Shown here one piece after another: positions 1 through 64,000 of a stretch of DNA of 64,000 nt (position 1 is the stretch's first letter; each line of letters begins with the position of its first letter). The DNA lies in the NCBI RefSeq assembly GCF_004365965.1, contig NZ_SOEB01000023.1:1-64000 (forward strand), read 5' to 3'. Source of the stretch: Rhodovulum visakhapatnamense (GTDB taxonomy: Bacteria; Pseudomonadota; Alphaproteobacteria; Rhodobacterales; Rhodobacteraceae). Below the pieces are notes generated by a model, which made no database searches, had not been told where the DNA came from, and worked only from the letters and a program-made list of their open reading frames with translations. Position numbers and translations under genes: made by a program.

Positions 1-1
1 G

Positions 2-88
2 ACCCGCTACGACAAGACCGCTGAGAGCTTCCTCGGCTTCATTGACATCACGTCGATCCGTCTCTGGGTCCGCCATTTGTCAACATGA
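2..88 (+). mobile_element. IS5-family transposase, C-terminal tail (runs off left edge)
   Basis: The first 28 codons are open from the window edge and end in TGA. They read TRYDKTAESFLGFIDITSIR and then a short RLW.RH tail, which is the usual C-terminus of the second ORF of IS5/IS427-group transposases. Only the tail is visible, so I cannot say whether the element is intact. It is a different IS5 subgroup from the decayed copy at about 18 kb. Bases 89-155 that follow carry no gene. Confidence 0.7.
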
Positions 89-155
89 CCTAGCACAGCC
101 TCGGCCGCCCGCGCTGCGTTTTTCGCCCGGCGGCAGAAGGTCGACCCGGACCCGC

Positions 156-1049
156 TCAGCCGCCGGTTTCGGCCAGGCTCCGGCGCAGTTCGACCGCGTC
201 GCGTCCGGGCGGCTCGCCGAAATGACGGCGGTATTCGCGGCTGAATTGCGACGGGCTGTCATAGCCGATGCGATAGCCGATGCCCGCGACATCGCCGGAC
301 CGGGTCAACAGAAGCCGCCGCGCCTCCTGCAACCGCAGGCTTTTCTGGAACTGCACCGGCGTCATCGCCGTCGCCTCCTTGAAGTGGCGATGGAAGGTGG
401 CCGGGCTCATCCCGGCCAGCGCCGCCAGATGCCCGACCCGCAGCGTCTCGGCATAGTTCTCGCGGATCCAGCCGATGGCGCGGCCGATCCGGGCCAGACG
501 GCTGTCGGCCATCCCGATCTGCCGCAGCCGCGCGCCCTGAGGCCCGTTCAGCAACTGCCAGACGATTTCGCGCCGGATCATCGGCGCAAGCACAGGGATG
601 TCCTGCGGCCGGGCGGCGACCGATAGAAGCCGGTCGAGCGGGTCGATCAGCGCCTCGCCCAGATCATGCACCTCGATGGCAGCACCAATTGGCGGATCGC
701 CCGTCGGGCGCTGGCCCAGCATCAGTTCGGCCACCACGGCCGGGTCGATCTCCAGCGCCAGCGCCAGATAGGGGGTCTCGGGCGCCGCGCCGACGATCTC
801 GGCCCGGATCGGCACGTCGAGCGAGGCGATCAGGCATTTGCCCGCATCGTAGCGGAACACCCGGTCGCCCAGACGGCTGATCTTGGCGCCCTGCAACACC
901 GCGCAAAGCGAGGGCCGGTACACCCCGTGAAAGAGGCCCGACGGTCTTTCGGCATAAGACAGCCTCAGCCCCGGAACCGGGGGCTCGCGCCCATGCGCCT
1001 CCCACAACGAAACGAGCTTGGCCCTGAGGCCGGAAAGTCGGTCGGTCAT
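156..1049 (-). CDS. AraC-family transcriptional regulator
   Basis: A 297-residue regulator. The first ~190 residues match the AraC N-terminal (cupin-like) domain of the YqhC type. The last ~100 residues hold two helix-turn-helix units, with the typical stretches LAALAGMSPATFHRHFKEAT and then GYDSPSQFSREYRRHFG. It is divergent from the aldo/keto reductase at 1232 with 182 bp between them. This mirrors E. coli yqhC/yqhD, where the regulator responds to reactive aldehydes and activates a reductase. I infer a similar local activator role here; the inducer is not visible. Confidence 0.9.
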   Translation of the reverse strand: MTDRLSGLRAKLVSLWEAHGREPPVPGLRLSYAERPSGLFHGVYRPSLCAVLQGAKISRLGDRVFRYDAGKCLIASLDVPIRAEIVGAAPETPYLALALEIDPAVVAELMLGQRPTGDPPIGAAIEVHDLGEALIDPLDRLLSVAARPQDIPVLAPMIRREIVWQLLNGPQGARLRQIGMADSRLARIGRAIGWIRENYAETLRVGHLAALAGMSPATFHRHFKEATAMTPVQFQKSLRLQEARRLLLTRSGDVAGIGYRIGYDSPSQFSREYRRHFGEPPGRDAVELRRSLAETGG

Positions 1050-1231
1050 GCGCCCACTCTAGCCCGGTCGGCGGCGCTCTCCAAAGTCAATCGGCGGCGG
1101 GATGAGAGAATCGTGCAAGTTTGCGAGAGGATCGGCGTGGCGAGGGACCCGGCCCGGGCCCATTTCGGGACAGAGGCCGGAGCGGGCGCCCCTCGCCGCG
1201 CTCGGGCCCCCAGTCAGGAAAGGAAAGCAAC

Positions 1232-2254
1232 ATGCGCTATCGTCGTCTTGGCCCAAGCGGCCTTTTCGTGTCGGAGCTTTGCCTCGGCACCATGACCTTC
1301 GGCGGCTCCGAAGGCATGTGGGGCCAGATCGGCCAGCTGGGCCAGGCCGAGGTGGACGGCCTCGTGGGCAGCGCGCTCGAGGCCGGGATCAACTTCATCG
1401 ACACCGCCAATGTCTATGCGGGCGGCGAAAGCGAGCGGCTTCTGGGCCAGTCGCTGAAGAACCTCGCCGTGCCGCGCGAAGATGTGGTGATCGCGACCAA
1501 GGTTCTGGGCCCGATGGGCGCGGGCGTGAACGCGCGCGGCGCCTCGCGCTATCACATCATGGACCAGTGCAAGGCCAGCCTCGCGCGGTTGCAGCTTGAT
1601 CACATCGACCTTTACCAGATCCACGGCTTCGATCCGGCGACGCCCATCGTCGAGACGCTGGAGGCGCTCGATACGCTCGTGCGGCAGGGTCATGTGCGCT
1701 ATCTGGGCCTGTCGAACTGGGCCGCCTGGCAGATCGTCCGCGCGGTCGGCATCGCCGAGGCGCGGCGGTTGGCCCCGATCCTGTCGCTTCAGGCCTATTA
1801 CACCCTGGCCGGGCGCGATCTGGAACGCGAGATCGTGCCGATGCTGAAGGAAACCGGCATCGGGCTGATGGTCTGGAGCCCGCTGGCGGGCGGGTTCCTG
1901 TCGGGCAAGTACGACCGCGAGGGCAAGGCCGCGGACGGGCGGCGCGCCAGCTTCGACTTCCCGCCCATCGACAAGGACCGCGCCCATGACGCCATCGAGG
2001 CGATGCGCGGCATGGCCGAGGCGCGCGGGTGCAGCGTGGCGCAGATCGCGCTGGCCTGGCTTCTGCATCAGGAGGTGGTGACCTCGGTCATCATCGGCGC
2101 CAAGCGCGCGGACCAGCTGACCGACAATATCGGCGCGACCAAGGTCGAGCTGAGCGCCGACGAGCTGGCCCGCCTCGATGCGGTGACCCGCCTTCCGGCC
2201 GAATATCCCGGCTGGATGCTGGAACGGCAGGGCGAATACCGCAGCCAGAGCTAG
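1232..2254 (+). CDS. aldo/keto reductase
   Basis: A 340-residue NADPH-dependent aldo/keto reductase of the (beta/alpha)8-barrel type (AKR/YghZ-like). I chose the ATG at 1232 because AGGAAAGGAAAG lies just upstream and the protein then begins MRYRRLGPSGLFVSELCLGT, the canonical AKR start. Family signs are the IDTANVYAGGESE segment with the catalytic Asp and Tyr, the IDLYQIHGFD segment with the catalytic His region, and a C-terminal SVIIGAKRADQL NADPH phosphate-binding motif. It reduces aldehydes or ketones, substrate unknown. Pairing with the divergent AraC regulator suggests induction by carbonyl or electrophile stress. Confidence 0.92.
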   Translation: MRYRRLGPSGLFVSELCLGTMTFGGSEGMWGQIGQLGQAEVDGLVGSALEAGINFIDTANVYAGGESERLLGQSLKNLAVPREDVVIATKVLGPMGAGVNARGASRYHIMDQCKASLARLQLDHIDLYQIHGFDPATPIVETLEALDTLVRQGHVRYLGLSNWAAWQIVRAVGIAEARRLAPILSLQAYYTLAGRDLEREIVPMLKETGIGLMVWSPLAGGFLSGKYDREGKAADGRRASFDFPPIDKDRAHDAIEAMRGMAEARGCSVAQIALAWLLHQEVVTSVIIGAKRADQLTDNIGATKVELSADELARLDAVTRLPAEYPGWMLERQGEYRSQS

Positions 2255-2273
2255 GCCCCCAAGGGGCAGCAGG

Positions 2274-2299
2274 CGGGGGCCGGCATGGTCCGGCCCCCG
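2274..2299. terminator. bidirectional hairpin terminator between AKR gene and thiC
   Basis: A perfect 10-bp inverted repeat (CGGGGGCCGG, loop CATGGT, CCGGCCCCCG) lies between the convergent aldo/keto reductase and thiC genes, followed on the plus strand by TCTTCG. No long T-tract is present, as is common in GC-rich genomes. Confidence 0.65.
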
Positions 2300-2320
2300 T
2301 CTTCGATACGTCCGCCGGCG

Positions 2321-4305
<1,985 letters not shown>

Positions 4306-4361
4306 GTGGGACGAGGTATCGCAAAGCCGGGCGAGTCTGTCAAACCCGGGCCGCCGAAGGG

Positions 4362-4799
4362 TCAGACCGCGTCGCCGGGCGGCGCCACGCGCGCGCCCGA
4401 GGCCGTCAGGATCATCTGCCCGTCCTCCTTGTAAAGCGGCCCGGGCGGCAACCGGTCGAGCAGATCGAGCACCGTCTCGGACGGACGGCAGAGCCGCACA
4501 CCCTTCGGGCTTGCCACGATCGGCCGGTTGACCAGAACCGGATGCGCGATCATCGCGTCCAGCAAGGCGTCGTCCGGCACGTCCTCACCCAATAGCCCAA
4601 GCTCGGCCGCGGGCGATTTGGTCCGGCGCAGCGCCGCGCGCGGTGTCAGACCGGCGGCCGCGAACAGCGCCAGCAGCTGCGGCCGGGTCCAGCCCTCGGC
4701 CAGATAGTCGATGACAACGGGCTCGGTCCCCGACCGGCGGATGATCTCGAGCACATTGCGCGAGGTGCCGCAGTCGGGATTGTGGTGAATGACGATCAT
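4362..4799 (-). CDS. arsC: arsenate reductase (ArsC, glutaredoxin-coupled type)
   Basis: A 145-residue thioredoxin-fold protein beginning [15 protein letters not shown]. The HX3CX3R active site is present with C10 and R14, as in the E. coli plasmid R773 ArsC family that uses glutathione/glutaredoxin. It reduces arsenate to arsenite in the cytosol, for export by the neighbouring Acr3. Its ATG overlaps the acr3 stop codon by 4 bp (ATGA), so the two are translationally coupled. The C-terminus ([14 protein letters not shown]) is ordinary for the family. Confidence 0.93.
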
Positions 4800-5851
4800 G
4801 CGAGGTCTCCGGCAAAGCGCGCCCGGGTCCGGTTCGCGAAGGCCACCAGCGACAGCATCACCGGCACCTCGACCAGCACGCCGACGACCGTCGCCATCGC
4901 CGCCCCGGAATTGAGCCCGAAGAGGCTGATCGCCACCGCGACCGCCAGTTCGAAGAAGTTCGAGGTGCCGATCATCGCGCAGGGCGCGGCGATCCGGTGC
5001 GGCACCTTCAGCGCCCAGGCCGCCCCGTAGGCCAGCGCGAAGATCCCGTAGCTCTGGATCAGGATCGGCACCGCGATCAGCGCGATGGCGCCGGGCTGGG
5101 TCAGGATGCGGTCGCTTTGCATCCCGAAGAGGATCGCCACGGTCGCGATCAGCCCGACCGTCGAGACCGGCTTGACGCGGGCGGAAAAGCCCGCGATGGC
5201 GGCCGGGCTGCCCAGCAGGCGCCGGGTCAGCAGCCCCGCGGCCAGCGGGATCACGACATAAAGCAGCGTGGCCAGCAGCAGCGTTTCCCAGGGCACGGCG
5301 ATCTCGGACACGCCCATCAGGAAGGCCACGATGGGCGCGAAGGCCACCACCATGATCAGGTCGTTCACCGAGACCTGAACCAGCGTGTAGGTGGAATCGC
5401 CCCGGGTCAGCTGCGACCAGACGAAGACCATCGCCGTGCAGGGCGCGGCCCCCAGCAGGATCAGCCCGGCAGTGTACTGCGCCGCATCTGCGGGGGCGAT
5501 CCAGGGGGCGAAGACATGCTCGAAGAACAGCACCGCCAGCGCCGCCATGGTGAAGGGCTTGACCAGCCAGTTGATCGTCAGCGTGATGAACAGCCCCCGG
5601 GGCGCCCGCGCCACGTCCCGCACCGCGCCCAGATCGACCCCAACCATCATCGGATAGACCATGGCCCAGATCAGCACCGCCACCACAAGGTTGATCGAGG
5701 CGACCTCGGCCGCAGCGATGCCCTGCACCAGCCCCGGCGCAACCAGGCCCAGCACCAGCCCGACACAGATGGCGGCAGCGACCCAAAGCGTCAGATAGCG
5801 TTCGAACCGGCCAAGGGGTCCGGGCTCGGCGGAGGAGGACGCGGCGGTCAT
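4796..5851 (-). CDS. acr3: ACR3-family arsenite efflux permease
   Basis: A 351-residue inner-membrane protein with about ten hydrophobic segments. The signature [14 protein letters not shown] contains the conserved cysteine (C138) essential for arsenite transport in ACR3 proteins. It exports As(III) using the proton motive force, without an ATPase. It is the first gene of the operon, followed by arsC with a 4-bp overlap, and is divergent from arsR. The leader carries an operator-like dyad at 5861-5880 that matches a second dyad in front of arsR. Confidence 0.95.
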
Positions 5852-5860
5852 GTCAGCCTC

Positions 5861-5942
5861 ATTTCGTAGATTCTCGAATTATCGTTTCATAGCCGCGCGG
5901 CCGGGTCTGGTCAAGCATCGTCATTTCGAGTAGGACCGAAAT
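5861..5942. promoter_or_regulatory. two matching ArsR-type operator dyads in the divergent ars promoter region
   Basis: Two sequences share one geometry. ATTTCG-N8-CGAATT lies at 5861-5880, 10 bp upstream of acr3. ATTTCG-N8-CGAAAT lies at 5923-5942, touching the arsR start codon. Both are 6-8-6 dyads 62 bp apart start to start, one for each divergent transcript. That is what one would expect for autoregulation by the adjacent ArsR. Binding is inferred, not shown. Confidence 0.6.
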
Positions 5943-6293
5943 ATGGATCAGATAACCGCCAAGGACGCCTTCGCTGCCCTTGCCCATGAGACCCGCCTGT
6001 CGGTCTTTCGCCTGCTGGTCAGGCAGGGTCCCGGAGGCCTGCCCGCGCTGGAAATCGCCCGCCGCCTGGGCGCCCCGCCCTCGACCCTGTCGAGCCATCT
6101 GGCCAGCCTCAAGCGCGCCGGGCTGCTGAACGCCGAACGCCGCCACCGCCAGATCCTCTATGCCGCGAACCTCGCCGCAGTGAACGACATCGTGCGCTTT
6201 CTGCTGGAGGACTGCTGCGGCGGCGACCCGGCCGCCTGTGCCGGCATCGGCGGCGTGATCCTGCCCGCCCGGGCCACTCCCTCGGACGCGTGA
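5943..6293 (+). CDS. arsR: ArsR-family metalloregulator (arsenic repressor)
   Basis: A 116-residue winged-helix repressor. The HTH core is seen in LEIARRLGAPPSTLSSHLAS. The arsenite-sensing cysteines are not in the alpha-3 helix of the classical R773 type but in a C-terminal cluster: C91, C92 and C99 (CCGGDPAACA). That arrangement is known from several alphaproteobacterial and actinobacterial ArsR proteins. It should repress acr3-arsC and itself in the absence of As(III). The ATG follows directly on a palindrome that is probably its own operator. Confidence 0.92.
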   Translation: MDQITAKDAFAALAHETRLSVFRLLVRQGPGGLPALEIARRLGAPPSTLSSHLASLKRAGLLNAERRHRQILYAANLAAVNDIVRFLLEDCCGGDPAACAGIGGVILPARATPSDA

Positions 6294-6610
6294 CGCGACC
6301 CCTGAACGGGGGCGCCCCAGCCGCCGGATTGGTCCCATCACAGCCGTGACAAGATCGGCCATTGGCCCGATCGCCGCCAGGTTGCGGCGGCGATTCGCTG
6401 GGAAAATCAGCGGCTTGCCTCTTCCTTTGTCATCGCCGCCCGGCGGCCGACAGGCTGCACCGGCTTTTCGAAACGTCTGGCGGGCTTTGCCACCGGCATT
6501 CACGCGCCTGTCGCGCAGACGTCATCGAACCGTCTCATGTCCTGCCTATCGACCGTCGCATGGCCTTTTTTTGGCCATACTTCCACCACGGGACTGACAG
6601 GATTTTTCTC
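6294..6610. other. 317-bp intergenic region upstream of the phosphodiesterase gene
   Basis: I find no convincing gene here. The only distinct structure is the short palindrome TGGCC-T7-GGCCA at 6561-6577, 34 bp before the next start codon. It is large enough to hold the promoter of the secreted phosphodiesterase. A Pho-box was sought and not found in good form. Confidence 0.4.
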
Positions 6611-7672
6611 ATGAAACGCACTCTTGGGGCGATTGCCCTGGGCCTGATCTCGATGGCGCCCGCCCATGCCGCCACCCTTTACAACACGCTCAGCGGCGAA
6701 GCCCCGCTGATCATCGCCCACCGCGGCGCCAGCGGTTATCTGCCCGAGCACACGCTGGGCGGCTACGAACTGGCGTTGCAGATGGGCGCCGACGTGATCG
6801 AGCCCGATCTGCAGACGACCGCAGATGGCGAGCTGGTCGCGATGCACGATTCGACGCTGAACCGCACCACCAACATCGAGGCGCTGTTCGCGCCCCGCAA
6901 CGGCGGTTACCGGGTGTCGGATTTCACGCTGGCCGAGATCAAGACCCTTACCGTCGAGCCCACTGGCGCCACCGCCTCGACCAGCTATGACGGCTTCACC
7001 CCCTCGATGGCCGCCCCCTACAAGGTGCCGACCTTCCAGGAAGTCATGGATCTGGTCAGCGCCTACAACGCCACGACCGGCAAGGAAATCGGGATCTATC
7101 CCGAGGCCAAGACCCCCAACAGCCTGGCGATGAACCAGCAGATCCTTCAGGAAATGAAGGCCAACGGCTTCGACGGGTCGGTGCAGAACACCTTCATCCA
7201 GACCTTCAGCCATGAGGGCGCGCGCCAGCTGGCCGATCTGCAGGTCGAGATGGGCATGGACAACGCCATCGCGGCCCTGGGCTATGCTCGGCAGCTGGGC
7301 GACGGCTTCGGTGTCTATGACGCGACCACCGGCACCACCACTTCGCTGGAAGACCTCGCGACCTTCGCCGACGGTCTGGGGCTGAGCCTCAGCGGCGCGC
7401 TCAGCGCCGACTTCATCGCCGCCGCCCATGCGCTGGGCCTGACCGTCCATGGCTGGACCTTCCGTCCGACCTCGGACGAGGTCGCCTGGGACATGTTCCT
7501 GCCCTGGATCGAAGCCGGGATGGACGGGTTCTTCACCGATTACAGCCTGCGCGGCGTCGAGGTGCTGGACCGCTACGAGGCCGCGGAAGTGCCGGTTCCG
7601 GCGACCCTGCCGCTCATGCTGGCGGGCCTGGGCGGGCTCGCGGTGCTGCGCCGCCGCCGCGCCGCGGCCTGA
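6611..7672 (+). CDS. secreted glycerophosphodiester phosphodiesterase with VPLPA-CTERM-type sorting tail
   Basis: A 353-residue protein with a signal peptide (residues 1-20, ending APAHA). The GDPD TIM-barrel follows, with H37/R38/G39, E46, E64/D66 and H79 in the usual places. It should cleave deacylated phospholipids or other glycerophosphodiesters to glycerol-3-phosphate and an alcohol. The last 27 residues (327-353) start VPVPATLPLMLAGLGG, form one hydrophobic helix and end in RRRR. This is the tripartite pattern of PEP-CTERM/VPLPA-CTERM signals processed by an exosortase-type system, known in Rhodobacterales. No exosortase gene is in this window. Confidence 0.92.
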   Translation: MKRTLGAIALGLISMAPAHAATLYNTLSGEAPLIIAHRGASGYLPEHTLGGYELALQMGADVIEPDLQTTADGELVAMHDSTLNRTTNIEALFAPRNGGYRVSDFTLAEIKTLTVEPTGATASTSYDGFTPSMAAPYKVPTFQEVMDLVSAYNATTGKEIGIYPEAKTPNSLAMNQQILQEMKANGFDGSVQNTFIQTFSHEGARQLADLQVEMGMDNAIAALGYARQLGDGFGVYDATTGTTTSLEDLATFADGLGLSLSGALSADFIAAAHALGLTVHGWTFRPTSDEVAWDMFLPWIEAGMDGFFTDYSLRGVEVLDRYEAAEVPVPATLPLMLAGLGGLAVLRRRRAAA

Positions 7673-7694
7673 GCGACCCTTTGCGAACCGACGC

Positions 7695-7718
7695 GGGGCG
7701 CCTCTTGCGGGGCGCCCC
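7695..7718. terminator. hairpin terminator between GDPD and OYE genes
   Basis: The inverted repeat GGGGCGCC...GGCGCCCC (arms 7695-7702 and 7711-7718) lies between the convergent genes ending at 7672 and 7740. It can serve both strands; there is no T-tract. Confidence 0.55.
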
Positions 7719-7739
7719 GGCAGGCCCGGCCGGGCCCCC

Positions 7740-8843
7740 TCAGGCGGTTTCGGCCGGAGCGAGCGTGGGATAGTCGGTCAGGCCATGGGCCCCGCCGCCA
7801 TACATCGTGTTCCGGTCGGGCTCTGCCAGAACGGCATCGCGCCGCAGACGCTCGACCAGATCGGGGTTCGAGATGAAGGGCCGCCCGAACGCCACCATGT
7901 CGGCCGCCCCGCTTTCGACCGCCGCCAGCGCCGAGGCCCGGTCATAGCCGTTATTGGCGATATAGGGGCCGTCGAACAGCGCCCGCAATTCCGGGATGCC
8001 GCGCCCCTCGGGCCAGTCGCGCGGGCCGCCGGTCTGGCCCTCGACCATGTGCAGGAAGGCCAGGCCAAAGCGGTTCAGGCCCGAAATCGCCTGCGAGAAC
8101 AGCGCGAACGGGTCGCTGTCAGCGATGCCGTTGGCGTTCGAGAACGGGCTCAGCCGCAGCCCGGTCCGGCCCGCGCCGATCTCGTCCGCGACCGCCTCGA
8201 CCACCTCGAACAGGAACCGGCAGCGGTTCTCGATCGAGCCGCCATAGGCATCGGTCCGATGATTGGTGCCGTCGCGCAGGAACTGGTCGATCAGATAGCC
8301 GTTGGCGCCGTGGATCTCGACCCCGTCAAACCCCGCCGCCATCGCATTCGCGGCGGCCTTGCGGTAGTCGCCAAGAACGCGGGCGATCTCGTCCGTCTCC
8401 AGCGCGCGCGGTGCCGAGACCGGAGCAAAGCCCTCGGCGGTAAAGGTCTTGACCTCCTCGGCCGGGATCGCCGAGGGCGCGACTGGCGCCTGACCGCCCG
8501 GCAGAAGCGAGACATGCGACACCCGCCCGACATGCCAGAGCTGGATCGCGATGCGCCCGCCCGCCGCATGCACGGCATCGGTCACCTTGCGCCAGCGTTC
8601 GACCTGCAGGTCCGAATAGATGCCGGGCGTGTCGAGATAGCCCTGCCCCTCGGGCGAGATCTGCGCGCCTTCGGTCACGATCAGCCCGGCGCCGGCGCGC
8701 TGGGTGTAATAGGTGACATGCAGGTCGGTTGGGGCCAGCGTGTCATGTTCGGCGCGGTTTCGGGTCAGCGGCGCCATCACGACGCGGTTCGCCAGCGCGA
8801 TGTCGCCCGCGGCGAAGGGGGTGAAGAGCTTGGGCTCGGTCAT
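7740..8843 (-). CDS. old yellow enzyme family alkene reductase (NemA-like)
   Basis: A 367-residue FMN-dependent NAD(P)H:flavin oxidoreductase of the OYE family. Seen are VVMAPLTRNRA near residue 21, QLWHVGRVSH near 101, and VEIHGANGYLIDQFLRDGTN, which carries the HxxN substrate-binding pair H178/N181 and Y183. Such enzymes reduce activated C=C bonds (enones, maleimides) or nitro groups. I chose the ATG at 8843 because AAAGGACG precedes it and the family starts here. It stands alone between two terminating or decayed regions. Confidence 0.93.
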   Translation of the reverse strand: MTEPKLFTPFAAGDIALANRVVMAPLTRNRAEHDTLAPTDLHVTYYTQRAGAGLIVTEGAQISPEGQGYLDTPGIYSDLQVERWRKVTDAVHAAGGRIAIQLWHVGRVSHVSLLPGGQAPVAPSAIPAEEVKTFTAEGFAPVSAPRALETDEIARVLGDYRKAAANAMAAGFDGVEIHGANGYLIDQFLRDGTNHRTDAYGGSIENRCRFLFEVVEAVADEIGAGRTGLRLSPFSNANGIADSDPFALFSQAISGLNRFGLAFLHMVEGQTGGPRDWPEGRGIPELRALFDGPYIANNGYDRASALAAVESGAADMVAFGRPFISNPDLVERLRRDAVLAEPDRNTMYGGGAHGLTDYPTLAPAETA

Positions 8844-9383
8844 GGAAAACGTCCTTTGGCATGCGAAAGCTGCAAGGCGCACCTAGGCATCCCCGGCCAC
8901 CAGGCAAGAGGCTGCGGCGGGAACACCCCTCTGCGCGGTGACGCACAACCCGGGCCTCAGGCCAATGCCATGGCCTCGTCATTGCCCGGACGGTCGGCGA
9001 CCCGCGCCGGTCGAGAAAGTTGACCGCGAACGCCTCGATCCCGGCCGCGCAATCGTTCCGCAGCACCGCCCGCACCGCGCCAATAGTCCTCGGCGCGTTC
9101 GCGCCGGCAACCGGGCTGCGGAAGGGAATCGTCCTGGACAACGGACGAGACGGCACCGGCAAAGCGATGCCCGACCGGTCTGAGCGCACCGGCAGCCGGT
9201 CTCCTGGACGGTATGGTTCTGCAGGACCACTATCGAGACCCGGTCATGGCCATTCGCTGCGCGATGTCGCAGCTTCGCGCCTGACCATGACCTGTCGGCG
9301 GCGCATCTTCCCGACGTGCTGCAGCCGCGCATTCGGCGGCATCAGAAAGGCTGACGAGATCGTCGAGGAAGTCGAAGAAACCC
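8844..9383. other. 540-bp region without a recognisable intact gene
   Basis: Several overlapping open frames exist on both strands but none has a ribosome-binding site plus recognisable protein character. A plus-strand frame ends near 9265 with a peptide containing DHYRDPVMAIRCAMSQLRA, and another ends at 9421 in DEIVEEVEETLKEHEDGKP. Both look like tails of lost genes. The region borders the truncated integrase and is best read as debris of the decayed island. Confidence 0.4.
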
Positions 9384-10145
9384 TCAAGGAGCATGAGGAC
9401 GGCAAACCCGTCTATCCTTGAGGGAAAGACCGGAGAAAGGCAGTGTCAGCCCGAGGCGCTTCTTCTCGTTGATAGTGCGGACGATCCTGCAGAAGGCGCC
9501 GATGTCCTTGTTTGCGGCGTTCGTTGAATACTGCCCGGCCTCGACGCGCTCCCAGAGGGCCTGGCGCCAGTCGAGCCTGTCGTCCTGGGTGATCTGGGAG
9601 AGTGGGAGGTCGCCGATATGCTCGATAAAGCTGGCAACCGGTTTCTTTCTGCCGTTCCGCCAGATCCGCATCTGATTGGCGTTCTTTCCATGAGCCACGT
9701 CGGCCGCGAGCGTCCAGTAGAGTTCCAGAGCGCGGCTGACGGTGATGGAGGGACGCTCGACGGCGCCGAGCAAGGCGCGAGCCTCGATCATGTCCGGCTG
9801 ACCGCGGCGATTGCTGATCGCATCGACTCGCTCCAGACGCTCTGTCAGCGGCAGGGAGGCGACGCGCTCGACCGGTATGTACCTGAAACCCTTCTGCTTT
9901 GCGAGGTTTCGTGCCGCATCGAACCGCGCTTCGGCGTCGGAGGTATCCCCGGCCAGCCTGGCTTCCCATGCACCAATCTGCATGTCCCAGATGCGGCTGG
10001 CCTATTGTTTCGCTTCGGCGAGGCTGTCCGTGCTGAGGGATATGTAGATTTCCCGGCGGCCCTCGACGTCGCCATCGCGGACCCTCTTGGGGACCTCCTT
10101 CCGAAGGTAGTAGGTCCCCTTCTTGCCGCGCTGGACGATTGCCAT
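9384..10145 (-). pseudogene. tyrosine integrase, nonsense-mutated and truncated
   Basis: Starting at 10145, the frame reads MAIVQRGKKGTYYLRKEVPK and then YISLSTDSLAEAKQ, the N-terminal domain typical of proteobacterial island integrases (DUF6538-like). An in-frame TAG at 10004-10002 interrupts it, and the same frame continues ASRIWDMQIGAWEARLAGDT to a core-binding (SAM-like) domain. The homologous part stops after LPFSGLSLKD near 9414, so the whole catalytic domain (R...HxxR...Y) is missing. It lies about 200 bp downstream of the 3' end of tRNA-Gly, the usual position for an island integrase. It is not functional. Confidence 0.8.
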
Positions 10146-10346
10146 GCCGAGTATGCCTTGATCTGCGCCTGCAGGCATTGTCCTGCAGATCGGATCATGG
10201 TGGGCAAGCTCGAAACACGGGCAAAAACACCGGCAAAAACGTGGGCAGAAAATGCGAAAGTCTGCGCCGCCTCGCGCATGGCGTCCGTCCATCCCTTTAG
10301 TTTCAAGAGGTTGGGATTAACGTGGCAGCTTGATTTTCGGATTTAA

Positions 10347-10420
10347 TGGAGCGGGTGAAGGGAATCGAACCCTCGTCACTTGCTTGGGAAGCAAATGCTC
10401 TACCATTGAGCTACACCCGC
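10347..10420 (-). tRNA. tRNA-Gly (anticodon CCC)
   Basis: On the minus strand a 74-nt cloverleaf begins GCGGGTGTAGCTCAATGG and ends with the T-arm GGGTTCGATTCCC, the acceptor strand CACCCGC and TCCA. The anticodon loop is TTCCCAA, giving CCC. The CCA end is encoded. Its 3' end faces the decayed integrase, making it the likely attachment site of the lost island. Confidence 0.95.
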
Positions 10421-10828
10421 AGCGTCAACCTGACTACCGTTTCGGCGTCACGGCTTCAAGCCGAAAGTGGCCAGGTTACACTGTTTCGCGGCACTCAGCT
10501 GAGTGGCCCTTGCCTCGAAGGAGGCGTTCGATCCTCGCCTCTGCCAATTCGGCCAACTCGTTCTCAACCTCGTCCGCCTTTGCCCACAAAGGGACCGTCT
10601 GATCTGCGGGTTCGGCTGCGCCGAGATGGCGGCTTGATCGCTGCGGGGACCGTGGCTCGGGTCTTTCACGGACCATTTCGCGGTGTCTTGGCCCGCCGTG
10701 TTGGCGGTTTTGCAGATTTCGGGCGGACTCGTCCTCTCGCCATCAGCCGCCGTCGGACCAGGAACAGGTTGCCAATGTGTGCCTGATGCGCGCGCCAGAG
10801 GTGAAGCTGCCGGAAAAGAAGGCCCGGC
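10421..10828. other. 408-bp scar region between two tRNA genes, no assignable gene
   Basis: A minus-strand frame at 10476-10676 contains the helical stretch LWAKADEVENELAELAEARI but has no recognisable family and no clear start. The rest is short frames on both strands. With an IS3 fragment immediately to the right, I read the region as insertion and deletion debris. Confidence 0.4.
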
Positions 10829-11014
10829 ATGCGCCTCCGCTTCATCGAGCCGGGCAAACCAGTCCAGAACGCCTTCGTCGGGTCGTTCAACGGCAAGCTG
10901 CGCGACGAATGCCTGAATCTGCACTGGTTCCGCTCGCGGCGCCATGCTCGCGACGAAATCGAACGCTGGCGCCAGCATTACAACACCGAGCGCCCTCATT
11001 CCGCGCTCGGCTAG
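10829..11014 (+). pseudogene. IS3-family transposase (OrfB) C-terminal fragment
   Basis: About 60 codons read FIEPGKPVQNAFVGSFNGKL, then RDECLNLHWFRS and YNTERPHSALG, the hallmark end of the DDE domain of IS3-family OrfB. The DDE glutamate region is present but everything upstream is gone. A TAG replaces the usual tyrosine codon after SALG. It is a remnant without its element ends, lying between the two tRNA genes. Confidence 0.85.
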
Positions 11015-11165
11015 CCGAGAACCCGCGCCATCCGCTTGTGCGCGGGCCTGATGTCTTTGGAGAGAATCCGGGATTTGCGACCGTCTTTGGTGCAAATCTG
11101 AGAGGCCTCACAGTTTCCACTTGTTTCCGTGGATCTGGAATTGGCTTTAGCCGATTGATCTAACT

Positions 11166-11242
11166 TGGTCGGAGTGAGAGGATTCGAACCTCCGGCCCCT
11201 GCCTCCCGAAGACAGTGCTCTACCAGGCTGAGCTACACTCCG
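11166..11242 (-). tRNA. tRNA-Pro (anticodon CGG)
   Basis: A 77-nt cloverleaf on the minus strand starts CGGAGTGTAGCTCAGCCTGG and ends GGTTCGAATCCTCTCACTCC followed by GACCA. The anticodon loop TTCGGGA gives CGG. The CCA end is encoded. Confidence 0.95.
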
Positions 11243-11289
11243 ACCGCGTGACGGGGGACTTAACGCGGTCCGCGGGCTTTGGCAAGAGG

Positions 11290-12240
11290 TCATTCCGGGG
11301 TCTCTTCGACACCCAGAAGCACCGGGTCCGGGGCGACCCCGGCGCGGTCGGTGGCATGGAGCGCGGGCTGGTTCTCGGAGACCTGCGCGCGGCCCTCGCG
11401 CAGGAACACGATCGAGCCGCTGGCCGCGATTACGGCCGCGCCGATCAGCGTGGCGGCATCCGGGATCTCGTCGAAGACCAGATAGCCGATCAACACCGCC
11501 CAGATCATCTGCGAGTATTGCATCGGCGCCACTGTCGCGGCCTCGGAGGCACGATAGGCGTTTATCATCAGCCACATGGCTGTCAGCGCCCCGATGGCGA
11601 CCAGCGCCATGGCGCCCAGATGGGCGACCGGCATCGGCCGGTAGACGACCGGCAACAGGCACCCCATCAAGACCACATTGGCCAGGAGCGGATAGAGCAA
11701 CAGCACCACGCTGCGCTCCTCGTTGCCGATTTTGCGCACGATCACCGAGACCAGCGCGCTGCTGCCCGCCGAGATGAGGGCTGCGAGATGACCGAAGCTC
11801 AGCTCGGACGCGCTCCAGGGGCGCAGCACGATCAGCACACCGATCAGCCCCAGCACCACCGCCGCCCAGCGCCTGGCGCCGACCCGTTCGCCGAGGATCG
11901 GCACCGAGAGCGCGGTGATGATCAGCGGTGTCGAGAAGATGATCGCGTAGGTTTCGGCCAAGGGAATCGCCGAGAAGGCATAAAACGCCATCAGGATGTT
12001 CAGCATCACCGCGACGGTGCGCAGCGCGGTCCAGCCCGGGCGGCGCGGCCAGAGGCTGCCGCCGTCGCCCTCGCGGATCAGGATCAGCGCGATCAGCGGA
12101 AAGCCCAGAAGCGCGCTGAAAAAGAGGATCTGGATCGCGTCGTAATGAGCGCCGAGCCCCTTCACCACGGCATCGTGGCAGGAATAGACTGCAAAACCTG
12201 CCAGCGCGAACCCCGCGCCCCGGGCGGTCGATGCGGCCAT
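11290..12240 (-). CDS. DMT-superfamily (EamA) transporter
   Basis: A 316-residue integral membrane protein with about ten hydrophobic helices arranged as two EamA repeats; the second begins near GHLAALISAGSSALVSVIVR. Members export amino acids, nucleosides or other metabolites, and the substrate here is unknown. The last ~25 residues form a hydrophilic tail. It lies downstream of leuB on the same strand, but 171 bp of repeats and a hairpin separate them, so it is probably its own transcript. Confidence 0.88.
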   Translation of the reverse strand: MAASTARGAGFALAGFAVYSCHDAVVKGLGAHYDAIQILFFSALLGFPLIALILIREGDGGSLWPRRPGWTALRTVAVMLNILMAFYAFSAIPLAETYAIIFSTPLIITALSVPILGERVGARRWAAVVLGLIGVLIVLRPWSASELSFGHLAALISAGSSALVSVIVRKIGNEERSVVLLLYPLLANVVLMGCLLPVVYRPMPVAHLGAMALVAIGALTAMWLMINAYRASEAATVAPMQYSQMIWAVLIGYLVFDEIPDAATLIGAAVIAASGSIVFLREGRAQVSENQPALHATDRAGVAPDPVLLGVEETPE

Positions 12241-12327
12241 GGGACATGCTCGTGAGAGACTTGCCTTTCCACCCTTCGGTATTTGCCGTCAGGGTTCAAG
12301 CCCGGTCGCGCAAGGCTTCGCGCAGAG

Positions 12328-12379
12328 GCTGGAGGCGGGGGCTGGAGGCGGGGGGCTGACGCGGGCGCTGGAGGCAGGG
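12328..12379. repeat. 13-bp tandem repeat, four units
   Basis: Units start at 12328, 12341, 12354 and 12367. The first two are identical GCTGGAGGCGGGG, the third is degenerate, and the fourth is GCTGGAGGCAGGG. The array sits between leuB and the EamA gene and runs into the leuB terminator hairpin. Confidence 0.75.
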
Positions 12380-12400
12380 CGCGCCCGGGACGCGCCCTGC
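12374..12400 (-). terminator. strong hairpin just downstream of leuB
   Basis: A perfect 10-bp inverted repeat GCAGGGCGCG / CGCGCCCTGC with a 7-nt loop lies 12 bp beyond the leuB stop codon. There is no T-run, so it may act as a 3' stabiliser or a factor-aided terminator. Confidence 0.55.
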
Positions 12401-12411
12401 CGTCGATCGGA

Positions 12412-13515
12412 TCAGAGGCTCGCGTCGAGCGCGGCGAGGATCGCGTCGCCCATCTGCGCCGTCGAGACCGGAGTGCCGCCCTCGGCCCCCATCAGGTCGG
12501 CGGTGCGGACGCCGTCGCCCAGCACCTTCTCGACCGCCTTTTCCAGACGGGTCGCCTCGGCGCCTTCGTCGAAGGAATAGCGCAGCGCCATGGCAAAGCT
12601 CAGGATGCAGGCGATCGGGTTGGCCTTGCCCTGGCCCGCGATGTCCGGGGCCGAGCCGTGGACGGGCTCGTACATCGCCTTGGGTCGGCCGTTTTCCATC
12701 GGCGCGCCGAGGCTTGCCGAGGGCAGCATGCCGAGCGAGCCGGTCAGCATCGCCGCCACGTCCGACAGCAGGTCGCCGAACAGGTTGTCGGTCAGGATCA
12801 CGTCGAACTGTTTCGGCCAGCGGCAAAGCTGCATGCCGCCCGCATCGGCGTACATGTGGCTCAGCTCGACATCCGGATAGCTTTCGTCATGGACCTTCTG
12901 CACCACCTCGCGCCAGAGGATGCCCGATTCCATCACATTGGCCTTCTCCATCGAGCAGACCTTGTTGCCGCGCTTGCGGGCCAGTTCGAAGGCCGAGCGC
13001 GCCACGCGGTCGATCTCGGCCTCGGTATAGCGCTGGGTGTTCAGGCCGACGCGCTGGCCGCCTTCCTCGATGATGCCGCGCGGCTCGCCGAAATAGATCC
13101 CCGAGGTCAGCTCGCGCACGATCATGATGTCGAGCCCCGAGACCACGTCGCGTTTCAGCGACGAGAAATCGGCGAGCGCGTCGAAGCATTGCGCCGGGCG
13201 CAGGTTGGCGAAAAGATCCATCTCCTTGCGCAGCCGCAGCAACCCGCGCTCGGGCTTCAGGCTGAAATCGAGAGTGTCGTATTTCGGCCCGCCAACGGCG
13301 CCCAGAAGCACCGCGTCGACCTCTTGCGCCTTGGCCATGGTGGCATCCGACAACGGCTTGCCATGGGCGTCATAGGCCGCGCCGCCGACCAGATCCTCGG
13401 TCACCTCGAACTTGAGGTCGCGTTTCGTGCCGTACCAGTCGATGATCCGGTGGACCTCGGCCATAACCTCGGGGCCGATGCCGTCGCCGGGCAGGATCAG
13501 AAGCGTATTCGTCAT
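12412..13515 (-). CDS. leuB: 3-isopropylmalate dehydrogenase
   Basis: A 367-residue cytosolic enzyme of leucine biosynthesis that oxidatively decarboxylates 3-isopropylmalate to 2-ketoisocaproate with NAD+. It begins [20 protein letters not shown] and contains [20 protein letters not shown], the isocitrate/isopropylmalate dehydrogenase signature. I chose the ATG at 13515; a longer open frame extends upstream but has no family similarity. It lies downstream of leuD, with a secreted endonuclease/phosphatase-family gene between. Confidence 0.97.
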
Positions 13516-13573
13516 TTGCGGATGTCCTTGTCTTGAAGGGTTGAAATCGGGGTAGCGGGCCGGATTTGGTCCG

Positions 13574-14674
13574 TCAAGGCAGGGCGAGATCCACCCAGAC
13601 GAGGCGGTGGCGCGAGGCGGTGCGCACCGTTTCGGCCAGCGGGCCGTCGGCCGGCCAGAAGACGCCGGCGCCGGTAATGTCGATCTTTGAGGAGGGCAAA
13701 ACGTAGTCGACGCGAAGGTTTCCCGGCCCGTCCTCGGGCCAGTTGGCGGTATCGCGGGCAGGCGCGCCCCTTTGGGTGGCATTGGTGCCGGTTTGCGGGG
13801 CGGCGGCCCCGCCCGGGCTTTTGGGCAAGGGGTCGGTCAGGCGCGGATCGGCCAGGAAGGCGCGCATCGCGGCGCTGCGGCCGTCGCCATCCTCGGGGTC
13901 GAGATTGGCATCGCCCAGAACCACGAAGGTGCCCCGGGGCGGCGGCACATCCAGCGCGCCGTCGAGATAGAGCGTCCAGAGCCGAAGCTCGTCGCGGTTC
14001 CTCAGCCCGTTGCGGTCCTCGGGGCCGTCGAAGACGGGCGGCGTGGCATGGAAGGTCAGCAGGTGCAGGACGCTGCCGCCCAGATCGACCGGCACGTCCC
14101 AATGCCCGGTGGTCGAAAGCCGCTGCACCGCCTGTGCCTCGGCCGAGGGGAAGGGGGTGCCGTCGGTCTCGGGCAGGGTCGCGCCGGGCAGGTCGCGCCA
14201 GAGCATCGCCGAGAAATCGCGCACTTCGTCGGTCAGGATGGGAAAGCGCGACAGGATCGCCATGCCGTCCTGCCCGGCGAAATAGCCAAAGCCCTGGGCA
14301 TCGCGCGGCCCGCCCAGACGGCCGTCGCCATCGAGATCGAGCCCGGTGCGCAGGCCGGTATTGGGGCTCAGTGCAAAGCGGTGGGGATAGTCCAGATCGC
14401 GGGCGCGCAGCAGATCCGCCAGCGCCGCCAGCGCCAGACCGTCCAGGTCGAAATCGATCCCCTGCAGCGCGAGGATGTCGGGCCGGGCGGCGGCGATCAC
14501 CTCGACCACCGCCGCCACCTGGCCGTCCTTGCCCGACAGGATGTCGCGCAACAAAAGCCCCGGTCCCTTGCGGGAGAGCTCGGCGTTATAGCTGGCCACG
14601 CGCAGATCGGCTGCGGCGGGAAGGGCAAAAAAGACCGCAAGCAGGCCCGGCACGATTGCGGCGGGCCTGCGCAT
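13574..14674 (-). CDS. secreted endonuclease/exonuclease/phosphatase family protein
   Basis: A 366-residue protein with an N-terminal signal peptide ([20 protein letters not shown], cleavage near AAA-D). The EEP fold follows: RVASYNAEL near the start, [16 protein letters not shown] with the catalytic Asp/Asn pair, and a C-terminal [10 protein letters not shown] that replaces the common SDH. It probably cleaves phosphodiesters outside the cytosol, substrate unknown. It starts 5 bp after the leuD stop and precedes leuB, so it is embedded in the leucine operon without an obvious metabolic link. Confidence 0.82.
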
Positions 14675-14679
14675 CCGGG

Positions 14680-15285
14680 TCAGACCCAGGGCCGGTCCTG
14701 GGCCATCCTCGACTCGAAGCCGTCGATGGCGGTCGCCTTGTTGAGCGTCAGGCCGATATCGTCGAGCCCTTCCAGCAGGCAATGCTTGCGGAACGGATCG
14801 ACCTCGAAGGCGATCTCGACCCCGTCGGAGGTGGTGATCGTCTGGTTTTCCAGATCGACCGTCATGCGGGCATTGGCGCCCTTCTCGGCATCCTTCATCA
14901 GGATGTCGACCTGCTCTTGCGGCAGCGGGATCGGCAGGATGCCGTTCTTGAAGCAGTTGTTGAAGAAGATGTCGGCAAAGCTGGGTGCGATCACGCAGCG
15001 GATGCCGAAATCCTTGATCGCCCAGGGGGCGTGTTCGCGCGAGGACCCGCAGCCGAAATTGTCGCCCGCGACCAGGATCTGGGTCTCGCGATAGGCGGGC
15101 TTGTTCAGCACGAAATCGGGGTTCTCGTTGCCGTCCTGATCGTAGCGCATCTCGTCGAACAGGTTCACCCCCAGCCCCTCGCGCTTGATCGTCTTGAGGA
15201 ACTGCTTGGGGATGATCATGTCAGTGTCGATATTGACCAGATCAAGCGGCGCGGCGATGCCGGTGAGTTTCTCGAACTTTTCCAT
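14680..15285 (-). CDS. leuD: 3-isopropylmalate dehydratase small subunit
   Basis: A 201-residue swivel-domain subunit that pairs with LeuC to isomerise 2- to 3-isopropylmalate. It begins [20 protein letters not shown] and has [20 protein letters not shown], the aconitase-family swivel motif that contacts the substrate. It is separated from leuC by an HdeD-family gene, which is unusual since leuC and leuD are commonly adjacent. Confidence 0.97.
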
Positions 15286-15344
15286 TCGTCTCAGATCTCC
15301 TAGTGCCGTCCGCGCCGCCCCCGGGGTCCGGTCAGGCGGTCGCG

Positions 15345-15878
15345 TCAGGCAGGTGTTTCAACGTGGCGGGGCCGCCGCGCGGCGATCCCGAAGGCCATCA
15401 GCCCGATCCCGTCCAGAACCAGCTCGAGCCCCACCAGCAGCCCCAGAAGCGTGGTGGCCGCGGCGAAGAAGTTCGAGAAGATCAAGGCCCCGATCAGGAT
15501 GGATGCCGCCCCGGTCAGAAGCAGCAGCCAGAACAGGTTGGTGTCGCGGAAGGTGAAGGACAGCAGCAGGCGCATGCCGCCCATCACGACGAAGAGAAGC
15601 CCCAGAAGCAGCGTCATCCATGCCGCGCCGACCAGCGGGTTGATCAGGATCGACAGACCCGCCAGCAGGAACAGAATGCCGACGAAGCCGTTGAGCCAGC
15701 GGTGACTGTCGGGTCCGCCCCGCATCACCGTGATCATCTGGATCAGACCGGCGAGCAGAAAGACGATGCCGACGATCTGGGTGGCCGCGATGGTGGCGGC
15801 GAAGGGGTTGGCCAGCGCCACGATGCCGCCGATCAGCAGCACAAAGCCGATCAGCGTGTAGATGAGCCAGTTTCTCAT
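15345..15878 (-). CDS. HdeD-family membrane protein
   Basis: A 177-residue protein with six predicted transmembrane helices in three hairpins (e.g. [20 protein letters not shown], then [18 protein letters not shown]), the DUF308/HdeD pattern. E. coli HdeD is linked to acid resistance at high cell density; the mechanism is unknown. The start at 15878 has a good GAGGAGG ribosome site. It lies between leuC and leuD on the same strand, apparently an insertion into the operon. Confidence 0.88.
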
Positions 15879-16025
15879 GGGAACCTCCTCGATGTGAGAG
15901 TTTGTCTCCACATCAACGGTCCGGGCGACCGATGGGTTCCCGCGCACGGACCCCGCCCGACGGCCGCAAGGGCCGCCTGTCGAAGGGGAGGGGTCCGGCC
16001 CGTCATTGTCTTCCGCGCCTCCGGC

Positions 16026-17441
<1,416 letters not shown>

Positions 17442-17482
17442 GGAATTCTCCGCGGCTATGTCACTTGGCAAATGGAGAAACG

Positions 17483-17516
17483 GGTGCTGACGCCGCCTCA
17501 AAGGCGGGCGAGCACC
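17483..17516 (-). promoter_or_regulatory. hairpin in the leuC leader overlapping a short ORF stop codon
   Basis: On the minus strand the transcript reads GGTGCT...CCGCCT-TTG-AGGCGG...AGCACC, a perfect 6-bp inner stem with a 3-nt loop inside an outer 6-bp stem. The stop codon of the 28-codon leader ORF lies in the apical loop. No T-run follows, so any control is more likely translational or through an alternative fold. Confidence 0.5.
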
Positions 17517-17584
17517 GATCGGGTCGCGCCGAAGAATCGCCAGGGCAGGCGCGCGCGGTCGTCCATGTCGAAGACACGTTTCAT
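17498..17584 (-). CDS. putative 28-residue leader peptide upstream of leuC
   Basis: The ORF begins [20 protein letters not shown], ends RSVLARL, and stops inside the leader hairpin 56 bp before leuC. An AAAGGAG lies 12 bp before the ATG. Leucine codons CTC and CTT are the fourth-last and last sense codons, where a stalled ribosome would cover the hairpin. Only three of 28 codons are leucine, weaker than classic leu leaders, so the role is a hypothesis. It could also be an unrelated small protein. Confidence 0.4.
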
Positions 17585-17768
17585 GCCGTTGGGATACTCC
17601 TTTGCCCCGCGTCGATCAAGGGCATGCGCTTGCCAAGGCGTCGCTTCGCGGTCTTCATCTCGGCGGACCTGGGGCATCATCGCCCATATATGGGGTAAGA
17701 ACCCAAGAGCTATTGATTTACGTAAGGGAATCCATCATCGTTCTTCTGTCATCCAGAGAGGTGATCCG

Positions 17769-17897
17769 ATGGCTCCGAAGACAGTGAACAAGAGCGCGAA
17801 GACCGGGCAGTTCGTCTCGAATGCCAAGGTCAAGTCCGCTCCCGCGACAACCTATAAGCAAACCGTGGCGCCGAAAGGCAAGAAGGGCAAAAACTAG
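17769..17897 (+). CDS. small basic protein with AKTGQFVS motif, function unknown
   Basis: A 42-residue lysine-rich protein starting MAPKTVNKSAKTGQFVSNAK and ending KGKKGKN, preceded by AGAGGTGA. The N-terminus resembles a widespread family of small uncharacterised bacterial proteins with an (R/K)xAxTGQFV(T/S) motif. It has no cysteine, no membrane segment and a strongly positive charge. It is transcribed divergently from the leuC leader with 184 bp between the start codons. I cannot assign a function. Confidence 0.6.
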   Translation: MAPKTVNKSAKTGQFVSNAKVKSAPATTYKQTVAPKGKKGKN

Positions 17898-17974
17898 TCC
17901 TGGATCAAACGGTTTCGCTCGGCGTTGGTGAGCAAATCTGGGATCGGGTGAAGGATCCCCTTTCCCGCCACGTT

Positions 17975-18345
17975 TCAGACGACGGCCTCGATCTCGGCCC
18001 TGCCGAGGGCCGGGGCGTGGTTCATGATGGCGATGCGGATGGGGATCTCGGGACATGATCCGTTCGCCAAGAGTGATCCGGTTCATCTGCGCCTCGACGC
18101 GACTTCGGATGTGGTCGCCCGACCATCGCTTCCAGAGTGCCTTGCCGGAGCGCTGCGTCGCTCGAAGGATCTCGTTGCAACTGATGGCGGCCGGGCAATC
18201 CGGTTTCCAGGCGCGCCCGTTCCGGCGGATCGGGACGATCAGAGCAGCGCCCCGTTCAAGGCCCGTTCAAGGATCGCGGCATGGCAGCGGCGCGTGTCAT
18301 AGGCGCCATCTGCCGTGACTGTGGCGTCTCTTCGTCTGGCCAGAA
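17975..18345 (-). pseudogene. IS5-family transposase remnant with frameshifts
   Basis: Read on the minus strand in three frames, the pieces are VTADGAYDTRRCHAAILERA, then PIRRNGRAWKPDCPAAI and ALWKRWSGDHIRSRVEAQMN, and finally PIRIAIMNHAPALGRAEIE before a TGA at 17975. These are consecutive blocks of the C-terminal half of an IS5-group transposase. At least two frameshifts separate them and the N-terminal half is absent. The element ends were not found. Confidence 0.8.
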
Positions 18346-18501
18346 TGAAAGCCTCAGGAGTCCATCAGGGAATCCGCCTCACCGATATGTGCAACAACGC
18401 CGTTTCGCTCTCTTCGGGGTGAGGCATTCCACGGGCGACCCGACTGCATGAGGCGTTTGGTTTTCTGTCCTCCTGACCTAATCTTGGGAAAAGGAGGCCC
18501 G

Positions 18502-19827
18502 ATGGAGAGCGATCCGACTCCGATCCTGCAGGAGCTGCAGGCCCTGGCCGAGCAGGGCAGGGGGTTCTTGCAAAGCCTCACCCGGCCGGGCTGGCGGCTT
18601 TACCAGATCGGCATCCTGCTGGCGCTGTTTGCGCTGGCGCAGCTGGGCGCCTGGGCGCTTTACGGGCGGCTTTACGGCTGGCTTCGAGAGCGCGAGGGCT
18701 GGCCGATGTGGCGGTTTCGCACCGCGCTGATCCTGCTGCGGCGGTTGCGGATCATCCTGCTGGTCGTGCTTGCCTGGGTCACGGTCTGGGCAATGCGCGA
18801 AGTGACCTGGCCCTCGCGCAGCTATCTGGTGGCCATCGGCGCGACTCTGGCCACGGCCTGGCTGTTCGTGGGCCTCGCCGCGCGGCTGGTGCGCAACCCG
18901 TTCCTGCGCCGGCTCGTGACCTGGGGGCTCTGGGTCTATGTCACGCTCTACATCGTCGATCTGACCGACGAGGCGGCCGCGTTGCTCGAGTCGGTCCGGC
19001 TTGGCATGGGCGATCTGCAGCTTTCGGCGCTGACCCTGCTGAAAGCCGCGGTGGTGACCGGTGTGCTTTTCACCGGCGCCCGGCTGATCGCCACCACCTC
19101 GGCGGCCCGCATCCGGCGCGACGACGACATCTCGCCCTCGATGCGGGTGCTGATCGTCAAGCTGCTGCAGCTGGGCCTTTACGGCGCGGCGGTGTTTCTT
19201 GGGCTGAAGCTGGCCGGGTTCGATCTGACCGGGCTGGCGGTGCTGTCGGGCGCCATCGGCGTGGGGCTGGGCTTCGGGTTGCAGAAGGTGGTCTCGAACC
19301 TCGTCTCGGGCGTCATCATCCTGCTCGACAAGTCGGTCAAGCCGGGCGACGTGATCTCGCTGGGCGACACGTTCGGCTGGATCAACGCGCTGGGCGCGCG
19401 CTATGTCTCGGTCGTCACCCGCGAGGGCAAGGAGTACCTCATCCCGAACGAGGACCTGATCACCAGCCAGGTGGTCAACTGGTCCCATTCGAACGAATTC
19501 GTCCGCCTCGACATCTTCTTTGGCACCGCCTATTCGGACGACCCGCACCGGGTGCGCCGGCTGGCGATCGAGGCGGCGGCCAGCGTACCCCGGGTGCTGG
19601 GCGACAAGCCGCCGGTCTGCCATATCGTGGGCTTCGGCGACAGTTCGGTCGACTACATCCTGCGGTTCTGGATCGTCGATCCCAGCGAAGGCCTGACCAA
19701 TGTCCGGGGCGCGGTCTTCCTGGCGCTCTGGGATGCGTTCCGGGCCAATGACATCACCATTCCCTTCCCGCAGCGCGAGGTGAAGATCCTGCCCGGCAGC
19801 CGCCTCGCCGCCGCCCCGCCCGACTGA
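18502..19827 (+). CDS. MscS-family mechanosensitive channel
   Basis: A 441-residue inner-membrane protein. The N-terminal ~230 residues carry several transmembrane helices. The pore-lining TM3 region reads SGAIGVGLGFGLQKVVSNLV, rich in Gly/Ala as in MscS, followed by the beta-domain (LLDKSVKPGDVISLGDTFGW) and the C-terminal cage domain. It should open under membrane tension on osmotic downshock. The start at 18502 has AAGGAGG. It stands 33 bp before a SOUL-family gene on the same strand. Confidence 0.93.
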   Translation: MESDPTPILQELQALAEQGRGFLQSLTRPGWRLYQIGILLALFALAQLGAWALYGRLYGWLREREGWPMWRFRTALILLRRLRIILLVVLAWVTVWAMREVTWPSRSYLVAIGATLATAWLFVGLAARLVRNPFLRRLVTWGLWVYVTLYIVDLTDEAAALLESVRLGMGDLQLSALTLLKAAVVTGVLFTGARLIATTSAARIRRDDDISPSMRVLIVKLLQLGLYGAAVFLGLKLAGFDLTGLAVLSGAIGVGLGFGLQKVVSNLVSGVIILLDKSVKPGDVISLGDTFGWINALGARYVSVVTREGKEYLIPNEDLITSQVVNWSHSNEFVRLDIFFGTAYSDDPHRVRRLAIEAAASVPRVLGDKPPVCHIVGFGDSSVDYILRFWIVDPSEGLTNVRGAVFLALWDAFRANDITIPFPQREVKILPGSRLAAAPPD

Positions 19828-19859
19828 CCGATCCCCGTCCGCCAAAGGAGCCCCGTCCG

Positions 19860-20450
19860 ATGCCCCGCCACGTTCTCTTGTCCGGTCTTGTCCTTGCCGC
19901 GGCCCTGTCCGCACCCCTTGTCCGCGCCGACAGCTATCGCGGCTATCCCGAGGTGCCCTATCGGGTCGAGCGCCAGATGGGCGCCGTCGAACTGCGGCAC
20001 TATCCGGCCCGCACCATCGCCGAGGTCATCGTCGACGGGTCGCGCTTTGCCGCCATCAATCGCGGCTTCAGCGAGCTGGCCCATTACATCTTCGGCGAGA
20101 ATGCCGCAGGCAAGAAGATCGCGATGACCGTGCCGGTGGGGCAGACCCGGACCGATCTGGGCTGGGCGATCCGCTTCACCATGCCCGAGGGCACGGCGCC
20201 CGAGACCTTGCCCAAGCCCGAGGAATCCTGGGTCCGGCTGCGGCGGCTGCCGCCCGAAACCCTTCTGGTGCTGCGCTTTTCGGGCCGCGCCACGGCCGAG
20301 CGGCTGAACGCTGCCGGGCGCGATCTGGTGGCCGAGGGCAAGGCCCGGGGCCTGCGCCTGACCGGACCCGCCCGGCTGATGTTCTACGACGATCCGTTCA
20401 CCATGCCCTGGAACCGGCGCAACGAGGTCGGCTACCGGGTGCTGCCGTGA
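19860..20450 (+). CDS. exported SOUL heme-binding family protein
   Basis: A 196-residue protein with a signal peptide (residues 1-23, ending PLVRA-D). The mature part starts YPEVPYRVERQMGAVELRHY, the typical SOUL/HBP opening, and ends DPFTMPWNRRNEVGYRVLP, the conserved family C-terminus. SOUL proteins bind tetrapyrroles, though the bacterial exported members have no defined role. It probably shares a transcript with the MscS gene upstream. Confidence 0.9.
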   Translation: MPRHVLLSGLVLAAALSAPLVRADSYRGYPEVPYRVERQMGAVELRHYPARTIAEVIVDGSRFAAINRGFSELAHYIFGENAAGKKIAMTVPVGQTRTDLGWAIRFTMPEGTAPETLPKPEESWVRLRRLPPETLLVLRFSGRATAERLNAAGRDLVAEGKARGLRLTGPARLMFYDDPFTMPWNRRNEVGYRVLP

Positions 20451-20599
20451 CGCCGCCCTGCCTGTACTCTGCATTGAGGTTTTAACCTCGCGATGCTAGA
20501 TATGTCTCATGCCCAGCGCCGGGGTCCCGACGGCGCGCCGCGTAGGAGGACGATGTCCTGTCTCACAATCTTGAGGTGGCCTTTGACGGGGCCGCACCA

Positions 20600-20977
20600 A
20601 TGGCAGCGATGACCGCGCCGCATCCGGATGTGTCGAGCGAAGAGCTCCTCGATAGCATCCTCACCTCCCTGGACGACGACAAGGCCGAAGACGTGGTCAG
20701 GATCGACCTGCGCGGCAAGTCCAGCGTGGCCGATTACATGGTCATCTGCTCGGGGCGCTCGACCCGGCAGGTTTCGGCCATCGCCGAAAAGCTCAAGGAC
20801 CGCCTCAAGGAGGATCTGGGCCGAAGCTGCAAGATCGAGGGCAAGGACCAGGGCGACTGGGTGCTGATCGACGTGGGCGACATCATCGTGCATGTCTTCC
20901 GGCCCGAGGTGCGCGAGTTCTACCAGCTCGAGAAGATGTGGATGCCCGCTGGCGCGATGAGCACCGCCCGCGCCTGA
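20600..20977 (+). CDS. rsfS: ribosome silencing factor RsfS
   Basis: An RsfS/Iojap protein of about 125 residues, ending LEKMWMPAGAMSTARA. The core VVRIDLRGKSSVADYMVICS and DGDWVLID-like GDWVLIDVGDIIVHVF are diagnostic. It binds L14 (uL14) on the 50S subunit and blocks joining to 30S in slow growth. The start is uncertain: ATG at 20600, or an in-frame GTG at 20576; neither has a strong ribosome site. Its stop overlaps the rlmH start (TGATG). Confidence 0.95.
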   Translation: MAAMTAPHPDVSSEELLDSILTSLDDDKAEDVVRIDLRGKSSVADYMVICSGRSTRQVSAIAEKLKDRLKEDLGRSCKIEGKDQGDWVLIDVGDIIVHVFRPEVREFYQLEKMWMPAGAMSTARA

Positions 20978-21447
20978 TGCGCGTCCATGTCTGCGCCGTG
21001 GGGCGCCTGCGCAAGGGCCCCGAGCGCGACCTGATCGAGGATTACACCGCCCGGTTCGACCGGACCGGCCGGGGTCTCGGGCTTGGCCCGCTGACCTTCG
21101 CCGAGGTCGAGGACCGCAAGGGCGGCGGCCCGGCCGCCGAGGCGGCGCTTCTGGACCGCGCTCTGCCGCAGGGCGCTGCGATCTGCGCCCTCGACGAACG
21201 TGGCCAGACCCTCGCCTCGCCCGATTTCGCCGCTCTTCTGGCGCGCTGGCGCGATGCCGGCCGGGGGGATGCGGCCTTCCTGATCGGCGGCGCCGACGGG
21301 CTCGATCCCGCGCTGGTCGCCCGGGCCGACGCGGTGCTGTCCTTCGGGCCGATGGTCTGGCCCCATATGCTGGCCCGTGCCATGCTCAGCGAACAACTCT
21401 ATCGCGCCGCCAGCATCCTTGCCGGTCTGCCCTATCACCGCGTCTGA
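20977..21447 (+). CDS. rlmH: 23S rRNA (pseudouridine1915-N3)-methyltransferase
   Basis: A 156-residue SPOUT-class methyltransferase that methylates pseudouridine 1915 in helix 69 of 23S rRNA using SAM. It starts MRVHVCAVGRLRKGPERDLI. The knot region reads AFLIGGADGLDPALVARAD, and the C-terminus is SILAGLPYHRV, the family hallmark. It overlaps rsfS by one base, the common rsfS-rlmH pair. Confidence 0.97.
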   Translation: MRVHVCAVGRLRKGPERDLIEDYTARFDRTGRGLGLGPLTFAEVEDRKGGGPAAEAALLDRALPQGAAICALDERGQTLASPDFAALLARWRDAGRGDAAFLIGGADGLDPALVARADAVLSFGPMVWPHMLARAMLSEQLYRAASILAGLPYHRV

Positions 21448-21646
21448 TCTTCTTCTTGGCCCAAATACCCCCTTCCCGCGCCCGCAGGGCGCGGCCAGTG
21501 ACCACCTGGCCCGCAGGGCCGCCATTCTGTCGCATTTGCATCTCTCCCCCGGTCCGTCCGTGTGACAGGGTGCCATCGACGGCCGCTGTTGTCCTCTCGC
21601 CCCGTGGCTTCTAGAAGGGGCGCAACTGCAGAAGGGTGCTTTTGCC

Positions 21647-23167
21647 ATGACCACACCGAAACCCGTCGTTCTGTGCATTCTCGATGGCTGGGGCATCGGC
21701 CCCACCCATGACGACAATGCCCCGCTGCTCGCCGAGACGCCCAATTTCGACCGGCTGATGCAGACCTGCCCCAATGCGATCCTGACCACCTTCGGGCCCG
21801 ATGTCGGCTTGCCGACCGGACAGATGGGCAATTCCGAGGTCGGCCATACCAATATCGGCGCAGGCCGGGTGGTGGCGATGGATCTGGGCCAGATCGACCT
21901 GTCGATCGAGGATGGCAGCTTCTTCCGGCAACCCGCCCTGACCGGCTTCATCGACAAGATGAAGGCCTCGGGCGGTACGGCGCATCTGCTGGGACTTGTG
22001 TCCGATGGCGGCGTCCATGGCCATATCGCCCATATCCTCGCCGCAGCCCGCTGCATCGCCGAGGCAGGCGTCCCGGTTGCCATCCATGCCCTCACCGACG
22101 GGCGTGACGTGCCGCCGCAATCGGCCGACCGCTTCATCCCCGAACTTGCAGAGGGCCTGCCCGAGGGCGCGCGCATCGCCACCGTGATCGGGCGCTATTA
22201 TGCGATGGACCGCGACAATCGCTGGGAACGGGTCAAGCTCGCCTATCACGCCATGGCCAACGGGCTGGGCGAAGAGGTCGCCAGCGCCGAAGAGGCGGTG
22301 CAGAAGGCCTATGACCGGGGCGAGACCGACGAGTTCATCCACCCGTCGGTGGTCGCGGCCCATGACGGCATCAAGGACGGCGACGGGCTCTTCTGTCTCA
22401 ATTTCCGGGCCGACCGCGCCCGCGAGATCCTGCGCGCCTTCGCCCAGCCCGATTTCGACAGTTTCGATACCGGGACCCGGCCGCAACTCGCAGCGTTGCT
22501 GGGGATGGTCGAGTATTCGGTCGAGCATAACGCCTGGATGGACACGGTCTTTCCCAAGCGCAAGCTCGTCAACACCCTGGGCGAATGGGTCGCCGGGCAC
22601 GGGCTGACCCAGTTCCGGCTGGCCGAGACCGAGAAATATCCCCATGTCACCTTCTTCCTGAACGGCGGCAAGGAAGCGCCCGAAAAGGGCGAGGACCGCT
22701 TCATGCCCCCGAGCCCCAAGGTCGCGACCTATGACCTGGCGCCCGAGATGTCGGCCGAGGCGGTCGGCGACAAGCTGGTCGAGGCCATCGGCAAGGGCTA
22801 TGACCTGATCGTCGTGAACTTCGCCAATCCCGACATGGTGGGCCATACCGGCATTCTTTCGGCGGCGATGAAGGCCTGCGAGGCGGTCGACCGCAATCTC
22901 GGCCGGGCGCTCGAGGCGCTGGCGGCGGCGGGCGGCGCGATGATCGTCACTGCCGATCACGGCAATTGCGAGACCCTGATCGACCCGGCGACCGGCGGCC
23001 CGCACACCGCGCATACCCTGAACCCGGTGCCGGTGATCCTGGTCGGCGGGCCCGAGGGCGCGCGGCTTCGCAACGGGCGGCTGGCCGATCTGGCGCCCAC
23101 CCTGCTGGAGCTGATGAACCTGCCGAAACCGCCCGAGATGACGGGCGAAACCCTGATCGAAGCGTGA
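21647..23167 (+). CDS. gpmI: 2,3-bisphosphoglycerate-independent phosphoglycerate mutase
   Basis: A 506-residue Mn-dependent glycolytic enzyme interconverting 3- and 2-phosphoglycerate. ILDGWGIGPTHDDNAP opens the phosphatase domain, and MGNSEVGHTNIGAG carries the catalytic serine (S63). The C-terminal metal-binding part has VVNFANPDMVGHTG and TADHGNCETL. It stands at the head of a likely gpmI-envC-ctpA-rppH run. Confidence 0.97.
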   Translation: MTTPKPVVLCILDGWGIGPTHDDNAPLLAETPNFDRLMQTCPNAILTTFGPDVGLPTGQMGNSEVGHTNIGAGRVVAMDLGQIDLSIEDGSFFRQPALTGFIDKMKASGGTAHLLGLVSDGGVHGHIAHILAAARCIAEAGVPVAIHALTDGRDVPPQSADRFIPELAEGLPEGARIATVIGRYYAMDRDNRWERVKLAYHAMANGLGEEVASAEEAVQKAYDRGETDEFIHPSVVAAHDGIKDGDGLFCLNFRADRAREILRAFAQPDFDSFDTGTRPQLAALLGMVEYSVEHNAWMDTVFPKRKLVNTLGEWVAGHGLTQFRLAETEKYPHVTFFLNGGKEAPEKGEDRFMPPSPKVATYDLAPEMSAEAVGDKLVEAIGKGYDLIVVNFANPDMVGHTGILSAAMKACEAVDRNLGRALEALAAAGGAMIVTADHGNCETLIDPATGGPHTAHTLNPVPVILVGGPEGARLRNGRLADLAPTLLELMNLPKPPEMTGETLIEA

Positions 23168-23189
23168 GACAGGCGGCGTGAGACAGGCA
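23162..23189. repeat. 14-bp tandem duplication at the gpmI/envC junction
   Basis: GCGTGAGACAGGCG at 23162-23175 is repeated as GCGTGAGACAGGCA at 23176-23189. The first copy contains the gpmI stop TGA and the second contains the GTG start of the next gene. It looks like a recent slippage event that moved the start apart from the gpmI stop. Confidence 0.7.
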
Positions 23190-24347
23190 GGCGGCCCGTT
23201 TCTCGCCCTTCTGATCGCGGGGACCGCGCTGGCGGCCCTGTCAGTCCCGCTCTGGTCTGCCCCGGCCCTGGCCCAGACCGCCGATCCGGCCGACACCGCC
23301 GAGGCCGCGGCCGCCGCGCTGCGCGACGCCGCAAACCGGCTGCAGGCCGCGGGAGGTGCCCGCGACCGGGTCGCCGCGCTGACCGAAACCGTGCGCGCCT
23401 ATGAACAGGGCCTTGCCGCCCTTCGCGAGGGGCTGCGGCGCGCGGCGGTCCGGGAACAGACCATCGCCGCAGTGCTCGATGCCCGGCGCGAGGAGATCGC
23501 CCAGCTTGTGGGCGTGCTCTCCAGCATCGAACGCAATCCCGAGGCGCTGGTTCTGCTGCACCCGACCGGGCCGCTCGGTGCCGCGCGGGCGGGCATGATG
23601 CTGGGCGAGGTGACCCCGGCGCTGCAGGCCGAGGCCGAGTCGCTGCGCGGCCAGCTGGACGAGATCGCGTTGATCCGGGCGTTGCAGGAAAGCGCGGCCG
23701 ACGATCTGGCGGCGGGGCTTTCGGGCGTACAGACCGCGCGCACCGAACTGAGCCAGGCCATCGCCGGCCGCCGCGACCTGCCGCAGCGCTTTTCGGCCGA
23801 CCCCGACCGTCTGGCCCATCTGGCCGACAGCAGCGAGACGCTCGACGGCTTTGCCGCGGGGCTGTCCCAGGTCGGCGGCACCGCCCCCGAAGACAGTGCC
23901 CCGCCCGCCTTCGAGGCGCTGGAAGGCCAGCTGCCGCTGCCGGTCGAGGGGACCCTGCTGCGAGGCTTCGACGAGCCCGACGCGGCCGGGATCGTCCGGC
24001 CGGGCCTGGTGCTGGCGACCCGGCCGCTGGCGCTGGTGACGACGCCCGTCGCGGCCACGATCCGCTATCGCGGGCCGCTGCTCGACTACGGAAATGTGAT
24101 GGTGCTGGAACCGGCCGAAGGATATCTGCTGGTGCTTGCCGGGATGGCGCAGGTTTATGGTGCCGAGGGTCAGGTGCTTGCCGCCGGCGCACCGGTCGGT
24201 CTCATGGGCGGCGCCGATCCCAACACGGCCGCGTTTCTGGACGCGGCGGCAGAAGGCGGTGGCAATGACCTTCCGGAAACGCTTTATATGGAACTGAGAC
24301 AGGGCGGCAGCCCCGTGGACCCTGCGCCGTGGTTCGCGCGACAGTAA
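23178..24347 (+). CDS. EnvC-like murein hydrolase activator
   Basis: A 389-residue exported protein with GTG start and signal peptide (about residues 1-34, ending PALAQ). A long alpha-helical coiled-coil region (about 40-200) precedes a C-terminal LytM/M23 domain. Zinc ligands are lost: FDEPDAAG stands where the first His lies and LLVLAGMAQVYG where the HxH lies. This is expected of EnvC-type activators of amidases in cell separation rather than of an active endopeptidase. It is followed after 15 bp by ctpA, a frequent pair in alphaproteobacteria. Confidence 0.85.
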   Translation: MRQAGGPFLALLIAGTALAALSVPLWSAPALAQTADPADTAEAAAAALRDAANRLQAAGGARDRVAALTETVRAYEQGLAALREGLRRAAVREQTIAAVLDARREEIAQLVGVLSSIERNPEALVLLHPTGPLGAARAGMMLGEVTPALQAEAESLRGQLDEIALIRALQESAADDLAAGLSGVQTARTELSQAIAGRRDLPQRFSADPDRLAHLADSSETLDGFAAGLSQVGGTAPEDSAPPAFEALEGQLPLPVEGTLLRGFDEPDAAGIVRPGLVLATRPLALVTTPVAATIRYRGPLLDYGNVMVLEPAEGYLLVLAGMAQVYGAEGQVLAAGAPVGLMGGADPNTAAFLDAAAEGGGNDLPETLYMELRQGGSPVDPAPWFARQ

Positions 24348-24362
24348 GGATTGAGGACGCCG

Positions 24363-25712
24363 ATGAAGAAATTCGTGGTTGCCGCATTGGGCGGTGTGGT
24401 TGCCGGAACGCTCGTGGCCACCCAGGTGGCCGGGCCGCTTCTGGCCGATGAGGCCAAGTCGAACAGCTCGGTCTACGAACAGCTCGATCTCTTCGGCGAC
24501 GTGTTCGAGCGGATCCGGTCGCAATATGTCGAGGAGGTCGACTCGACCAAGCTGATCGAGGCCGCGATCAACGGCATGCTGACCTCGCTCGATCCGCATT
24601 CCAGCTATCTGCCGCCGAAGGATTTCGACGACATGCAGGTGCAGACCCGCGGCGAATTCGGCGGGCTCGGGATCGAGGTCACCCAGGAAGAGGGCTTCGT
24701 CAAGGTCGTCTCGCCGATCGACGGCACCCCGGCCGACGAGGCGGGCATCGAGTCGGGCGACTTCATCACCCATGTGAATGGCGAAAGCGTGCTGGGCCTG
24801 ACGCTGGACGAGGCGGTCGAGATGATGCGCGGCCCGGTCGGCAGCGAGATCGTCATCACAGTCGTGCGCAAGGGCGTCGACGAGCCCTTCGACGTCACCA
24901 TCACCCGCGACACGATCAAGCTGACGGCGGTGCGCTCGCGGATCGAGGGCAGCACGGTCGTGCTGCGCGTCACCACATTCAACGACCAGACCTATGCCAA
25001 TCTCGAGGAAGAGTGGAACAAGTCGGTGGAGGAGCTTGGCGGGGTCGAGAACGTGACCGGCGTGGTGCTCGATCTGCGCAACAACCCGGGCGGGCTTCTG
25101 CCGCAGGCGATCAAGGTGTCGGACGCCTTCCTCGACGCGGGCGAGATCGTCTCGACCCGGGGCCGCAACCCGCAGGACAGCGACCGCTACAACGCGACCA
25201 AGGGCGATCTGACCGGCGGGCTGCCGATGGTGGTGCTGATCAATGGTGGCTCGGCCTCGGCCTCGGAAATCGTCGCGGGCGCGCTGAAGGACCATCGCCG
25301 CGCCATCGTGGTCGGCACCCGCAGCTTCGGCAAGGGGTCGGTCCAGACGGTGATGCCGCTGAAGGGCGAGGGCGCGATGCGGCTGACGACGGCGCGCTAC
25401 TACACCCCCTCGGGCCGCTCGATCCAGGCGCTGGGCGTCGCGCCCGACATCGTGGTCGAACAGCCGCCGCGCAAGCCCGTCACCGAGGAAACCGAGGATC
25501 AGCCTGCCAGCGCCGCAGCGCGGACCCGGTCCGAGGCCGATCTGCGCGGGGCGCTCGACAATGACAGCATGACCGAGGACGAGCGCAAGCAGGCCGAGGA
25601 AGAACTGGCCAAGGCCGAGGCCGCCGCCAAGCTGCGCGAAGAGGATTACCAGCTGGCCTATGCGGTCGACATCCTCAAGGGCCTCTCGGCGCTCGACCCC
25701 GAGCACAAGTGA
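24363..25712 (+). CDS. ctpA: carboxyl-terminal processing protease (S41 family)
   Basis: A 449-residue periplasmic serine protease with an N-terminal signal/anchor ([20 protein letters not shown]). A PDZ domain lies near residues 90-170. The catalytic serine is in [20 protein letters not shown] and the lysine in [16 protein letters not shown] Glu/Lys-rich tail follows. It degrades or trims envelope proteins such as cell-wall hydrolases, which fits the EnvC-like neighbour. The ATG at 24363 is preferred to an upstream TTG because the signal peptide starts there. Confidence 0.96.
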
Positions 25713-25756
25713 CACGAAAGGAGGGGGCCGGGTCGCACCGGCCCCGAAGGCACGAC

Positions 25757-26260
25757 ATGAGTCCCGAAGAGATCGAGAAACTTCCCTATCGCCGCGGTGT
25801 CGGCGCGATGCTGGTCAATGGCGCGGGCAAGGTCTTTGTCGGCCAGCGCAAGGACTGGGCCGAACCCGCCTGGCAGATGCCGCAGGGCGGAATCGACAAG
25901 GGCGAAGACCCCGAAGAGGCGCTGCTGCGCGAGCTTTGGGAAGAGACCGGGGTAACCGCCGATCTGGTCGAGATCCTCGCCCGGACCGCCGACTGGGTCG
26001 ATTACGACCTGCCGCCCGAATTGCTGGGCCGGGTCTGGAAGGGCAAGTATCGCGGGCAGAAACAGCTTTGGTATCTGCTGCGCTACAAGGGCCGCGACGA
26101 TCAGGTGAACATCGAGACCGAGCATCCCGAGTTTTCGGCCTGGACCTGGCTCGACCCCGACGCGCTTGTCGATCACATCGTGCCGTTCAAGCGGACGCTG
26201 TACGAACGGGTGGTGGGCGAGCTTGTGCCGCGCATTCCGTCGCAGGCGGGGGCCGTCTGA
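25757..26260 (+). CDS. rppH: RNA pyrophosphohydrolase RppH
   Basis: A 167-residue NUDIX enzyme that removes pyrophosphate from mRNA 5' ends and starts decay. The complete NUDIX box (GX5EX7REUXEEXGU) spans residues 44-66, and the start [14 protein letters not shown] is typical of RppH. The ATG at 25757 follows GAAGG. Confidence 0.95.
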
Positions 26261-26396
26261 GCCCTTTCGCTTGACCGGGGCGCGGCCCGCGCCCAGATTG
26301 GTGCCGACCGTCCGCGTTCCGCGGGCGAGCGGAGCCTTGATGCTGGAGCTTGTGTAAGGACGCCCTCTGATCGTCGGAGGGCCTGGGATCGACCCG

Positions 26397-26413
26397 GAGG
26401 GCCAAGAGCCCTC
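26397..26413 (+). terminator. possible rppH terminator hairpin
   Basis: GAGGGC-CAAGA-GCCCTC is followed within 10 bp by TTTCGTTT. It lies between rppH and yjhX. Another imperfect hairpin (GCCCTC/GAGGGC) sits about 20 bp upstream. Confidence 0.4.
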
Positions 26414-26447
26414 GCGGGCCTTTCGTTTGCCTTGCACAGGAACTTCC

Positions 26448-26708
26448 ATGAACATCTCGAAACGCGAACAGCGCGTGCTGCACGTGCTGGCTCAGGGTGG
26501 GCGCATCGTGCATGACCGCCCCGCTGCGGGCGGCAAGATCGTGGCCATCACCTGCTTTACCCGCGACGGGCTGGTCCTGTCGGATTGCGACCTCGACGTT
26601 TTCGGCCGGCTGCGACGCCGCCGCCTGATCGAGTCGCGCAATGGCGGCCCCTATCGCATCTCGCATCGCGGGCGGCTGAGCGTCCGGGCCCAGCCCGACA
26701 ACCGCTAG
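26448..26708 (+). CDS. yjhX: YjhX-family protein (UPF0386, predicted toxin)
   Basis: An 86-residue protein starting MNISKREQRVLHVLAQGGRI and ending RLSVRAQPDNR, closely matching E. coli YjhX along its whole length. YjhX is reported as the toxin of the YjhX-YjhQ pair, acting on DNA gyrase. No YjhQ-like acetyltransferase antitoxin is adjacent here; the next gene is an oppositely oriented thioesterase. It is therefore a solitary member whose role is uncertain. Confidence 0.88.
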   Translation: MNISKREQRVLHVLAQGGRIVHDRPAAGGKIVAITCFTRDGLVLSDCDLDVFGRLRRRRLIESRNGGPYRISHRGRLSVRAQPDNR

Positions 26709-26729
26709 ACCGGGTCCGGGCCGCCGGGG

Positions 26730-27185
26730 TCAGTGCCCCGCCGGCCCGGGCCGCACCAGGGTTTCAAGCGCCGCGCGCAAAGGCGCCGCCAGCGGGCTGG
26801 GGCGCCTCGTGGCGGCATCGACATAGACATGCACGAACACGCCCTCGGTCGCTGCGCTGTCCTCGTCGTTGCGGAACAGCCCGATCTCGTAGCGGACCGA
26901 GCTTCGGCCCAGATGCGCGACCCGTATCCCCGCCGTCACCCGGTCGGGAAAGGCCATCTCGGCGTGATAGCGGCAGCCGGTTTCGACCACGAGCCCGATC
27001 TGGGCGCCGCCCCGGATATCCAGCACCCCCGCCTCGATCAGCCAGCCGTTCACCGCCGTGTCGAACAGCGCGTAATGCACCACGTTGTTCATGTGGCCGT
27101 AGATGTCGTTGTCTTCCCAGCGCGTCGTCAGGCTGCGGAAGGCCGCGAAATCGGCGCGGCGGGCAGGGGCTGGTCGGTCGGCCAT
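26730..27185 (-). CDS. hotdog-fold acyl-CoA thioesterase (4HBT family)
   Basis: A 151-residue thioesterase. The motif WEDNDIYGHMNNVVHYALFD carries the catalytic Asp region of the 4-hydroxybenzoyl-CoA thioesterase/YbgC type. It hydrolyses an acyl-CoA, substrate unknown. It ends the transport operon that runs leftward from 35124, 14 bp after the SDR gene, and may release CoA from a pathway intermediate. Confidence 0.9.
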   Translation of the reverse strand: MADRPAPARRADFAAFRSLTTRWEDNDIYGHMNNVVHYALFDTAVNGWLIEAGVLDIRGGAQIGLVVETGCRYHAEMAFPDRVTAGIRVAHLGRSSVRYEIGLFRNDEDSAATEGVFVHVYVDAATRRPSPLAAPLRAALETLVRPGPAGH

Positions 27186-27199
27186 GGGGCGCGGTCCTC

Positions 27200-27949
27200 T
27201 CAGATCGTGCGGCCGCCATCGACCTCGAGGATCACCCCGGTGATGAAATCGGCCTCGTCCGATCCCAGATAAAGCGCTGCATTGGCCACGTCACGCGGTT
27301 CCGACAGCCGCCCCAGCGGGATCGTCGCGATGAAGCGTTCGCGGTTCTCGGGGGTGTCGGGCACGCCCATGAACTGTTCCAGAAGACCGGTTACGCCCAT
27401 CACCGGGGCGATGCCGTTGACCCGGACGCGGTCGGGCGCCAGTTCGACCGCCAGCGAGCGGGTCATCAGGTTCACCGCCCCCTTCGAGGAATTGTACCAG
27501 GTCAGCCCGGGCCGGGGCCGGATGCCCGCGGTCGAGCCGACATTCAGCATCACCCCCCCGCCCTGCGTGCGCCAGAGCGGCACGCAGGCCTTGGTCATGT
27601 GAAAGATCGACAGCACGTTGATGTCGTAGATCTTGCGGAAGGTGGCCTCGTCGGTCTCCATCAGCGGCTGGTTGCGGTTGGTCCAGCCCGCGTTGTTGAC
27701 GACGATGTCGAGCCTGCCGAAGGCCTCTTGCGTGGTGGCGACAGCGGCCGCGACCTCGTCGCCCTTCGAGACATCGCAGCCGATGGCCAGGGCGTTCTCG
27801 CCCAGCTCGCTGGCCACCGCCTTGGCGCGGTCGCGGTCGATGTCGACCACCGCCACCCGGGCGCCCTCGCGGATATAGGTCTCGGCGATGCCCCGCCCGA
27901 AGCCCGAGGCCGCCCCCGTCACCAGTGTCGCCTTGCCGTCCAGTCTCAT
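27200..27949 (-). CDS. SDR-family oxidoreductase
   Basis: A 249-residue short-chain dehydrogenase. The cofactor motif is TGAASGFGRG (residues 11-20). VVDIDRDR follows beta-2 and suggests NAD(H). NNAG is present, and the active site reads STAGIRPRPGLTWYNSSKGA with Ser, Tyr and Lys. FabG-like, it oxidises a secondary alcohol or reduces a ketone. It lies between the aldehyde dehydrogenase and thioesterase genes in the Liv-transport operon. Confidence 0.9.
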   Translation of the reverse strand: MRLDGKATLVTGAASGFGRGIAETYIREGARVAVVDIDRDRAKAVASELGENALAIGCDVSKGDEVAAAVATTQEAFGRLDIVVNNAGWTNRNQPLMETDEATFRKIYDINVLSIFHMTKACVPLWRTQGGGVMLNVGSTAGIRPRPGLTWYNSSKGAVNLMTRSLAVELAPDRVRVNGIAPVMGVTGLLEQFMGVPDTPENRERFIATIPLGRLSEPRDVANAALYLGSDEADFITGVILEVDGGRTI

Positions 27950-27976
27950 TCAGATCTCTCCGTTCCTCGATTGGCC

Positions 27977-29431
27977 TCAGCCATGGTGCGTCACGATGGT
28001 CTTGAGGGTGGTGAAATCGTGCAGCGCGGCAAAGCCCTTCTCGCGGCCATGGCCGGATTTGCGCCGGCCGCCGAAAGGCAGCTCGACCCCGCCGCCCGCC
28101 CCATAGCCGTTGACGAAGACCTGGCCGCAGCGCATCGCCTTTGCCACCCGCTGCTGGCGCGCGCCGTCGCGGGTCCAGACCGAGGCGACAAGCCCGTACT
28201 CGGTGCCGTTCGCGATGGCGATGGCCTCGGCCTCGTCCTCGAAGGGAATGACGCACAGCACAGGGCCGAAGACCTCTTCCTGCGCGATCCGCGAGCCCGG
28301 GTCGCAGGGCCCGAAGACCGCGGGCGCGACATAGAACCCGCCGTCGGGGGTCCCGGCCCGGATGCCGCCCCGCGCGATCAAGGGCGCCCCGGCATTGGCG
28401 ATATATCCCTCGACCCGGGCCTTCTGCCGGGCCGAGATCAGCGGGCCCAGCACCGAGTCCTCGCCCGAGTCGGACGCCTCGATGGCCTCGAAGCGCGCCT
28501 TGAGCCCGGCCATGACCGTGTCGAACACGCCCTGCTGCACCAGCACCCGGCTGCCGGCTGAACAGGTCTGGCCGCCATTCTGGATCACCGCATTGACGAG
28601 AACCGGCAGCGCGGCCTCTAGATCGGCATCGTCGAACACGATCTGCGGGGACTTGCCGCCCAGTTCCAGCGTGCAGCCGATGAAGTTGCGCGCGGCCTCG
28701 GTCTGGATCAGCACGCCCACCTCGGGCGAGCCGGTGAACGAGATGAAGTCGATGCCGGGGTGGCGCGACAACGCCGCCCCCGCGGTTTCGCCACGCCCCG
28801 TCACGATGTTCAGCGCGCCCGGCGGAAAGCCCGCCTCGACCGCCAGCGCCCCGATCCGGAGCGCGGTCAGGCAGGCCTCCTCGGCGGGTTTCAGGACCGC
28901 GGCATTGCCGGTCGCAAGCGCGGGCGCCACGGACCGGCCGAACATCTGCGCGGGATAGTTCCAGGGGATGATATGGCCGGTCACCCCATGCGGTTCGCGA
29001 TGCAGCTCGACATTGCAGTCCTTGAGAAAGGGAATGATCTCGCCATGCAGCTTGTCGGCCGCACCGCCGTAATATTCGAAATAGCGCGCGGTCACGGCCA
29101 TGTCGGCGCGGGCCTGGCGGATCGGCTTGCCGTTGTCGCGGCTTTCGAGCCGGGCCAGCGCCTCGGCCTCGTCCTCGATCCGGCGGGCGAGGCGCAGCAG
29201 AAGCCGCCCGCGCTCGGCCGCGGTCAGGCGGGACCAGTCGCCGCCTTCGAAGGCGGCGCGGGCGGCGGCGACCGCCGCGTCGACATCCTCGGGCCCGCTA
29301 TCGGCGATCCGGGCAAAGGGCTGGCCGTCGATGGGCGAGATCACGTCCATCGAGGCGCCCGAGGCGGCGGGCTGCCAGACATTGCCGATCAGGTTGGCGG
29401 GTTCGGGCAGCGGCAGGTCGGTTCGGGTCAT
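27977..29431 (-). CDS. aldehyde dehydrogenase family protein
   Basis: A 484-residue NAD(P)-dependent aldehyde dehydrogenase. The catalytic Glu is in LELGGKSPQIVF and the catalytic Cys in NGGQTCSAGSRVLV. The coenzyme loop ISFTGSPEVG and the end PFGGRRKSGHGREKG are typical of betaine-aldehyde-like ALDHs. The start at 29431 is preferred to the upstream ATG for its GAGAGG site and family length. Together with the neighbouring SDR and transporter it should oxidise an imported or derived aldehyde to an acid. Confidence 0.92.
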   Translation of the reverse strand: MTRTDLPLPEPANLIGNVWQPAASGASMDVISPIDGQPFARIADSGPEDVDAAVAAARAAFEGGDWSRLTAAERGRLLLRLARRIEDEAEALARLESRDNGKPIRQARADMAVTARYFEYYGGAADKLHGEIIPFLKDCNVELHREPHGVTGHIIPWNYPAQMFGRSVAPALATGNAAVLKPAEEACLTALRIGALAVEAGFPPGALNIVTGRGETAGAALSRHPGIDFISFTGSPEVGVLIQTEAARNFIGCTLELGGKSPQIVFDDADLEAALPVLVNAVIQNGGQTCSAGSRVLVQQGVFDTVMAGLKARFEAIEASDSGEDSVLGPLISARQKARVEGYIANAGAPLIARGGIRAGTPDGGFYVAPAVFGPCDPGSRIAQEEVFGPVLCVIPFEDEAEAIAIANGTEYGLVASVWTRDGARQQRVAKAMRCGQVFVNGYGAGGGVELPFGGRRKSGHGREKGFAALHDFTTLKTIVTHHG

Positions 29432-29444
29432 GGGGGCCTCTCGG

Positions 29445-30119
29445 TCAGGCGGGAATGGCATTGGGGTCCGGGGCGGCGACCTCGCCCCGTTCGATGACAA
29501 GCGTGCGGTCGGCGAAGCCGCGCAGCAGCGCGGGGTTCGATTCGGTGATCAGCAGAGTCACCGTCCGGTCGGCATCGCGCAGCGCGCGCAGCGCGTCGGC
29601 GTAGCGCAGCGCAAGCGCCGGGGCGAGGCCCTGGAAGGGTTCGTCCAGCATCACCAGCCGGGTGCCCAGCATCAGCGCCCGGCCCAGCGCCACCATCTTG
29701 CCCTGACCGCCCGAGACATTGCCCGCGGGCCGGTCGGCCATCTCTTTCAGCTCGGGCAGGATCGAATGGACCCGGTCGAGCCTGCGCTGCGTCTCGGCCC
29801 GGTCGAGCCGGGCGTTCTGCGCGGGCAGCAGCAGGTTTTCCTCGACCGTGAAGGCCGAGAACAGCCGCCGGTCCTCGGGCGCGTAGCCGATGCCAAGCCC
29901 CGGGCGGCGCGCGGGATGCATCGGCCCCAGCGGATGGCCATCAAGAAGGATCTTGCCGGTCACGTCGGTAAAGCCCATGACGGACCGCAGAAGCGTCGTC
30001 TTTCCCGCCCCGTTGCGCCCGATCAGCGCGACGGTCTCGGCCTCGCCGATCCGGAAATTCAGCCCGCGCAGGATCGGGATCTTGCCGATCGCGGCATCGA
30101 CAGTGCGAAATTCCAGCAT
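29445..30119 (-). CDS. branched-chain amino-acid-type ABC transporter ATP-binding protein (LivF)
   Basis: A 224-residue cytosolic ATPase. Walker A is GRNGAGKTTLLR, the signature NVSGGQGKMVALGRAL and Walker B LVMLDEPFQGL. Its ATG overlaps the LivG stop by ATGA. It energises the LivHM permease with LivG. The substrate is probably an organic acid or amide rather than a branched-chain amino acid, judging from the catabolic neighbours. Confidence 0.93.
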   Translation of the reverse strand: MLEFRTVDAAIGKIPILRGLNFRIGEAETVALIGRNGAGKTTLLRSVMGFTDVTGKILLDGHPLGPMHPARRPGLGIGYAPEDRRLFSAFTVEENLLLPAQNARLDRAETQRRLDRVHSILPELKEMADRPAGNVSGGQGKMVALGRALMLGTRLVMLDEPFQGLAPALALRYADALRALRDADRTVTLLITESNPALLRGFADRTLVIERGEVAAPDPNAIPA

Positions 30120-30868
30120 CAGACGGCCTCCCCGATGACATCGCGGATCACGTCGGGATGGTCCAGGATCTCGCGCGGGGTGCCGCGCAGCTGCACATTG
30201 CCCGCGTTCCAGACCGCGACCTCTTCGGCATGGCGCTCGACGATGCCCATGTCGTGTTCGACGAAGACCGAGGTCACTTTCCGTTCGGCCAGGGCCTCGA
30301 CCAGGATCTCCATGATCCGGTGCTTTTCCGACGAGGCGACGCCCGAGGTCGGCTCGTCCATCAGCAGAAGCCGGGGCCGCAGTGCCAGCGCGACGGCGAT
30401 GTCGACCAGCTTGCGCTGGCCCTCGGGCAGCTCGACCACCGGGCGATGCGCGGCATCGGCGCATTTCACCATTTCCAGCAGGTGCATCATCTCGTCCCTC
30501 TCGGGGATGCGGTGCAGGTCCATGAACGGGTTGCGCAGCCGGTCGCGGGCCGCGACCGCGATCAGCAGGTTTTCCAGCGCGGTATGTTCGGTGAACAGCT
30601 GCGGGATCTGGAAGGCGCGGGCCACGCCCTTCCGCACGATGGCACGCGGCGGCAAGGGGGTGACGTCCTCGCCCTCGAAGAGGACCTGGCCGGAACTTGG
30701 CTTGATCCAGCCGGTGCAGATGTTCAGGAAGGTGGTCTTGCCCGCGCCGTTCGGCCCGATGATGGCGAGGTTGCGCCCCGCCGTGATGGTCAGCGACACG
30801 TCATTGGCCGCGATCACGCCGCCGAAGCGGATCACGAGGTTGCGGGTTTCCAGCAGCGGCGCGGTCAT
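30119..30868 (-). CDS. branched-chain amino-acid-type ABC transporter ATP-binding protein (LivG)
   Basis: A 249-residue ATPase. Walker A is GPNGAGKTTFLN. The ABC signature is degenerate: VVELPEGQRKLVDIAVALAL replaces LSGGQ with LPEGQ, as seen in several Liv-type subfamilies. Walker B is LLLMDEPTSGV. It is ATGA-coupled both to livM upstream and livF downstream. Confidence 0.93.
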   Translation of the reverse strand: MTAPLLETRNLVIRFGGVIAANDVSLTITAGRNLAIIGPNGAGKTTFLNICTGWIKPSSGQVLFEGEDVTPLPPRAIVRKGVARAFQIPQLFTEHTALENLLIAVAARDRLRNPFMDLHRIPERDEMMHLLEMVKCADAAHRPVVELPEGQRKLVDIAVALALRPRLLLMDEPTSGVASSEKHRIMEILVEALAERKVTSVFVEHDMGIVERHAEEVAVWNAGNVQLRGTPREILDHPDVIRDVIGEAV

Positions 30869-31866
30869 TTGCGCGCCTCCCCGCGATGGGCAAGCGTCTC
30901 GATCATGCCGATCACGCCGCGCGGCGCGAAGAGGATGATGACCAGAAGGAAGCCGCCCAGCAGCATCTGCCAGACATCGCCCGCATAGGCCGAGGCATAG
31001 GTGCGGACCAGTTCGTAGATCAGCGCGCCGACAAAGGCGCCGCGCACCGACCCGGCGCCGCCCAGAACGGCGATGAAGACCATCTCGCCCGAGCGGATCC
31101 ACCAGGCGTATTCGGGCGTGACGACGCCCTGCGTCACCCCCATCAACGCGCCGCCGATTCCGCAAAGCGCGGCCGACACGAGATACCCCCACAACAGCGC
31201 CCGGCGCGGCGAGACGCCCAGATATTCCAGCCGGGTCTCGTTGGTCTTGAGGGTCTGGAAGATCTGACCCGCGGGCGAGGCCAGCCAGCGGATCGTGGCC
31301 CAGCCCAGGCCCAGCACCAGTGTCAGCGTGAGGTAAAACAGCACCAGCTCGAAGCTGGCGCGGTCGAGGTCCATCCCCAGTACGGCCGGGCGCGGCAGGC
31401 GGATGCCGTCGGCGCCCCCGGTGATGTGGTAGAACTTCTCGAGGAAGGACCAGAAGATCATCGAGAAGGCGAGGTTCAGCATGCCGAAGAAGATACCGCG
31501 ATAGCGCACCACGAAGAGCCCGACGCAAACCCCGGCCACGACCGCGCCCAGAAGACCCGCCAGCAGCACCAGGGCCAGGTCGGCGCCGGGCAGGGCGGTC
31601 ATCAGGAAGGCTCCGGCATAGGCGGCGACGGCGAAGTACAGCGCATGACCGAAGGACACCTGGCCCGCGCGCAAGAGCACGCTGACCCCGGCGACGGCCA
31701 GCCCCTTGGCCAGCGCCAGATTGACCAGAAGCTGCATCCCCGGCGCGCCGAGCGGCACCAGCGCCAGCAGCGCGAGGCCCGCCAGCGGCAGGACGGTTCC
31801 GGCCATCGAAGGCCCGCCCGCGGGGCGGCCCTGGCGGGATTTGTCCGGTTCTGTCGCATGGGTCAT
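30865..31866 (-). CDS. branched-chain amino-acid-type ABC transporter permease (LivM)
   Basis: A 333-residue inner-membrane permease with about nine hydrophobic helices. The region LRAGQVSFGHALYFAVAAYA is the usual LivM motif. It forms the channel with LivH. Residues 1-20 are hydrophilic and cytoplasmic. Confidence 0.92.
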   Translation of the reverse strand: MTHATEPDKSRQGRPAGGPSMAGTVLPLAGLALLALVPLGAPGMQLLVNLALAKGLAVAGVSVLLRAGQVSFGHALYFAVAAYAGAFLMTALPGADLALVLLAGLLGAVVAGVCVGLFVVRYRGIFFGMLNLAFSMIFWSFLEKFYHITGGADGIRLPRPAVLGMDLDRASFELVLFYLTLTLVLGLGWATIRWLASPAGQIFQTLKTNETRLEYLGVSPRRALLWGYLVSAALCGIGGALMGVTQGVVTPEYAWWIRSGEMVFIAVLGGAGSVRGAFVGALIYELVRTYASAYAGDVWQMLLGGFLLVIILFAPRGVIGMIETLAHRGEARK

Positions 31867-31878
31867 TGCCGGGTCTCC

Positions 31879-32784
31879 TCAGATCTTGCGGGCGGACGAG
31901 CTGCCGAAGAGGCCCTGCGGCCGCACCGACAGCACCGCGACCATGATCGCATAGGGCACGAGCGTTGCCGCCTCGGGCCAGACATAGACGGCGAAGGACC
32001 GCCCCAGCCCGATCATCAGCGCGCAAAGCGCCGCGCCCTCGATCTGGCCGAGCCCGGCGGTCGCGACGACGGCGAAGGACAGCACGATCATGTCGGCGCC
32101 CATCCCCGGCAGGATCGAGGTGGTGGGCGAGGCCAGCGCGCCGCCCAGCCCGGCCAGCGCCGCGCCGACGATGAAGGTGAACAGGAAGACCTTGTCGGCG
32201 TCGATGCCGATCGACTGCGCCGCCTCGCGGTCTTCGGTGGTGGCGAGGATCAGCTTGCCGATGATGGTGTGGCGCAGGAAAAACCGCATTCCCAGCAGCA
32301 GCGCCGCCGCGACCGCGGGCAGCAGGATCAGCTGATAGACGGTATAGGTCACGCCCAGCACGGTGACGTTGCCCAAAGCCTGCAGCGCCGTCGCCTCGAA
32401 ATAGGGCCGCGTGCCCCAGACCAGCCGCTGGACGTCCTCGAGGATCATGAAGACCGCGAAGGTGACCAGCAGTTGCAGCACCTCGGGCTTGTCGTAGATC
32501 CGGCGCAGCAGCAGCCATTCGATGGGCCCGCCCAGCAGCAGGCCGACCAGCACCGCCGAGACCAGCATCAGCGGAAAGGCGAGGATCGGCGCCAGCCCCA
32601 TCGCCAGCGCCCAGCCCGACAGCGACACGGTGGCATAGGCGCCGATGGCGTAAAGCGAGCCATGGGCGATGTTCAGGATGCGCATCACCCCGAAGATCAG
32701 GGTCAGCCCCAGCGCCACGATGAAGACGAGCGCGGCATAGGCGATGCCGTCGAAGAGCGCGAGAAGGAAAAGCGTCGGCGTCAT
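31879..32784 (-). CDS. branched-chain amino-acid-type ABC transporter permease (LivH)
   Basis: A 301-residue inner-membrane permease. LIFGVMRILNIAHGSLYAIG is the LivH hallmark near the N-terminus, and about eight helices follow. It is 12 bp upstream of livM and 59 bp downstream of the binding-protein gene. Confidence 0.92.
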   Translation of the reverse strand: MTPTLFLLALFDGIAYAALVFIVALGLTLIFGVMRILNIAHGSLYAIGAYATVSLSGWALAMGLAPILAFPLMLVSAVLVGLLLGGPIEWLLLRRIYDKPEVLQLLVTFAVFMILEDVQRLVWGTRPYFEATALQALGNVTVLGVTYTVYQLILLPAVAAALLLGMRFFLRHTIIGKLILATTEDREAAQSIGIDADKVFLFTFIVGAALAGLGGALASPTTSILPGMGADMIVLSFAVVATAGLGQIEGAALCALMIGLGRSFAVYVWPEAATLVPYAIMVAVLSVRPQGLFGSSSARKI

Positions 32785-32843
32785 GTCGGGTTCCGGTTGG
32801 GCAAATGCCGGACGGGCGGGGGTGCCCGTCCGGCCGTCCGGGC

Positions 32844-34130
32844 TCAGTCGGCGTAGGTGGCGACGCCGACCTGATCGAGGAAGCTCGCATCGAGCCCGCC
32901 GATCCAGTCGACCGAGACCTCGCCCACCGGCGCGGTGATGTCGGCGCCGTCGAAGATCATGATGTTCTCCAGCGTCGCGAAGGGGTGGTCCCCGGTCTGC
33001 ACGCTGGTCGCCATCAGCTGCGCCTCGATCCCCTGATGATCCTCGCGGATCGTCACCGGACGGCCGAGCCCCTGGAATTCGAGCCCGGCCATGGCGGCCA
33101 GCACCTGATCCTCGTCGGGCCAGTCGCCGCCATTGGCGGCGATCGCCTTTTCATAGACCGCCTGCAGCGCGGCGAAGGCCTGCGCGGTGTGGAACACCGG
33201 ATAGACCGAAATCTCGCCGGTCTTTTCCTCGTAGCGCGCCATGAAATCCTTGAACGCGTCGTCGTCGCGGCGTTCGGGATGGCGGAAATAGTGATCGCCG
33301 CGCGCCCCCACGATATGGCCCGAGGGCAGGCTTGACCCCAGCCGTTCCAGCGAGGATTCGGCCAGCGGCAGCACGAAGGTCGAGCTGTTCATCAGACCGC
33401 GCTGGGCCGCCTGCTGCACGAAGGTGTCGAGATCGCCGCCCCAGTTGGTCGAGAGGATCACGTCGGGCCTCAGCGCCTGCAGCCGCGAAATCTCGGTCGA
33501 GAAGTCGGGCGAGCCGAATTTCGGGAAGAACTCGCCCACCACCTTGACGTCAGGCTTCATCGCCATCAGCGCGGTGCGGAAGATGTCCCAGCTGTCGCGG
33601 CCCCAGGCATAGTCCTGGTTGACGACGGCGATGGTCTTGAAATCGGGATGGGTCTTCAGCAGGTAGATCACCGCGGCCAGCATTTCCGGCGTGGCGTTGG
33701 CCTGGGTGCGGAAGACGTATTTGTAGCTGTGTTCCTCGAAGATCTTCTGGGTGCCGCAATCCCACATGAAGTTGATGACCTTCAGATCCTCGGCCAGCGG
33801 CGCCAGGGTCTGGCAGTTGCCCGAGGAAATCGCCGCGAACATCACGTCGGCGCCGCCCGATTCCGCGAGCCTGCGGTATTCCGAGGTCAGCGTCTCGGCG
33901 CCCGCGCCCTCGTCGATGAAGCTGACCTCGACCGGCACGCCGCCGATCCCGCCTTGGGCGTTGATCGTCTCGACGAGGATCTCGGCCGCGTTCTTCGCGG
34001 GGACGCCGAAGACCGAGGCGGGCCCGGTCAGGAATGTGGTCATGCCGACCTTCAGCGACGCCGGTTTGTCGGCGGCCGCGGCGGTCAGCGGCATCGCGGC
34101 GCAAAGCGCCGTCAGCAGCCAGGTCTTCAT
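32844..34130 (-). CDS. ABC transporter substrate-binding protein (LivK/type-1 periplasmic)
   Basis: A 428-residue periplasmic binding protein with signal peptide MKTWLLTALCAAMPLTAAAA. The mature part begins LKVGMTTFLTGPASVFGVPA, which is the Liv/amide-type opening, and two Rossmann-like lobes follow. The ligand cannot be read from the sequence. It heads the livKHMGF set after the cyclase-family gene. Confidence 0.92.
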   Translation of the reverse strand: MKTWLLTALCAAMPLTAAAADKPASLKVGMTTFLTGPASVFGVPAKNAAEILVETINAQGGIGGVPVEVSFIDEGAGAETLTSEYRRLAESGGADVMFAAISSGNCQTLAPLAEDLKVINFMWDCGTQKIFEEHSYKYVFRTQANATPEMLAAVIYLLKTHPDFKTIAVVNQDYAWGRDSWDIFRTALMAMKPDVKVVGEFFPKFGSPDFSTEISRLQALRPDVILSTNWGGDLDTFVQQAAQRGLMNSSTFVLPLAESSLERLGSSLPSGHIVGARGDHYFRHPERRDDDAFKDFMARYEEKTGEISVYPVFHTAQAFAALQAVYEKAIAANGGDWPDEDQVLAAMAGLEFQGLGRPVTIREDHQGIEAQLMATSVQTGDHPFATLENIMIFDGADITAPVGEVSVDWIGGLDASFLDQVGVATYAD

Positions 34131-34158
34131 CCGGTTTTCCTCCCTGTTTTCCGGTTCT

Positions 34159-35124
34159 CTAGCGGATCGCGATGGGGTTGATGATCATCTGCACCGCCCC
34201 CTTGATCCGGGCCTGTCCCATCACGAACAGAAACTCGTGCACCCCGTCCCGGGCCAGCGCGCGGGTGTCCATGTTTTCAAGGATATAGATGCCGTGCCGG
34301 GGCTGAAGGATCTGATGGGCGCGAAACGCCATGCCCTCTTCCTCGGCGGGCACCACCTCCATGCCCCAGGTATCGGCGCCGACCGCCATCACCCCGAGCC
34401 CGGCCAGGTATTCGGCGCCGCTGACGCCAAGCCCCGGCTCGGCCGCGCCGAAGCGGTCCGGGTCGGGCGCCGCGCCGTCCAGCAGGTTCATCCAGTTCGA
34501 GTTGAAGAGCACGATATCGCCTTCGCGGATCTCGACGCCCTGCGCCTCGGCCGCCGCTTTCACGTCGTCTTCGGTATAGGCGGTGCCTTCCGCGACCATG
34601 TCGGTGCCGAAATGCGCGGCCATGTCCAGCATCACGCCGCGCCCGACCAGACCCGGCAGCTTTTCAAGCCCCAGTTCGGTCAGGCCCGAGGCGCTGGCGA
34701 AGTCGGGCAGGCTGCGGCCGCCGTAATAGGTGTGGTCGATCCCGGCATGGCCAAGCCCGTCGATCTGCGGACCGATCCCGAGCCAGCCCATGAAGATGTC
34801 GTCGTTATAGGTGAACCGGTTCTCACCCAGCCCATGGGTTTCCGTCTGGTTGGGCTGCAGCACCGTCACCGACAGGCTGCGCGGCGGAAAGGCGGGCGTG
34901 TCCGATCCGACGATCATCCCGAGGCTGTAGACCTTGCCCTCGGTCACCAGCCCGGCGGCGTCGCGTACCCGTTCGGGCGTCATCCGGTTGGCCGCGCCCA
35001 GTTCGTCCTCGGGGCCCCAGGGCGTCGCGGCCCAGTCGGGCGCCGTGTCGTCGGCAAGGGCCGCGCTTCCCGCCGCCAGCGCAGCGCAGAAGGACGCGGC
35101 ACGAAGTGTCGCTTGGCAGTTCAT
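34159..35124 (-). CDS. exported cyclase-family (kynurenine-formamidase-like) metal hydrolase
   Basis: A 321-residue protein with signal peptide (residues 1-24, ending AALA-D). WGPEDELGAANRMTPERV and IGPQIDGLGHAGIDHTYYGG are typical of the cyclase superfamily (PF04199). The latter replaces the more usual HxGTHxDxxxH; only the Asp and last His of that motif are kept. Members hydrolyse amides or lactones. It is the first gene of the operon whose binding protein follows 28 bp later, so it may process the substrate in the periplasm before uptake. Confidence 0.87.
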   Translation of the reverse strand: MNCQATLRAASFCAALAAGSAALADDTAPDWAATPWGPEDELGAANRMTPERVRDAAGLVTEGKVYSLGMIVGSDTPAFPPRSLSVTVLQPNQTETHGLGENRFTYNDDIFMGWLGIGPQIDGLGHAGIDHTYYGGRSLPDFASASGLTELGLEKLPGLVGRGVMLDMAAHFGTDMVAEGTAYTEDDVKAAAEAQGVEIREGDIVLFNSNWMNLLDGAAPDPDRFGAAEPGLGVSGAEYLAGLGVMAVGADTWGMEVVPAEEEGMAFRAHQILQPRHGIYILENMDTRALARDGVHEFLFVMGQARIKGAVQMIINPIAIR

Positions 35125-35205
35125 CTCTTCCTCCCCAAGAGTGAAACTGCGCCGAGCCTAGGAGAGGGTCATCGCGCTGACCAATAGCTTGCCGCGCTTT
35201 CCGTT

Positions 35206-35220
35206 ATAGCTTTTGCCTAT
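35206..35220. promoter_or_regulatory. LysR-type operator candidate in the cyclase/ADH divergent promoter
   Basis: ATAG-N7-CTAT (an ATA-N9-TAT, T-N11-A class dyad) lies 81 bp before the cyclase start and 94 bp before the alcohol dehydrogenase start. ATAGCTTGCC, 22 bp to the left, repeats one half in direct orientation. The LysR gene at 36476 is the likely binder. Confidence 0.45.
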
Positions 35221-35314
35221 GGCCCGGCTAATATCGCTTTGCGCGCCGGGCGGGGACGATAGGCTCGGCATGGGACAAGGCCGGATCAACCGGCGGACCT
35301 GGGAGGAGCTTTCC

Positions 35315-36439
35315 ATGAAGATCGAGGCTGCCGTGCTGGAGCGCGGCGGGATAGAGAAGGATTTCGAGGCGGCAGAGGCGCTTGCGGTGCGCCAGCTCGA
35401 TCTGGAGGCGCCCGGTCCGGGCGAGGTGCTGATCCGGCTCGCGGCGGCCGGGGTCTGCCATTCGGACCTGTCGGTGATCAACGGCACCCGGCCGCGCCCG
35501 GTGCCGATGGTGCTGGGCCACGAGGCGTCGGGCCATGTCGAGGCGGTGGGCGCGGGCGTCACCGATCTGGTGCCCGGCGATCACGTCGTCTGCATCTTTG
35601 CGCCCGGCTGCGGCAGCTGTACCCCCTGCGCCGAGGGGCGCCCGGCGCTGTGCACCCGCGCGGCCAAACATCACGGCGTGGGCGAGCTGATGACCGGGCA
35701 TCGGCGGCTGTCGATGGACGGGCAACCGGTGCATCATCATGTGGGCGTCTCGGCCTTCGCCACACATGCGGTGCTGGCGCGGCCCTCGCTGGTCAAGGTC
35801 GAGGCCGACATCCCGCCGCATATCTCGGCGCTGTTCTCCTGCGCGATGCTGACCGGCGCGGGGGCGGTCTTCAACACCGCCCGCGTCATGCCCGGCAGCA
35901 AGGTCGCGGTGGTGGGCCTGGGCGGGGTCGGACTGTCGGCGATCCTTGGCGCGGCCGCGGCGGGCGCGGGCGAGATCGTGGCCATCGACCCCTTCCCCGC
36001 CAAGCGCGAGGCGGCGCTGGCGATGGGCGCGACCCATGCGGTGGCGGCCGATGACGATACCGTGGCGGCCGTGCGCGATCTGACGGGCGGCGGCGTCGAC
36101 GTGGCGCTGGAGCTGGCCGGTTCGGTCCGGGCGCTCGAAACCGCCTATGACGTCACTTGCCGGGGCGGCACCACCGTCACCGCGGGCCTGCCCCATCCCG
36201 ACGCGCGAATGCCGCTCAACGCCTTGAAACTGGTGGCGGAAGAGCGCTCGCTCAAGGGCAGCTACATCGGGTCCTGCGTGCCGCAGCGCGACCTGCCGCG
36301 GATGTTCGCGCTGCATGCGCTGGGGCGCCTGCCGGTCGAGAAGATGCTGACCCACCGGCTGAAGCTCGGGCAGATCAACCTGGCGATGGACCAGCTCGAC
36401 CGGGGCACAGCGATCCGGCAGGTGATCGAGTTCGACTGA
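35315..36439 (+). CDS. zinc-dependent alcohol dehydrogenase (MDR family)
   Basis: A 374-residue class-III-like enzyme. The catalytic zinc ligands are C48 and H69/E70 (GHEASGHVEAVG), and the structural zinc site is C99, C102, C105 and C113. The NAD-binding fold is VAVVGLGGVGLSAI. It oxidises an alcohol to the aldehyde, which the ALDH of the divergent operon could take further. The start at 35315 has GGGAGGAG. A LysR gene follows on the same strand. Confidence 0.93.
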   Translation: MKIEAAVLERGGIEKDFEAAEALAVRQLDLEAPGPGEVLIRLAAAGVCHSDLSVINGTRPRPVPMVLGHEASGHVEAVGAGVTDLVPGDHVVCIFAPGCGSCTPCAEGRPALCTRAAKHHGVGELMTGHRRLSMDGQPVHHHVGVSAFATHAVLARPSLVKVEADIPPHISALFSCAMLTGAGAVFNTARVMPGSKVAVVGLGGVGLSAILGAAAAGAGEIVAIDPFPAKREAALAMGATHAVAADDDTVAAVRDLTGGGVDVALELAGSVRALETAYDVTCRGGTTVTAGLPHPDARMPLNALKLVAEERSLKGSYIGSCVPQRDLPRMFALHALGRLPVEKMLTHRLKLGQINLAMDQLDRGTAIRQVIEFD

Positions 36440-36475
36440 CCGGGCGCTGTCGCGGCGCAACAGGGAGGACGAGGC

Positions 36476-37402
36476 TTGGACATCCGGCAGCTGCGCTATT
36501 TTCTGGCGATCTCCGAGGCGCGGTCGATTTCGGCGGCGTCCCAGGCCATTGGCGTGGCCCAGCCCTCGCTGTCGCAGCATGTCCGCCGGATGGAGGACGA
36601 GCTGGGCGTGCAGCTGGTCGAACGCTCGCCGCGCGGCACGATCCTGACCGAGGAAGGGCGGGTGCTGGCCGAACATGCGCGCCACATCTGCGCCAGCGTC
36701 GACCGCTGCGTCGCCGACATGCACGAGTTGACCGGCGTCCTGCGCGGCCGGGTCAGTTTCGGGATGCCGCCGTCGGTCTCGATGGTGATGTCGGTGCCGC
36801 TGGCCGAAACCGTGCGCCACGACATGCCCGAGGTGCGGCTGAGGACGGTCGAGGCGATGAGCGGCTATATCAAGACCTGGGTGCAGGACGGCACGGTGGA
36901 TATCGGCTTTCTCTATGACCTCGAGGGGGTCGAGCATTTCCGCCACACCCATGTGCTGCAGGAGGATCTGTATTTCCACTCCTCGCCCGATGCCTGGCCG
37001 CTCGACACGCCCGCGGGCACGCCGGTGCCGCTGCGCGCGCTGGAAAGGCTTGACATGGTGCTGACCTCGAACGGGCTGCGCCATCTGATCGAGAAATACT
37101 GCGTGGCCAACCGGGTCACGCTGAATGTCGTGGTCGAGATGGATGCGATGACCCAGATCAAGGAGCTGGTGGCGCGCGGCTCTGGCTATACCATCCTCGC
37201 GCCCGCTGCGGCGCAGGATTTCGTGGCCCGGGGCGAATTGCTGCGCACGCCCATCGTCGAGCCGCGCATGACCCGGCCGGTCTATCTGGTGACCAACCCG
37301 GCCCGGGCGATGACCCGGGCCTGCCGCGCGGTGGGCCAGCTGACGCTGGATGTCTCGCGCGAACTGGTGCGGCGCGGCATCTGGGAAGGGCTGACGATCT
37401 GA
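36476..37402 (+). CDS. LysR-family transcriptional regulator
   Basis: A 308-residue regulator with a TTG start (AGGGAGGAC upstream). The winged HTH reads MDIRQLRYFLAISEARSISA then AIGVAQPSLSQHVRRMEDEL. The C-terminal effector domain has two periplasmic-binding-like lobes. It lies 36 bp after the ADH gene and faces the convergent acyl-CoA ligase. It probably controls the ADH and the divergent transport operon through the dyad at 35206; the effector is unknown. Confidence 0.9.
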   Translation: MDIRQLRYFLAISEARSISAASQAIGVAQPSLSQHVRRMEDELGVQLVERSPRGTILTEEGRVLAEHARHICASVDRCVADMHELTGVLRGRVSFGMPPSVSMVMSVPLAETVRHDMPEVRLRTVEAMSGYIKTWVQDGTVDIGFLYDLEGVEHFRHTHVLQEDLYFHSSPDAWPLDTPAGTPVPLRALERLDMVLTSNGLRHLIEKYCVANRVTLNVVVEMDAMTQIKELVARGSGYTILAPAAAQDFVARGELLRTPIVEPRMTRPVYLVTNPARAMTRACRAVGQLTLDVSRELVRRGIWEGLTI

Positions 37403-37409
37403 GGTCCGG

Positions 37410-38930
37410 TCAGGCGTCGGGATCGGGGACCGCGCCCAGGTCGCGCGGTTCCAGAGCGGCGCGGAGCGCCTTGCGGCGGATCTTGCCGAAGCCGTCGCGG
37501 GGGAGGGTCAGGCGCAGCTCGAACCGCTTCGGCACCTCGGCGGGCGCCAGATGTGCGGCGCAGAAATCGTGCAGCTCGGCCGGATCTGGCGTCGTGCCCG
37601 GGGCGGGCACGATGCAGGCCACCACGCGCTGGCCCCAGTCGCGGTCAGAGACGCCCACCACCACCGCGTCGGCCACCTGCGGATGGCGCAGCAATTCGGC
37701 CTCGACCACCTCGGGATGGACCTTGATCCCGCCGGTATTGATGATGTCGTCCGACCGGCCCGCGAGATAAAGATAGCCCTCGTCGTCGAGCCAGCCCATG
37801 TCGCCGATGCTTTGAAACCCGTCCTCGTCGCGGCGGGGTTCGGGCGCGTCGGGGCCCAGATAGCGACTGCGGCCGGAAAGGTCCTCGGGCCGCATGAAGA
37901 TCTCGCCGCGCTCGCGCGGACCCAGCCGCGCGCCGTCCAGCCCGTAGATCCGGATCTCTGTCTCGAAGCCGCGCCCGACCGACCCCTTGCGGTTCAGCCA
38001 TTCGGCGCCGGTGATGACGGTCTGGCCGGTATTCTCGCCCGAGCCATACATCTCGAAGACGCGGTCAGGTCCCAGCCGGTCGATCCAGGCGGCCTTGAGC
38101 CAGGCCGGGCAGGGCGCGCCGGTGTGATAGAAGGCATGCAGGCTGTCGAGCGTCGCGCCGGTGGCGTCGAGCCGGTCCAGCATCCGCACCATCATCGTCG
38201 GCACCACCATGGCAAAGCCGACTTGAAAGCGGTCGATGGCAAGCAACGCCCGGTCGGCGTCGAACTTTTCCATCAGGACCAGGCGGTTGCCCTCGAAAAG
38301 CCCGTTCTGCGCCCAGGTCTGGGGCGCGTTATGGGCCAGTGCCCCCGCCACCAGCTGCACCTGATCGGCGCGGAACCCCAGCGCGGGCGCGACCCGGCCC
38401 CAGCTGGCGCCGGGACTGCGCGTGTAGGGCCGGTCGTCGGCCATCATCTTGGGCAGCCCGGTCGAACCGCCCGAGAGCACGATCTTGCCCGGGCAGGAGA
38501 CCGCGTCCGCGACCGGGGTCGCGGGGGCGAAAGCCGCCTGGCGTTCCAGCCCGGCGCGGTGCAGATCGCCCGAGCCCGGGGTCTCGGCGATCCAGATCCG
38601 GGCGCCGATCCGGGCCTTCAGCGCGGCGGCAAGCTCGGGCGCCAGATGCGGGTCGGCGACCAGGGTCGTCGCCCCCAGCCGCCAGACCGCCAGCGATGTG
38701 GCCAGATGGGTGGGCGTATTGGCCAGCCCGATACCGACCACATCGCCTTGAACGACCCCGCGTGCCGCCAGCACATGGGCGATACGGTCGACGGCCACGT
38801 CAAGCCTGTCCCAGCCAATCGCCTCTTCCTGCCCGTCGGCGGCCAGAAACCGGACAGCCTCGGCTGCGCCGCGCAGGCGCGCGAGCTGGCGCAGGCGCGC
38901 GCCGAAGGTGATGGGCCGGGGGGGTGTCAC
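37410..38930 (-). CDS. AMP-dependent acyl-CoA synthetase
   Basis: A 506-residue ANL-superfamily ligase. The P-loop reads LSGGSTGLPKMM (TSGTTGLPK variant), then MYGSGENTGQT, and GWLDDEGYLYLAGRSDDIIN starts the hinge. The C-terminal catalytic lysine lies in RDGFGKIRRKAL. It makes an acyl-CoA from a carboxylate, CoA and ATP. It is the last gene of the TRAP/DUF3830 operon, overlapping DUF3830 by ATGA, which suggests that the imported acid is CoA-activated. Confidence 0.9.
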   Translation of the reverse strand: MTPPRPITFGARLRQLARLRGAAEAVRFLAADGQEEAIGWDRLDVAVDRIAHVLAARGVVQGDVVGIGLANTPTHLATSLAVWRLGATTLVADPHLAPELAAALKARIGARIWIAETPGSGDLHRAGLERQAAFAPATPVADAVSCPGKIVLSGGSTGLPKMMADDRPYTRSPGASWGRVAPALGFRADQVQLVAGALAHNAPQTWAQNGLFEGNRLVLMEKFDADRALLAIDRFQVGFAMVVPTMMVRMLDRLDATGATLDSLHAFYHTGAPCPAWLKAAWIDRLGPDRVFEMYGSGENTGQTVITGAEWLNRKGSVGRGFETEIRIYGLDGARLGPRERGEIFMRPEDLSGRSRYLGPDAPEPRRDEDGFQSIGDMGWLDDEGYLYLAGRSDDIINTGGIKVHPEVVEAELLRHPQVADAVVVGVSDRDWGQRVVACIVPAPGTTPDPAELHDFCAAHLAPAEVPKRFELRLTLPRDGFGKIRRKALRAALEPRDLGAVPDPDA

Positions 38931-39343
38931 GCGTCGATCTCTTCGAACAGGATGTCCTGGGCGCCCTCATACAGCACCTTGGGTCCGAGGTCCGCCAGTT
39001 TGTCGGTATTCGAGGTCAGGGTGATGAAATGGTTACCCGCAAGCTGGCCGAGCTTCGAGGCGAAATGGACGCCGCCATAGGCCAGCAGGATCTCGGTCTC
39101 GCTGATCCCGCCGGGATAGAGGATGATCTGGCCGGGGGCGGGATAGCTGGTGTGGTTCTCATAGCCGAGGCCGAAATCGGTCTCGCCCAGCGGAATCCAG
39201 ACGCCCTCGCCCGACCAGCGGACATGCACGACCTGGCCCTTGAACGGCATCTTGGCGCGGAACGCGGCCACGGTTTGGGGGGCTGCGTCTTCGAAACGGG
39301 CGTCGAATTCGATCCCGGCGATGGTGACCTTGAGTTTCGTCAT
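38927..39343 (-). CDS. DUF3830 (cyclophilin-like) protein
   Basis: A 138-residue protein starting MTKLKVTIAGIEFDARFEDA. VRWSGEGVWIPLGE and YPAPGQIILYPGG match the cyclophilin-like DUF3830 family. No catalytic role is established for this family. It sits between the TRAP permease and the acyl-CoA ligase and overlaps the ligase by 4 bp, so tight co-expression is likely. In my knowledge the family often lies next to catabolic amidohydrolase or racemase genes, which also occur in this region. Confidence 0.82.
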   Translation of the reverse strand: MTKLKVTIAGIEFDARFEDAAPQTVAAFRAKMPFKGQVVHVRWSGEGVWIPLGETDFGLGYENHTSYPAPGQIILYPGGISETEILLAYGGVHFASKLGQLAGNHFITLTSNTDKLADLGPKVLYEGAQDILFEEIDA

Positions 39344-39354
39344 GGCAGTATCCT

Positions 39355-40641
39355 TCAGTCGATGAGGCCGGCAAGGCGCGGCAGGAAAAGCGGAAGATCT
39401 GGGATCAGCGTCACCGCGACCAGCACGGCGAAGAGCCCGGCCAGCGGCAGCGCGAGTTTGCGGGCAACCGACAGCACCGGCCGCCCGGCCACGCTGGAGG
39501 CCACGAACAGCGAGACGCCATAAGGCGGCGTCACCGTGCCGATGGCGCAGTTGAGGATGATCAGCAGCGAGAAGTGGATCGGGTCCACCCCCATCTGGGC
39601 GGCGATGGGCGACAGCACCGGCACGATGATCAGGATCGCGGCGATGGTCTCGAGGAACATGCCGACGAACAGGAACAGCAGGTTCGCGATCAAGAGGAAC
39701 ATCAGCGTCGAGGAGGACACGCTGGCGATCCAGTTGCCGAGAAGCTGGGGCACGTTCGCGTTGGCGATGAGCCAGGAAAAGACGCTGGCGGTGCCGATGA
39801 TCAGCATCACGGCGGCCGACAGCGACACGGTCCTCAGGATCAGGTCGGGCAGGCGCTTGAGGTCGAGATCGCGGTAGAGGAAGGCGCCGACCAGCAGCCC
39901 GTAAAAGCCCGAGACGGCGGCGGCCTCGGTGGGCGTGAAGACGCCGCCCAGAATGCCGCCCAGGATCAGCACCGGCATCCCCGCCGCGGGCAGCGCGGCC
40001 CAGCCGGTGCGGATCAGCCGGGCGAAGGTGAAGGGCTCGGTCTCGCGATAGGCGGGGCCCCCCTTCCGGGCATGGAAATAGGCGATGACCATCAGGATCG
40101 CGATGCACATCAGCCCCGGCACCACGCCCGACAGGAACAGCGCCCCGATCGAGACATTCGACACGACGGCGAGGATCACCATGGTCAGGCTGGGCGGGAT
40201 GACCTGGGCGATGGACCCGGCCGAGGCGATGATCGCGGCGCCGAAATCGACATCATAGCCCCGGCGGCGCAGCTGCGGCTGCATGATCGCCGAAATCGCC
40301 GCCGTGTCGGCCGAGCCCGAGCCCGAGATCGCCGCAAGCCCGGCGGCGGCCAGGCACGAGACCTGCAACAGGCTGCCGATAACCCAGCCGATGACGGCCG
40401 AGGCGAACTCGACGATCCGGCGCGAGATCCCGCCTGCATCCATGATCACGCCCGCGAAGACGAAGAACGGGATCGACATCAGCGTGAAGGTGTTCAGCCC
40501 GGCAAAGACCCGCTGGCTGACGATGGCGACCGGCACGTCGGTCGTGGTGACCAGCGCGATCACCGCCGAGGCGCCGAGCACGAAGACCACCGGCACCCCC
40601 GCCAGCAGCAACAGAACGAAGGCGGCGGCAATGACCAGCAT
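39355..40641 (-). CDS. TRAP transporter large permease (DctM), set 1
   Basis: A 428-residue membrane protein with 11-12 hydrophobic segments. SIPFFVFAGVIMDAGGISRR and the SGSGSADTAAIS loop are typical of DctM. With DctQ and DctP it imports an organic acid using a sodium gradient. It overlaps dctQ by one base (TGATG). Confidence 0.94.
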   Translation of the reverse strand: MLVIAAAFVLLLLAGVPVVFVLGASAVIALVTTTDVPVAIVSQRVFAGLNTFTLMSIPFFVFAGVIMDAGGISRRIVEFASAVIGWVIGSLLQVSCLAAAGLAAISGSGSADTAAISAIMQPQLRRRGYDVDFGAAIIASAGSIAQVIPPSLTMVILAVVSNVSIGALFLSGVVPGLMCIAILMVIAYFHARKGGPAYRETEPFTFARLIRTGWAALPAAGMPVLILGGILGGVFTPTEAAAVSGFYGLLVGAFLYRDLDLKRLPDLILRTVSLSAAVMLIIGTASVFSWLIANANVPQLLGNWIASVSSSTLMFLLIANLLFLFVGMFLETIAAILIIVPVLSPIAAQMGVDPIHFSLLIILNCAIGTVTPPYGVSLFVASSVAGRPVLSVARKLALPLAGLFAVLVAVTLIPDLPLFLPRLAGLID

Positions 40642-41156
40642 CAGATCGCCTCCTCTTCCTGCCCGGCCGAGGGCGGCGGGAACGGGTCGTCCCAGCGCTG
40701 GATCACCGAAAGGAACAGCTCGAGCGCGATATAGGCCGCGCCGACCGGCAGGCAGAGATACATGTACATCATCGGCACCCGAAGCGAGGGCGAGGTCTGG
40801 AATTCGCCCATGCGGATCAGCGGCTGGCTGCCCCAGGCGAGAACCGCAAGGAAGGCGGCCGAGACCAGGGCGATGAAGACCAGAGCGGCCCGCGCCCAGG
40901 GCCGCGAGAACCGGGCCGGGATCATGTCGATGGCGACATGCTGGCCGCGCGCCATGGCGACGCCCGCTCCCAGCAGCACCAGCCAGATCTGGCAGAAGGT
41001 CGCGACCTCGGAGGCCTGCGCGATGGAATAGTTGAACACGTAGCGTCCGGCGACCTGCACCAGCACGGCGGCCATCATTACGGAAAACAGCAGGATCACC
41101 ACGCCCGAAACCAGCCGGCGCAAGAGAAGCAGGACTTTTTCGATCAGCGTCAGCAT
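40641..41156 (-). CDS. TRAP transporter small permease (DctQ), set 1
   Basis: A 171-residue protein with four transmembrane helices. VQVAGRYVFNYSIAQASEVA and LVLLGAGVAMARGQHVAIDM are the DctQ signatures. The C-terminus is acidic (PPSAGQEEEAI). It lies between dctP and dctM. Confidence 0.93.
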   Translation of the reverse strand: MLTLIEKVLLLLRRLVSGVVILLFSVMMAAVLVQVAGRYVFNYSIAQASEVATFCQIWLVLLGAGVAMARGQHVAIDMIPARFSRPWARAALVFIALVSAAFLAVLAWGSQPLIRMGEFQTSPSLRVPMMYMYLCLPVGAAYIALELFLSVIQRWDDPFPPPSAGQEEEAI

Positions 41157-41236
41157 GGCGAGCCCCCTTTGGCGGTTACAGATAGGAAAGCCCCGGCCGC
41201 GGAGTGTCCGCAGCCGGGATGTCAGGAAGGGGCGGG

Positions 41237-42211
41237 TTATTCGACCGCCTGCAGAAGCTCGAACAACTCTTTCTGCGCCGGCGTCGTGACATATTCGGCC
41301 TGGATCGGCGCGGCGGCGGCGCGGAAGGCGGCGGCGTCGGGATGGGTGATGGTCACGCCCGCCGCCTCGAGATCCTTGACGCGCGCGATATCGCTCTCGC
41401 GATAGGTCTGGCGCTGGAACTGGCCCGCGCCCTTGCCGGCCTCGTCCAGCGCGGTCTGCACGTCGGCGGGCAGCGCCTGATAGGCGGCCTCGCCCATGAT
41501 CACCGGCGCCACCAGTTCGAGCCAGCCGATCATCGCCCAGTCCGGCGACACCTCGTAGAACTTCTTGGCAAAGTAGTTGGTGTTGGCGGCCTCGGCCCCG
41601 TCGACCACGCCGGTTTCCAGCGCGCCGTAAAGCTCGGTATAGGCCAGCGGCGTCGGGTTCGCTCCGAAGGCCTTGAAGGTGTCCACATGGGCCGGGTTCT
41701 GCATGGTGCGGATCTTCAGGCCCGCCAGGTCGTCCATGGTCTCGATCGGCGTCTTGGTCATGATGTGACGGGTGCCGGCCGAGAAGAAGGTGATCAGGTG
41801 GAACCCCTTCTCGCCGAGGATCTCCTGCGCCTTGGCGATCACCGCCGGGTCGCTCAGCGCGCGGTCCATCTGCTCGGCATCCTGGAACAGGAAGGGCAGG
41901 CTGAACACCGTCAGGTCGGGTACGAAATTCGCCAGCGTCTCGTTCGAGGTCACGGCGATGCCCACGGTGCCCATCTGGGTGCCCTGGATGCTTTCCATCT
42001 CGTCGCCGAGCTGGGCATTGTCGAAGACCTGGATGGTGGCCGTGCCGCCGGTTTTGTCTTCGAGGATCTCGGCCATCTTGCGCATGCCGACGCCATAGGG
42101 CTCTTCGGCATTGGCGTTGTGGCTGGCCTTCAGGGTGATGTCCTGCGCGAAGGCCGGCAGCGCGGCCGAGGCGCCGAGCGCGAGGCAAAGGGCAAGGTTC
42201 GTCAGTTTCAT
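41237..42211 (-). CDS. TRAP transporter substrate-binding protein (DctP), set 1
   Basis: A 324-residue periplasmic protein with signal peptide (ALPAFA-Q near residue 22). The segment LAGLKIRTMQNPAHVDTFKA contains the conserved Arg that binds the ligand carboxylate, followed by YTELYGALETGVVDGAEAAN. The ligand is therefore probably a carboxylate. It is clearly related to DctP set 2 (47515) and may have a similar ligand. Confidence 0.93.
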   Translation of the reverse strand: MKLTNLALCLALGASAALPAFAQDITLKASHNANAEEPYGVGMRKMAEILEDKTGGTATIQVFDNAQLGDEMESIQGTQMGTVGIAVTSNETLANFVPDLTVFSLPFLFQDAEQMDRALSDPAVIAKAQEILGEKGFHLITFFSAGTRHIMTKTPIETMDDLAGLKIRTMQNPAHVDTFKAFGANPTPLAYTELYGALETGVVDGAEAANTNYFAKKFYEVSPDWAMIGWLELVAPVIMGEAAYQALPADVQTALDEAGKGAGQFQRQTYRESDIARVKDLEAAGVTITHPDAAAFRAAAAPIQAEYVTTPAQKELFELLQAVE

Positions 42212-42272
42212 CAGGCGTTTCCTTTGGTTGTCTCTCTGTTGGGGCGAAGGTCCGCGACCGGACCGGGGGCGT

Positions 42273-43154
42273 TCAGGCTGTCGCCAGCAGCCCGAGATCG
42301 TCGAGAATGCGGCGCAACTCGTCCTGCCGCGCCTGCGGCAGCGGCAGCCGCGGTGGGCGCGGGTCGCCCATCGGCCGGCCGATCATCTTCATCGCCGCCT
42401 TGGTGGCCGAGACATAGAGATCGCCCGCCAGCGCGTTGATCAGCGGCAGGCATTTCACGTAGATCTCGCGGCCCTTGGCGGCATCGCCGTCGAGGGTTTC
42501 GGTGAACATCTGGGCCGAGAGGCGCGGCGAGATATTGGCCATGACCGAGCTGTAGCCCTCGGCCCCGCAGCGGTAGCTTTCCCAGGGGTAATAGCCCGCG
42601 AAGACGGTCAGCCGGTCGCCGCACAGCTCGGTCAGTTCGGTCACCCGATGAACGTTCTTCGAGGTGTCCTTGATGGCGACGATATTGTCGATCTCCGACA
42701 GCCGCGCGACCAGCGGCGCGGTCAGATCGACATTGGCGGTGAACGGGTTGTTGTACAGCATCACCGGAATCGAGAGCGCCTCGGCCACCCGGCGGAAATG
42801 AGTGAACAGCTCGTCCTCGGTCGGTGAGGAATAGTAGGGCGGGACCAGCATCACCCCGTCGGCGCCCAGGGCTTCGGCATCCCGCGACAGCGCGATTGCC
42901 TCGTCGGTCCATTCGGCGGCGGTGCCGATCAGCACCGGCACCCGGCCCGCGGCCTGGCCGATCACCGCCTCGGCGACCTGCCCGCGTTCCTCGCGGGTCA
43001 GCGACAGGAATTCGCCGGTCGAGCCCAGCGGCACCAGCCCGTGCGCGCCCTCGGCGATCTGCCAGTCGGTATAGCCGCGCATGGCGGGCAGGTTGATCCG
43101 GCCCTCGTCGTCAAAGGCCGTGACGCAGACCGTGTAGCTTCCCCTGAATCTCAT
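42273..43154 (-). CDS. DapA-family (dihydrodipicolinate synthase-like) aldolase/lyase
   Basis: A 293-residue class-I aldolase of the NAL superfamily. The Schiff-base lysine is K162 (IVAIKDTSKN), the general tyrosine is Y134 (VMLYNNPFTA), and the pyruvate-carboxylate loop is GSTGE (44-48). All standard residues are present, unlike the two DapA-like proteins at 52.6-54.5 kb. It is first in the TRAP set-1 operon, so it may act on the imported acid or its product by pyruvate-forming cleavage or condensation. A true lysine-pathway DapA is less likely in this context. Confidence 0.88.
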   Translation of the reverse strand: MRFRGSYTVCVTAFDDEGRINLPAMRGYTDWQIAEGAHGLVPLGSTGEFLSLTREERGQVAEAVIGQAAGRVPVLIGTAAEWTDEAIALSRDAEALGADGVMLVPPYYSSPTEDELFTHFRRVAEALSIPVMLYNNPFTANVDLTAPLVARLSEIDNIVAIKDTSKNVHRVTELTELCGDRLTVFAGYYPWESYRCGAEGYSSVMANISPRLSAQMFTETLDGDAAKGREIYVKCLPLINALAGDLYVSATKAAMKMIGRPMGDPRPPRLPLPQARQDELRRILDDLGLLATA

Positions 43155-43197
43155 CCCGAGTCCTATTTTAGATCGCAAACTGTTTCTTGCAGAATTG

Positions 43198-43206
43198 ATC
43201 TGATCA
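43198..43206. promoter_or_regulatory. candidate operator ATCTGATCA, repeated inverted at 43666-43674
   Basis: The 9-mer TGATCAGAT before the acyl-CoA dehydrogenase (43666-43674) recurs in inverted orientation here, between the dapA-like and tautomerase start codons. Both sites lie 30-75 bp before a start codon in the territory of the GntR gene at 45291, which could bind them. Support is limited to the matching 9-mer. Confidence 0.35.
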
Positions 43207-43272
43207 TGTATCCGGTCAACATCCGGCCCCGCTCCGGGCGCCGGCCGACCCCGTCCCGACAGGAGATCGCCC

Positions 43273-43638
43273 ATGCCCTTCATCGAAGTCTTCGACCGCG
43301 AACCCGTGCAGGAAACACGGGCACTTGCCACCTCCCTGATGACCGATGGTCTCTGCGCAGCATTCGGAATCAAGCCGGAAATCGTCACTGTCTATTATTT
43401 TTCGACGCCCGAAAATTCCTACGGACATGCCGGAAAATATGGCAAAAGTGCTGAAGTCTTCCGCATTTTTGCAAAGGTGCATGCCTTCCCCAGGGCGGCC
43501 GAGGCCAAGGCCGAGGCGGCGCGCGCCCTGACCGGCGCGCTTTGCCGCGCCTATGGCGCGCAACCCAAGGACGTCATCGTCTACTTCTTCGACCGCGATC
43601 CGGGCGATGCCTTCCATGGCGGTGTCGCTTCGGCTTGA
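43273..43638 (+). CDS. 4-oxalocrotonate tautomerase-like protein
   Basis: A 121-residue protein with Pro2, the catalytic N-terminal proline after Met removal (MPFIEVFDREPVQETRALAT). Two similar beta-alpha-beta units are visible, the second around AKVHAFPRAAEAKAEAARAL. This is the fused form in the tautomerase superfamily rather than the 62-residue 4-OT. It should isomerise an enol or dienol acid. It is divergent from the DapA-like gene and upstream of the acyl-CoA dehydrogenase. Confidence 0.78.
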   Translation: MPFIEVFDREPVQETRALATSLMTDGLCAAFGIKPEIVTVYYFSTPENSYGHAGKYGKSAEVFRIFAKVHAFPRAAEAKAEAARALTGALCRAYGAQPKDVIVYFFDRDPGDAFHGGVASA

Positions 43639-43705
43639 CCCGGGCCTGTCGGCACGGAATGCTTGTGATCAGATTTATACGGATAGACTCCAAAGGAGAT
43701 CGCTC

Positions 43706-44848
43706 TTGGATCAGTTCTTCACCGAAGAGCAGCGCATGGTGCGCGACACCGCGCGCAAGCTCAGCGATCAGGTGATCGCCCCCGCCGCCGCCGCCATCGA
43801 CCGCGACGATGTCTTCCCCCGCGCCATCTACGAGACCCTTGCCGAGCAGGGGCTGTTCGGCGTCGCCCTGCCCGAAGAGGCGGGGGGTGTCGGGCTCGAC
43901 GCCATGGCCGCCTGCATCGTGATGGAGGAAATCGCGCGCGGCTCGGGCGCGGTCGGCAATGCCTTCGCGATTCCGGTCGAGGCGGCGCTGTTCCTGAACC
44001 ATCATGGCAGCGAAGAGACCCGCAAATGGATCCCCGGAATTGTCGAGGGCCGGGTCATTCCCGCCACCGCCGTCACCGAACCCGATTGCGGCTCGGACGT
44101 CGCCGCGATGAAGACCACGGCCCGGCGCGACGGCGACGACTATGTCATCAAGGGCACCAAGGCCTGGGTCACCTTCGGCGAGATCGCCGATGTCGTCATG
44201 GTCTTCGCCAAGACCGATCCCGAGGCCGGGCATCGCGGCATTTCCTGCATCCTGGTCGAGACCGACCGTCCCGGCGTGCATCGCGGCAAGTCCGAGGATT
44301 TGCTGGGGATGCATGGCCTTGCCGATTGCATGCTCAGCTTCGACGAGGTGCGGGTGCCGGTCGCGAACCGCATCGGGCCCGAGCATGGCGCCTTCAAGAT
44401 GGCGATGGAGAATTTCAACTTCTCGCGGCTGATGATGTCCTCGATGGCGCTGGGCATGACCCAGACCGCGATGGAGGATGCCGTCGCCTATGCCAATGAC
44501 CGGCGCCAGTTCGGCAAGCCGATCTTCGATTTCCAGGCGATCCAGTTCATGATCGCCGACATGTCAAAGGACATCGCCGCCGCCCGCCTGCTGATCCATC
44601 ACGCGGCAAAGCTCTACGATGCGGGCCATCCGATCGCGCTGGAGGCCGCGCAGGCCAAGCTGTTCACCACCGACATGGCGCAGGTCCATATCTCGAACGC
44701 GCTGCAGATCCATGGCGGCAACGGCTATTCCCGCGAGTTCCGGATCGAGCGGCTGTTCCGCGACGTGCGGCTCAGCCAGATCTACGAGGGTACCAACCAG
44801 ATCCAGCGCATGATCATCGCACGCCAGGTGCAGAAAGCCTACGCATGA
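43706..44848 (+). CDS. acyl-CoA dehydrogenase
   Basis: A 380-residue FAD enzyme with a TTG start and AAAGGAGA upstream, reading MDQFFTEEQRMVRDTARKLS. TAVTEPDCGSDVAAMKTTA and the C-terminal IYEGTNQIQRM are present, with E361 as the probable catalytic base. It introduces the alpha,beta double bond into an acyl-CoA. The MaoC-type hydratase that follows overlaps by ATGA and would add water to the product. Confidence 0.93.
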   Translation: MDQFFTEEQRMVRDTARKLSDQVIAPAAAAIDRDDVFPRAIYETLAEQGLFGVALPEEAGGVGLDAMAACIVMEEIARGSGAVGNAFAIPVEAALFLNHHGSEETRKWIPGIVEGRVIPATAVTEPDCGSDVAAMKTTARRDGDDYVIKGTKAWVTFGEIADVVMVFAKTDPEAGHRGISCILVETDRPGVHRGKSEDLLGMHGLADCMLSFDEVRVPVANRIGPEHGAFKMAMENFNFSRLMMSSMALGMTQTAMEDAVAYANDRRQFGKPIFDFQAIQFMIADMSKDIAAARLLIHHAAKLYDAGHPIALEAAQAKLFTTDMAQVHISNALQIHGGNGYSREFRIERLFRDVRLSQIYEGTNQIQRMIIARQVQKAYA

Positions 44849-45288
44849 GCCTTTATTTCGAAGACGTCGAGGTCGGGGCGCGGTTCACCACCGCGTCCCA
44901 TGTGATCACCGAAGCCGACATCGCCGATTTCTGTCGGCTGACCCGCGACCGTCACCCGCTGCATACCGACGAGGCCTATGCCAGGAGGGCCGGGTTCGAC
45001 GGCATCATCGCCCATGGGCTCTACGGGCTGGCGTTGATGGAGGGGCTGAAGACCGAGTTGCAGCTTTACGAGGACAGCTCCATCGCCTCGCTCGGCTGGA
45101 ACCATGTCCGCTTCGTCCATCCGATGGTGGTGGGCGACGAGGTGCATGTGGAAATGGAGTTTACCGCCAAGCGCGAAAGCCGGACGCGGCCCGCCGGTGT
45201 GATCACCGAGACCGTGTGGCTGCTGTTTCCCGACCGTTCGCCCGGGATTTCCGCCGAGCATGTCTCGTTGATCCGCAAGCGAAACTGA
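44845..45288 (+). CDS. MaoC-family enoyl-CoA hydratase
   Basis: A 147-residue hotdog-fold hydratase. The R-hydratase motif reads LTRDRHPLHTDEAYA with D35 and H40 as the catalytic pair. It is coupled to the acyl-CoA dehydrogenase by a 4-bp overlap, and its stop lies 2 bp before the GntR start. The three genes are one operon. Confidence 0.9.
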   Translation: MSLYFEDVEVGARFTTASHVITEADIADFCRLTRDRHPLHTDEAYARRAGFDGIIAHGLYGLALMEGLKTELQLYEDSSIASLGWNHVRFVHPMVVGDEVHVEMEFTAKRESRTRPAGVITETVWLLFPDRSPGISAEHVSLIRKRN

Positions 45289-45290
45289 CT

Positions 45291-45989
45291 ATGGTCGCGC
45301 CCAGCCCGGCCCCGCGCAAGGACAGCAAACTGGAACCCGCCGCCAATTCCGTTGACCAGGCCACCCGCCAGATCCGCGAGGCGATCCTCGCGGGCCGCTT
45401 CGCGCCGGGCGAACGGCTGAAGGTGGCCGAGCTGGCGGCCTCGCTGGGCTTCTCGACCATGCCGCTGCGCGAGGCGTTGCGAAAGCTTGAGGGCGAGGGG
45501 CTGGTCGAGATCGAGCCCAATCGCGGCGCCACGGTGCGCAGGCTCGACCGCGCCTATATCTCGGACCTGTTCGAGCTGAATACCGAGCTGCGGATCTTCG
45601 CGCTCAGGCGCGGGATGCGGAACCTGACGCTCGAGCGGCTGAAGGAACTCGAGGCCCTGGCCGAAACCTATGCCGCGCATCTGGCAGCGGGCGCCGAGGT
45701 CGAGGCGCTGGAGATCAACCGCCGCTTCAACGCCCGGCTGGTCGAGTTCGGCGGCAATCGCGAGGCGCTGCGGATGTTCCTGCGCGGCTGGGAGCTGATC
45801 TTCGCCTTCCGCCGCAGCTTCGGCTACGGGCCGGGGCGGCAGGCGGTGCTGGCCGAGGAAATGACGCTGATGGTCGAGGCGCTCAGGCGGCAGGATCTGC
45901 TGGCGGCCGAGGCGATCCTGCGGATGCAGAACGCGGCGATGATGGAAGACCTCGCCGCGCGGGTCGATCCGGATGGCAGCCGGGCCTGA
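45291..45989 (+). CDS. GntR-family (FadR/FCD subfamily) regulator
   Basis: A 232-residue regulator. The winged HTH is RFAPGERLKVAELAASLGFS then TMPLREALRKLEGEGLVEIE. The all-helical FCD effector domain follows (residues ~90-225), which usually binds small carboxylates, often with a metal. It is cotranscribed with the dehydrogenase and MaoC genes and probably controls them. Confidence 0.9.
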   Translation: MVAPSPAPRKDSKLEPAANSVDQATRQIREAILAGRFAPGERLKVAELAASLGFSTMPLREALRKLEGEGLVEIEPNRGATVRRLDRAYISDLFELNTELRIFALRRGMRNLTLERLKELEALAETYAAHLAAGAEVEALEINRRFNARLVEFGGNREALRMFLRGWELIFAFRRSFGYGPGRQAVLAEEMTLMVEALRRQDLLAAEAILRMQNAAMMEDLAARVDPDGSRA

Positions 45990-46022
45990 GCCCCGCCGCC
46001 ATCGGGCCCTTTCCTGTCCGGC

Positions 46023-47435
46023 TCAGCCGGGAAAGGCTTCGCCGCTGATCTTGCGGGGCAGGTATTGGCCATCTGCGGCGGTTCCGGTGACTTCGAAATC
46101 GGCGGCCACGGTCCTGCCGCGCAGGATCGTGCGGACCGGCCAGCCCTTCACCGCCATCCCCTCATAGGGGGTGTAGTCGCAGCCGTGATGCATCTTGGCC
46201 TGGGTGATGGTGGTCTCGATCTCGGGATCCCACAGCGCGATATCGGCATCCGAGCCGATCGCGATCGTGCCCTTCTTCGGATAAAGCCCGTAAAGCTTGG
46301 CCGGATTGCTCGCGGTCAGCGCCACGAAGCGTTCGGCCGAAATCCGGCCCTTCGACACGCCCTCGGAGAACAGCACCGGCAGCCGCGCGGCGACCCCCGG
46401 AATGCCGTTCGGCACCCATTTGAACGAGGTCCGCGCGCCCTTCACGTCCTTGCCCGCCGGGTCTTCATAGCGGAACGGGCAGTGATCGGACGAGAAGATG
46501 TCGAAGGTGCCGTCCCGCAGCCCTTCCCAGATCGCGGCCTGGCTGTCGGTGTCGCGCGGCGGCGGCGAGCAGACATATTTGGCGCCCGAGAAATCCATGT
46601 TCAGGCCCTTCAGGTCGTCCCGGGTCAGGGCGATGTATTGCGGGCAGGTCTCGGCAAAGATCTTGCGGCCGCGCCGCTTGGCCCACTGGATCTGTTCCAT
46701 CGGCTCGCGGCCCGAGACATGGACGATCACGATCGGCACATCGGTCAGCTCGGCATGGCTGATGGCGCGGTGGGTGGCCTCGCGCTCGGCCACGGCGGAA
46801 TGCGAGATCGCGTGGTAATAGGGCGCGGTCTTGCCGGCCTCTTCCAGCTTGCGGGTCATGAACTTGATGGCGTCATGGCCCTCGGCATGGACCATCACCA
46901 GGGCCTTCTCGCGCCGGGCGGTATCGAACACCTCCAGCAGCTCGGCATCGTTCAGGATCAGGTCGTCATAGGTCATGAAGACCTTGAACGAGGTGTAGCC
47001 GTCCTTGATCAGCGCGGGCAGCTCCTGGCCCAGCACCTGCGGCGTCGGGTCGGTGATGATCAGGTGGAAGGACACGTCGACATGGCACTTGCCCTCGGCC
47101 GACGCGTGATAGGCCTGCACCGCCTCGCGGAGCGTCTGGCCCTTCTGCTGCAGCGCGAAGGGCAGGACGGTGGTATTGCCGCCCGCCGCGGCCGACCGGG
47201 TGCCGGTCTCGAAATCGTCGGCCATGACCACGCCGCCGCCCTGGGGCTGGGCCAGATGGACATGGGCGTCGATGCCGCCGGGCATCGCCCAGAGACCGGT
47301 CGCGTCGATTTCCTCGGCGGCCGCGCCGACCTTTTCGGCGATCTCGACGATGCGGCCGTCGCGGATGCCGATATCGGCGACATAGCGGTCGGCGGCGGTG
47401 ACGATCTGGGCGTTTCTGATGGCTAGATCAAGCAT
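46023..47435 (-). CDS. dihydropyrimidinase/hydantoinase-type cyclic amidohydrolase
   Basis: A 470-residue enzyme of the urease-like amidohydrolase superfamily. The binuclear metal site is complete: H58 and H60 (GGIDAHVHLAQ), the carbamylated lysine K151 (TSFKVFMTYDD), H183, H239 and D317 (IFSSDHCPF). Y155, which polarises the substrate, is also kept. It opens cyclic amides such as dihydrouracil, hydantoins or imides. No beta-ureidopropionase or N-carbamoylase is in the window, so the ring substrate need not be a pyrimidine. It is downstream of TRAP set 2. Confidence 0.92.
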   Translation of the reverse strand: MLDLAIRNAQIVTAADRYVADIGIRDGRIVEIAEKVGAAAEEIDATGLWAMPGGIDAHVHLAQPQGGGVVMADDFETGTRSAAAGGNTTVLPFALQQKGQTLREAVQAYHASAEGKCHVDVSFHLIITDPTPQVLGQELPALIKDGYTSFKVFMTYDDLILNDAELLEVFDTARREKALVMVHAEGHDAIKFMTRKLEEAGKTAPYYHAISHSAVAEREATHRAISHAELTDVPIVIVHVSGREPMEQIQWAKRRGRKIFAETCPQYIALTRDDLKGLNMDFSGAKYVCSPPPRDTDSQAAIWEGLRDGTFDIFSSDHCPFRYEDPAGKDVKGARTSFKWVPNGIPGVAARLPVLFSEGVSKGRISAERFVALTASNPAKLYGLYPKKGTIAIGSDADIALWDPEIETTITQAKMHHGCDYTPYEGMAVKGWPVRTILRGRTVAADFEVTGTAADGQYLPRKISGEAFPG

Positions 47436-47514
47436 GATTGGGGTCGGCTTTCATCTCTGAACGGAAACCGCGGCCCTTGCTTGGGGCCGCGGCCTTGGAC
47501 CTTGCGGGTCGGGT

Positions 47515-48480
47515 TTATTTGGCGGTCAGCGCCTCGAAAAGCTTCTTCTGGCCGGGGGTCGTCAGTTCGCTTTCGTAAAGCGGCAGCGACGCCTTGCGGA
47601 ACGGTTCGACATCGGGCCGGGTGATGGTCACGCCCTCGGCCTTGAAGCCGTCGATCAGCGGCTGTTCCTGATCCTCGACATATTGCCGTTCCCACCGGGC
47701 GGCTTCCTGGCCCGCTTCCATCAGCGCGGTCTGGATGGTCTCGGGCAGCGCGTCATAGGCGGCCTTCTGCATCACCACCGGGGCGGTCATGTTCAGCCAG
47801 CCCACCAGCGCGAAATCGGGCGCGACTTCGTAGAACTTCATGCCGTCATATCCGGTCGAGGCGGCCTCGGCCCCGTCCACGACGCCCGATTGCAGCGCGC
47901 CGTACAGTTCCGAATAGGCCATCGGCGTCGGGTTGGCGCCATAGGCGCGCCAGGCCTCGACATGGACCGGGTTCTGCATGGTGCGGATCTTCAGCCCCTT
48001 GACGTCGTCGATGGTCTCGACCGGCTGCGAGGTCATCAGGTGGCGGATGCCCGACGAAAACACGCCCAGAAGCTGGAAGCCCGAGCCGTTCGCGCTGTCC
48101 TCCATCAGGTCCCAATTGGCATCGACCTTCTCGCCCAGCGCCGAGATCGACGGGAAGAGGAACGGCATGTCGAAGACGCGGAACTCCTCGATATAGTTCG
48201 ACAGAAGCGAGTTCGAGGTCATCGACATGTCGAGCGAGCCCAGCATCACGCCCTCGATCAACTGCGCCTCGTCGCCGAGCTGGCCGCCCGGGTAGATTTC
48301 CAGCGTGGCGGCGCCGTCGGTCTTTTCTTCCAGCAGCTCGCGCATCTTCTGCAGGCCCTTGTCCTGCACCTCGTCGGCGGCGTTGGTATGGGCCACCTTG
48401 AAGGTGTAGTCGGCCGCCAGGGCGGGCGCGGCCGTCAATGCGGCAACGACCGCGAGGGAGGACAGGACTCTGTTGGACAT
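47515..48480 (-). CDS. TRAP transporter substrate-binding protein (DctP), set 2
   Basis: A 321-residue periplasmic protein with signal peptide (AALTAAPALAA near residue 22). VKGLKIRTMQNPVHVEAWRA holds the conserved ligand-carboxylate Arg, and YSELYGALQSGVVDGAEAAS follows. It is strongly similar to the set-1 DctP. It lies between the DctM and the dihydropyrimidinase genes, so the cyclic amidohydrolase is likely to act on what it imports. Confidence 0.93.
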   Translation of the reverse strand: MSNRVLSSLAVVAALTAAPALAADYTFKVAHTNAADEVQDKGLQKMRELLEEKTDGAATLEIYPGGQLGDEAQLIEGVMLGSLDMSMTSNSLLSNYIEEFRVFDMPFLFPSISALGEKVDANWDLMEDSANGSGFQLLGVFSSGIRHLMTSQPVETIDDVKGLKIRTMQNPVHVEAWRAYGANPTPMAYSELYGALQSGVVDGAEAASTGYDGMKFYEVAPDFALVGWLNMTAPVVMQKAAYDALPETIQTALMEAGQEAARWERQYVEDQEQPLIDGFKAEGVTITRPDVEPFRKASLPLYESELTTPGQKKLFEALTAK

Positions 48481-48521
48481 CCGGAGGGTTCCTTTTCTTG
48501 GTTAAAGAGCGAACGGCCCGG

Positions 48522-49802
48522 TCATTTCATCATGACCGACGGCAGCCAGAGCGAGACGGCCGGAACGAAGGTGACCAGCACCAGCGCCACCAGCATGCAC
48601 AGGAACGGCAGCCAGATCCGGCGCGAGACCTGCTCGATCCGTCGCCCGGCCACGGAGGAGGCGACGTAAAGGCAGATCCCGTAGGGTGGCGTGATCAGCC
48701 CGATCGAGAGATTAAGCGCGGTGATGATGCCGAACTGCACCGGGTCGATGCCATAGCTGCGGGCGATGGGCAGCAGCACCGGCAGCAGGATCAGCACCGC
48801 CGAGATGCTTTCCATGAACATGCCGACGACCAGCAGCAGCAGGTTGACGATCAGCAGGAAGGCGATCGGGTTCTCGGTGATCCCGGTCAGCCAGGCGCTC
48901 AGCATCGCCGGAAAGCCCTGGGTCGCGATGATCCAGGTGAAGACCGAAGCGGTCGAGATGATGATCAGGACCGTGGCCGACAGGCTGATCGCCTTCAGCA
49001 GGATCCGCGGCAGGTCGCGCGGTTTCAGTTCCCTGTAGATGAACATGGTCACGATCAGCGTGGAGAACAGCGCCACGCAGGCGGCCTCGGTCGCGGTGAA
49101 GACGCCGCCGACGATGCCGCCGATGATCACCACCGGCACCAGGAGGCCCGGCGCCGCGTCGAGGAAGGTGCGGCCGAGACGCTGAAACGTGAAGGCCTCG
49201 CCGTCGCGATAGGCCGGGCCGCCGCGGCGGGCGAACAGCCAGGCGCCCAGCATCAGCCCGGCCATGACGATCAGCCCCGGGACGATGCCGCCCAGGAACA
49301 TCGCGCCGATCGACTGGTTGGCGGTGACCGCGATCACGATCATCACGATCGAGGGCGGGATGATGGAGGCCAGCGAGCCCGAGGCGGCGATGATCGCCGC
49401 CGCCAGGTCGATGTCGTAGCGGCGCTTCTTCATCTCGGGCACCATCACCGCGCTGATCGCGGCGGTATCGGCCGAGCCCGAGCCCGAAATTGCCGCCAGC
49501 CCGGTGCCGGTGACGACCGAGACCATGTAAAGACTGCCGGTGATCCAGCCGACCAGCGCGCCTGCCAGCGCGACGAAGCGCCGGGCGATGCCGCCGGCCT
49601 CCATCAGCAGCCCCGAGGCCACGAAGAACGGAATGGCCATCAGCGTGAACGAGCTGATACCGCCATAGACGCGCTGGGCGACGATCGAGATCGGGGCGGT
49701 CGTGGTCAGTTCGATCGCAACGAGCGCCGAGATGCCGAGCGCAAGCACGATCGGAATGCCCGAGATCAGCAGCAGCAGAAACCCTCCGACGGCCCAGATC
49801 AT
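48522..49802 (-). CDS. TRAP transporter large permease (DctM), set 2
   Basis: A 426-residue membrane protein with 11-12 helices. AIPFFVASGLLMEAGGIARR and ISGSGSADTAAISAVMVPEM are present. Its ATG overlaps the dctQ stop by ATGA (49799-49802). Confidence 0.94.
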   Translation of the reverse strand: MIWAVGGFLLLLISGIPIVLALGISALVAIELTTTAPISIVAQRVYGGISSFTLMAIPFFVASGLLMEAGGIARRFVALAGALVGWITGSLYMVSVVTGTGLAAISGSGSADTAAISAVMVPEMKKRRYDIDLAAAIIAASGSLASIIPPSIVMIVIAVTANQSIGAMFLGGIVPGLIVMAGLMLGAWLFARRGGPAYRDGEAFTFQRLGRTFLDAAPGLLVPVVIIGGIVGGVFTATEAACVALFSTLIVTMFIYRELKPRDLPRILLKAISLSATVLIIISTASVFTWIIATQGFPAMLSAWLTGITENPIAFLLIVNLLLLVVGMFMESISAVLILLPVLLPIARSYGIDPVQFGIITALNLSIGLITPPYGICLYVASSVAGRRIEQVSRRIWLPFLCMLVALVLVTFVPAVSLWLPSVMMK

Positions 49803-50368
49803 ATGCCGTTCTCCTCTGGGCGCTCGGCGCCGGGGCGCAGGATGCGCGGAATGCTGGACAGGGCGAATTCGAGAAGGAAGTAGCCAAAGCCCACCGGCAG
49901 CGCCGAATAGGGAATGGCCAGCGGAATCCTCAGCGCCGGAGACTTGACCATCATCCCGATGGCGACCATCGACAGCGATCCGACCACCACGACGCCGAGA
50001 AACCACGCCCCAAGCGCGAAGGCCGCGATGTTGAAGACCCTTTGGACGGCCAGCGGCGCCTTCAGGATCAGGACATCGACGCCCACATGCTGGTTGTGGC
50101 GCATCGCGATGCCCGCCCCCAGCAGCGCCAGCCAGATCTGTGCGAACGTCGCGGTCTCTTCGCTCCAGGCAATGGAATAGTTGAAGACATAGCGTCCGAC
50201 GATCTGGATCAGGACGGCCAGCGCCATATAGGCCAGAAGCAGAATTGCGGCGCCGTCCACCGCTCTGCGGAGCGTCCAGAGCATCAGAGACAGGCCCTTC
50301 CAGACCGTGCTCGAAGCCATTCTCGAAGCCACTGGCGACACGTCATGCTCGGCCGAGCGGTCTGGCAC
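49799..50368 (-). CDS. TRAP transporter small permease (DctQ), set 2
   Basis: A 189-residue protein with four transmembrane helices. IQIVGRYVFNYSIAWSEETA and LALLGAGIAMRHNQHVGVDV are family signatures. I prefer the GTG at 50368 because GGAGGT lies 6 nt before it; a GTG two codons earlier abuts the ribosome site. It is the first gene of the operon dctQ-dctM-dctP-hydantoinase. Confidence 0.9.
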   Translation of the reverse strand: MPDRSAEHDVSPVASRMASSTVWKGLSLMLWTLRRAVDGAAILLLAYMALAVLIQIVGRYVFNYSIAWSEETATFAQIWLALLGAGIAMRHNQHVGVDVLILKAPLAVQRVFNIAAFALGAWFLGVVVVGSLSMVAIGMMVKSPALRIPLAIPYSALPVGFGYFLLEFALSSIPRILRPGAERPEENGI

Positions 50369-50501
50369 CGGCACACCTCCTGTCCATCAATCCGGGCGGA
50401 AAATCCCGCCGTGCGTTGTCCTGTTGCGTGAGGTTATCCGCAAAGACGGGGGGCGAAAGGAAGAGGGCTATTATGAAAGTGGAGGGAACTATTTAATCCG
50501 G

Positions 50502-50530
50502 TGTTTTCGCGAATACTCCGCTTGAAAACA
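50502..50530. promoter_or_regulatory. inverted repeat TGTTTTC-N15-GAAAACA upstream of the HpcH/HpaI aldolase
   Basis: A perfect 7-bp dyad in the 236-bp divergent region between dctQ2 and the aldolase gene. It is AT-rich compared with its surroundings and could be a regulator site for either gene. Confidence 0.4.
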
Positions 50531-50604
50531 GGGTAACCTGCCAGGAGGCAAAACAAAAGTCGAACAGGATGCAAGCAGCGTTGCCGCTGCGGAGGGTATT
50601 TTCT

Positions 50605-51366
50605 GTGCAAAGCGAAGGCGCCATCGGCCCGGAGATTGGGCTGGCTTTCTGCCTTTTGGGACGTGCCGAGGCGGTCTTGCTCGCCAAAGGTGCAGGATTC
50701 GATTTCGCGGTCATGGATATGGAGCATGGGCCCATCGGTCTGGCCGATCTGGGGCAGGCGACGGCGGCCGGGCTGGCGGCCGGGGTTCCGGTCTATGCGC
50801 GGGTCACCGGGCCCGGCTCGCCCGATCTTGCGCGGACGCTCGATTGCGGCGCGGCCGGGGTGATCGTGCCCCATGTCGACAGCGCCGATCAGGCCCGCGC
50901 GGTGGTCCGCGCCTGCCGCTTTGCGCCGGTCGGACGGCGGGCGCTGCCGGGTCCGTTGCCGGTCACCGGGTATCTGCCGCTGCCGGCTGCAGATCTGGTG
51001 GCGCGCGCGGACAACGGGCAGGTGATCGCGATGATCGAAAGCGCCGAGGCGCTGGCGGCGGTCGAGGAGATCGCGGCGGTGCCGGGGCTCGACGCGCTGA
51101 TCATCGGCACCAACGATCTGGCCGACGGCATCGGGCTGCGCGGGCAGGTGGGCCATCCCGACCTTCTGGCCGCCTTCCGTCGCATCGCGGCGGCGGCACA
51201 GGCCCGCGGCCTGGGTTTCGGAGCCATGGGGCTGCCGCCCGCACTGGTGCAAAGCCACGCGGTTGCGCTGGGCGCGCGGCTGGTGGTCGCGACGAACGAA
51301 ACCAATCTGATCGTCGAAGGCGGGGCGTCGGTTCTGGCCGGGTTGCGTCGTCGCGCGGCGTCATGA
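50605..51366 (+). CDS. HpcH/HpaI-family class II aldolase
   Basis: A 253-residue enzyme of the phosphoenolpyruvate/pyruvate domain. FDFAVMDMEHGPIGLADLGQ contains the conserved His and Glu/Asp, and IAMIESAEAL carries the metal-ligand Glu. It should cleave a 4-hydroxy-2-oxo acid to pyruvate and an aldehyde. I prefer the GTG at 50605 because GGAGGG lies 8 nt upstream; an ATG at 50569 is in frame without a good site. Its stop overlaps the LysR stop by 6 bp on the other strand. Confidence 0.88.
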   Translation: MQSEGAIGPEIGLAFCLLGRAEAVLLAKGAGFDFAVMDMEHGPIGLADLGQATAAGLAAGVPVYARVTGPGSPDLARTLDCGAAGVIVPHVDSADQARAVVRACRFAPVGRRALPGPLPVTGYLPLPAADLVARADNGQVIAMIESAEALAAVEEIAAVPGLDALIIGTNDLADGIGLRGQVGHPDLLAAFRRIAAAAQARGLGFGAMGLPPALVQSHAVALGARLVVATNETNLIVEGGASVLAGLRRRAAS

Positions 51367-52287
51367 GGCGTCGCGTTCGGCCTCGGCCCGGACCTCGGCG
51401 ATCTGGGCCTGAACCCGGTCGGCGAAAGCGGTGATCAGGCGCCGGGTCTGGCGCGAGGTGGTCTTGGTGCGCGAGGTTGCGGCCGACAGCTCGAAGCTGA
51501 GCGCGGGCGCGTAGGCGCGCACCACCAGCCCAGGCCGCAGCACGGTCTGGGCGGACAGCTCGTCGATCAGGGTCACGCCGCAGCCTTCGCGCACGATCCG
51601 CGCGGCTGCGTTCATGAACCGGGTCTCGACCGCGGGGCTGTAGACATGGCCACTGGCGCGGAAGCTGTCTGCGATCATCAGCCCGATCCGGTTCGACACC
51701 TGCGGGCCGACCATCTGCCGCCCGATCAGGTCGCGCGGCGTCACTGCCTCGAGCCGGGCCAGCGGGTCGTCGGCGGGGCACAGGCAGACCGCGCGCAACT
51801 CGGCCAGGGCTTCGTAATCGAGCGCCTGGCGTTCATAGGCCGCGATCACGAAGGCGACATCGGCCAGCCCGTTCTCGACCACCTGCAAGACGCTGTCGAG
51901 CGGCCGGGTTTCCAGCGAGATCTGCACCTTGGGGTACTGCCCGGCATAATCGGCGATGACCCGGGGCAGCACCGCCTCGGACAGCTCGGCGGTCGAGGCG
52001 ATGCGGATCCGGCCGATCCGCCCGCGCCTGAGATCGGCGGCGCGCTGGTTGACCGCGTCGCGCAGCAGGAACAGGGGTTCGGCCTCTTCCAGCAGGATCA
52101 GCGCCTCTTCGGTCGGCACCAGCCGGTTCGAGACCCGCTCGAACAGCGGAAAGCCCAGCACCGTCTCGATATGGCGGATGGTGTTCGAGACCGAAGGCTG
52201 CGACATGCCCAGTCGTTCGGCGGCGCCGACGGTGGTGCGGTACTGCACCACCGCGCGCAGGATCTCGAGCTGTCGCAGGTTCAGCAT
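51361..52287 (-). CDS. LysR-family transcriptional regulator
   Basis: A 308-residue regulator. The HTH reads MLNLRQLEILRAVVQYRTTV then GMSQPSVSNTIRHIETVLGF. The effector-binding domain fills the rest and ends in a charged tail. It follows the DapA/MaoC/CoA-transferase operon on the same strand and is convergent with the aldolase. It may bind the CTATAG repeats at 57766-57783 or the dyad at 50502. Confidence 0.9.
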   Translation of the reverse strand: MLNLRQLEILRAVVQYRTTVGAAERLGMSQPSVSNTIRHIETVLGFPLFERVSNRLVPTEEALILLEEAEPLFLLRDAVNQRAADLRRGRIGRIRIASTAELSEAVLPRVIADYAGQYPKVQISLETRPLDSVLQVVENGLADVAFVIAAYERQALDYEALAELRAVCLCPADDPLARLEAVTPRDLIGRQMVGPQVSNRIGLMIADSFRASGHVYSPAVETRFMNAAARIVREGCGVTLIDELSAQTVLRPGLVVRAYAPALSFELSAATSRTKTTSRQTRRLITAFADRVQAQIAEVRAEAERDAS

Positions 52288-52316
52288 GGGGCGAACGCTT
52301 CCTCTTGGGGACGCGC

Positions 52317-52605
52317 TCAGCTTTTCGTCAGGCGGACCCGCCGGAAATTGCGGATCTTGTCGGTGAACGGTCCGAAGCCCTTAAGCCGCGAATTCCGGCG
52401 TTTCATAGGCTTCCGGGCCGGTGATCGTGTAGATCGCCACATGGGCCGGGCCGCCCTCCAGACATTTCTCGCGCCGGGCGTCCAGCCAGCCGGGGCAGGC
52501 CAGGATGTCGGGCAGGTGGGTGTTGTTGTACCAGTCGTCGAAGGCGGCCTCGTCCTCGGGGTCGATATCGACGAAGACCATGTGCGTCTGATGGGTCTCA
52601 GGCAT
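52317..52605 (-). pseudogene. small dimeric alpha/beta-barrel protein, frameshifted near its C-terminus
   Basis: The frame from 52605 reads MPETHQTHMVFVDIDPEDEA and DDWYNNTHLPDILACPGWLD, the opening of small EthD/DUF4286-like barrel proteins. It stops at 52381 after YETPEFAA (74 residues). One base out of phase the sequence continues LKGFGPFTDKIRNFRRVRLT to a TGA at 52317, giving the expected length of about 97 residues. The shift lies at GCGGCTTAAGG. It may be a mutation, a base-calling error or programmed slippage. The 5' end overlaps the DapA-like gene by 8 bp. Confidence 0.7.
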
Positions 52606-53524
52606 CCAGATTTTCCAGACAGGGGGCAAGCGCTGCGGCCAAGCGATCGGTTTCGGCCGGGTCGATGGGTGGCGTCGGCGCGCGGCAGGCCGGGCTGTCG
52701 ATCCGACCGAGCCGTGCGAGGCAGGCCTTGAGCCGGGCGGCGGCCAGATGGCCCGGGCGCGCATAGACGAGCCTGGCCAACGCGAACAGCTTGCGGTGGA
52801 TCGTCAGCGCGGCGTCGGTCTCGCCCGCACGGACATGGGTGTCCAGCGCCACGATCAGGTCCGGGACCACGGCGGCGAGGCTGACGGCGGACCCGTCGCT
52901 GCCCAACTGGAAGCAGGCAAAGAGGTGTTCGTCGCCCGAGGCCATCACCGCCACATCGGGTCGAAGCGCGCGGGTCTGGCGCAGCGTGTCCTCATAGGCG
53001 CGGGTTTCCCAAGAGCCTTCCTTGATGCCGACGACCGCCTCGATCTCCAGAAGCGCGGCCAGCGTGTCGGGCGCGTAATGCAGCCCGCCCGAGCCGACCG
53101 AGCCCTGAAACAGGTAGACCGGCCCCTCGGCCGCCTCGGCGATACCCTTGTGATGCGCGACGATGGCGCGCGGATCGGCGCCAAGCGCCCAGGAGAAGGG
53201 GGCGAAGACCATGATCCCGTCGGCCCCGGCCGCGCGCGCGGCCCGCGCGTCGGCGGCGGCCTCGGCGGTCGATTCGGCGCTGACCGCCGCCAGCACCCGT
53301 TTGGCCGGGGCGATGGCCTTGGCATGGCGCACCACGGTCGCGGCCTCGTCGCGGGTCAGGAAGATGCCTTCGCCCGCATGGCCGTTCAGCAAGAGCCCGT
53401 CGAGCCCCCCGGTCGCCAGCACGGCCGCGAAATGCGCCTCGAGGCTGTCGACATCCAGCGCGCCATCCGCGCGCATCGGGCAGATGGTGGCGGCATAAAT
53501 CCCGCCATGGGGATGCGCGGTCAT
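52598..53524 (-). CDS. DapA-family lyase lacking the usual Tyr and Thr residues (copy A)
   Basis: A 308-residue NAL-superfamily protein. The Schiff-base lysine K168 (VVGIKEGSWE) is kept, but the catalytic tyrosine is F139 (PVYLFQGSVGS) and GTTGE is GHAGE (48-52). Chemistry other than classical dihydrodipicolinate synthesis is therefore expected. It overlaps the next DapA-like gene by one base, so the two may be made in a fixed ratio. Confidence 0.87.
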   Translation of the reverse strand: MTAHPHGGIYAATICPMRADGALDVDSLEAHFAAVLATGGLDGLLLNGHAGEGIFLTRDEAATVVRHAKAIAPAKRVLAAVSAESTAEAAADARAARAAGADGIMVFAPFSWALGADPRAIVAHHKGIAEAAEGPVYLFQGSVGSGGLHYAPDTLAALLEIEAVVGIKEGSWETRAYEDTLRQTRALRPDVAVMASGDEHLFACFQLGSDGSAVSLAAVVPDLIVALDTHVRAGETDAALTIHRKLFALARLVYARPGHLAAARLKACLARLGRIDSPACRAPTPPIDPAETDRLAAALAPCLENLDA

Positions 53525-54453
53525 CACAGCAGCTCCGCCTGGATCAGCGCCGCGCGGAGGCCCTCGACGATGGCCTCGGATTGCGGCAAGAGCGGCAGGC
53601 GCGGGGTTGCGCATTTGATGATGCCCATCATTTTCAATCCGTCCTTCATCCGGGTGTGCATGTCGACGACCGGGGCGGGGCCGTAGATCGCGCGCACCAC
53701 CGGGTAAAGCCGGTCGTTGACCGCGCGCATCCGCGCCAGGTCCTGCGCCTCGGAGGCCTGCCACAGCTCGGCCAGCAGGCCCGGCGTCAGCGAGGCGAGC
53801 CCCGACAGGATGCCGTCGCCGCCCAGCGCAAGCTGCGCGAAGAACCAATGGAAGTTCGAGGGCAGGATCGCGACATCGGGCGCCGCGGCCTTCACCGCGC
53901 GGCGGTTCTCGTCATAGGCGAGCATCGTGGCCGAGCCTTCCTTGATCGCGACGATCTCGGGGATCTGCGCCATCTCGGCCAGCGCCTCGGTCGAATAGCC
54001 GAAGCCCGAGGCAATCGGGAACTGGAAGACCGACATCGGCATCGCCAGCTCGCGGGCGAGCTTTTCCATGAAGGCCACGGGGGCCCTGGTCGAGGCGTTG
54101 CCGCCGCCCAGCGCCTCGGGCGGGAAGATCACGGCGACGTCGGCCCCCGCCTCGCGGGCGGCCTCGGCCTGTTTGACGGCCTCGGGATAGCCGGTGGGCA
54201 CCACGCCCGCCAGCAGCAGCCGGTCCTTGCCGATATGATCGCGGGTGGTGCGGATCACCTCGTCGCGTTCGGCCTCGCTCAGCGCGGTCGCCTCGCCGGC
54301 ATGGCCGTTGACGAAGACGCCATCGGTGGTCTCGGGCTTGGCGCAATGGTCGAGGACGGCCGCATAGCCCTCCCAGTCGATGGCACCCGTCTCGTCGAAG
54401 GGCAGAACGGTCGCGACCGTGATGCCGCGCAGATCCTTGCCGGTCAGGCTCAT
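53524..54453 (-). CDS. DapA-family lyase lacking the usual Tyr and Thr residues (copy B)
   Basis: A 309-residue paralogue of the gene that follows. The lysine is K171 (IVAIKEGSATM), F143 replaces the tyrosine (SVFQFPIASG), and the loop is GHAGE (50-54). The shared GHAGE and FQ signatures show that the pair is one subfamily, different from the standard DapA at 42.3 kb. It is ATGA-coupled to the MaoC gene upstream. Confidence 0.87.
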   Translation of the reverse strand: MSLTGKDLRGITVATVLPFDETGAIDWEGYAAVLDHCAKPETTDGVFVNGHAGEATALSEAERDEVIRTTRDHIGKDRLLLAGVVPTGYPEAVKQAEAAREAGADVAVIFPPEALGGGNASTRAPVAFMEKLARELAMPMSVFQFPIASGFGYSTEALAEMAQIPEIVAIKEGSATMLAYDENRRAVKAAAPDVAILPSNFHWFFAQLALGGDGILSGLASLTPGLLAELWQASEAQDLARMRAVNDRLYPVVRAIYGPAPVVDMHTRMKDGLKMMGIIKCATPRLPLLPQSEAIVEGLRAALIQAELL

Positions 54454-54884
54454 GTCGTCACTTTCTTTCGGGGGAATTTCAGGGTCGCGTCGGCCTTGAG
54501 GACCTCGGTGCCGTCCTCGTTGCGGGCCGAGGCCTGCCAGTCGACGGTACGGTTTTCCTCGTCCTTGGCGCTGATCCAGATCTCGAAGGTCAGGGTGTCG
54601 CCGTAGCGCACCGCGCCGGTGAACCAGAAGCTGTCGCGGATCGAGACGCCGAGCGTGCCCACCAGTTCGGCGGTCAGGACCGAGGTGCAGATGCCCGCGA
54701 CCAGGATGCCCGGCGCGAGACGCTCGCCGAAGCGGGTGCCCGAGGCATAGTCCTCGTCGACATGGACCGGGCCGAAATCGCCGGTGGCGGCGATATACAT
54801 CGCCCCGTCGGCCTCGGTCACGGTCTTGCTGACGCTGATGCGGTCGCCGACGCTCAGCTCGTCCATCTGACGGATGTCATACAT
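54450..54884 (-). CDS. MaoC-family hydratase (catalytic)
   Basis: A 144-residue hotdog protein. AATGDFGPVHVDEDYA contains the hydratase pair D36/H41. It overlaps DapA-like copy B by 4 bp and follows the non-catalytic-looking hotdog partner after 6 bp. Together they may form a heteromeric enoyl-CoA hydratase. Confidence 0.88.
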   Translation of the reverse strand: MYDIRQMDELSVGDRISVSKTVTEADGAMYIAATGDFGPVHVDEDYASGTRFGERLAPGILVAGICTSVLTAELVGTLGVSIRDSFWFTGAVRYGDTLTFEIWISAKDEENRTVDWQASARNEDGTEVLKADATLKFPRKKVTT

Positions 54885-54890
54885 GAGGGC

Positions 54891-55280
54891 TCAGCCCTCC
54901 CTGAGGACGAGCGTCGCCTCGCCCGAGACGACGGTCTGTCCGCCGATCTCGCCCTTCAGCTGGCAGACCAGGGACTTGCCCTCGGCACCGCCGCTGGTCG
55001 CGGTGGCCGCGAAAGTCTCACCCAAGGTGATCGTGCGGTGGAAGGACATCGAGATGTTGCCGATCCGGTACTCCGGACCCGCCAGCCGCGCCAGCGCGGT
55101 CGAGAACAGCGCCCCCGCCGCCAGCTCGAACACCGCCATGTCGGGCAGGCCCAGCGCCTGCGCCTTGACGCGGTCCACATGGGCCGGACCCAGATTGCCC
55201 GAGATGCCGGTGAAGAACCCCTGGTCGGCCACGGTCAGGGTCTTGCGGAAGGTGACCGACTGGCCCCGTTCGATACTCAT
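54891..55280 (-). CDS. MaoC-like hotdog protein lacking the catalytic Asp
   Basis: A 129-residue protein starting MSIERGQSVTFRKTLTVADQ. The hydratase motif is TGISGNLGPAHVDRVKA: H34 is kept but N29 replaces the Asp. The C-terminus reads VVSGEATLVLRE, usual for the family. It is probably a structural partner of the neighbouring MaoC; alternatively it could be a thioesterase-like hotdog. Confidence 0.8.
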   Translation of the reverse strand: MSIERGQSVTFRKTLTVADQGFFTGISGNLGPAHVDRVKAQALGLPDMAVFELAAGALFSTALARLAGPEYRIGNISMSFHRTITLGETFAATATSGGAEGKSLVCQLKGEIGGQTVVSGEATLVLREG

Positions 55281-55296
55281 GAAAACCTCCGGTCCG

Positions 55297-56457
55297 TCAG
55301 AGGGTCAGGCCGCGCTTGATCACCGAGCGGGCGATCAGCATGCGGTGGATTTCCGAGGTGCCGTCATAGATCCGGGTTACCCGCGCATCGCGGTAGATGC
55401 GTTCCAGCGGCAACTCCTTGGTGAAGCCATAGCCGCCGAAGACCTGGATGCCCCGGTCGGCGACCCGGCCCAGCATTTCGGACGCCTGCACCTTGACCAT
55501 CGAGACCTTGTCGCGCGGGTCCATCCCCTGGTCGATCTCCCAGGCGGTGTTCAGCACCATCATCCGGGTCGCGAAGATTTCCATCGCGCTGTCGGCGATC
55601 ATCTGCTGGACCATCTGGAACTCGCCGATCGGCTGGCCGAACTGGTTCCGCGTGGCGGCATGTTCGCGCATCATTTCGAGAACGCGCGAGGCCATGCCGA
55701 CCGCCCGCGCCCCGATATGGCCAAGTCGGATGCCGCCGACATTGGCCATCATGACCTTGAAGCCCTCGCCCACCTCGCCGAGGATCTGGTCCTTCCGGAT
55801 GCGCACGTCGTCGAAGGTCATCTCGGCATGGCCATAGCCGCGATGGCCCATCATCGGCTGGTTGCGGGTGACCTTGAAGCCGGGCATGTCCTTGTCGACG
55901 ATCAGCAGAGTGATGCCGCCCCGCGCGCGCTTCTCGGGGTCGGTCACCGCCATGACGATGATGTAATCGGCGATGTCGCCGTCCGAGATGAAATGCTTGG
56001 TGCCGTTCAGCACCCAGTGATCGCCCTCCGGCACCGCCCTGGTCCTGATCGCGGCGGCGTCGGACCCCGCGCCCGGTTCGGTGATCGCCATGGCGCAGAT
56101 CTTCTCGCCCCTGACGGTGGGATAAAGATACTTGTCGCGCAGATCGCCCTTGAACTGTTCGAGCATCGGATAGACCTGCCCGAAGACCCGCCGGATCAGC
56201 GCGTCCGAGGTCTGGCCCAGCTGTTCCTCGACCAGACACATGTCGAGAACCCCGAGCCCGCCGCCGCCGACCTCTTCGGACATGTTCAGCGCGTAAAAGC
56301 CCAGCGCCTGCGCCTCGGCCCGGACGGCGGCCAGCTTTTCGGGCGGGATCCGGGCATCGGCCTCGGTTTCCTGCTCCAGCGGCTGGACCTTCTCGCGCAC
56401 GAAGCGGCCCACCGCCTCGGTCACCATCTTCATCTCGTCGGAAATCGTGAAATCCAT
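55297..56457 (-). CDS. acyl-CoA dehydrogenase (YDGT variant)
   Basis: A 386-residue FAD enzyme. MAITEPGAGSDAAAIRTRAV and QVFGGYGFTKELPLERIYRD are typical. At the catalytic-base position the motif is IYDGTSEIHRM, with D365 where most members have Glu. It is 5 bp after the CoA-transferase and 16 bp before the hotdog gene in the same operon. It should dehydrogenate the CoA ester made by the transferase. Confidence 0.92.
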   Translation of the reverse strand: MDFTISDEMKMVTEAVGRFVREKVQPLEQETEADARIPPEKLAAVRAEAQALGFYALNMSEEVGGGGLGVLDMCLVEEQLGQTSDALIRRVFGQVYPMLEQFKGDLRDKYLYPTVRGEKICAMAITEPGAGSDAAAIRTRAVPEGDHWVLNGTKHFISDGDIADYIIVMAVTDPEKRARGGITLLIVDKDMPGFKVTRNQPMMGHRGYGHAEMTFDDVRIRKDQILGEVGEGFKVMMANVGGIRLGHIGARAVGMASRVLEMMREHAATRNQFGQPIGEFQMVQQMIADSAMEIFATRMMVLNTAWEIDQGMDPRDKVSMVKVQASEMLGRVADRGIQVFGGYGFTKELPLERIYRDARVTRIYDGTSEIHRMLIARSVIKRGLTL

Positions 56458-56462
56458 GTCTC

Positions 56463-57665
56463 TTACCCCCGCATCCGGTCGGTCTGCGCCACGGCACCGG
56501 CTGCAAGGAGCGCGTCGATCTCGTCAGCGCCAAGGCCCGCCTCGGCCAGCACCTCGCGGCTGTGTTCGCCCAGCGCGGGCGGCGTCATCCGGACGGGCGG
56601 AGTTTCGCCGTCATAGCGAACCGGATGGGCCAGCATCACCATGGGCGAGCCGCCCCGGGTCTCGGCCTCGACGAAGGCGCCCAGATGTTTGACCTGCGGG
56701 TTCTGGGGCAGGGCGTCGTAATCCTCGACCGGGGTGTGCCAGACGCCCGCCGCCTCCAGCAGCGGCAGCGCCTCGGCCATGGTCAGGCGGGCCATGCCCC
56801 GCTGCACCAGCGTCGCGATCTCGCCGCGCCTGGAAAAGCCGTCCTCCTCGGTGAAGGCGGCCAGCTCGGGCAGGTTCAGCGGTTCTGCCAGATCGGCGGG
56901 TTTGCACATCGAGATCATGACATGGCCGTCGCTGACCGCGTAGATCCCGTAGGGCGCCGGGCTGAACCAGTTGGCCAGCCCCGCCTCGCCGCGCGGACCC
57001 TTGCGGTTCGCGCCGTTCATCCAGGCGGTGATCGACTCGCCCTGCAGGTCGAGCGCGGCCTGCAGCATGTTGACCTCGACCTTGCGGGCGGTGCCTGTGC
57101 GCTCGCGCTCGAACAGGGCCGCGACGATGCCGCCCGCGGTCAGCGCGGCGGCATGGTGGTCGATCGGCACGGTGCCGATGGCGACCGGCCCGCCTTCGAG
57201 GCTGCCGGTATGGGCGGCAAGCCCCGACATCGCCTGCAACAGCACGTCCTGGCCGGGGAGCTTCGCATAGGGGCCGTCGGCGCCGTAACCGGTGGTCGCG
57301 GCATAGATGATGCGGGGATTGATCCGGCGCAGCTCGGCCTCGCCCAGCCCGAGCTTCTCCATCGTGCCGGGGCGGAAGTTCTCCATCACCACATCGGCGG
57401 TCGCGATCAGTCTCCTGACCGCCTCAAGGGCCGCTGGCGCCTTGAGGTCCAGCGCGAGAGAGCGCTTGTTGCGGCCGGTCGTCATGTGGTTGACGCTGGT
57501 ATCGTCGACAAAGCGGTTGGCGACGGCCCAGTTGCGCTGGAACACGCCGCCGATGGGCTCGATGGCGATCACATCGGCGCCCATGTCGGCCAGATGCTGC
57601 GCCGCGGCGGGGCCCGACAGGAAATGGTTGAAGCTGAGAATCCGAATGCCGTCGAGCGCGCCCAT
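56463..57665 (-). CDS. CaiB/BaiF-family (class III) CoA-transferase
   Basis: A 400-residue enzyme. FNHFLSGPAAAQHLADMGAD is the CaiB opening, and the catalytic aspartate is D140 (PGQDVLLQAMSGL). MENFRPGTMEKLGL and KRSLALDLK are conserved. It moves CoA between carboxylic acids. I chose the ATG at 57665 because GAGGAC precedes it; another ATG lies four codons upstream. It heads the operon that continues through the dehydrogenase, MaoC pair and DapA pair. Confidence 0.92.
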   Translation of the reverse strand: MGALDGIRILSFNHFLSGPAAAQHLADMGADVIAIEPIGGVFQRNWAVANRFVDDTSVNHMTTGRNKRSLALDLKAPAALEAVRRLIATADVVMENFRPGTMEKLGLGEAELRRINPRIIYAATTGYGADGPYAKLPGQDVLLQAMSGLAAHTGSLEGGPVAIGTVPIDHHAAALTAGGIVAALFERERTGTARKVEVNMLQAALDLQGESITAWMNGANRKGPRGEAGLANWFSPAPYGIYAVSDGHVMISMCKPADLAEPLNLPELAAFTEEDGFSRRGEIATLVQRGMARLTMAEALPLLEAAGVWHTPVEDYDALPQNPQVKHLGAFVEAETRGGSPMVMLAHPVRYDGETPPVRMTPPALGEHSREVLAEAGLGADEIDALLAAGAVAQTDRMRG

Positions 57666-57764
57666 GTTAGTCCTCATCTGAAGGTCCCGCCCAACGTAGC
57701 GCCCGGCCGGGCCGGGCAGGAATATGCGTCGCTATCTTATTTTTCGCAGAGGTAATTTGTCTGC

Positions 57765-57824
57765 CCTATAGTCTGGCCTATAGTCGCGCCTGTGGTCGGG
57801 CCCATTGTCCGACCTGTCGGCGAT
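57765..57824. repeat. 12-bp imperfect tandem array between CoA-transferase and racemase genes
   Basis: Units begin every 12 bp: CCTATAGTCTGG, CCTATAGTCGCG, CCTGTGGTCGGG, CCCATTGTCCGA, CCTGTCGGCGAT. The first two include the palindrome CTATAG, so ATAG-N6-CTAT also forms a LysR-like dyad at 57768-57781. The array lies in the divergent promoter region (57666-57887), 100 bp before the CoA-transferase start. Confidence 0.65.
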
Positions 57825-57887
57825 GGTCTTCCGGCCTGCCGCAACCCAAGACGTGACGTGCAGAGCCCGCCGCGGCATGGTTGCGCC

Positions 57888-58532
57888 ATGACAGAGATTC
57901 GTCTGATGAACCCCAACAGCGCCCCGGAGGTGACCGCGTCCATGTGCGAAATCGCGGCGCGCGCCCTGCCGGTGGCGCCGATCGGCTGGACCGCGCCTGC
58001 GGGACCGCCGCTGATCGTGACGCCCGAGGCGCTGGCCCGTGCCGCCGAAGGGATCGCGGCGGCCGAGGTCCCGGGGCGGCCCGACGCGGTGATCGTCGCG
58101 GCCTTCGGCGATCCGGGTGCCGAGGCGCTGGCCGCCCGTCTGGCCTGTCCGGTGCTTGGCATCGGCGCGGCGGCGGCCCGCGCGGCCGCCCGGTCGGGCC
58201 TGCCCTTCGCGGTCGCGACCACCACGCCGGGGCTCGAGGCCCAGATCGACGCGCTGATGCGGCGCCATGCGGACGGTGCCCCCTATCTCGGCTGCCGCTT
58301 CGCGGCGGGCGATCCGGTGGCGCTGATGCGCTCCGAGGCGGCGCTCGACGCGGGCCTGCTGGCCGCCATCGCCGAGGCGCAGGTGGCGGGCGCCGCGCAG
58401 GTCGTCATCGGCGGCGGCCCGCTGGGGGCTGCGGCGGAACGGCTGCGCGACCGGTCGCCGGTGCCGCTTCTGAACCCGGTGCTCTGTGCCGCCGAGGAGG
58501 TCGCCGCGCTTTTCGAGGTGCAACATGTCTGA
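57888..58532 (+). CDS. Asp/Glu/hydantoin racemase-family protein without the two cysteines
   Basis: A 214-residue protein that starts MTEIRLMNPNSAPEVTASMC, the family opening. The two catalytic cysteines of this superfamily should lie in the ACFGDPG and LGCAG-like motifs; here they read IVAAFGDPG (A72) and VVIGGGPLG (Gly). C20, C87, C136 and C206 lie elsewhere. Normal racemisation by two thiols is thus unlikely. It overlaps the hydratase pseudogene by 8 bp and is divergent from the CoA-transferase. Confidence 0.82.
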   Translation: MTEIRLMNPNSAPEVTASMCEIAARALPVAPIGWTAPAGPPLIVTPEALARAAEGIAAAEVPGRPDAVIVAAFGDPGAEALAARLACPVLGIGAAAARAAARSGLPFAVATTTPGLEAQIDALMRRHADGAPYLGCRFAAGDPVALMRSEAALDAGLLAAIAEAQVAGAAQVVIGGGPLGAAAERLRDRSPVPLLNPVLCAAEEVAALFEVQHV

Positions 58533-59293
58533 GGTCGAGAGTTTCGCCGCCGCCCTGATCGCCGCGCATCGGAGCGGGCCGCGCGTCGCCGAGGCGCCTT
58601 GGGCGTTGACGCGGGCCGAGGTGCTGGCGGTGCAAAGCCGCGTCTCCGGGGCGCTCGGCTTGGTCGCGGGGTTCAAGGTCGGGCGTCTGCCCGAAGGGCC
58701 GCCGGTGCTGGCGCCGATCCCTGCTTGGTATCGGGGGCCGGATGACGGCCGCCGGGTGGTGTGCGTCCGGCTGGGGGGCGAGCTTGAACCGGGGTTCGAG
58801 CAGATCCGCGCGCTGTCGGAGGCGGGCCTGCCGGCCGAGCCCGCCCCCCATTTCCGCCCCCCATTTCCGCCGCCGTGCCGTCTTCGAACTGGTCGAGACC
58901 CGACTTGCGGGCGCCGCGGCCGACCGGCCCGACCTCAAACTCGCCGATCTTCAGATCACCGCCGGGCCGGCGCCGGGCTCGGGAGACGAGGCCTGGGACG
59001 GCCGCGATTTCGGCCCGCTGTCGGCGCAGTTCCGGGCCGACGCCGACACCGTGCTTGACGGCGAAACCGAAGCGCCCGGCGGTTTGGCGCTGGCCAATCC
59101 CGACCTGCTGCTGCGCCATCTGGGCCGCCTTCGCGGCGGTTTGCAGCCGGGACAGACGATGATTGCCGGGGCAGTCTGCAGGCTGCCCTGGTTCGAACCG
59201 GGCACGGATCTGCCGGCCGAGATCGCGGAACTTGGACAGGTCGCGGTCAGTCTGGTCCGAGCGCCAGCGTCGGCCATTCGAAAGGCGGTGTGA
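58525..59293 (+). pseudogene. 2-keto-4-pentenoate hydratase-like (FAH superfamily) gene, frameshifted by a 13-bp duplication
   Basis: The first ~110 codons (MSEVESFAAALIAAHRSGPR, GLVAGFKVGRLPEG) and the last ~140 (RAVFELVETRLAGAAADRPD, GGLALANPDLLLRHLG) are the two halves of one MhpD-like hydratase in different frames. The shift comes from a perfect tandem 13-bp repeat at 58842-58867. Removing one copy gives PAPHFRRRAVFELVE in frame and a protein of about 251 residues. All else looks intact, so the loss is recent or the locus is switchable. Confidence 0.85.
58842..58867. repeat. perfect 13-bp tandem duplication inside the hydratase gene
   Basis: CGCCCCCCATTTC occurs at 58842-58854 and again at 58855-58867 without a spacer. 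Thirteen is not a multiple of three, so the two-copy state breaks the gene and a one-copy state restores it. Confidence 0.95.
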
Positions 59294-59572
59294 CGGGGCG
59301 GCCAAGGCCAGCAGATGGCTCTCGCTGCCGGCCGGGCCGATCAGCTGCAGCCCGATCGGCATGGGGCGGGTCTGCAGCACCGGGTAGGCCAGCGAGGGCA
59401 GTCCGGCGGCATTGACCCAGCCGGACTAGACGGCATGCCCGGGCGGCCCGACCCGCTGGCCGTCGATCTCGGGCGCATGGATGTCCGAGGCGGGCATCAC
59501 GATCGCGTCATGACGCCAAAGCCCGTGCGCGGCCTCGCGCAGCGCATATCCGGTGTGGAGCGCCTCCCAAAC
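59294..59572 (-). pseudogene. amidase (GatA/AtzF-like) C-terminal remnant
   Basis: On the minus strand the frame reads WEALHTGYALREAAHGLWRH, DAIVMPASDIHAPEIDGQR, then a TAG at 59428-59426, and then SGWVNAAGLPSLAYPVLQTR and MPIGLQLIGPAGSESHLLAL. That is the end of the amidase-signature family, interrupted by a stop. The catalytic Ser-cisSer-Lys part is missing. It overlaps the junction with an unrelated ATPase fragment. Confidence 0.75.
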
Positions 59573-59589
59573 TGCTGTCGCGGGTCGCG

Positions 59590-60060
59590 CGGTACAACCC
59601 GCGTGCCGCCAGCGCCATCGCCGGAAAGCCGGGGATCGAGCCCCGGGCGGGTCTTCCGCCCGAAGACAAGCCGGTCGCCGTGGCCGAGATGGCAGCGCAA
59701 GGCTGGGTCGCGATGATCGGCGACGGTATCAGCGACGCGCCCGCCCTGAAACGCGCGAGCGTCGGCATCGCCATGGGCCCGGGCAGCGATGTCGCGCTGG
59801 AAACGGCCGATGCCGCGCTGTCGCAGAACCGCGTGACCGATGCGCCTGCCATGATCCGGCTGTCGCGGGCGGCGATGCGGACGATCCGTCAGAACGTGGC
59901 GCTGGCGCGGGAGGTGAAGGCGCTGTTCCTTGCGACCTCGGTCACGGGGGCGACCGGGCTCTGGATGGCGGTGCTGGCCGATACCGGCGCGACCGTGCTG
60001 GTCACCGCCAACGCGCTGCGTCTGCTGGCCCGTGACCCGCGCCGCAGCCCCCGGACGTAG
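59590..60060 (+). pseudogene. metal-transporting P-type ATPase, C-terminal remnant
   Basis: The frame reads AIAGKPGIEPRAGLPPEDK, AMIGDGISDAPALKRASVGI and ALETADAALSQN, then two helices and ATVLVTANALRLL at the end. This is the P-domain end and last membrane pair of a P1B ATPase (zinc/cadmium/copper type). The A-domain, the phosphorylated DKTGT and the metal-binding CPx/SPC helix are absent. The P-domain hinge lacks the usual TGD. Only about 155 of ~700 residues remain. Confidence 0.8.
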
Positions 60061-60192
60061 GGTCCGGTCCCGCGGCGGGTCTGCTGCGGGCGGGCTTAAC
60101 GGTTTCTTCACGGAATTGCGCTCAGGGTCCCGGGACTTCCGTTCCGCGGTCGGGCGGGGCATAGTGCCGGCGCTTTGCGAAAGGACCTGTGA

Positions 60193-61086
60193 ATGACCCT
60201 GCCAGACCTGATTTCGGCCCTTGTCGGCGGCAACCTCGTGGTGTTGCTGCTGGCCGGTCTCATCCTTCTCAGCGTGTATCTCGGGGTGCGGATCGTGCCG
60301 CAATCCGAAAAGCACGTCGTCGAACGCTTCGGGCGGCTGCGCTCGGTCCTGGGGGCGGGCATCAACTTCATCGTGCCGTTCCTCGACCGGGTGGCCCACA
60401 AGATCTCGATCCTCGAACGGCAGCTTCCCAATGCCAGCCAGGATGCGATCACCGCCGACAACGTGCTGGTGCAGGTCGAAACCAGCGTCTTCTACCGTAT
60501 TCTGGAACCGGAAAAGACCGTCTACCGGATCCGCGATGTCGACGCGGCCATCGCCACCACCGTGGCGGGCATCGTGCGGGCCGAGATCGGCAAGATGGAA
60601 CTTGACCAGGTGCAGTCGAACCGGTCCGACCTGATCGCCACCATCAAGGAAAGCGTCGAGGACGCGGTCGAGAACTGGGGGATCGAGGTGACGCGCGCCG
60701 AGATCCTCGATGTCAATCTCGATGCCGCGACGCGCGAGGCGATGCTGCAGCAGCTGAATGCCGAGCGCGCGCGCCGGGCCCAGGTCACCGAGGCCGAGGG
60801 CAAGAAGCGCGCGGTCGAGCTGCAGGCCGATGCGCAGCTTTACGCCGCCCGCCAGGCCGCCGAGGCGCGGCGCGTTTCGGCCGATGCCGAGGCCTATGCG
60901 ACCGGGGTGGTGGCCAAGGCCATCGCCGAGAACGGGCTGGAGGCCGCGCAATATCAGGTGGCACTGAAACAGGTCGAAGCGCTGACCAAGGTCGGCGAGG
61001 GCGCGGGCAAGCAGACGATCATCGTGCCGGCCCATGCGCTGGATGCTTTCACCGATGCGTTCAAGATGCTGAAGGGACGCGGGTGA
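60193..61086 (+). CDS. SPFH/Band 7 (QmcA/stomatin-like) membrane protein
   Basis: A 297-residue protein with one N-terminal membrane segment (LVGGNLVVLLLAGLILLSVY), an SPFH domain (VPQSEKHVVERFGRLRSVLG to about residue 190), and a long Ala/Glu-rich coiled coil. It oligomerises in membrane microdomains. It is paired with the NfeD gene that overlaps by one base, the widespread stomatin-NfeD pair. Confidence 0.93.
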   Translation: MTLPDLISALVGGNLVVLLLAGLILLSVYLGVRIVPQSEKHVVERFGRLRSVLGAGINFIVPFLDRVAHKISILERQLPNASQDAITADNVLVQVETSVFYRILEPEKTVYRIRDVDAAIATTVAGIVRAEIGKMELDQVQSNRSDLIATIKESVEDAVENWGIEVTRAEILDVNLDAATREAMLQQLNAERARRAQVTEAEGKKRAVELQADAQLYAARQAAEARRVSADAEAYATGVVAKAIAENGLEAAQYQVALKQVEALTKVGEGAGKQTIIVPAHALDAFTDAFKMLKGRG

Positions 61087-61352
61087 TGCTGGAAACCTGG
61101 TGGGTCTGGCTGGCGGCGGCGGCGGCTTTGGGTTTCCTCGAGCTTGTCGCGCCGGCCCAGGCCTTTCTGGGTTTCGCGGTCGGGGCCGCCGCCGTGGGCG
61201 GCGCGCTTTGGCTGGGGCTGGCGGTGGCCTGGCCCTGGCTTTTCCTGATCTGCGCGGTGGTGTCGGGCCTTGCCTGGCTGGTGCTGCGGCAGGTGCTGGG
61301 CGTGCGGCGCGGACAGGTCAAGGTCTGGCGCGACGACATCAATGAAAACTGA
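61086..61352 (+). CDS. short NfeD-family membrane protein
   Basis: An 88-residue protein with three hydrophobic helices (WWVWLAAAAALGFLELVAPA and AWPWLFLICAVVSGLAWLVL). It ends RGQVKVWRDDINEN without the OB-fold domain of long NfeD proteins. An in-frame GTG lies one codon upstream. It forms the usual pair with the Band 7 protein and overlaps the NUDIX gene by 11 bp. Confidence 0.82.
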   Translation: MLETWWVWLAAAAALGFLELVAPAQAFLGFAVGAAAVGGALWLGLAVAWPWLFLICAVVSGLAWLVLRQVLGVRRGQVKVWRDDINEN

Positions 61353-61770
61353 TCCGTTCGACGGGGCCAAGCTTGCGCTTCTGACCGGGCGCGGGCTCGT
61401 GTCGATCCTTCGGGATGACGTGCCGCATATTTCCTGGCCGGGGCATTGGGATTTCCCGGGCGGGGCGCGCGAGGGCCGGGAAAGCCCGGCTGACTGCGCG
61501 CTGCGCGAGACCCGCGAGGAACTGGGGCTTGTGCTCGATCCGGCGCGGCTGGTCTGGCAGCAGGTCTATCGCAACGGGCGCGGCCGGCCGGTCTGGTTCT
61601 TCGTGGCCCGGCTCGAGGCCGCCGAGATCGCCCGCATCCGCTTCGGCGACGAGGGGCAGGGCTGGGCGGTGATGCCGGTCGCCGATTATCTGGCCCATCC
61701 CAAGGGGATCGGTCAGCTCAAGGATCGTCTGTCGGACTATCTGGCCGCGCGCCCCGGCGACGCGGACTGA
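61342..61770 (+). CDS. NUDIX hydrolase
   Basis: A 142-residue NUDIX protein. The box GGAREGRESPADCALRETRE then ELGLVL matches GX5EX7REUXEEXGU with small changes (the first Glu fits as E-R-E). It hydrolyses a nucleoside diphosphate-linked compound, substrate unknown. It is translationally coupled to nfeD. Confidence 0.88.
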   Translation: MKTDPFDGAKLALLTGRGLVSILRDDVPHISWPGHWDFPGGAREGRESPADCALRETREELGLVLDPARLVWQQVYRNGRGRPVWFFVARLEAAEIARIRFGDEGQGWAVMPVADYLAHPKGIGQLKDRLSDYLAARPGDAD

Positions 61771-61797
61771 CCCCGGTCCGGATCCAGGCGTTCGGAT

Positions 61798-62514
61798 TTA
61801 GGCGTTCGGGTGCCGGGCCTGCGGCGCGGCCAGCTCGGCCTGGATCGCCAGAGCCGCGGCGCGCGGGTCCTCGGCCTGCCAGACCGGCCGTCCGACCACC
61901 ACGTGATCGGCGCCCGCGGCGATGGCCTGGGCGGGTGTGGCCACCCGTTTCTGATCGCCAAGGGCGGCGCCCGCGGGTCGCACGCCCGGGGTGACGATCA
62001 GCCGGCCGTCCGCCTCGGGCAGGGCGCGGATCAGTTCGGCTTCCTGCGGGCTGGCGATCACCCCGTCGGCACCCGCCTCGAAGGCGCGGGCGGCGCGGTC
62101 GACGACAAGGTCCGCGACATCGCCCGCCCGGATCAGGCTCGCATCCAGATCGGCGCGGTCAAGCGAGGTCAGGATCGTCACCGCCAGGATCTTGGTCTGC
62201 GACCCGGCCGCCCCCTCGCGGGCCGCGCGCACCACATGGGGGTCGCCATGGACGGTCAGGAAATCCAGATCGAAGCGGGCAAGCCCCCGGACCGCGGCCT
62301 CGACCGTGGCGCCGATGTCGAAGAGCTTCATGTCGAGGAAGATCCGTTTGCCGTGCTCGTCCTTCAACTCGCGCGCCAGCGCCAGTCCGCCGCCCGTGAG
62401 CATCCCCAGCCCGATCTTGTAGAACGCCGCCGCATCGCCGATCCGTTCGGCAAGCGTCAGCCCGGCATGGGCATCGGGGACGTCGAGGGCGACGATCAGG
62501 CGGTCATCGGTCAT
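61798..62514 (-). CDS. pyrF: orotidine 5'-phosphate decarboxylase
   Basis: A 238-residue TIM-barrel enzyme making UMP from OMP in pyrimidine synthesis. The active site DXKXXD is D61, K63 and D66 ([13 protein letters not shown]). [20 protein letters not shown] and [13 protein letters not shown] bind phosphate. It stands alone, convergent with the NUDIX gene after 27 bp and divergent from clpB. Confidence 0.97.
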
Positions 62515-62605
62515 GGGGGCGCTCCTTGGCGGACGGGGATCGGGTCGGGGCGGTTTCTACGGGGCCGGGGCCGCCCCGTCCAGCGCGACAAAGCGCAGGC
62601 GCGGC

Positions 62606-62634
62606 CTTGCAACCGCAGGGAGCTGCTCCCAAAT
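62606..62634 (+). promoter_or_regulatory. candidate heat-shock (sigma-32) promoter of clpB
   Basis: CTTGCAA at 62606-62612 and TCCCAAAT ending at 62634, with about 15 bp between, resemble the sigma-32 pattern CTTGAAA-N(11-16)-CCCCATNT. The site is 80 bp before the clpB start, as expected for this chaperone. A GGGAG-CTG-CTCCC palindrome overlaps the spacer. Confidence 0.45.
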
Positions 62635-62714
62635 TGCGGGGCAAGGCCCGCGAAGGAGGATGCGCTGCGGAGCAGGCATCCCGGAGGCGGGCGCTTCTAG
62701 GAAAGGAGATGCCG

Positions 62715-64000
<1,286 letters not shown>

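Follow-up and report, generated by a model that had tools for sequence, protein, structure and literature searches.

The 64,000-nucleotide stretch of Rhodovulum visakhapatnamense DNA that we analyzed (the window) carries, between positions 26730 and 59293, three adjacent accessory modules rather than one pathway, and we call these A, B and C. Module A (26730-37402, genes on both strands) comprises, on the minus strand, a 4HBT thioesterase (26730-27185), an SDR (27200-27949), an ALDH (27977-29431), the Liv importer LivF, LivG, LivM, LivH and LivK (29445-34130) and a PF04199 cyclase (34159-35124), and, on the plus strand, a Zn-ADH (35315-36439) and a LysR regulator (36476-37402). Module C (57888-59293, plus strand) holds an Asp/Glu/hydantoin-racemase family protein (57888-58532) and a hydratase-like gene (about 58522 to 59293). 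The latter includes the last open reading frame (58742-59293), which has no Pfam match; the gene runs in two frames here and as a single 240-aa frame in another genome of the genus (G014), and it owes its label to 34% identity with a gene annotated as 2-keto-4-pentenoate hydratase.

Between them lies module B (37410-57677), 20.3 kb with 23 genes, counting one that is broken. It begins on the minus strand with an AMP-dependent acyl-CoA ligase (37410-38930), a DUF3830 protein of cyclophilin-like fold (PF12903, 38927-39343), a first TRAP importer (DctM 39355-40641, DctQ 40641-41162, DctP 41237-42211) and DapA1 of the class I aldolase/dehydratase family (42273-43154). The plus strand then carries a tautomerase-like protein that starts MPFIE (43273-43638), the acyl-CoA dehydrogenase ACAD1 (43706-44848), the hydratase MaoC1 (44845-45288) and a GntR/FCD regulator (45291-45989). 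A D-hydantoinase-type dihydropyrimidinase (DHPase, 46023-47435) and a second TRAP importer (DctP 47515-48480, DctM 48522-49802, DctQ 49799-50374) follow on the minus strand, with an HpcH/HpaI-type aldolase (50569-51366) on the plus strand. The remainder, all on the minus strand, consists of a second LysR regulator (51361-52287), a small DUF4286-like gene (about 52320-52590), DapA2 (52598-53527) and DapA3 (53524-54453), both of the class I aldolase family with a GHAGE motif, MaoC2 (54450-54884), MaoC3 (54891-55280), ACAD2 (55297-56457) and, at the far end, a family III CoA-transferase of the CaiB type (56463-57677).

The gene families named in the original prediction are present by Pfam and NCBIfam: three importers (LivFGMHK and two TRAP systems, each with DctP, DctQ and DctM), the cyclase, the CoA ligase, the CaiB-type transferase, two acyl-CoA dehydrogenases, three DapA-like proteins, the HpaI-type aldolase, ADH, ALDH, SDR and three regulators (two LysR, one GntR). 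Its three hotdog proteins are in fact four (one 4HBT, three MaoC), and the DUF3830, DUF4286-like and racemase-family genes are additions to its list. The overlapping operons it described are also there, with five neighboring gene pairs in module B overlapping by 4 bases. The DUF4286-like gene is split over two frames in the window and intact at four other loci (L158, L160, L047 and L049), and its Pfam match is below the cut-off. The tautomerase likewise scores just below its Pfam cut-offs; tblastn matches it in the window and at nine further loci, among them that of the query, and copies at L158, L160, L044, L045 and L046 start MPF like that of the window, with MPY at L165.

All three DapA-like proteins of module B keep the Schiff-base lysine. 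TIGR00674 (cut-off 206.15) is just passed by DapA1 (209.9) and missed by DapA2 (105.7) and DapA3 (109.5). DapA1 reads YNNPFT, with no arginine after YNxP, a residue that we take to be R138 of Escherichia coli DapA, and DapA2 and DapA3 have no YNxP motif; the lysine-arginine signature of 4-hydroxy-tetrahydrodipicolinate synthase is thus incomplete in all three. N-terminal, middle and C-terminal domains are matched in both acyl-CoA dehydrogenases. At the catalytic position, presumably the Glu of IYEGT, ACAD1 has the usual Glu in all seven sequences compared and ACAD2 has Asp in all seven, so the ACAD2 reaction may not be an ordinary dehydrogenation. MaoC2 keeps the Asp/His motif and MaoC3 has Asn in place of its Asp; the two probably form a heteromeric hydratase.

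The three modules are distributed differently. Among 16 same-genus genomes, A and C are each present in two and B in four, and G014 is the only one of the other 15 in which module C is matched throughout its length. Across a 341-genome sample of the order, the module A cyclase occurs at 59% identity or more in nine genomes and a module B marker in four. A Palleronia plasmid carries a module A-like set of an ABC ATPase, two permeases, a binding protein, cyclase, ADH and LysR. Comparison with four relatives lacking the island gave no clean empty junction, the genes to the left of SPFH not being CtpA-NUDIX. The original prediction had read all 32 kb as one pathway, had proposed gene order in relatives as a test and had named independent occurrence of the sub-operons as evidence against itself. 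We find that order is kept across genera over the 20.3 kb of module B, for which the reading as one unit is supported, whereas A and C occur apart from B; module A is not part of the B pathway unit, and module C is not part of module B.

Module B itself is one unit, in which a cyclic amidohydrolase is linked to CoA chemistry. It is contiguous over 20.3 kb at 89-94% DNA identity in three same-genus genomes besides that of the window, and all 23 genes recur in the same order and relative orientation, with CaiB and CoA ligase at the ends, in two genomes of other genera (G392 and G509). Parts of it were found at eight of 80 loci examined (L044-L050 and L052), of which L046 belongs to the environmental marine strain Salipiger marinus DSM 26424; these and G392 and G509 are distinct genomes, with at most 86% identity in the compared stretches. 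Between the window and G392, dN is below dS for all 20 genes compared of the 23. No description of a cluster combining cyclic-amide hydrolysis with CoA chemistry was found in the literature searched, which supports the earlier suggestion of an undescribed pathway for module B only.

The DUF3830 protein matches PF12903 at 106.1 bits (E 2e-30; gathering score 26), the only Pfam family found for it at E ≤ 0.001; it has no PF04115 (ureidoglycolate lyase) domain. The gene is coupled to hydantoinase genes: in the order sample, a DHPase-family homologue is found no more than 8 kb away in seven of eight DUF3830 genomes, including three of the four outside module B. In a class-wide sample (20 of 37 DUF3830 places), a ureide-type neighbor occurs at 5 of 20 loci and at 1 of 14 controls (6 of 20 planned controls do not exist and 3 of the 14 are short), a difference that is not significant (P 0.36). 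Among close relatives (the best 80 of at least 553, set against the same 14 controls and split by genus by hand from titles), the link is found at 42 of 42 Bradyrhizobium loci, one titled only Bradyrhizobiaceae, and at 26 of 38 others, or 20 of 30 leaving out eight module B loci. With a strict set of ring-opener and uric-acid neighbors, these same best 80 of at least 553 give 41 of 42 and 17 of 30. DUF3830 resembles carbonyl-amine enzymes in fold only, at 12-17% identity. Its invariant residues are R42, E62, E84, N104 and H105. We propose that it may be a urea- or amine-releasing or other C-N enzyme, likened to ureidoglycolate lyase by functional analogy only. It need not replace that lyase, because PF04115 is encoded elsewhere in all 13 module B genomes tested (it is absent from four of six Bradyrhizobium genomes tested). 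We found no mention of DUF3830 in the literature searched.

We tentatively favor a reading of module B as a single catabolic unit for an acid carrying a cyclic amide or ureide, degraded by ring opening and a CoA route. Its substrate, reaction order and every catalytic role are inferred from gene families and gene partners. The two TRAP systems would import the cyclic compound, a related open-chain acid or both, and ring opening by the D-hydantoinase-type enzyme would give a ureido or amide acid. Either the CoA ligase or the CaiB transferase would then form a CoA thioester for dehydrogenation by ACAD1 and ACAD2, and MaoC1 and the MaoC2-MaoC3 pair would hydrate the product, placing the hydroxyl on the nitrogen-bearing carbon. 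The resulting carbinolamide could lose urea or amine with the help of DUF3830 in the window and of ureidoglycolate lyase in a version from Comamonadaceae, and a local N-carbamoylase would then be unnecessary. Finally, the tautomerase, DapA1-3 and HpaI may convert and cleave the oxo acid into pyruvate- or glyoxylate-sized pieces. A narrower form of this scheme, a CoA-dependent deureidation in which DUF3830, with its cyclophilin fold and outside the ureidoglycolate lyase family, itself breaks the carbinolamide apart, giving urea or amine together with an oxoacyl compound for aldolase cleavage, is speculative and on balance improbable. As for candidate substrates, we considered biotin, nicotinate, hydroxyproline, pantoate, sugar acids and cyclic imides, and the evidence favors none.

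A serious though rather doubtful alternative is that the CoA part (CaiB, CoA ligase, ACADs, MaoCs, DapAs, HpaI and tautomerase) degrades an amide-free organic acid, and that DHPase, the second TRAP importer and DUF3830 are travelling companions for a different, nitrogen-supplying substrate. In Thioclava, most of the CoA part sits on two plasmids, in two pieces, with no dihydropyrimidinase or DUF3830 within the stretches seen, and no Thioclava record is among 37 plasmids with DUF3830. A DHPase ortholog is absent from two genomes with parts of B (G666 and G682); in the first, at L049, an allantoinase-like gene and a scrap read as transposase take its place. Nor do the names of solved structures related to the two DctPs (best 60 of 102 for each) include an amide binder; most are named only as DctP subunits and some as sialic-acid or isethionate binders. 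However, the ortholog (79% identity or more) is kept in 12 of the 14 genomes that have all or part of B, and the genes for DUF3830 and the CoA ligase share 4 bases. The Comamonadaceae version, in which one plasmid has counterparts of 14 of the 23 genes, likewise has a hydantoinase, DapA2 and HpaI in a single gene run. That hydantoinase is 40% identical to the one in the window, no closer than the housekeeping paralogue; a class I CoA-transferase replaces the CoA ligase, an amino-acid-type ABC importer replaces TRAP, and a PF04115 ureidoglycolate lyase lies within the gene run containing CaiB. In Azospirillum-type operons, a DapA1-like gene, DUF3830 and hydantoinase recur together.

It is unlikely that module B serves ordinary hydantoin or pyrimidine use, with DHPase forming an N-carbamoyl acid, a chromosomal N-carbamoylase finishing the job and the other enzymes handling the amino or keto acid. 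The enzyme itself fits such a role. Consistent with the full metal site first reported, all expected motifs are found (H58, H60, K151, H183, H239 and D317, the HxH, K, H, H and D residues that we take to be the binuclear metal site of D-hydantoinase/dihydropyrimidinase). Two curated cut-offs, that for D-hydantoinase among them, are passed (TIGR02033, 520 bits against 393; PRK13404, 742 against 647), and the nearest solved relative is the D-hydantoinase 1NFG. The original prediction had noted a missing N-carbamoylase; that is true of the region, but two TIGR01879 genes over cut-off lie elsewhere in the genome. One is paired with another DHPase on contig C48; given these two N-carbamoylases, the argument drawn from the gap is weak. 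Such a pairing, with a DHPase 39-41% identical at most 1.4 kb from a TIGR01879 gene, was present in 12 of 12 genomes tested, with or without B, which argues that the DHPase of module B is an extra paralogue with another substrate. As the host's pyrimidine enzyme we rejected it, since it is the second paralogue and the other adjoins the N-carbamoylase. Nor did domain searches of module B turn up an amino-acid dehydrogenase or an aminotransferase. The earlier reading of all 32 kb as one pathway we rule out as wholly improbable: the modules are adjacent in the host genome and G014, but A and B meet only in those two genomes of the 341, both of this genus, B stands without A or C in G001 and G015, and the LivK-cyclase-ADH set of module A occurs in three genomes without the B marker (G433, G512 and G492).

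Module B is thus a bounded and rare 23-gene unit linking cyclic-amide hydrolysis to CoA chemistry, and DUF3830 gains a testable context beside cyclic-amide and ureide enzymes. If our favored route is correct, ureido acids could give up their nitrogen by a further means in addition to N-carbamoylase and ureidoglycolate lyase, and the route could help predict substrates for importers that travel with module B genes. Should the deureidation reading hold, DUF3830 would represent a novel class of enzymes in the ureide metabolism of bacteria and haloarchaea.

Known systems share parts of this design. Reductive pyrimidine catabolism uses dihydropyrimidine dehydrogenase, dihydropyrimidinase, N-carbamoylase and an aminotransferase. 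The same dihydropyrimidinase family occurs in module B, but domain searches of its genes found neither the dehydrogenase nor an N-carbamoylase, and it has a CoA ligase, CoA-transferase, ACADs, MaoCs and DapAs instead. Hydantoin utilization relies on hydantoin racemase, D-hydantoinase and N-carbamoylase; module B has the D-hydantoinase and no carbamoylase, and a racemase-family gene lies nearby in module C. Paracoccus denitrificans and Defluviimonas carry hydA with TRAP and an Asp/Glu-racemase-family gene; none was seen beside module B in G001, G015 or G392, and the G509 contig ends at CaiB. With the uric acid/allantoin pathway, the Comamonadaceae version of B shares ureidoglycolate lyase, and in Bradyrhizobium DUF3830 adjoins a polysaccharide-deacetylase-family gene (a PuuE-type reading) and OHCU decarboxylase/HIUase genes, although module B has no allantoin-specific gene. 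The solved structure 3KOP, which DUF3830 matches by profile and by fold, is itself an uncharacterized protein.

The 3,3'-thiodipropionate route of Variovorax paradoxus TBEA6, as far as the part of its description consulted goes, concerns sulfur rather than nitrogen, uses other hydratase genes and has no cyclic amidohydrolase mentioned (PMC6370202). It does treat an acid with a beta heteroatom through a CoA-transferase, acyl-CoA dehydrogenase homologues and two hydratases; loss of the enoyl-CoA hydratase genes stopped growth, and the CoA-route chemistry is only postulated (PMC6370202). By analogy, thiodipropionate catabolism may offer a precedent for a CoA route acting on an acid with a beta heteroatom.

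Codon-model gene calling with Pfam and NCBIfam confirmed nearly all the families first named in the 32 kb at 26730-59293. Hotdog proteins were present, four rather than three, and two families that the original prediction had not named were found: a DUF3830 protein (38927-39343, Pfam) and an Asp/Glu/hydantoin-racemase family protein (57888-58532). The DUF4286-like gene (about 52320-52590) and the hydratase-like gene ending at 59293 are each split over two frames in the window, and relatives carry intact copies. The original observation is partly confirmed and its interpretation partly supported.

The reading of the 32 kb as a single pathway is contradicted, because the region consists of three modules with separate distributions across genomes: A (26730-37402, with Liv importer, cyclase, ADH, ALDH and SDR), B (37410-57677, 23 genes) and C (57888-59293). 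We split the region in two and searched it at the nucleotide level against every one of the 16 genomes available for the genus; it was present in the host (G000) and one relative (G014). Two others (G001 and G015) gave a contiguous match of about 20.3 kb at 89-91% identity, starting within the CoA ligase gene's final 50 bases and stopping just beyond the CaiB gene, and their gene lists show unrelated genes at the module B edges; for the remaining 12, the best among the matches listed by E-value were short paralogue matches. Across 341 genomes sampled from the order, one and the same set in both searches judged by genome handles, the module A cyclase reached at least 59% identity in nine and E <= 1e-60 in 24, the module B aldolase-family marker DapA3 occurred in four, and the two coincided only in G000 and G014. 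LivK-cyclase-ADH sets were found in genomes G433, G512 and G492, and on a Palleronia plasmid cyclase, ADH and LysR genes accompany an ABC importer. This distribution, together with the edges and the A-type sets elsewhere, makes modules A and C passengers relative to module B. The module A PF04199 cyclase (34159-35124) starts with what reads as a signal-peptide-like stretch and may be periplasmic, alongside the Liv binding protein. In Defluviimonas and Paracoccus denitrificans (loci L004 and L168), Asp/Glu-racemase family genes recur with TRAP and hydA genes, joined in Defluviimonas by a 2-keto-4-pentenoate hydratase, so module C may be part of another hydantoin-type set.

Module B, by comparison of genomes, is one unit. 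Two genomes of other genera (G392 and G509) hold the same 23 genes in identical order and relative orientation, ending at CaiB on one side and the CoA ligase on the other, and each of the 20 genes for which window and G392 were compared had a dN lower than its dS (DctQ1, DapA2 and the DUF4286-like gene were left out). Scanning a genome collection with a DUF3830 alignment, we found module B parts at eight loci among the best 80 of 553 matches: in Poseidonocella, Alloyangia pacifica, Salipiger marinus, Salipiger mucosus, Haematobacter missouriensis, Pseudooceanicola endophyticus, a MAG and Puniceibacterium sediminis, the last on a 3.3-kb contig that holds three module B genes. The CaiB half directly follows the CoA ligase at L047 and L049 and is absent from the fetched stretch at L044-L046, L048 and L050. 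These eight genomes, G392 and G509 are distinct from each other. At the usual dihydropyrimidinase position, Pseudooceanicola carries an allantoinase-like gene (41%) together with a transposase-like scrap (L049:27-1572). The Salipiger mucosus DapA1 match consists of two overlapping pieces (L050:5176-6052), and the gene may be split over two frames.

The module B dihydropyrimidinase (46023-47435, minus strand) has an ortholog (at least 79%) in 12 of the 14 genomes with module B or its parts, namely the four same-genus ones, G392 and G509, and six of the eight partial ones; none was found in G666 and G682. Module B does lack an N-carbamoylase, as first noted, but the incompleteness read from this is not proven, since the host has copies in trans. 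All 12 genomes tested, with module B or not, carry another dihydropyrimidinase, 39-41% identical, at most 1.4 kb from a TIGR01879 N-carbamoylase. Gene lists at host contig C48 and in G001 are consistent with an ordinary pyrimidine set (other neighbours named by sequence reading), and contig C29 of the host holds a uric-acid-type set with ureidoglycolate lyase, so that both gene kinds are available in trans. The extra dihydropyrimidinase in module B suggests another substrate. A nucleoside hydrolase gene closely follows the CoA ligase gene on its downstream side in Alloyangia (L045:11051-11953), and one lies near the Thioclava plasmid version (L001:16639-17532); this could hint that the substrate derives from a nucleoside.

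A close DUF3830 relative occurs in eight of the 341 order genomes, seven of them with a dihydropyrimidinase-family homologue within 8 kb: inside module B in G000, G014, G392 and G509, and outside it in G553 and G339 (less than 1 kb away, only 33-34% identical) and G577 (4.5 kb). The eighth, G543, has none within 8 kb. Among the best 80 of 553 matches, a ureide- or amide-hydrolase-type neighbour was present at all 42 Bradyrhizobium loci and at 20 of 30 non-Bradyrhizobium loci outside module B, compared with one of 14 controls (P 0.00026 for the 30; neighbour types picked by us, controls from other genomes). A class sample had DUF3830 in 29 of 289 genomes, with such a neighbour at only 5 of 20 stretches versus 1 of 14 controls (P 0.36); the association is therefore limited to the window's DUF3830 subfamily. 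Neighbours also include polysaccharide-deacetylase-family and OHCU decarboxylase/HIUase genes and, in part of 37 plasmid records with DUF3830, dihydropyrimidinases (Azospirillum, Paraburkholderia, Agrobacterium), acetamidase with ring-opening amidohydrolase (Skermanella) and Zn-dependent hydrolases (Paracoccus, Halorubrum); a Thalassospira locus had no such hydrolase. An Azospirillum-type operon (L005, L040, L057, L110, L118) combines GntR, amino-acid-type ABC, DapA1-like, flavoprotein (fused Fer2/Pyr_redox/DAO by Pfam in L040), hydantoinase and DUF3830 genes; L070, L074, L079, L093, L104 and L109 are partly similar, without a hydantoinase match. A PF04115 ureidoglycolate lyase match is missing from four of six tested Bradyrhizobium genomes with DUF3830 (G673, G674, G675, G677).

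The DUF3830 protein exceeds the Pfam cut-off and has one clear solved relative by profile search, 3KOP (E 4.6e-9 with an 11-sequence profile, 3.1e-5 with 32 closer sequences), also the top structural match of its predicted model (pLDDT 86.7). Further matches include TM1367, ordinary cyclophilins and the Pictet-Spenglerases KslB (TM 0.66-0.80 by query length over KslB chains, 13-17% identity) and McbB, enzymes coupling an amine to a carbonyl compound; judged from the model, the likeness is one of fold only. The Schiff-base lysine is kept in DapA1, DapA2 and DapA3; DapA2 and DapA3 share a GHAGE motif. In true DapA an arginine comes after YNxP, and DapA1 does not have it. MaoC2 keeps the Asp and His of the usual hotdog hydratase motif in five of five sequences, whereas MaoC3 has Asn for the Asp in five of five, which, given the roles of these residues in the motif, suggests a catalytic and a non-catalytic subunit. 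The acyl-CoA dehydrogenase ACAD1 keeps the IYEGT Glu and ACAD2 has Asp there (7/7 each). Solved relatives of either DctP do not settle their ligands.

The simplest route found that covers every gene type in module B, all its steps proposals, would run from TRAP import through ring opening, CoA activation, dehydrogenation, hydration and urea or amine loss by DUF3830 to aldolase cleavage, and would account for the absence of a local N-carbamoylase. Its main rival is that the CoA part and the dihydropyrimidinase serve different substrates. Thioclava sp. GXIMD2076 carries the module's two halves on two plasmids, with neither dihydropyrimidinase nor DUF3830 in the stretches examined. Of the 23 genes, 14 have counterparts on a plasmid of Comamonadaceae bacterium OTU4NAUVB1 (CaiB, ACAD2, MaoC2, MaoC3, DUF4286-like, DapA2, HpaI, LysR2, MaoC1, ACAD1, tautomerase, DapA1, a third DapA and hydantoinase) at 40-73% identity to the window copy (for the tautomerase and DUF4286-like genes, to the G509 or G392 copy). 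The plasmid's hydantoinase, only 40% identical, may have been recruited separately. The Comamonadaceae version has a class I CoA-transferase and an amino-acid-type ABC importer where module B has a CoA ligase and TRAP; DUF3830 is not annotated in the stretches read, and a PF04115 ureidoglycolate lyase lies in the gene run holding CaiB. In the proposed single route, ureidoglycolate lyase in Comamonadaceae and DUF3830 in Rhodobacterales would hold comparable places. Our literature searches found no description of a module B-like cluster and, as far as they reach, module B is a catabolic unit without published description. The nearest published precedent found for its route is thiodipropionate catabolism (PMC6370202), where the acid carries sulfur at the beta position and its use involves two hydratases, acyl-CoA dehydrogenase homologues and a CoA-transferase.
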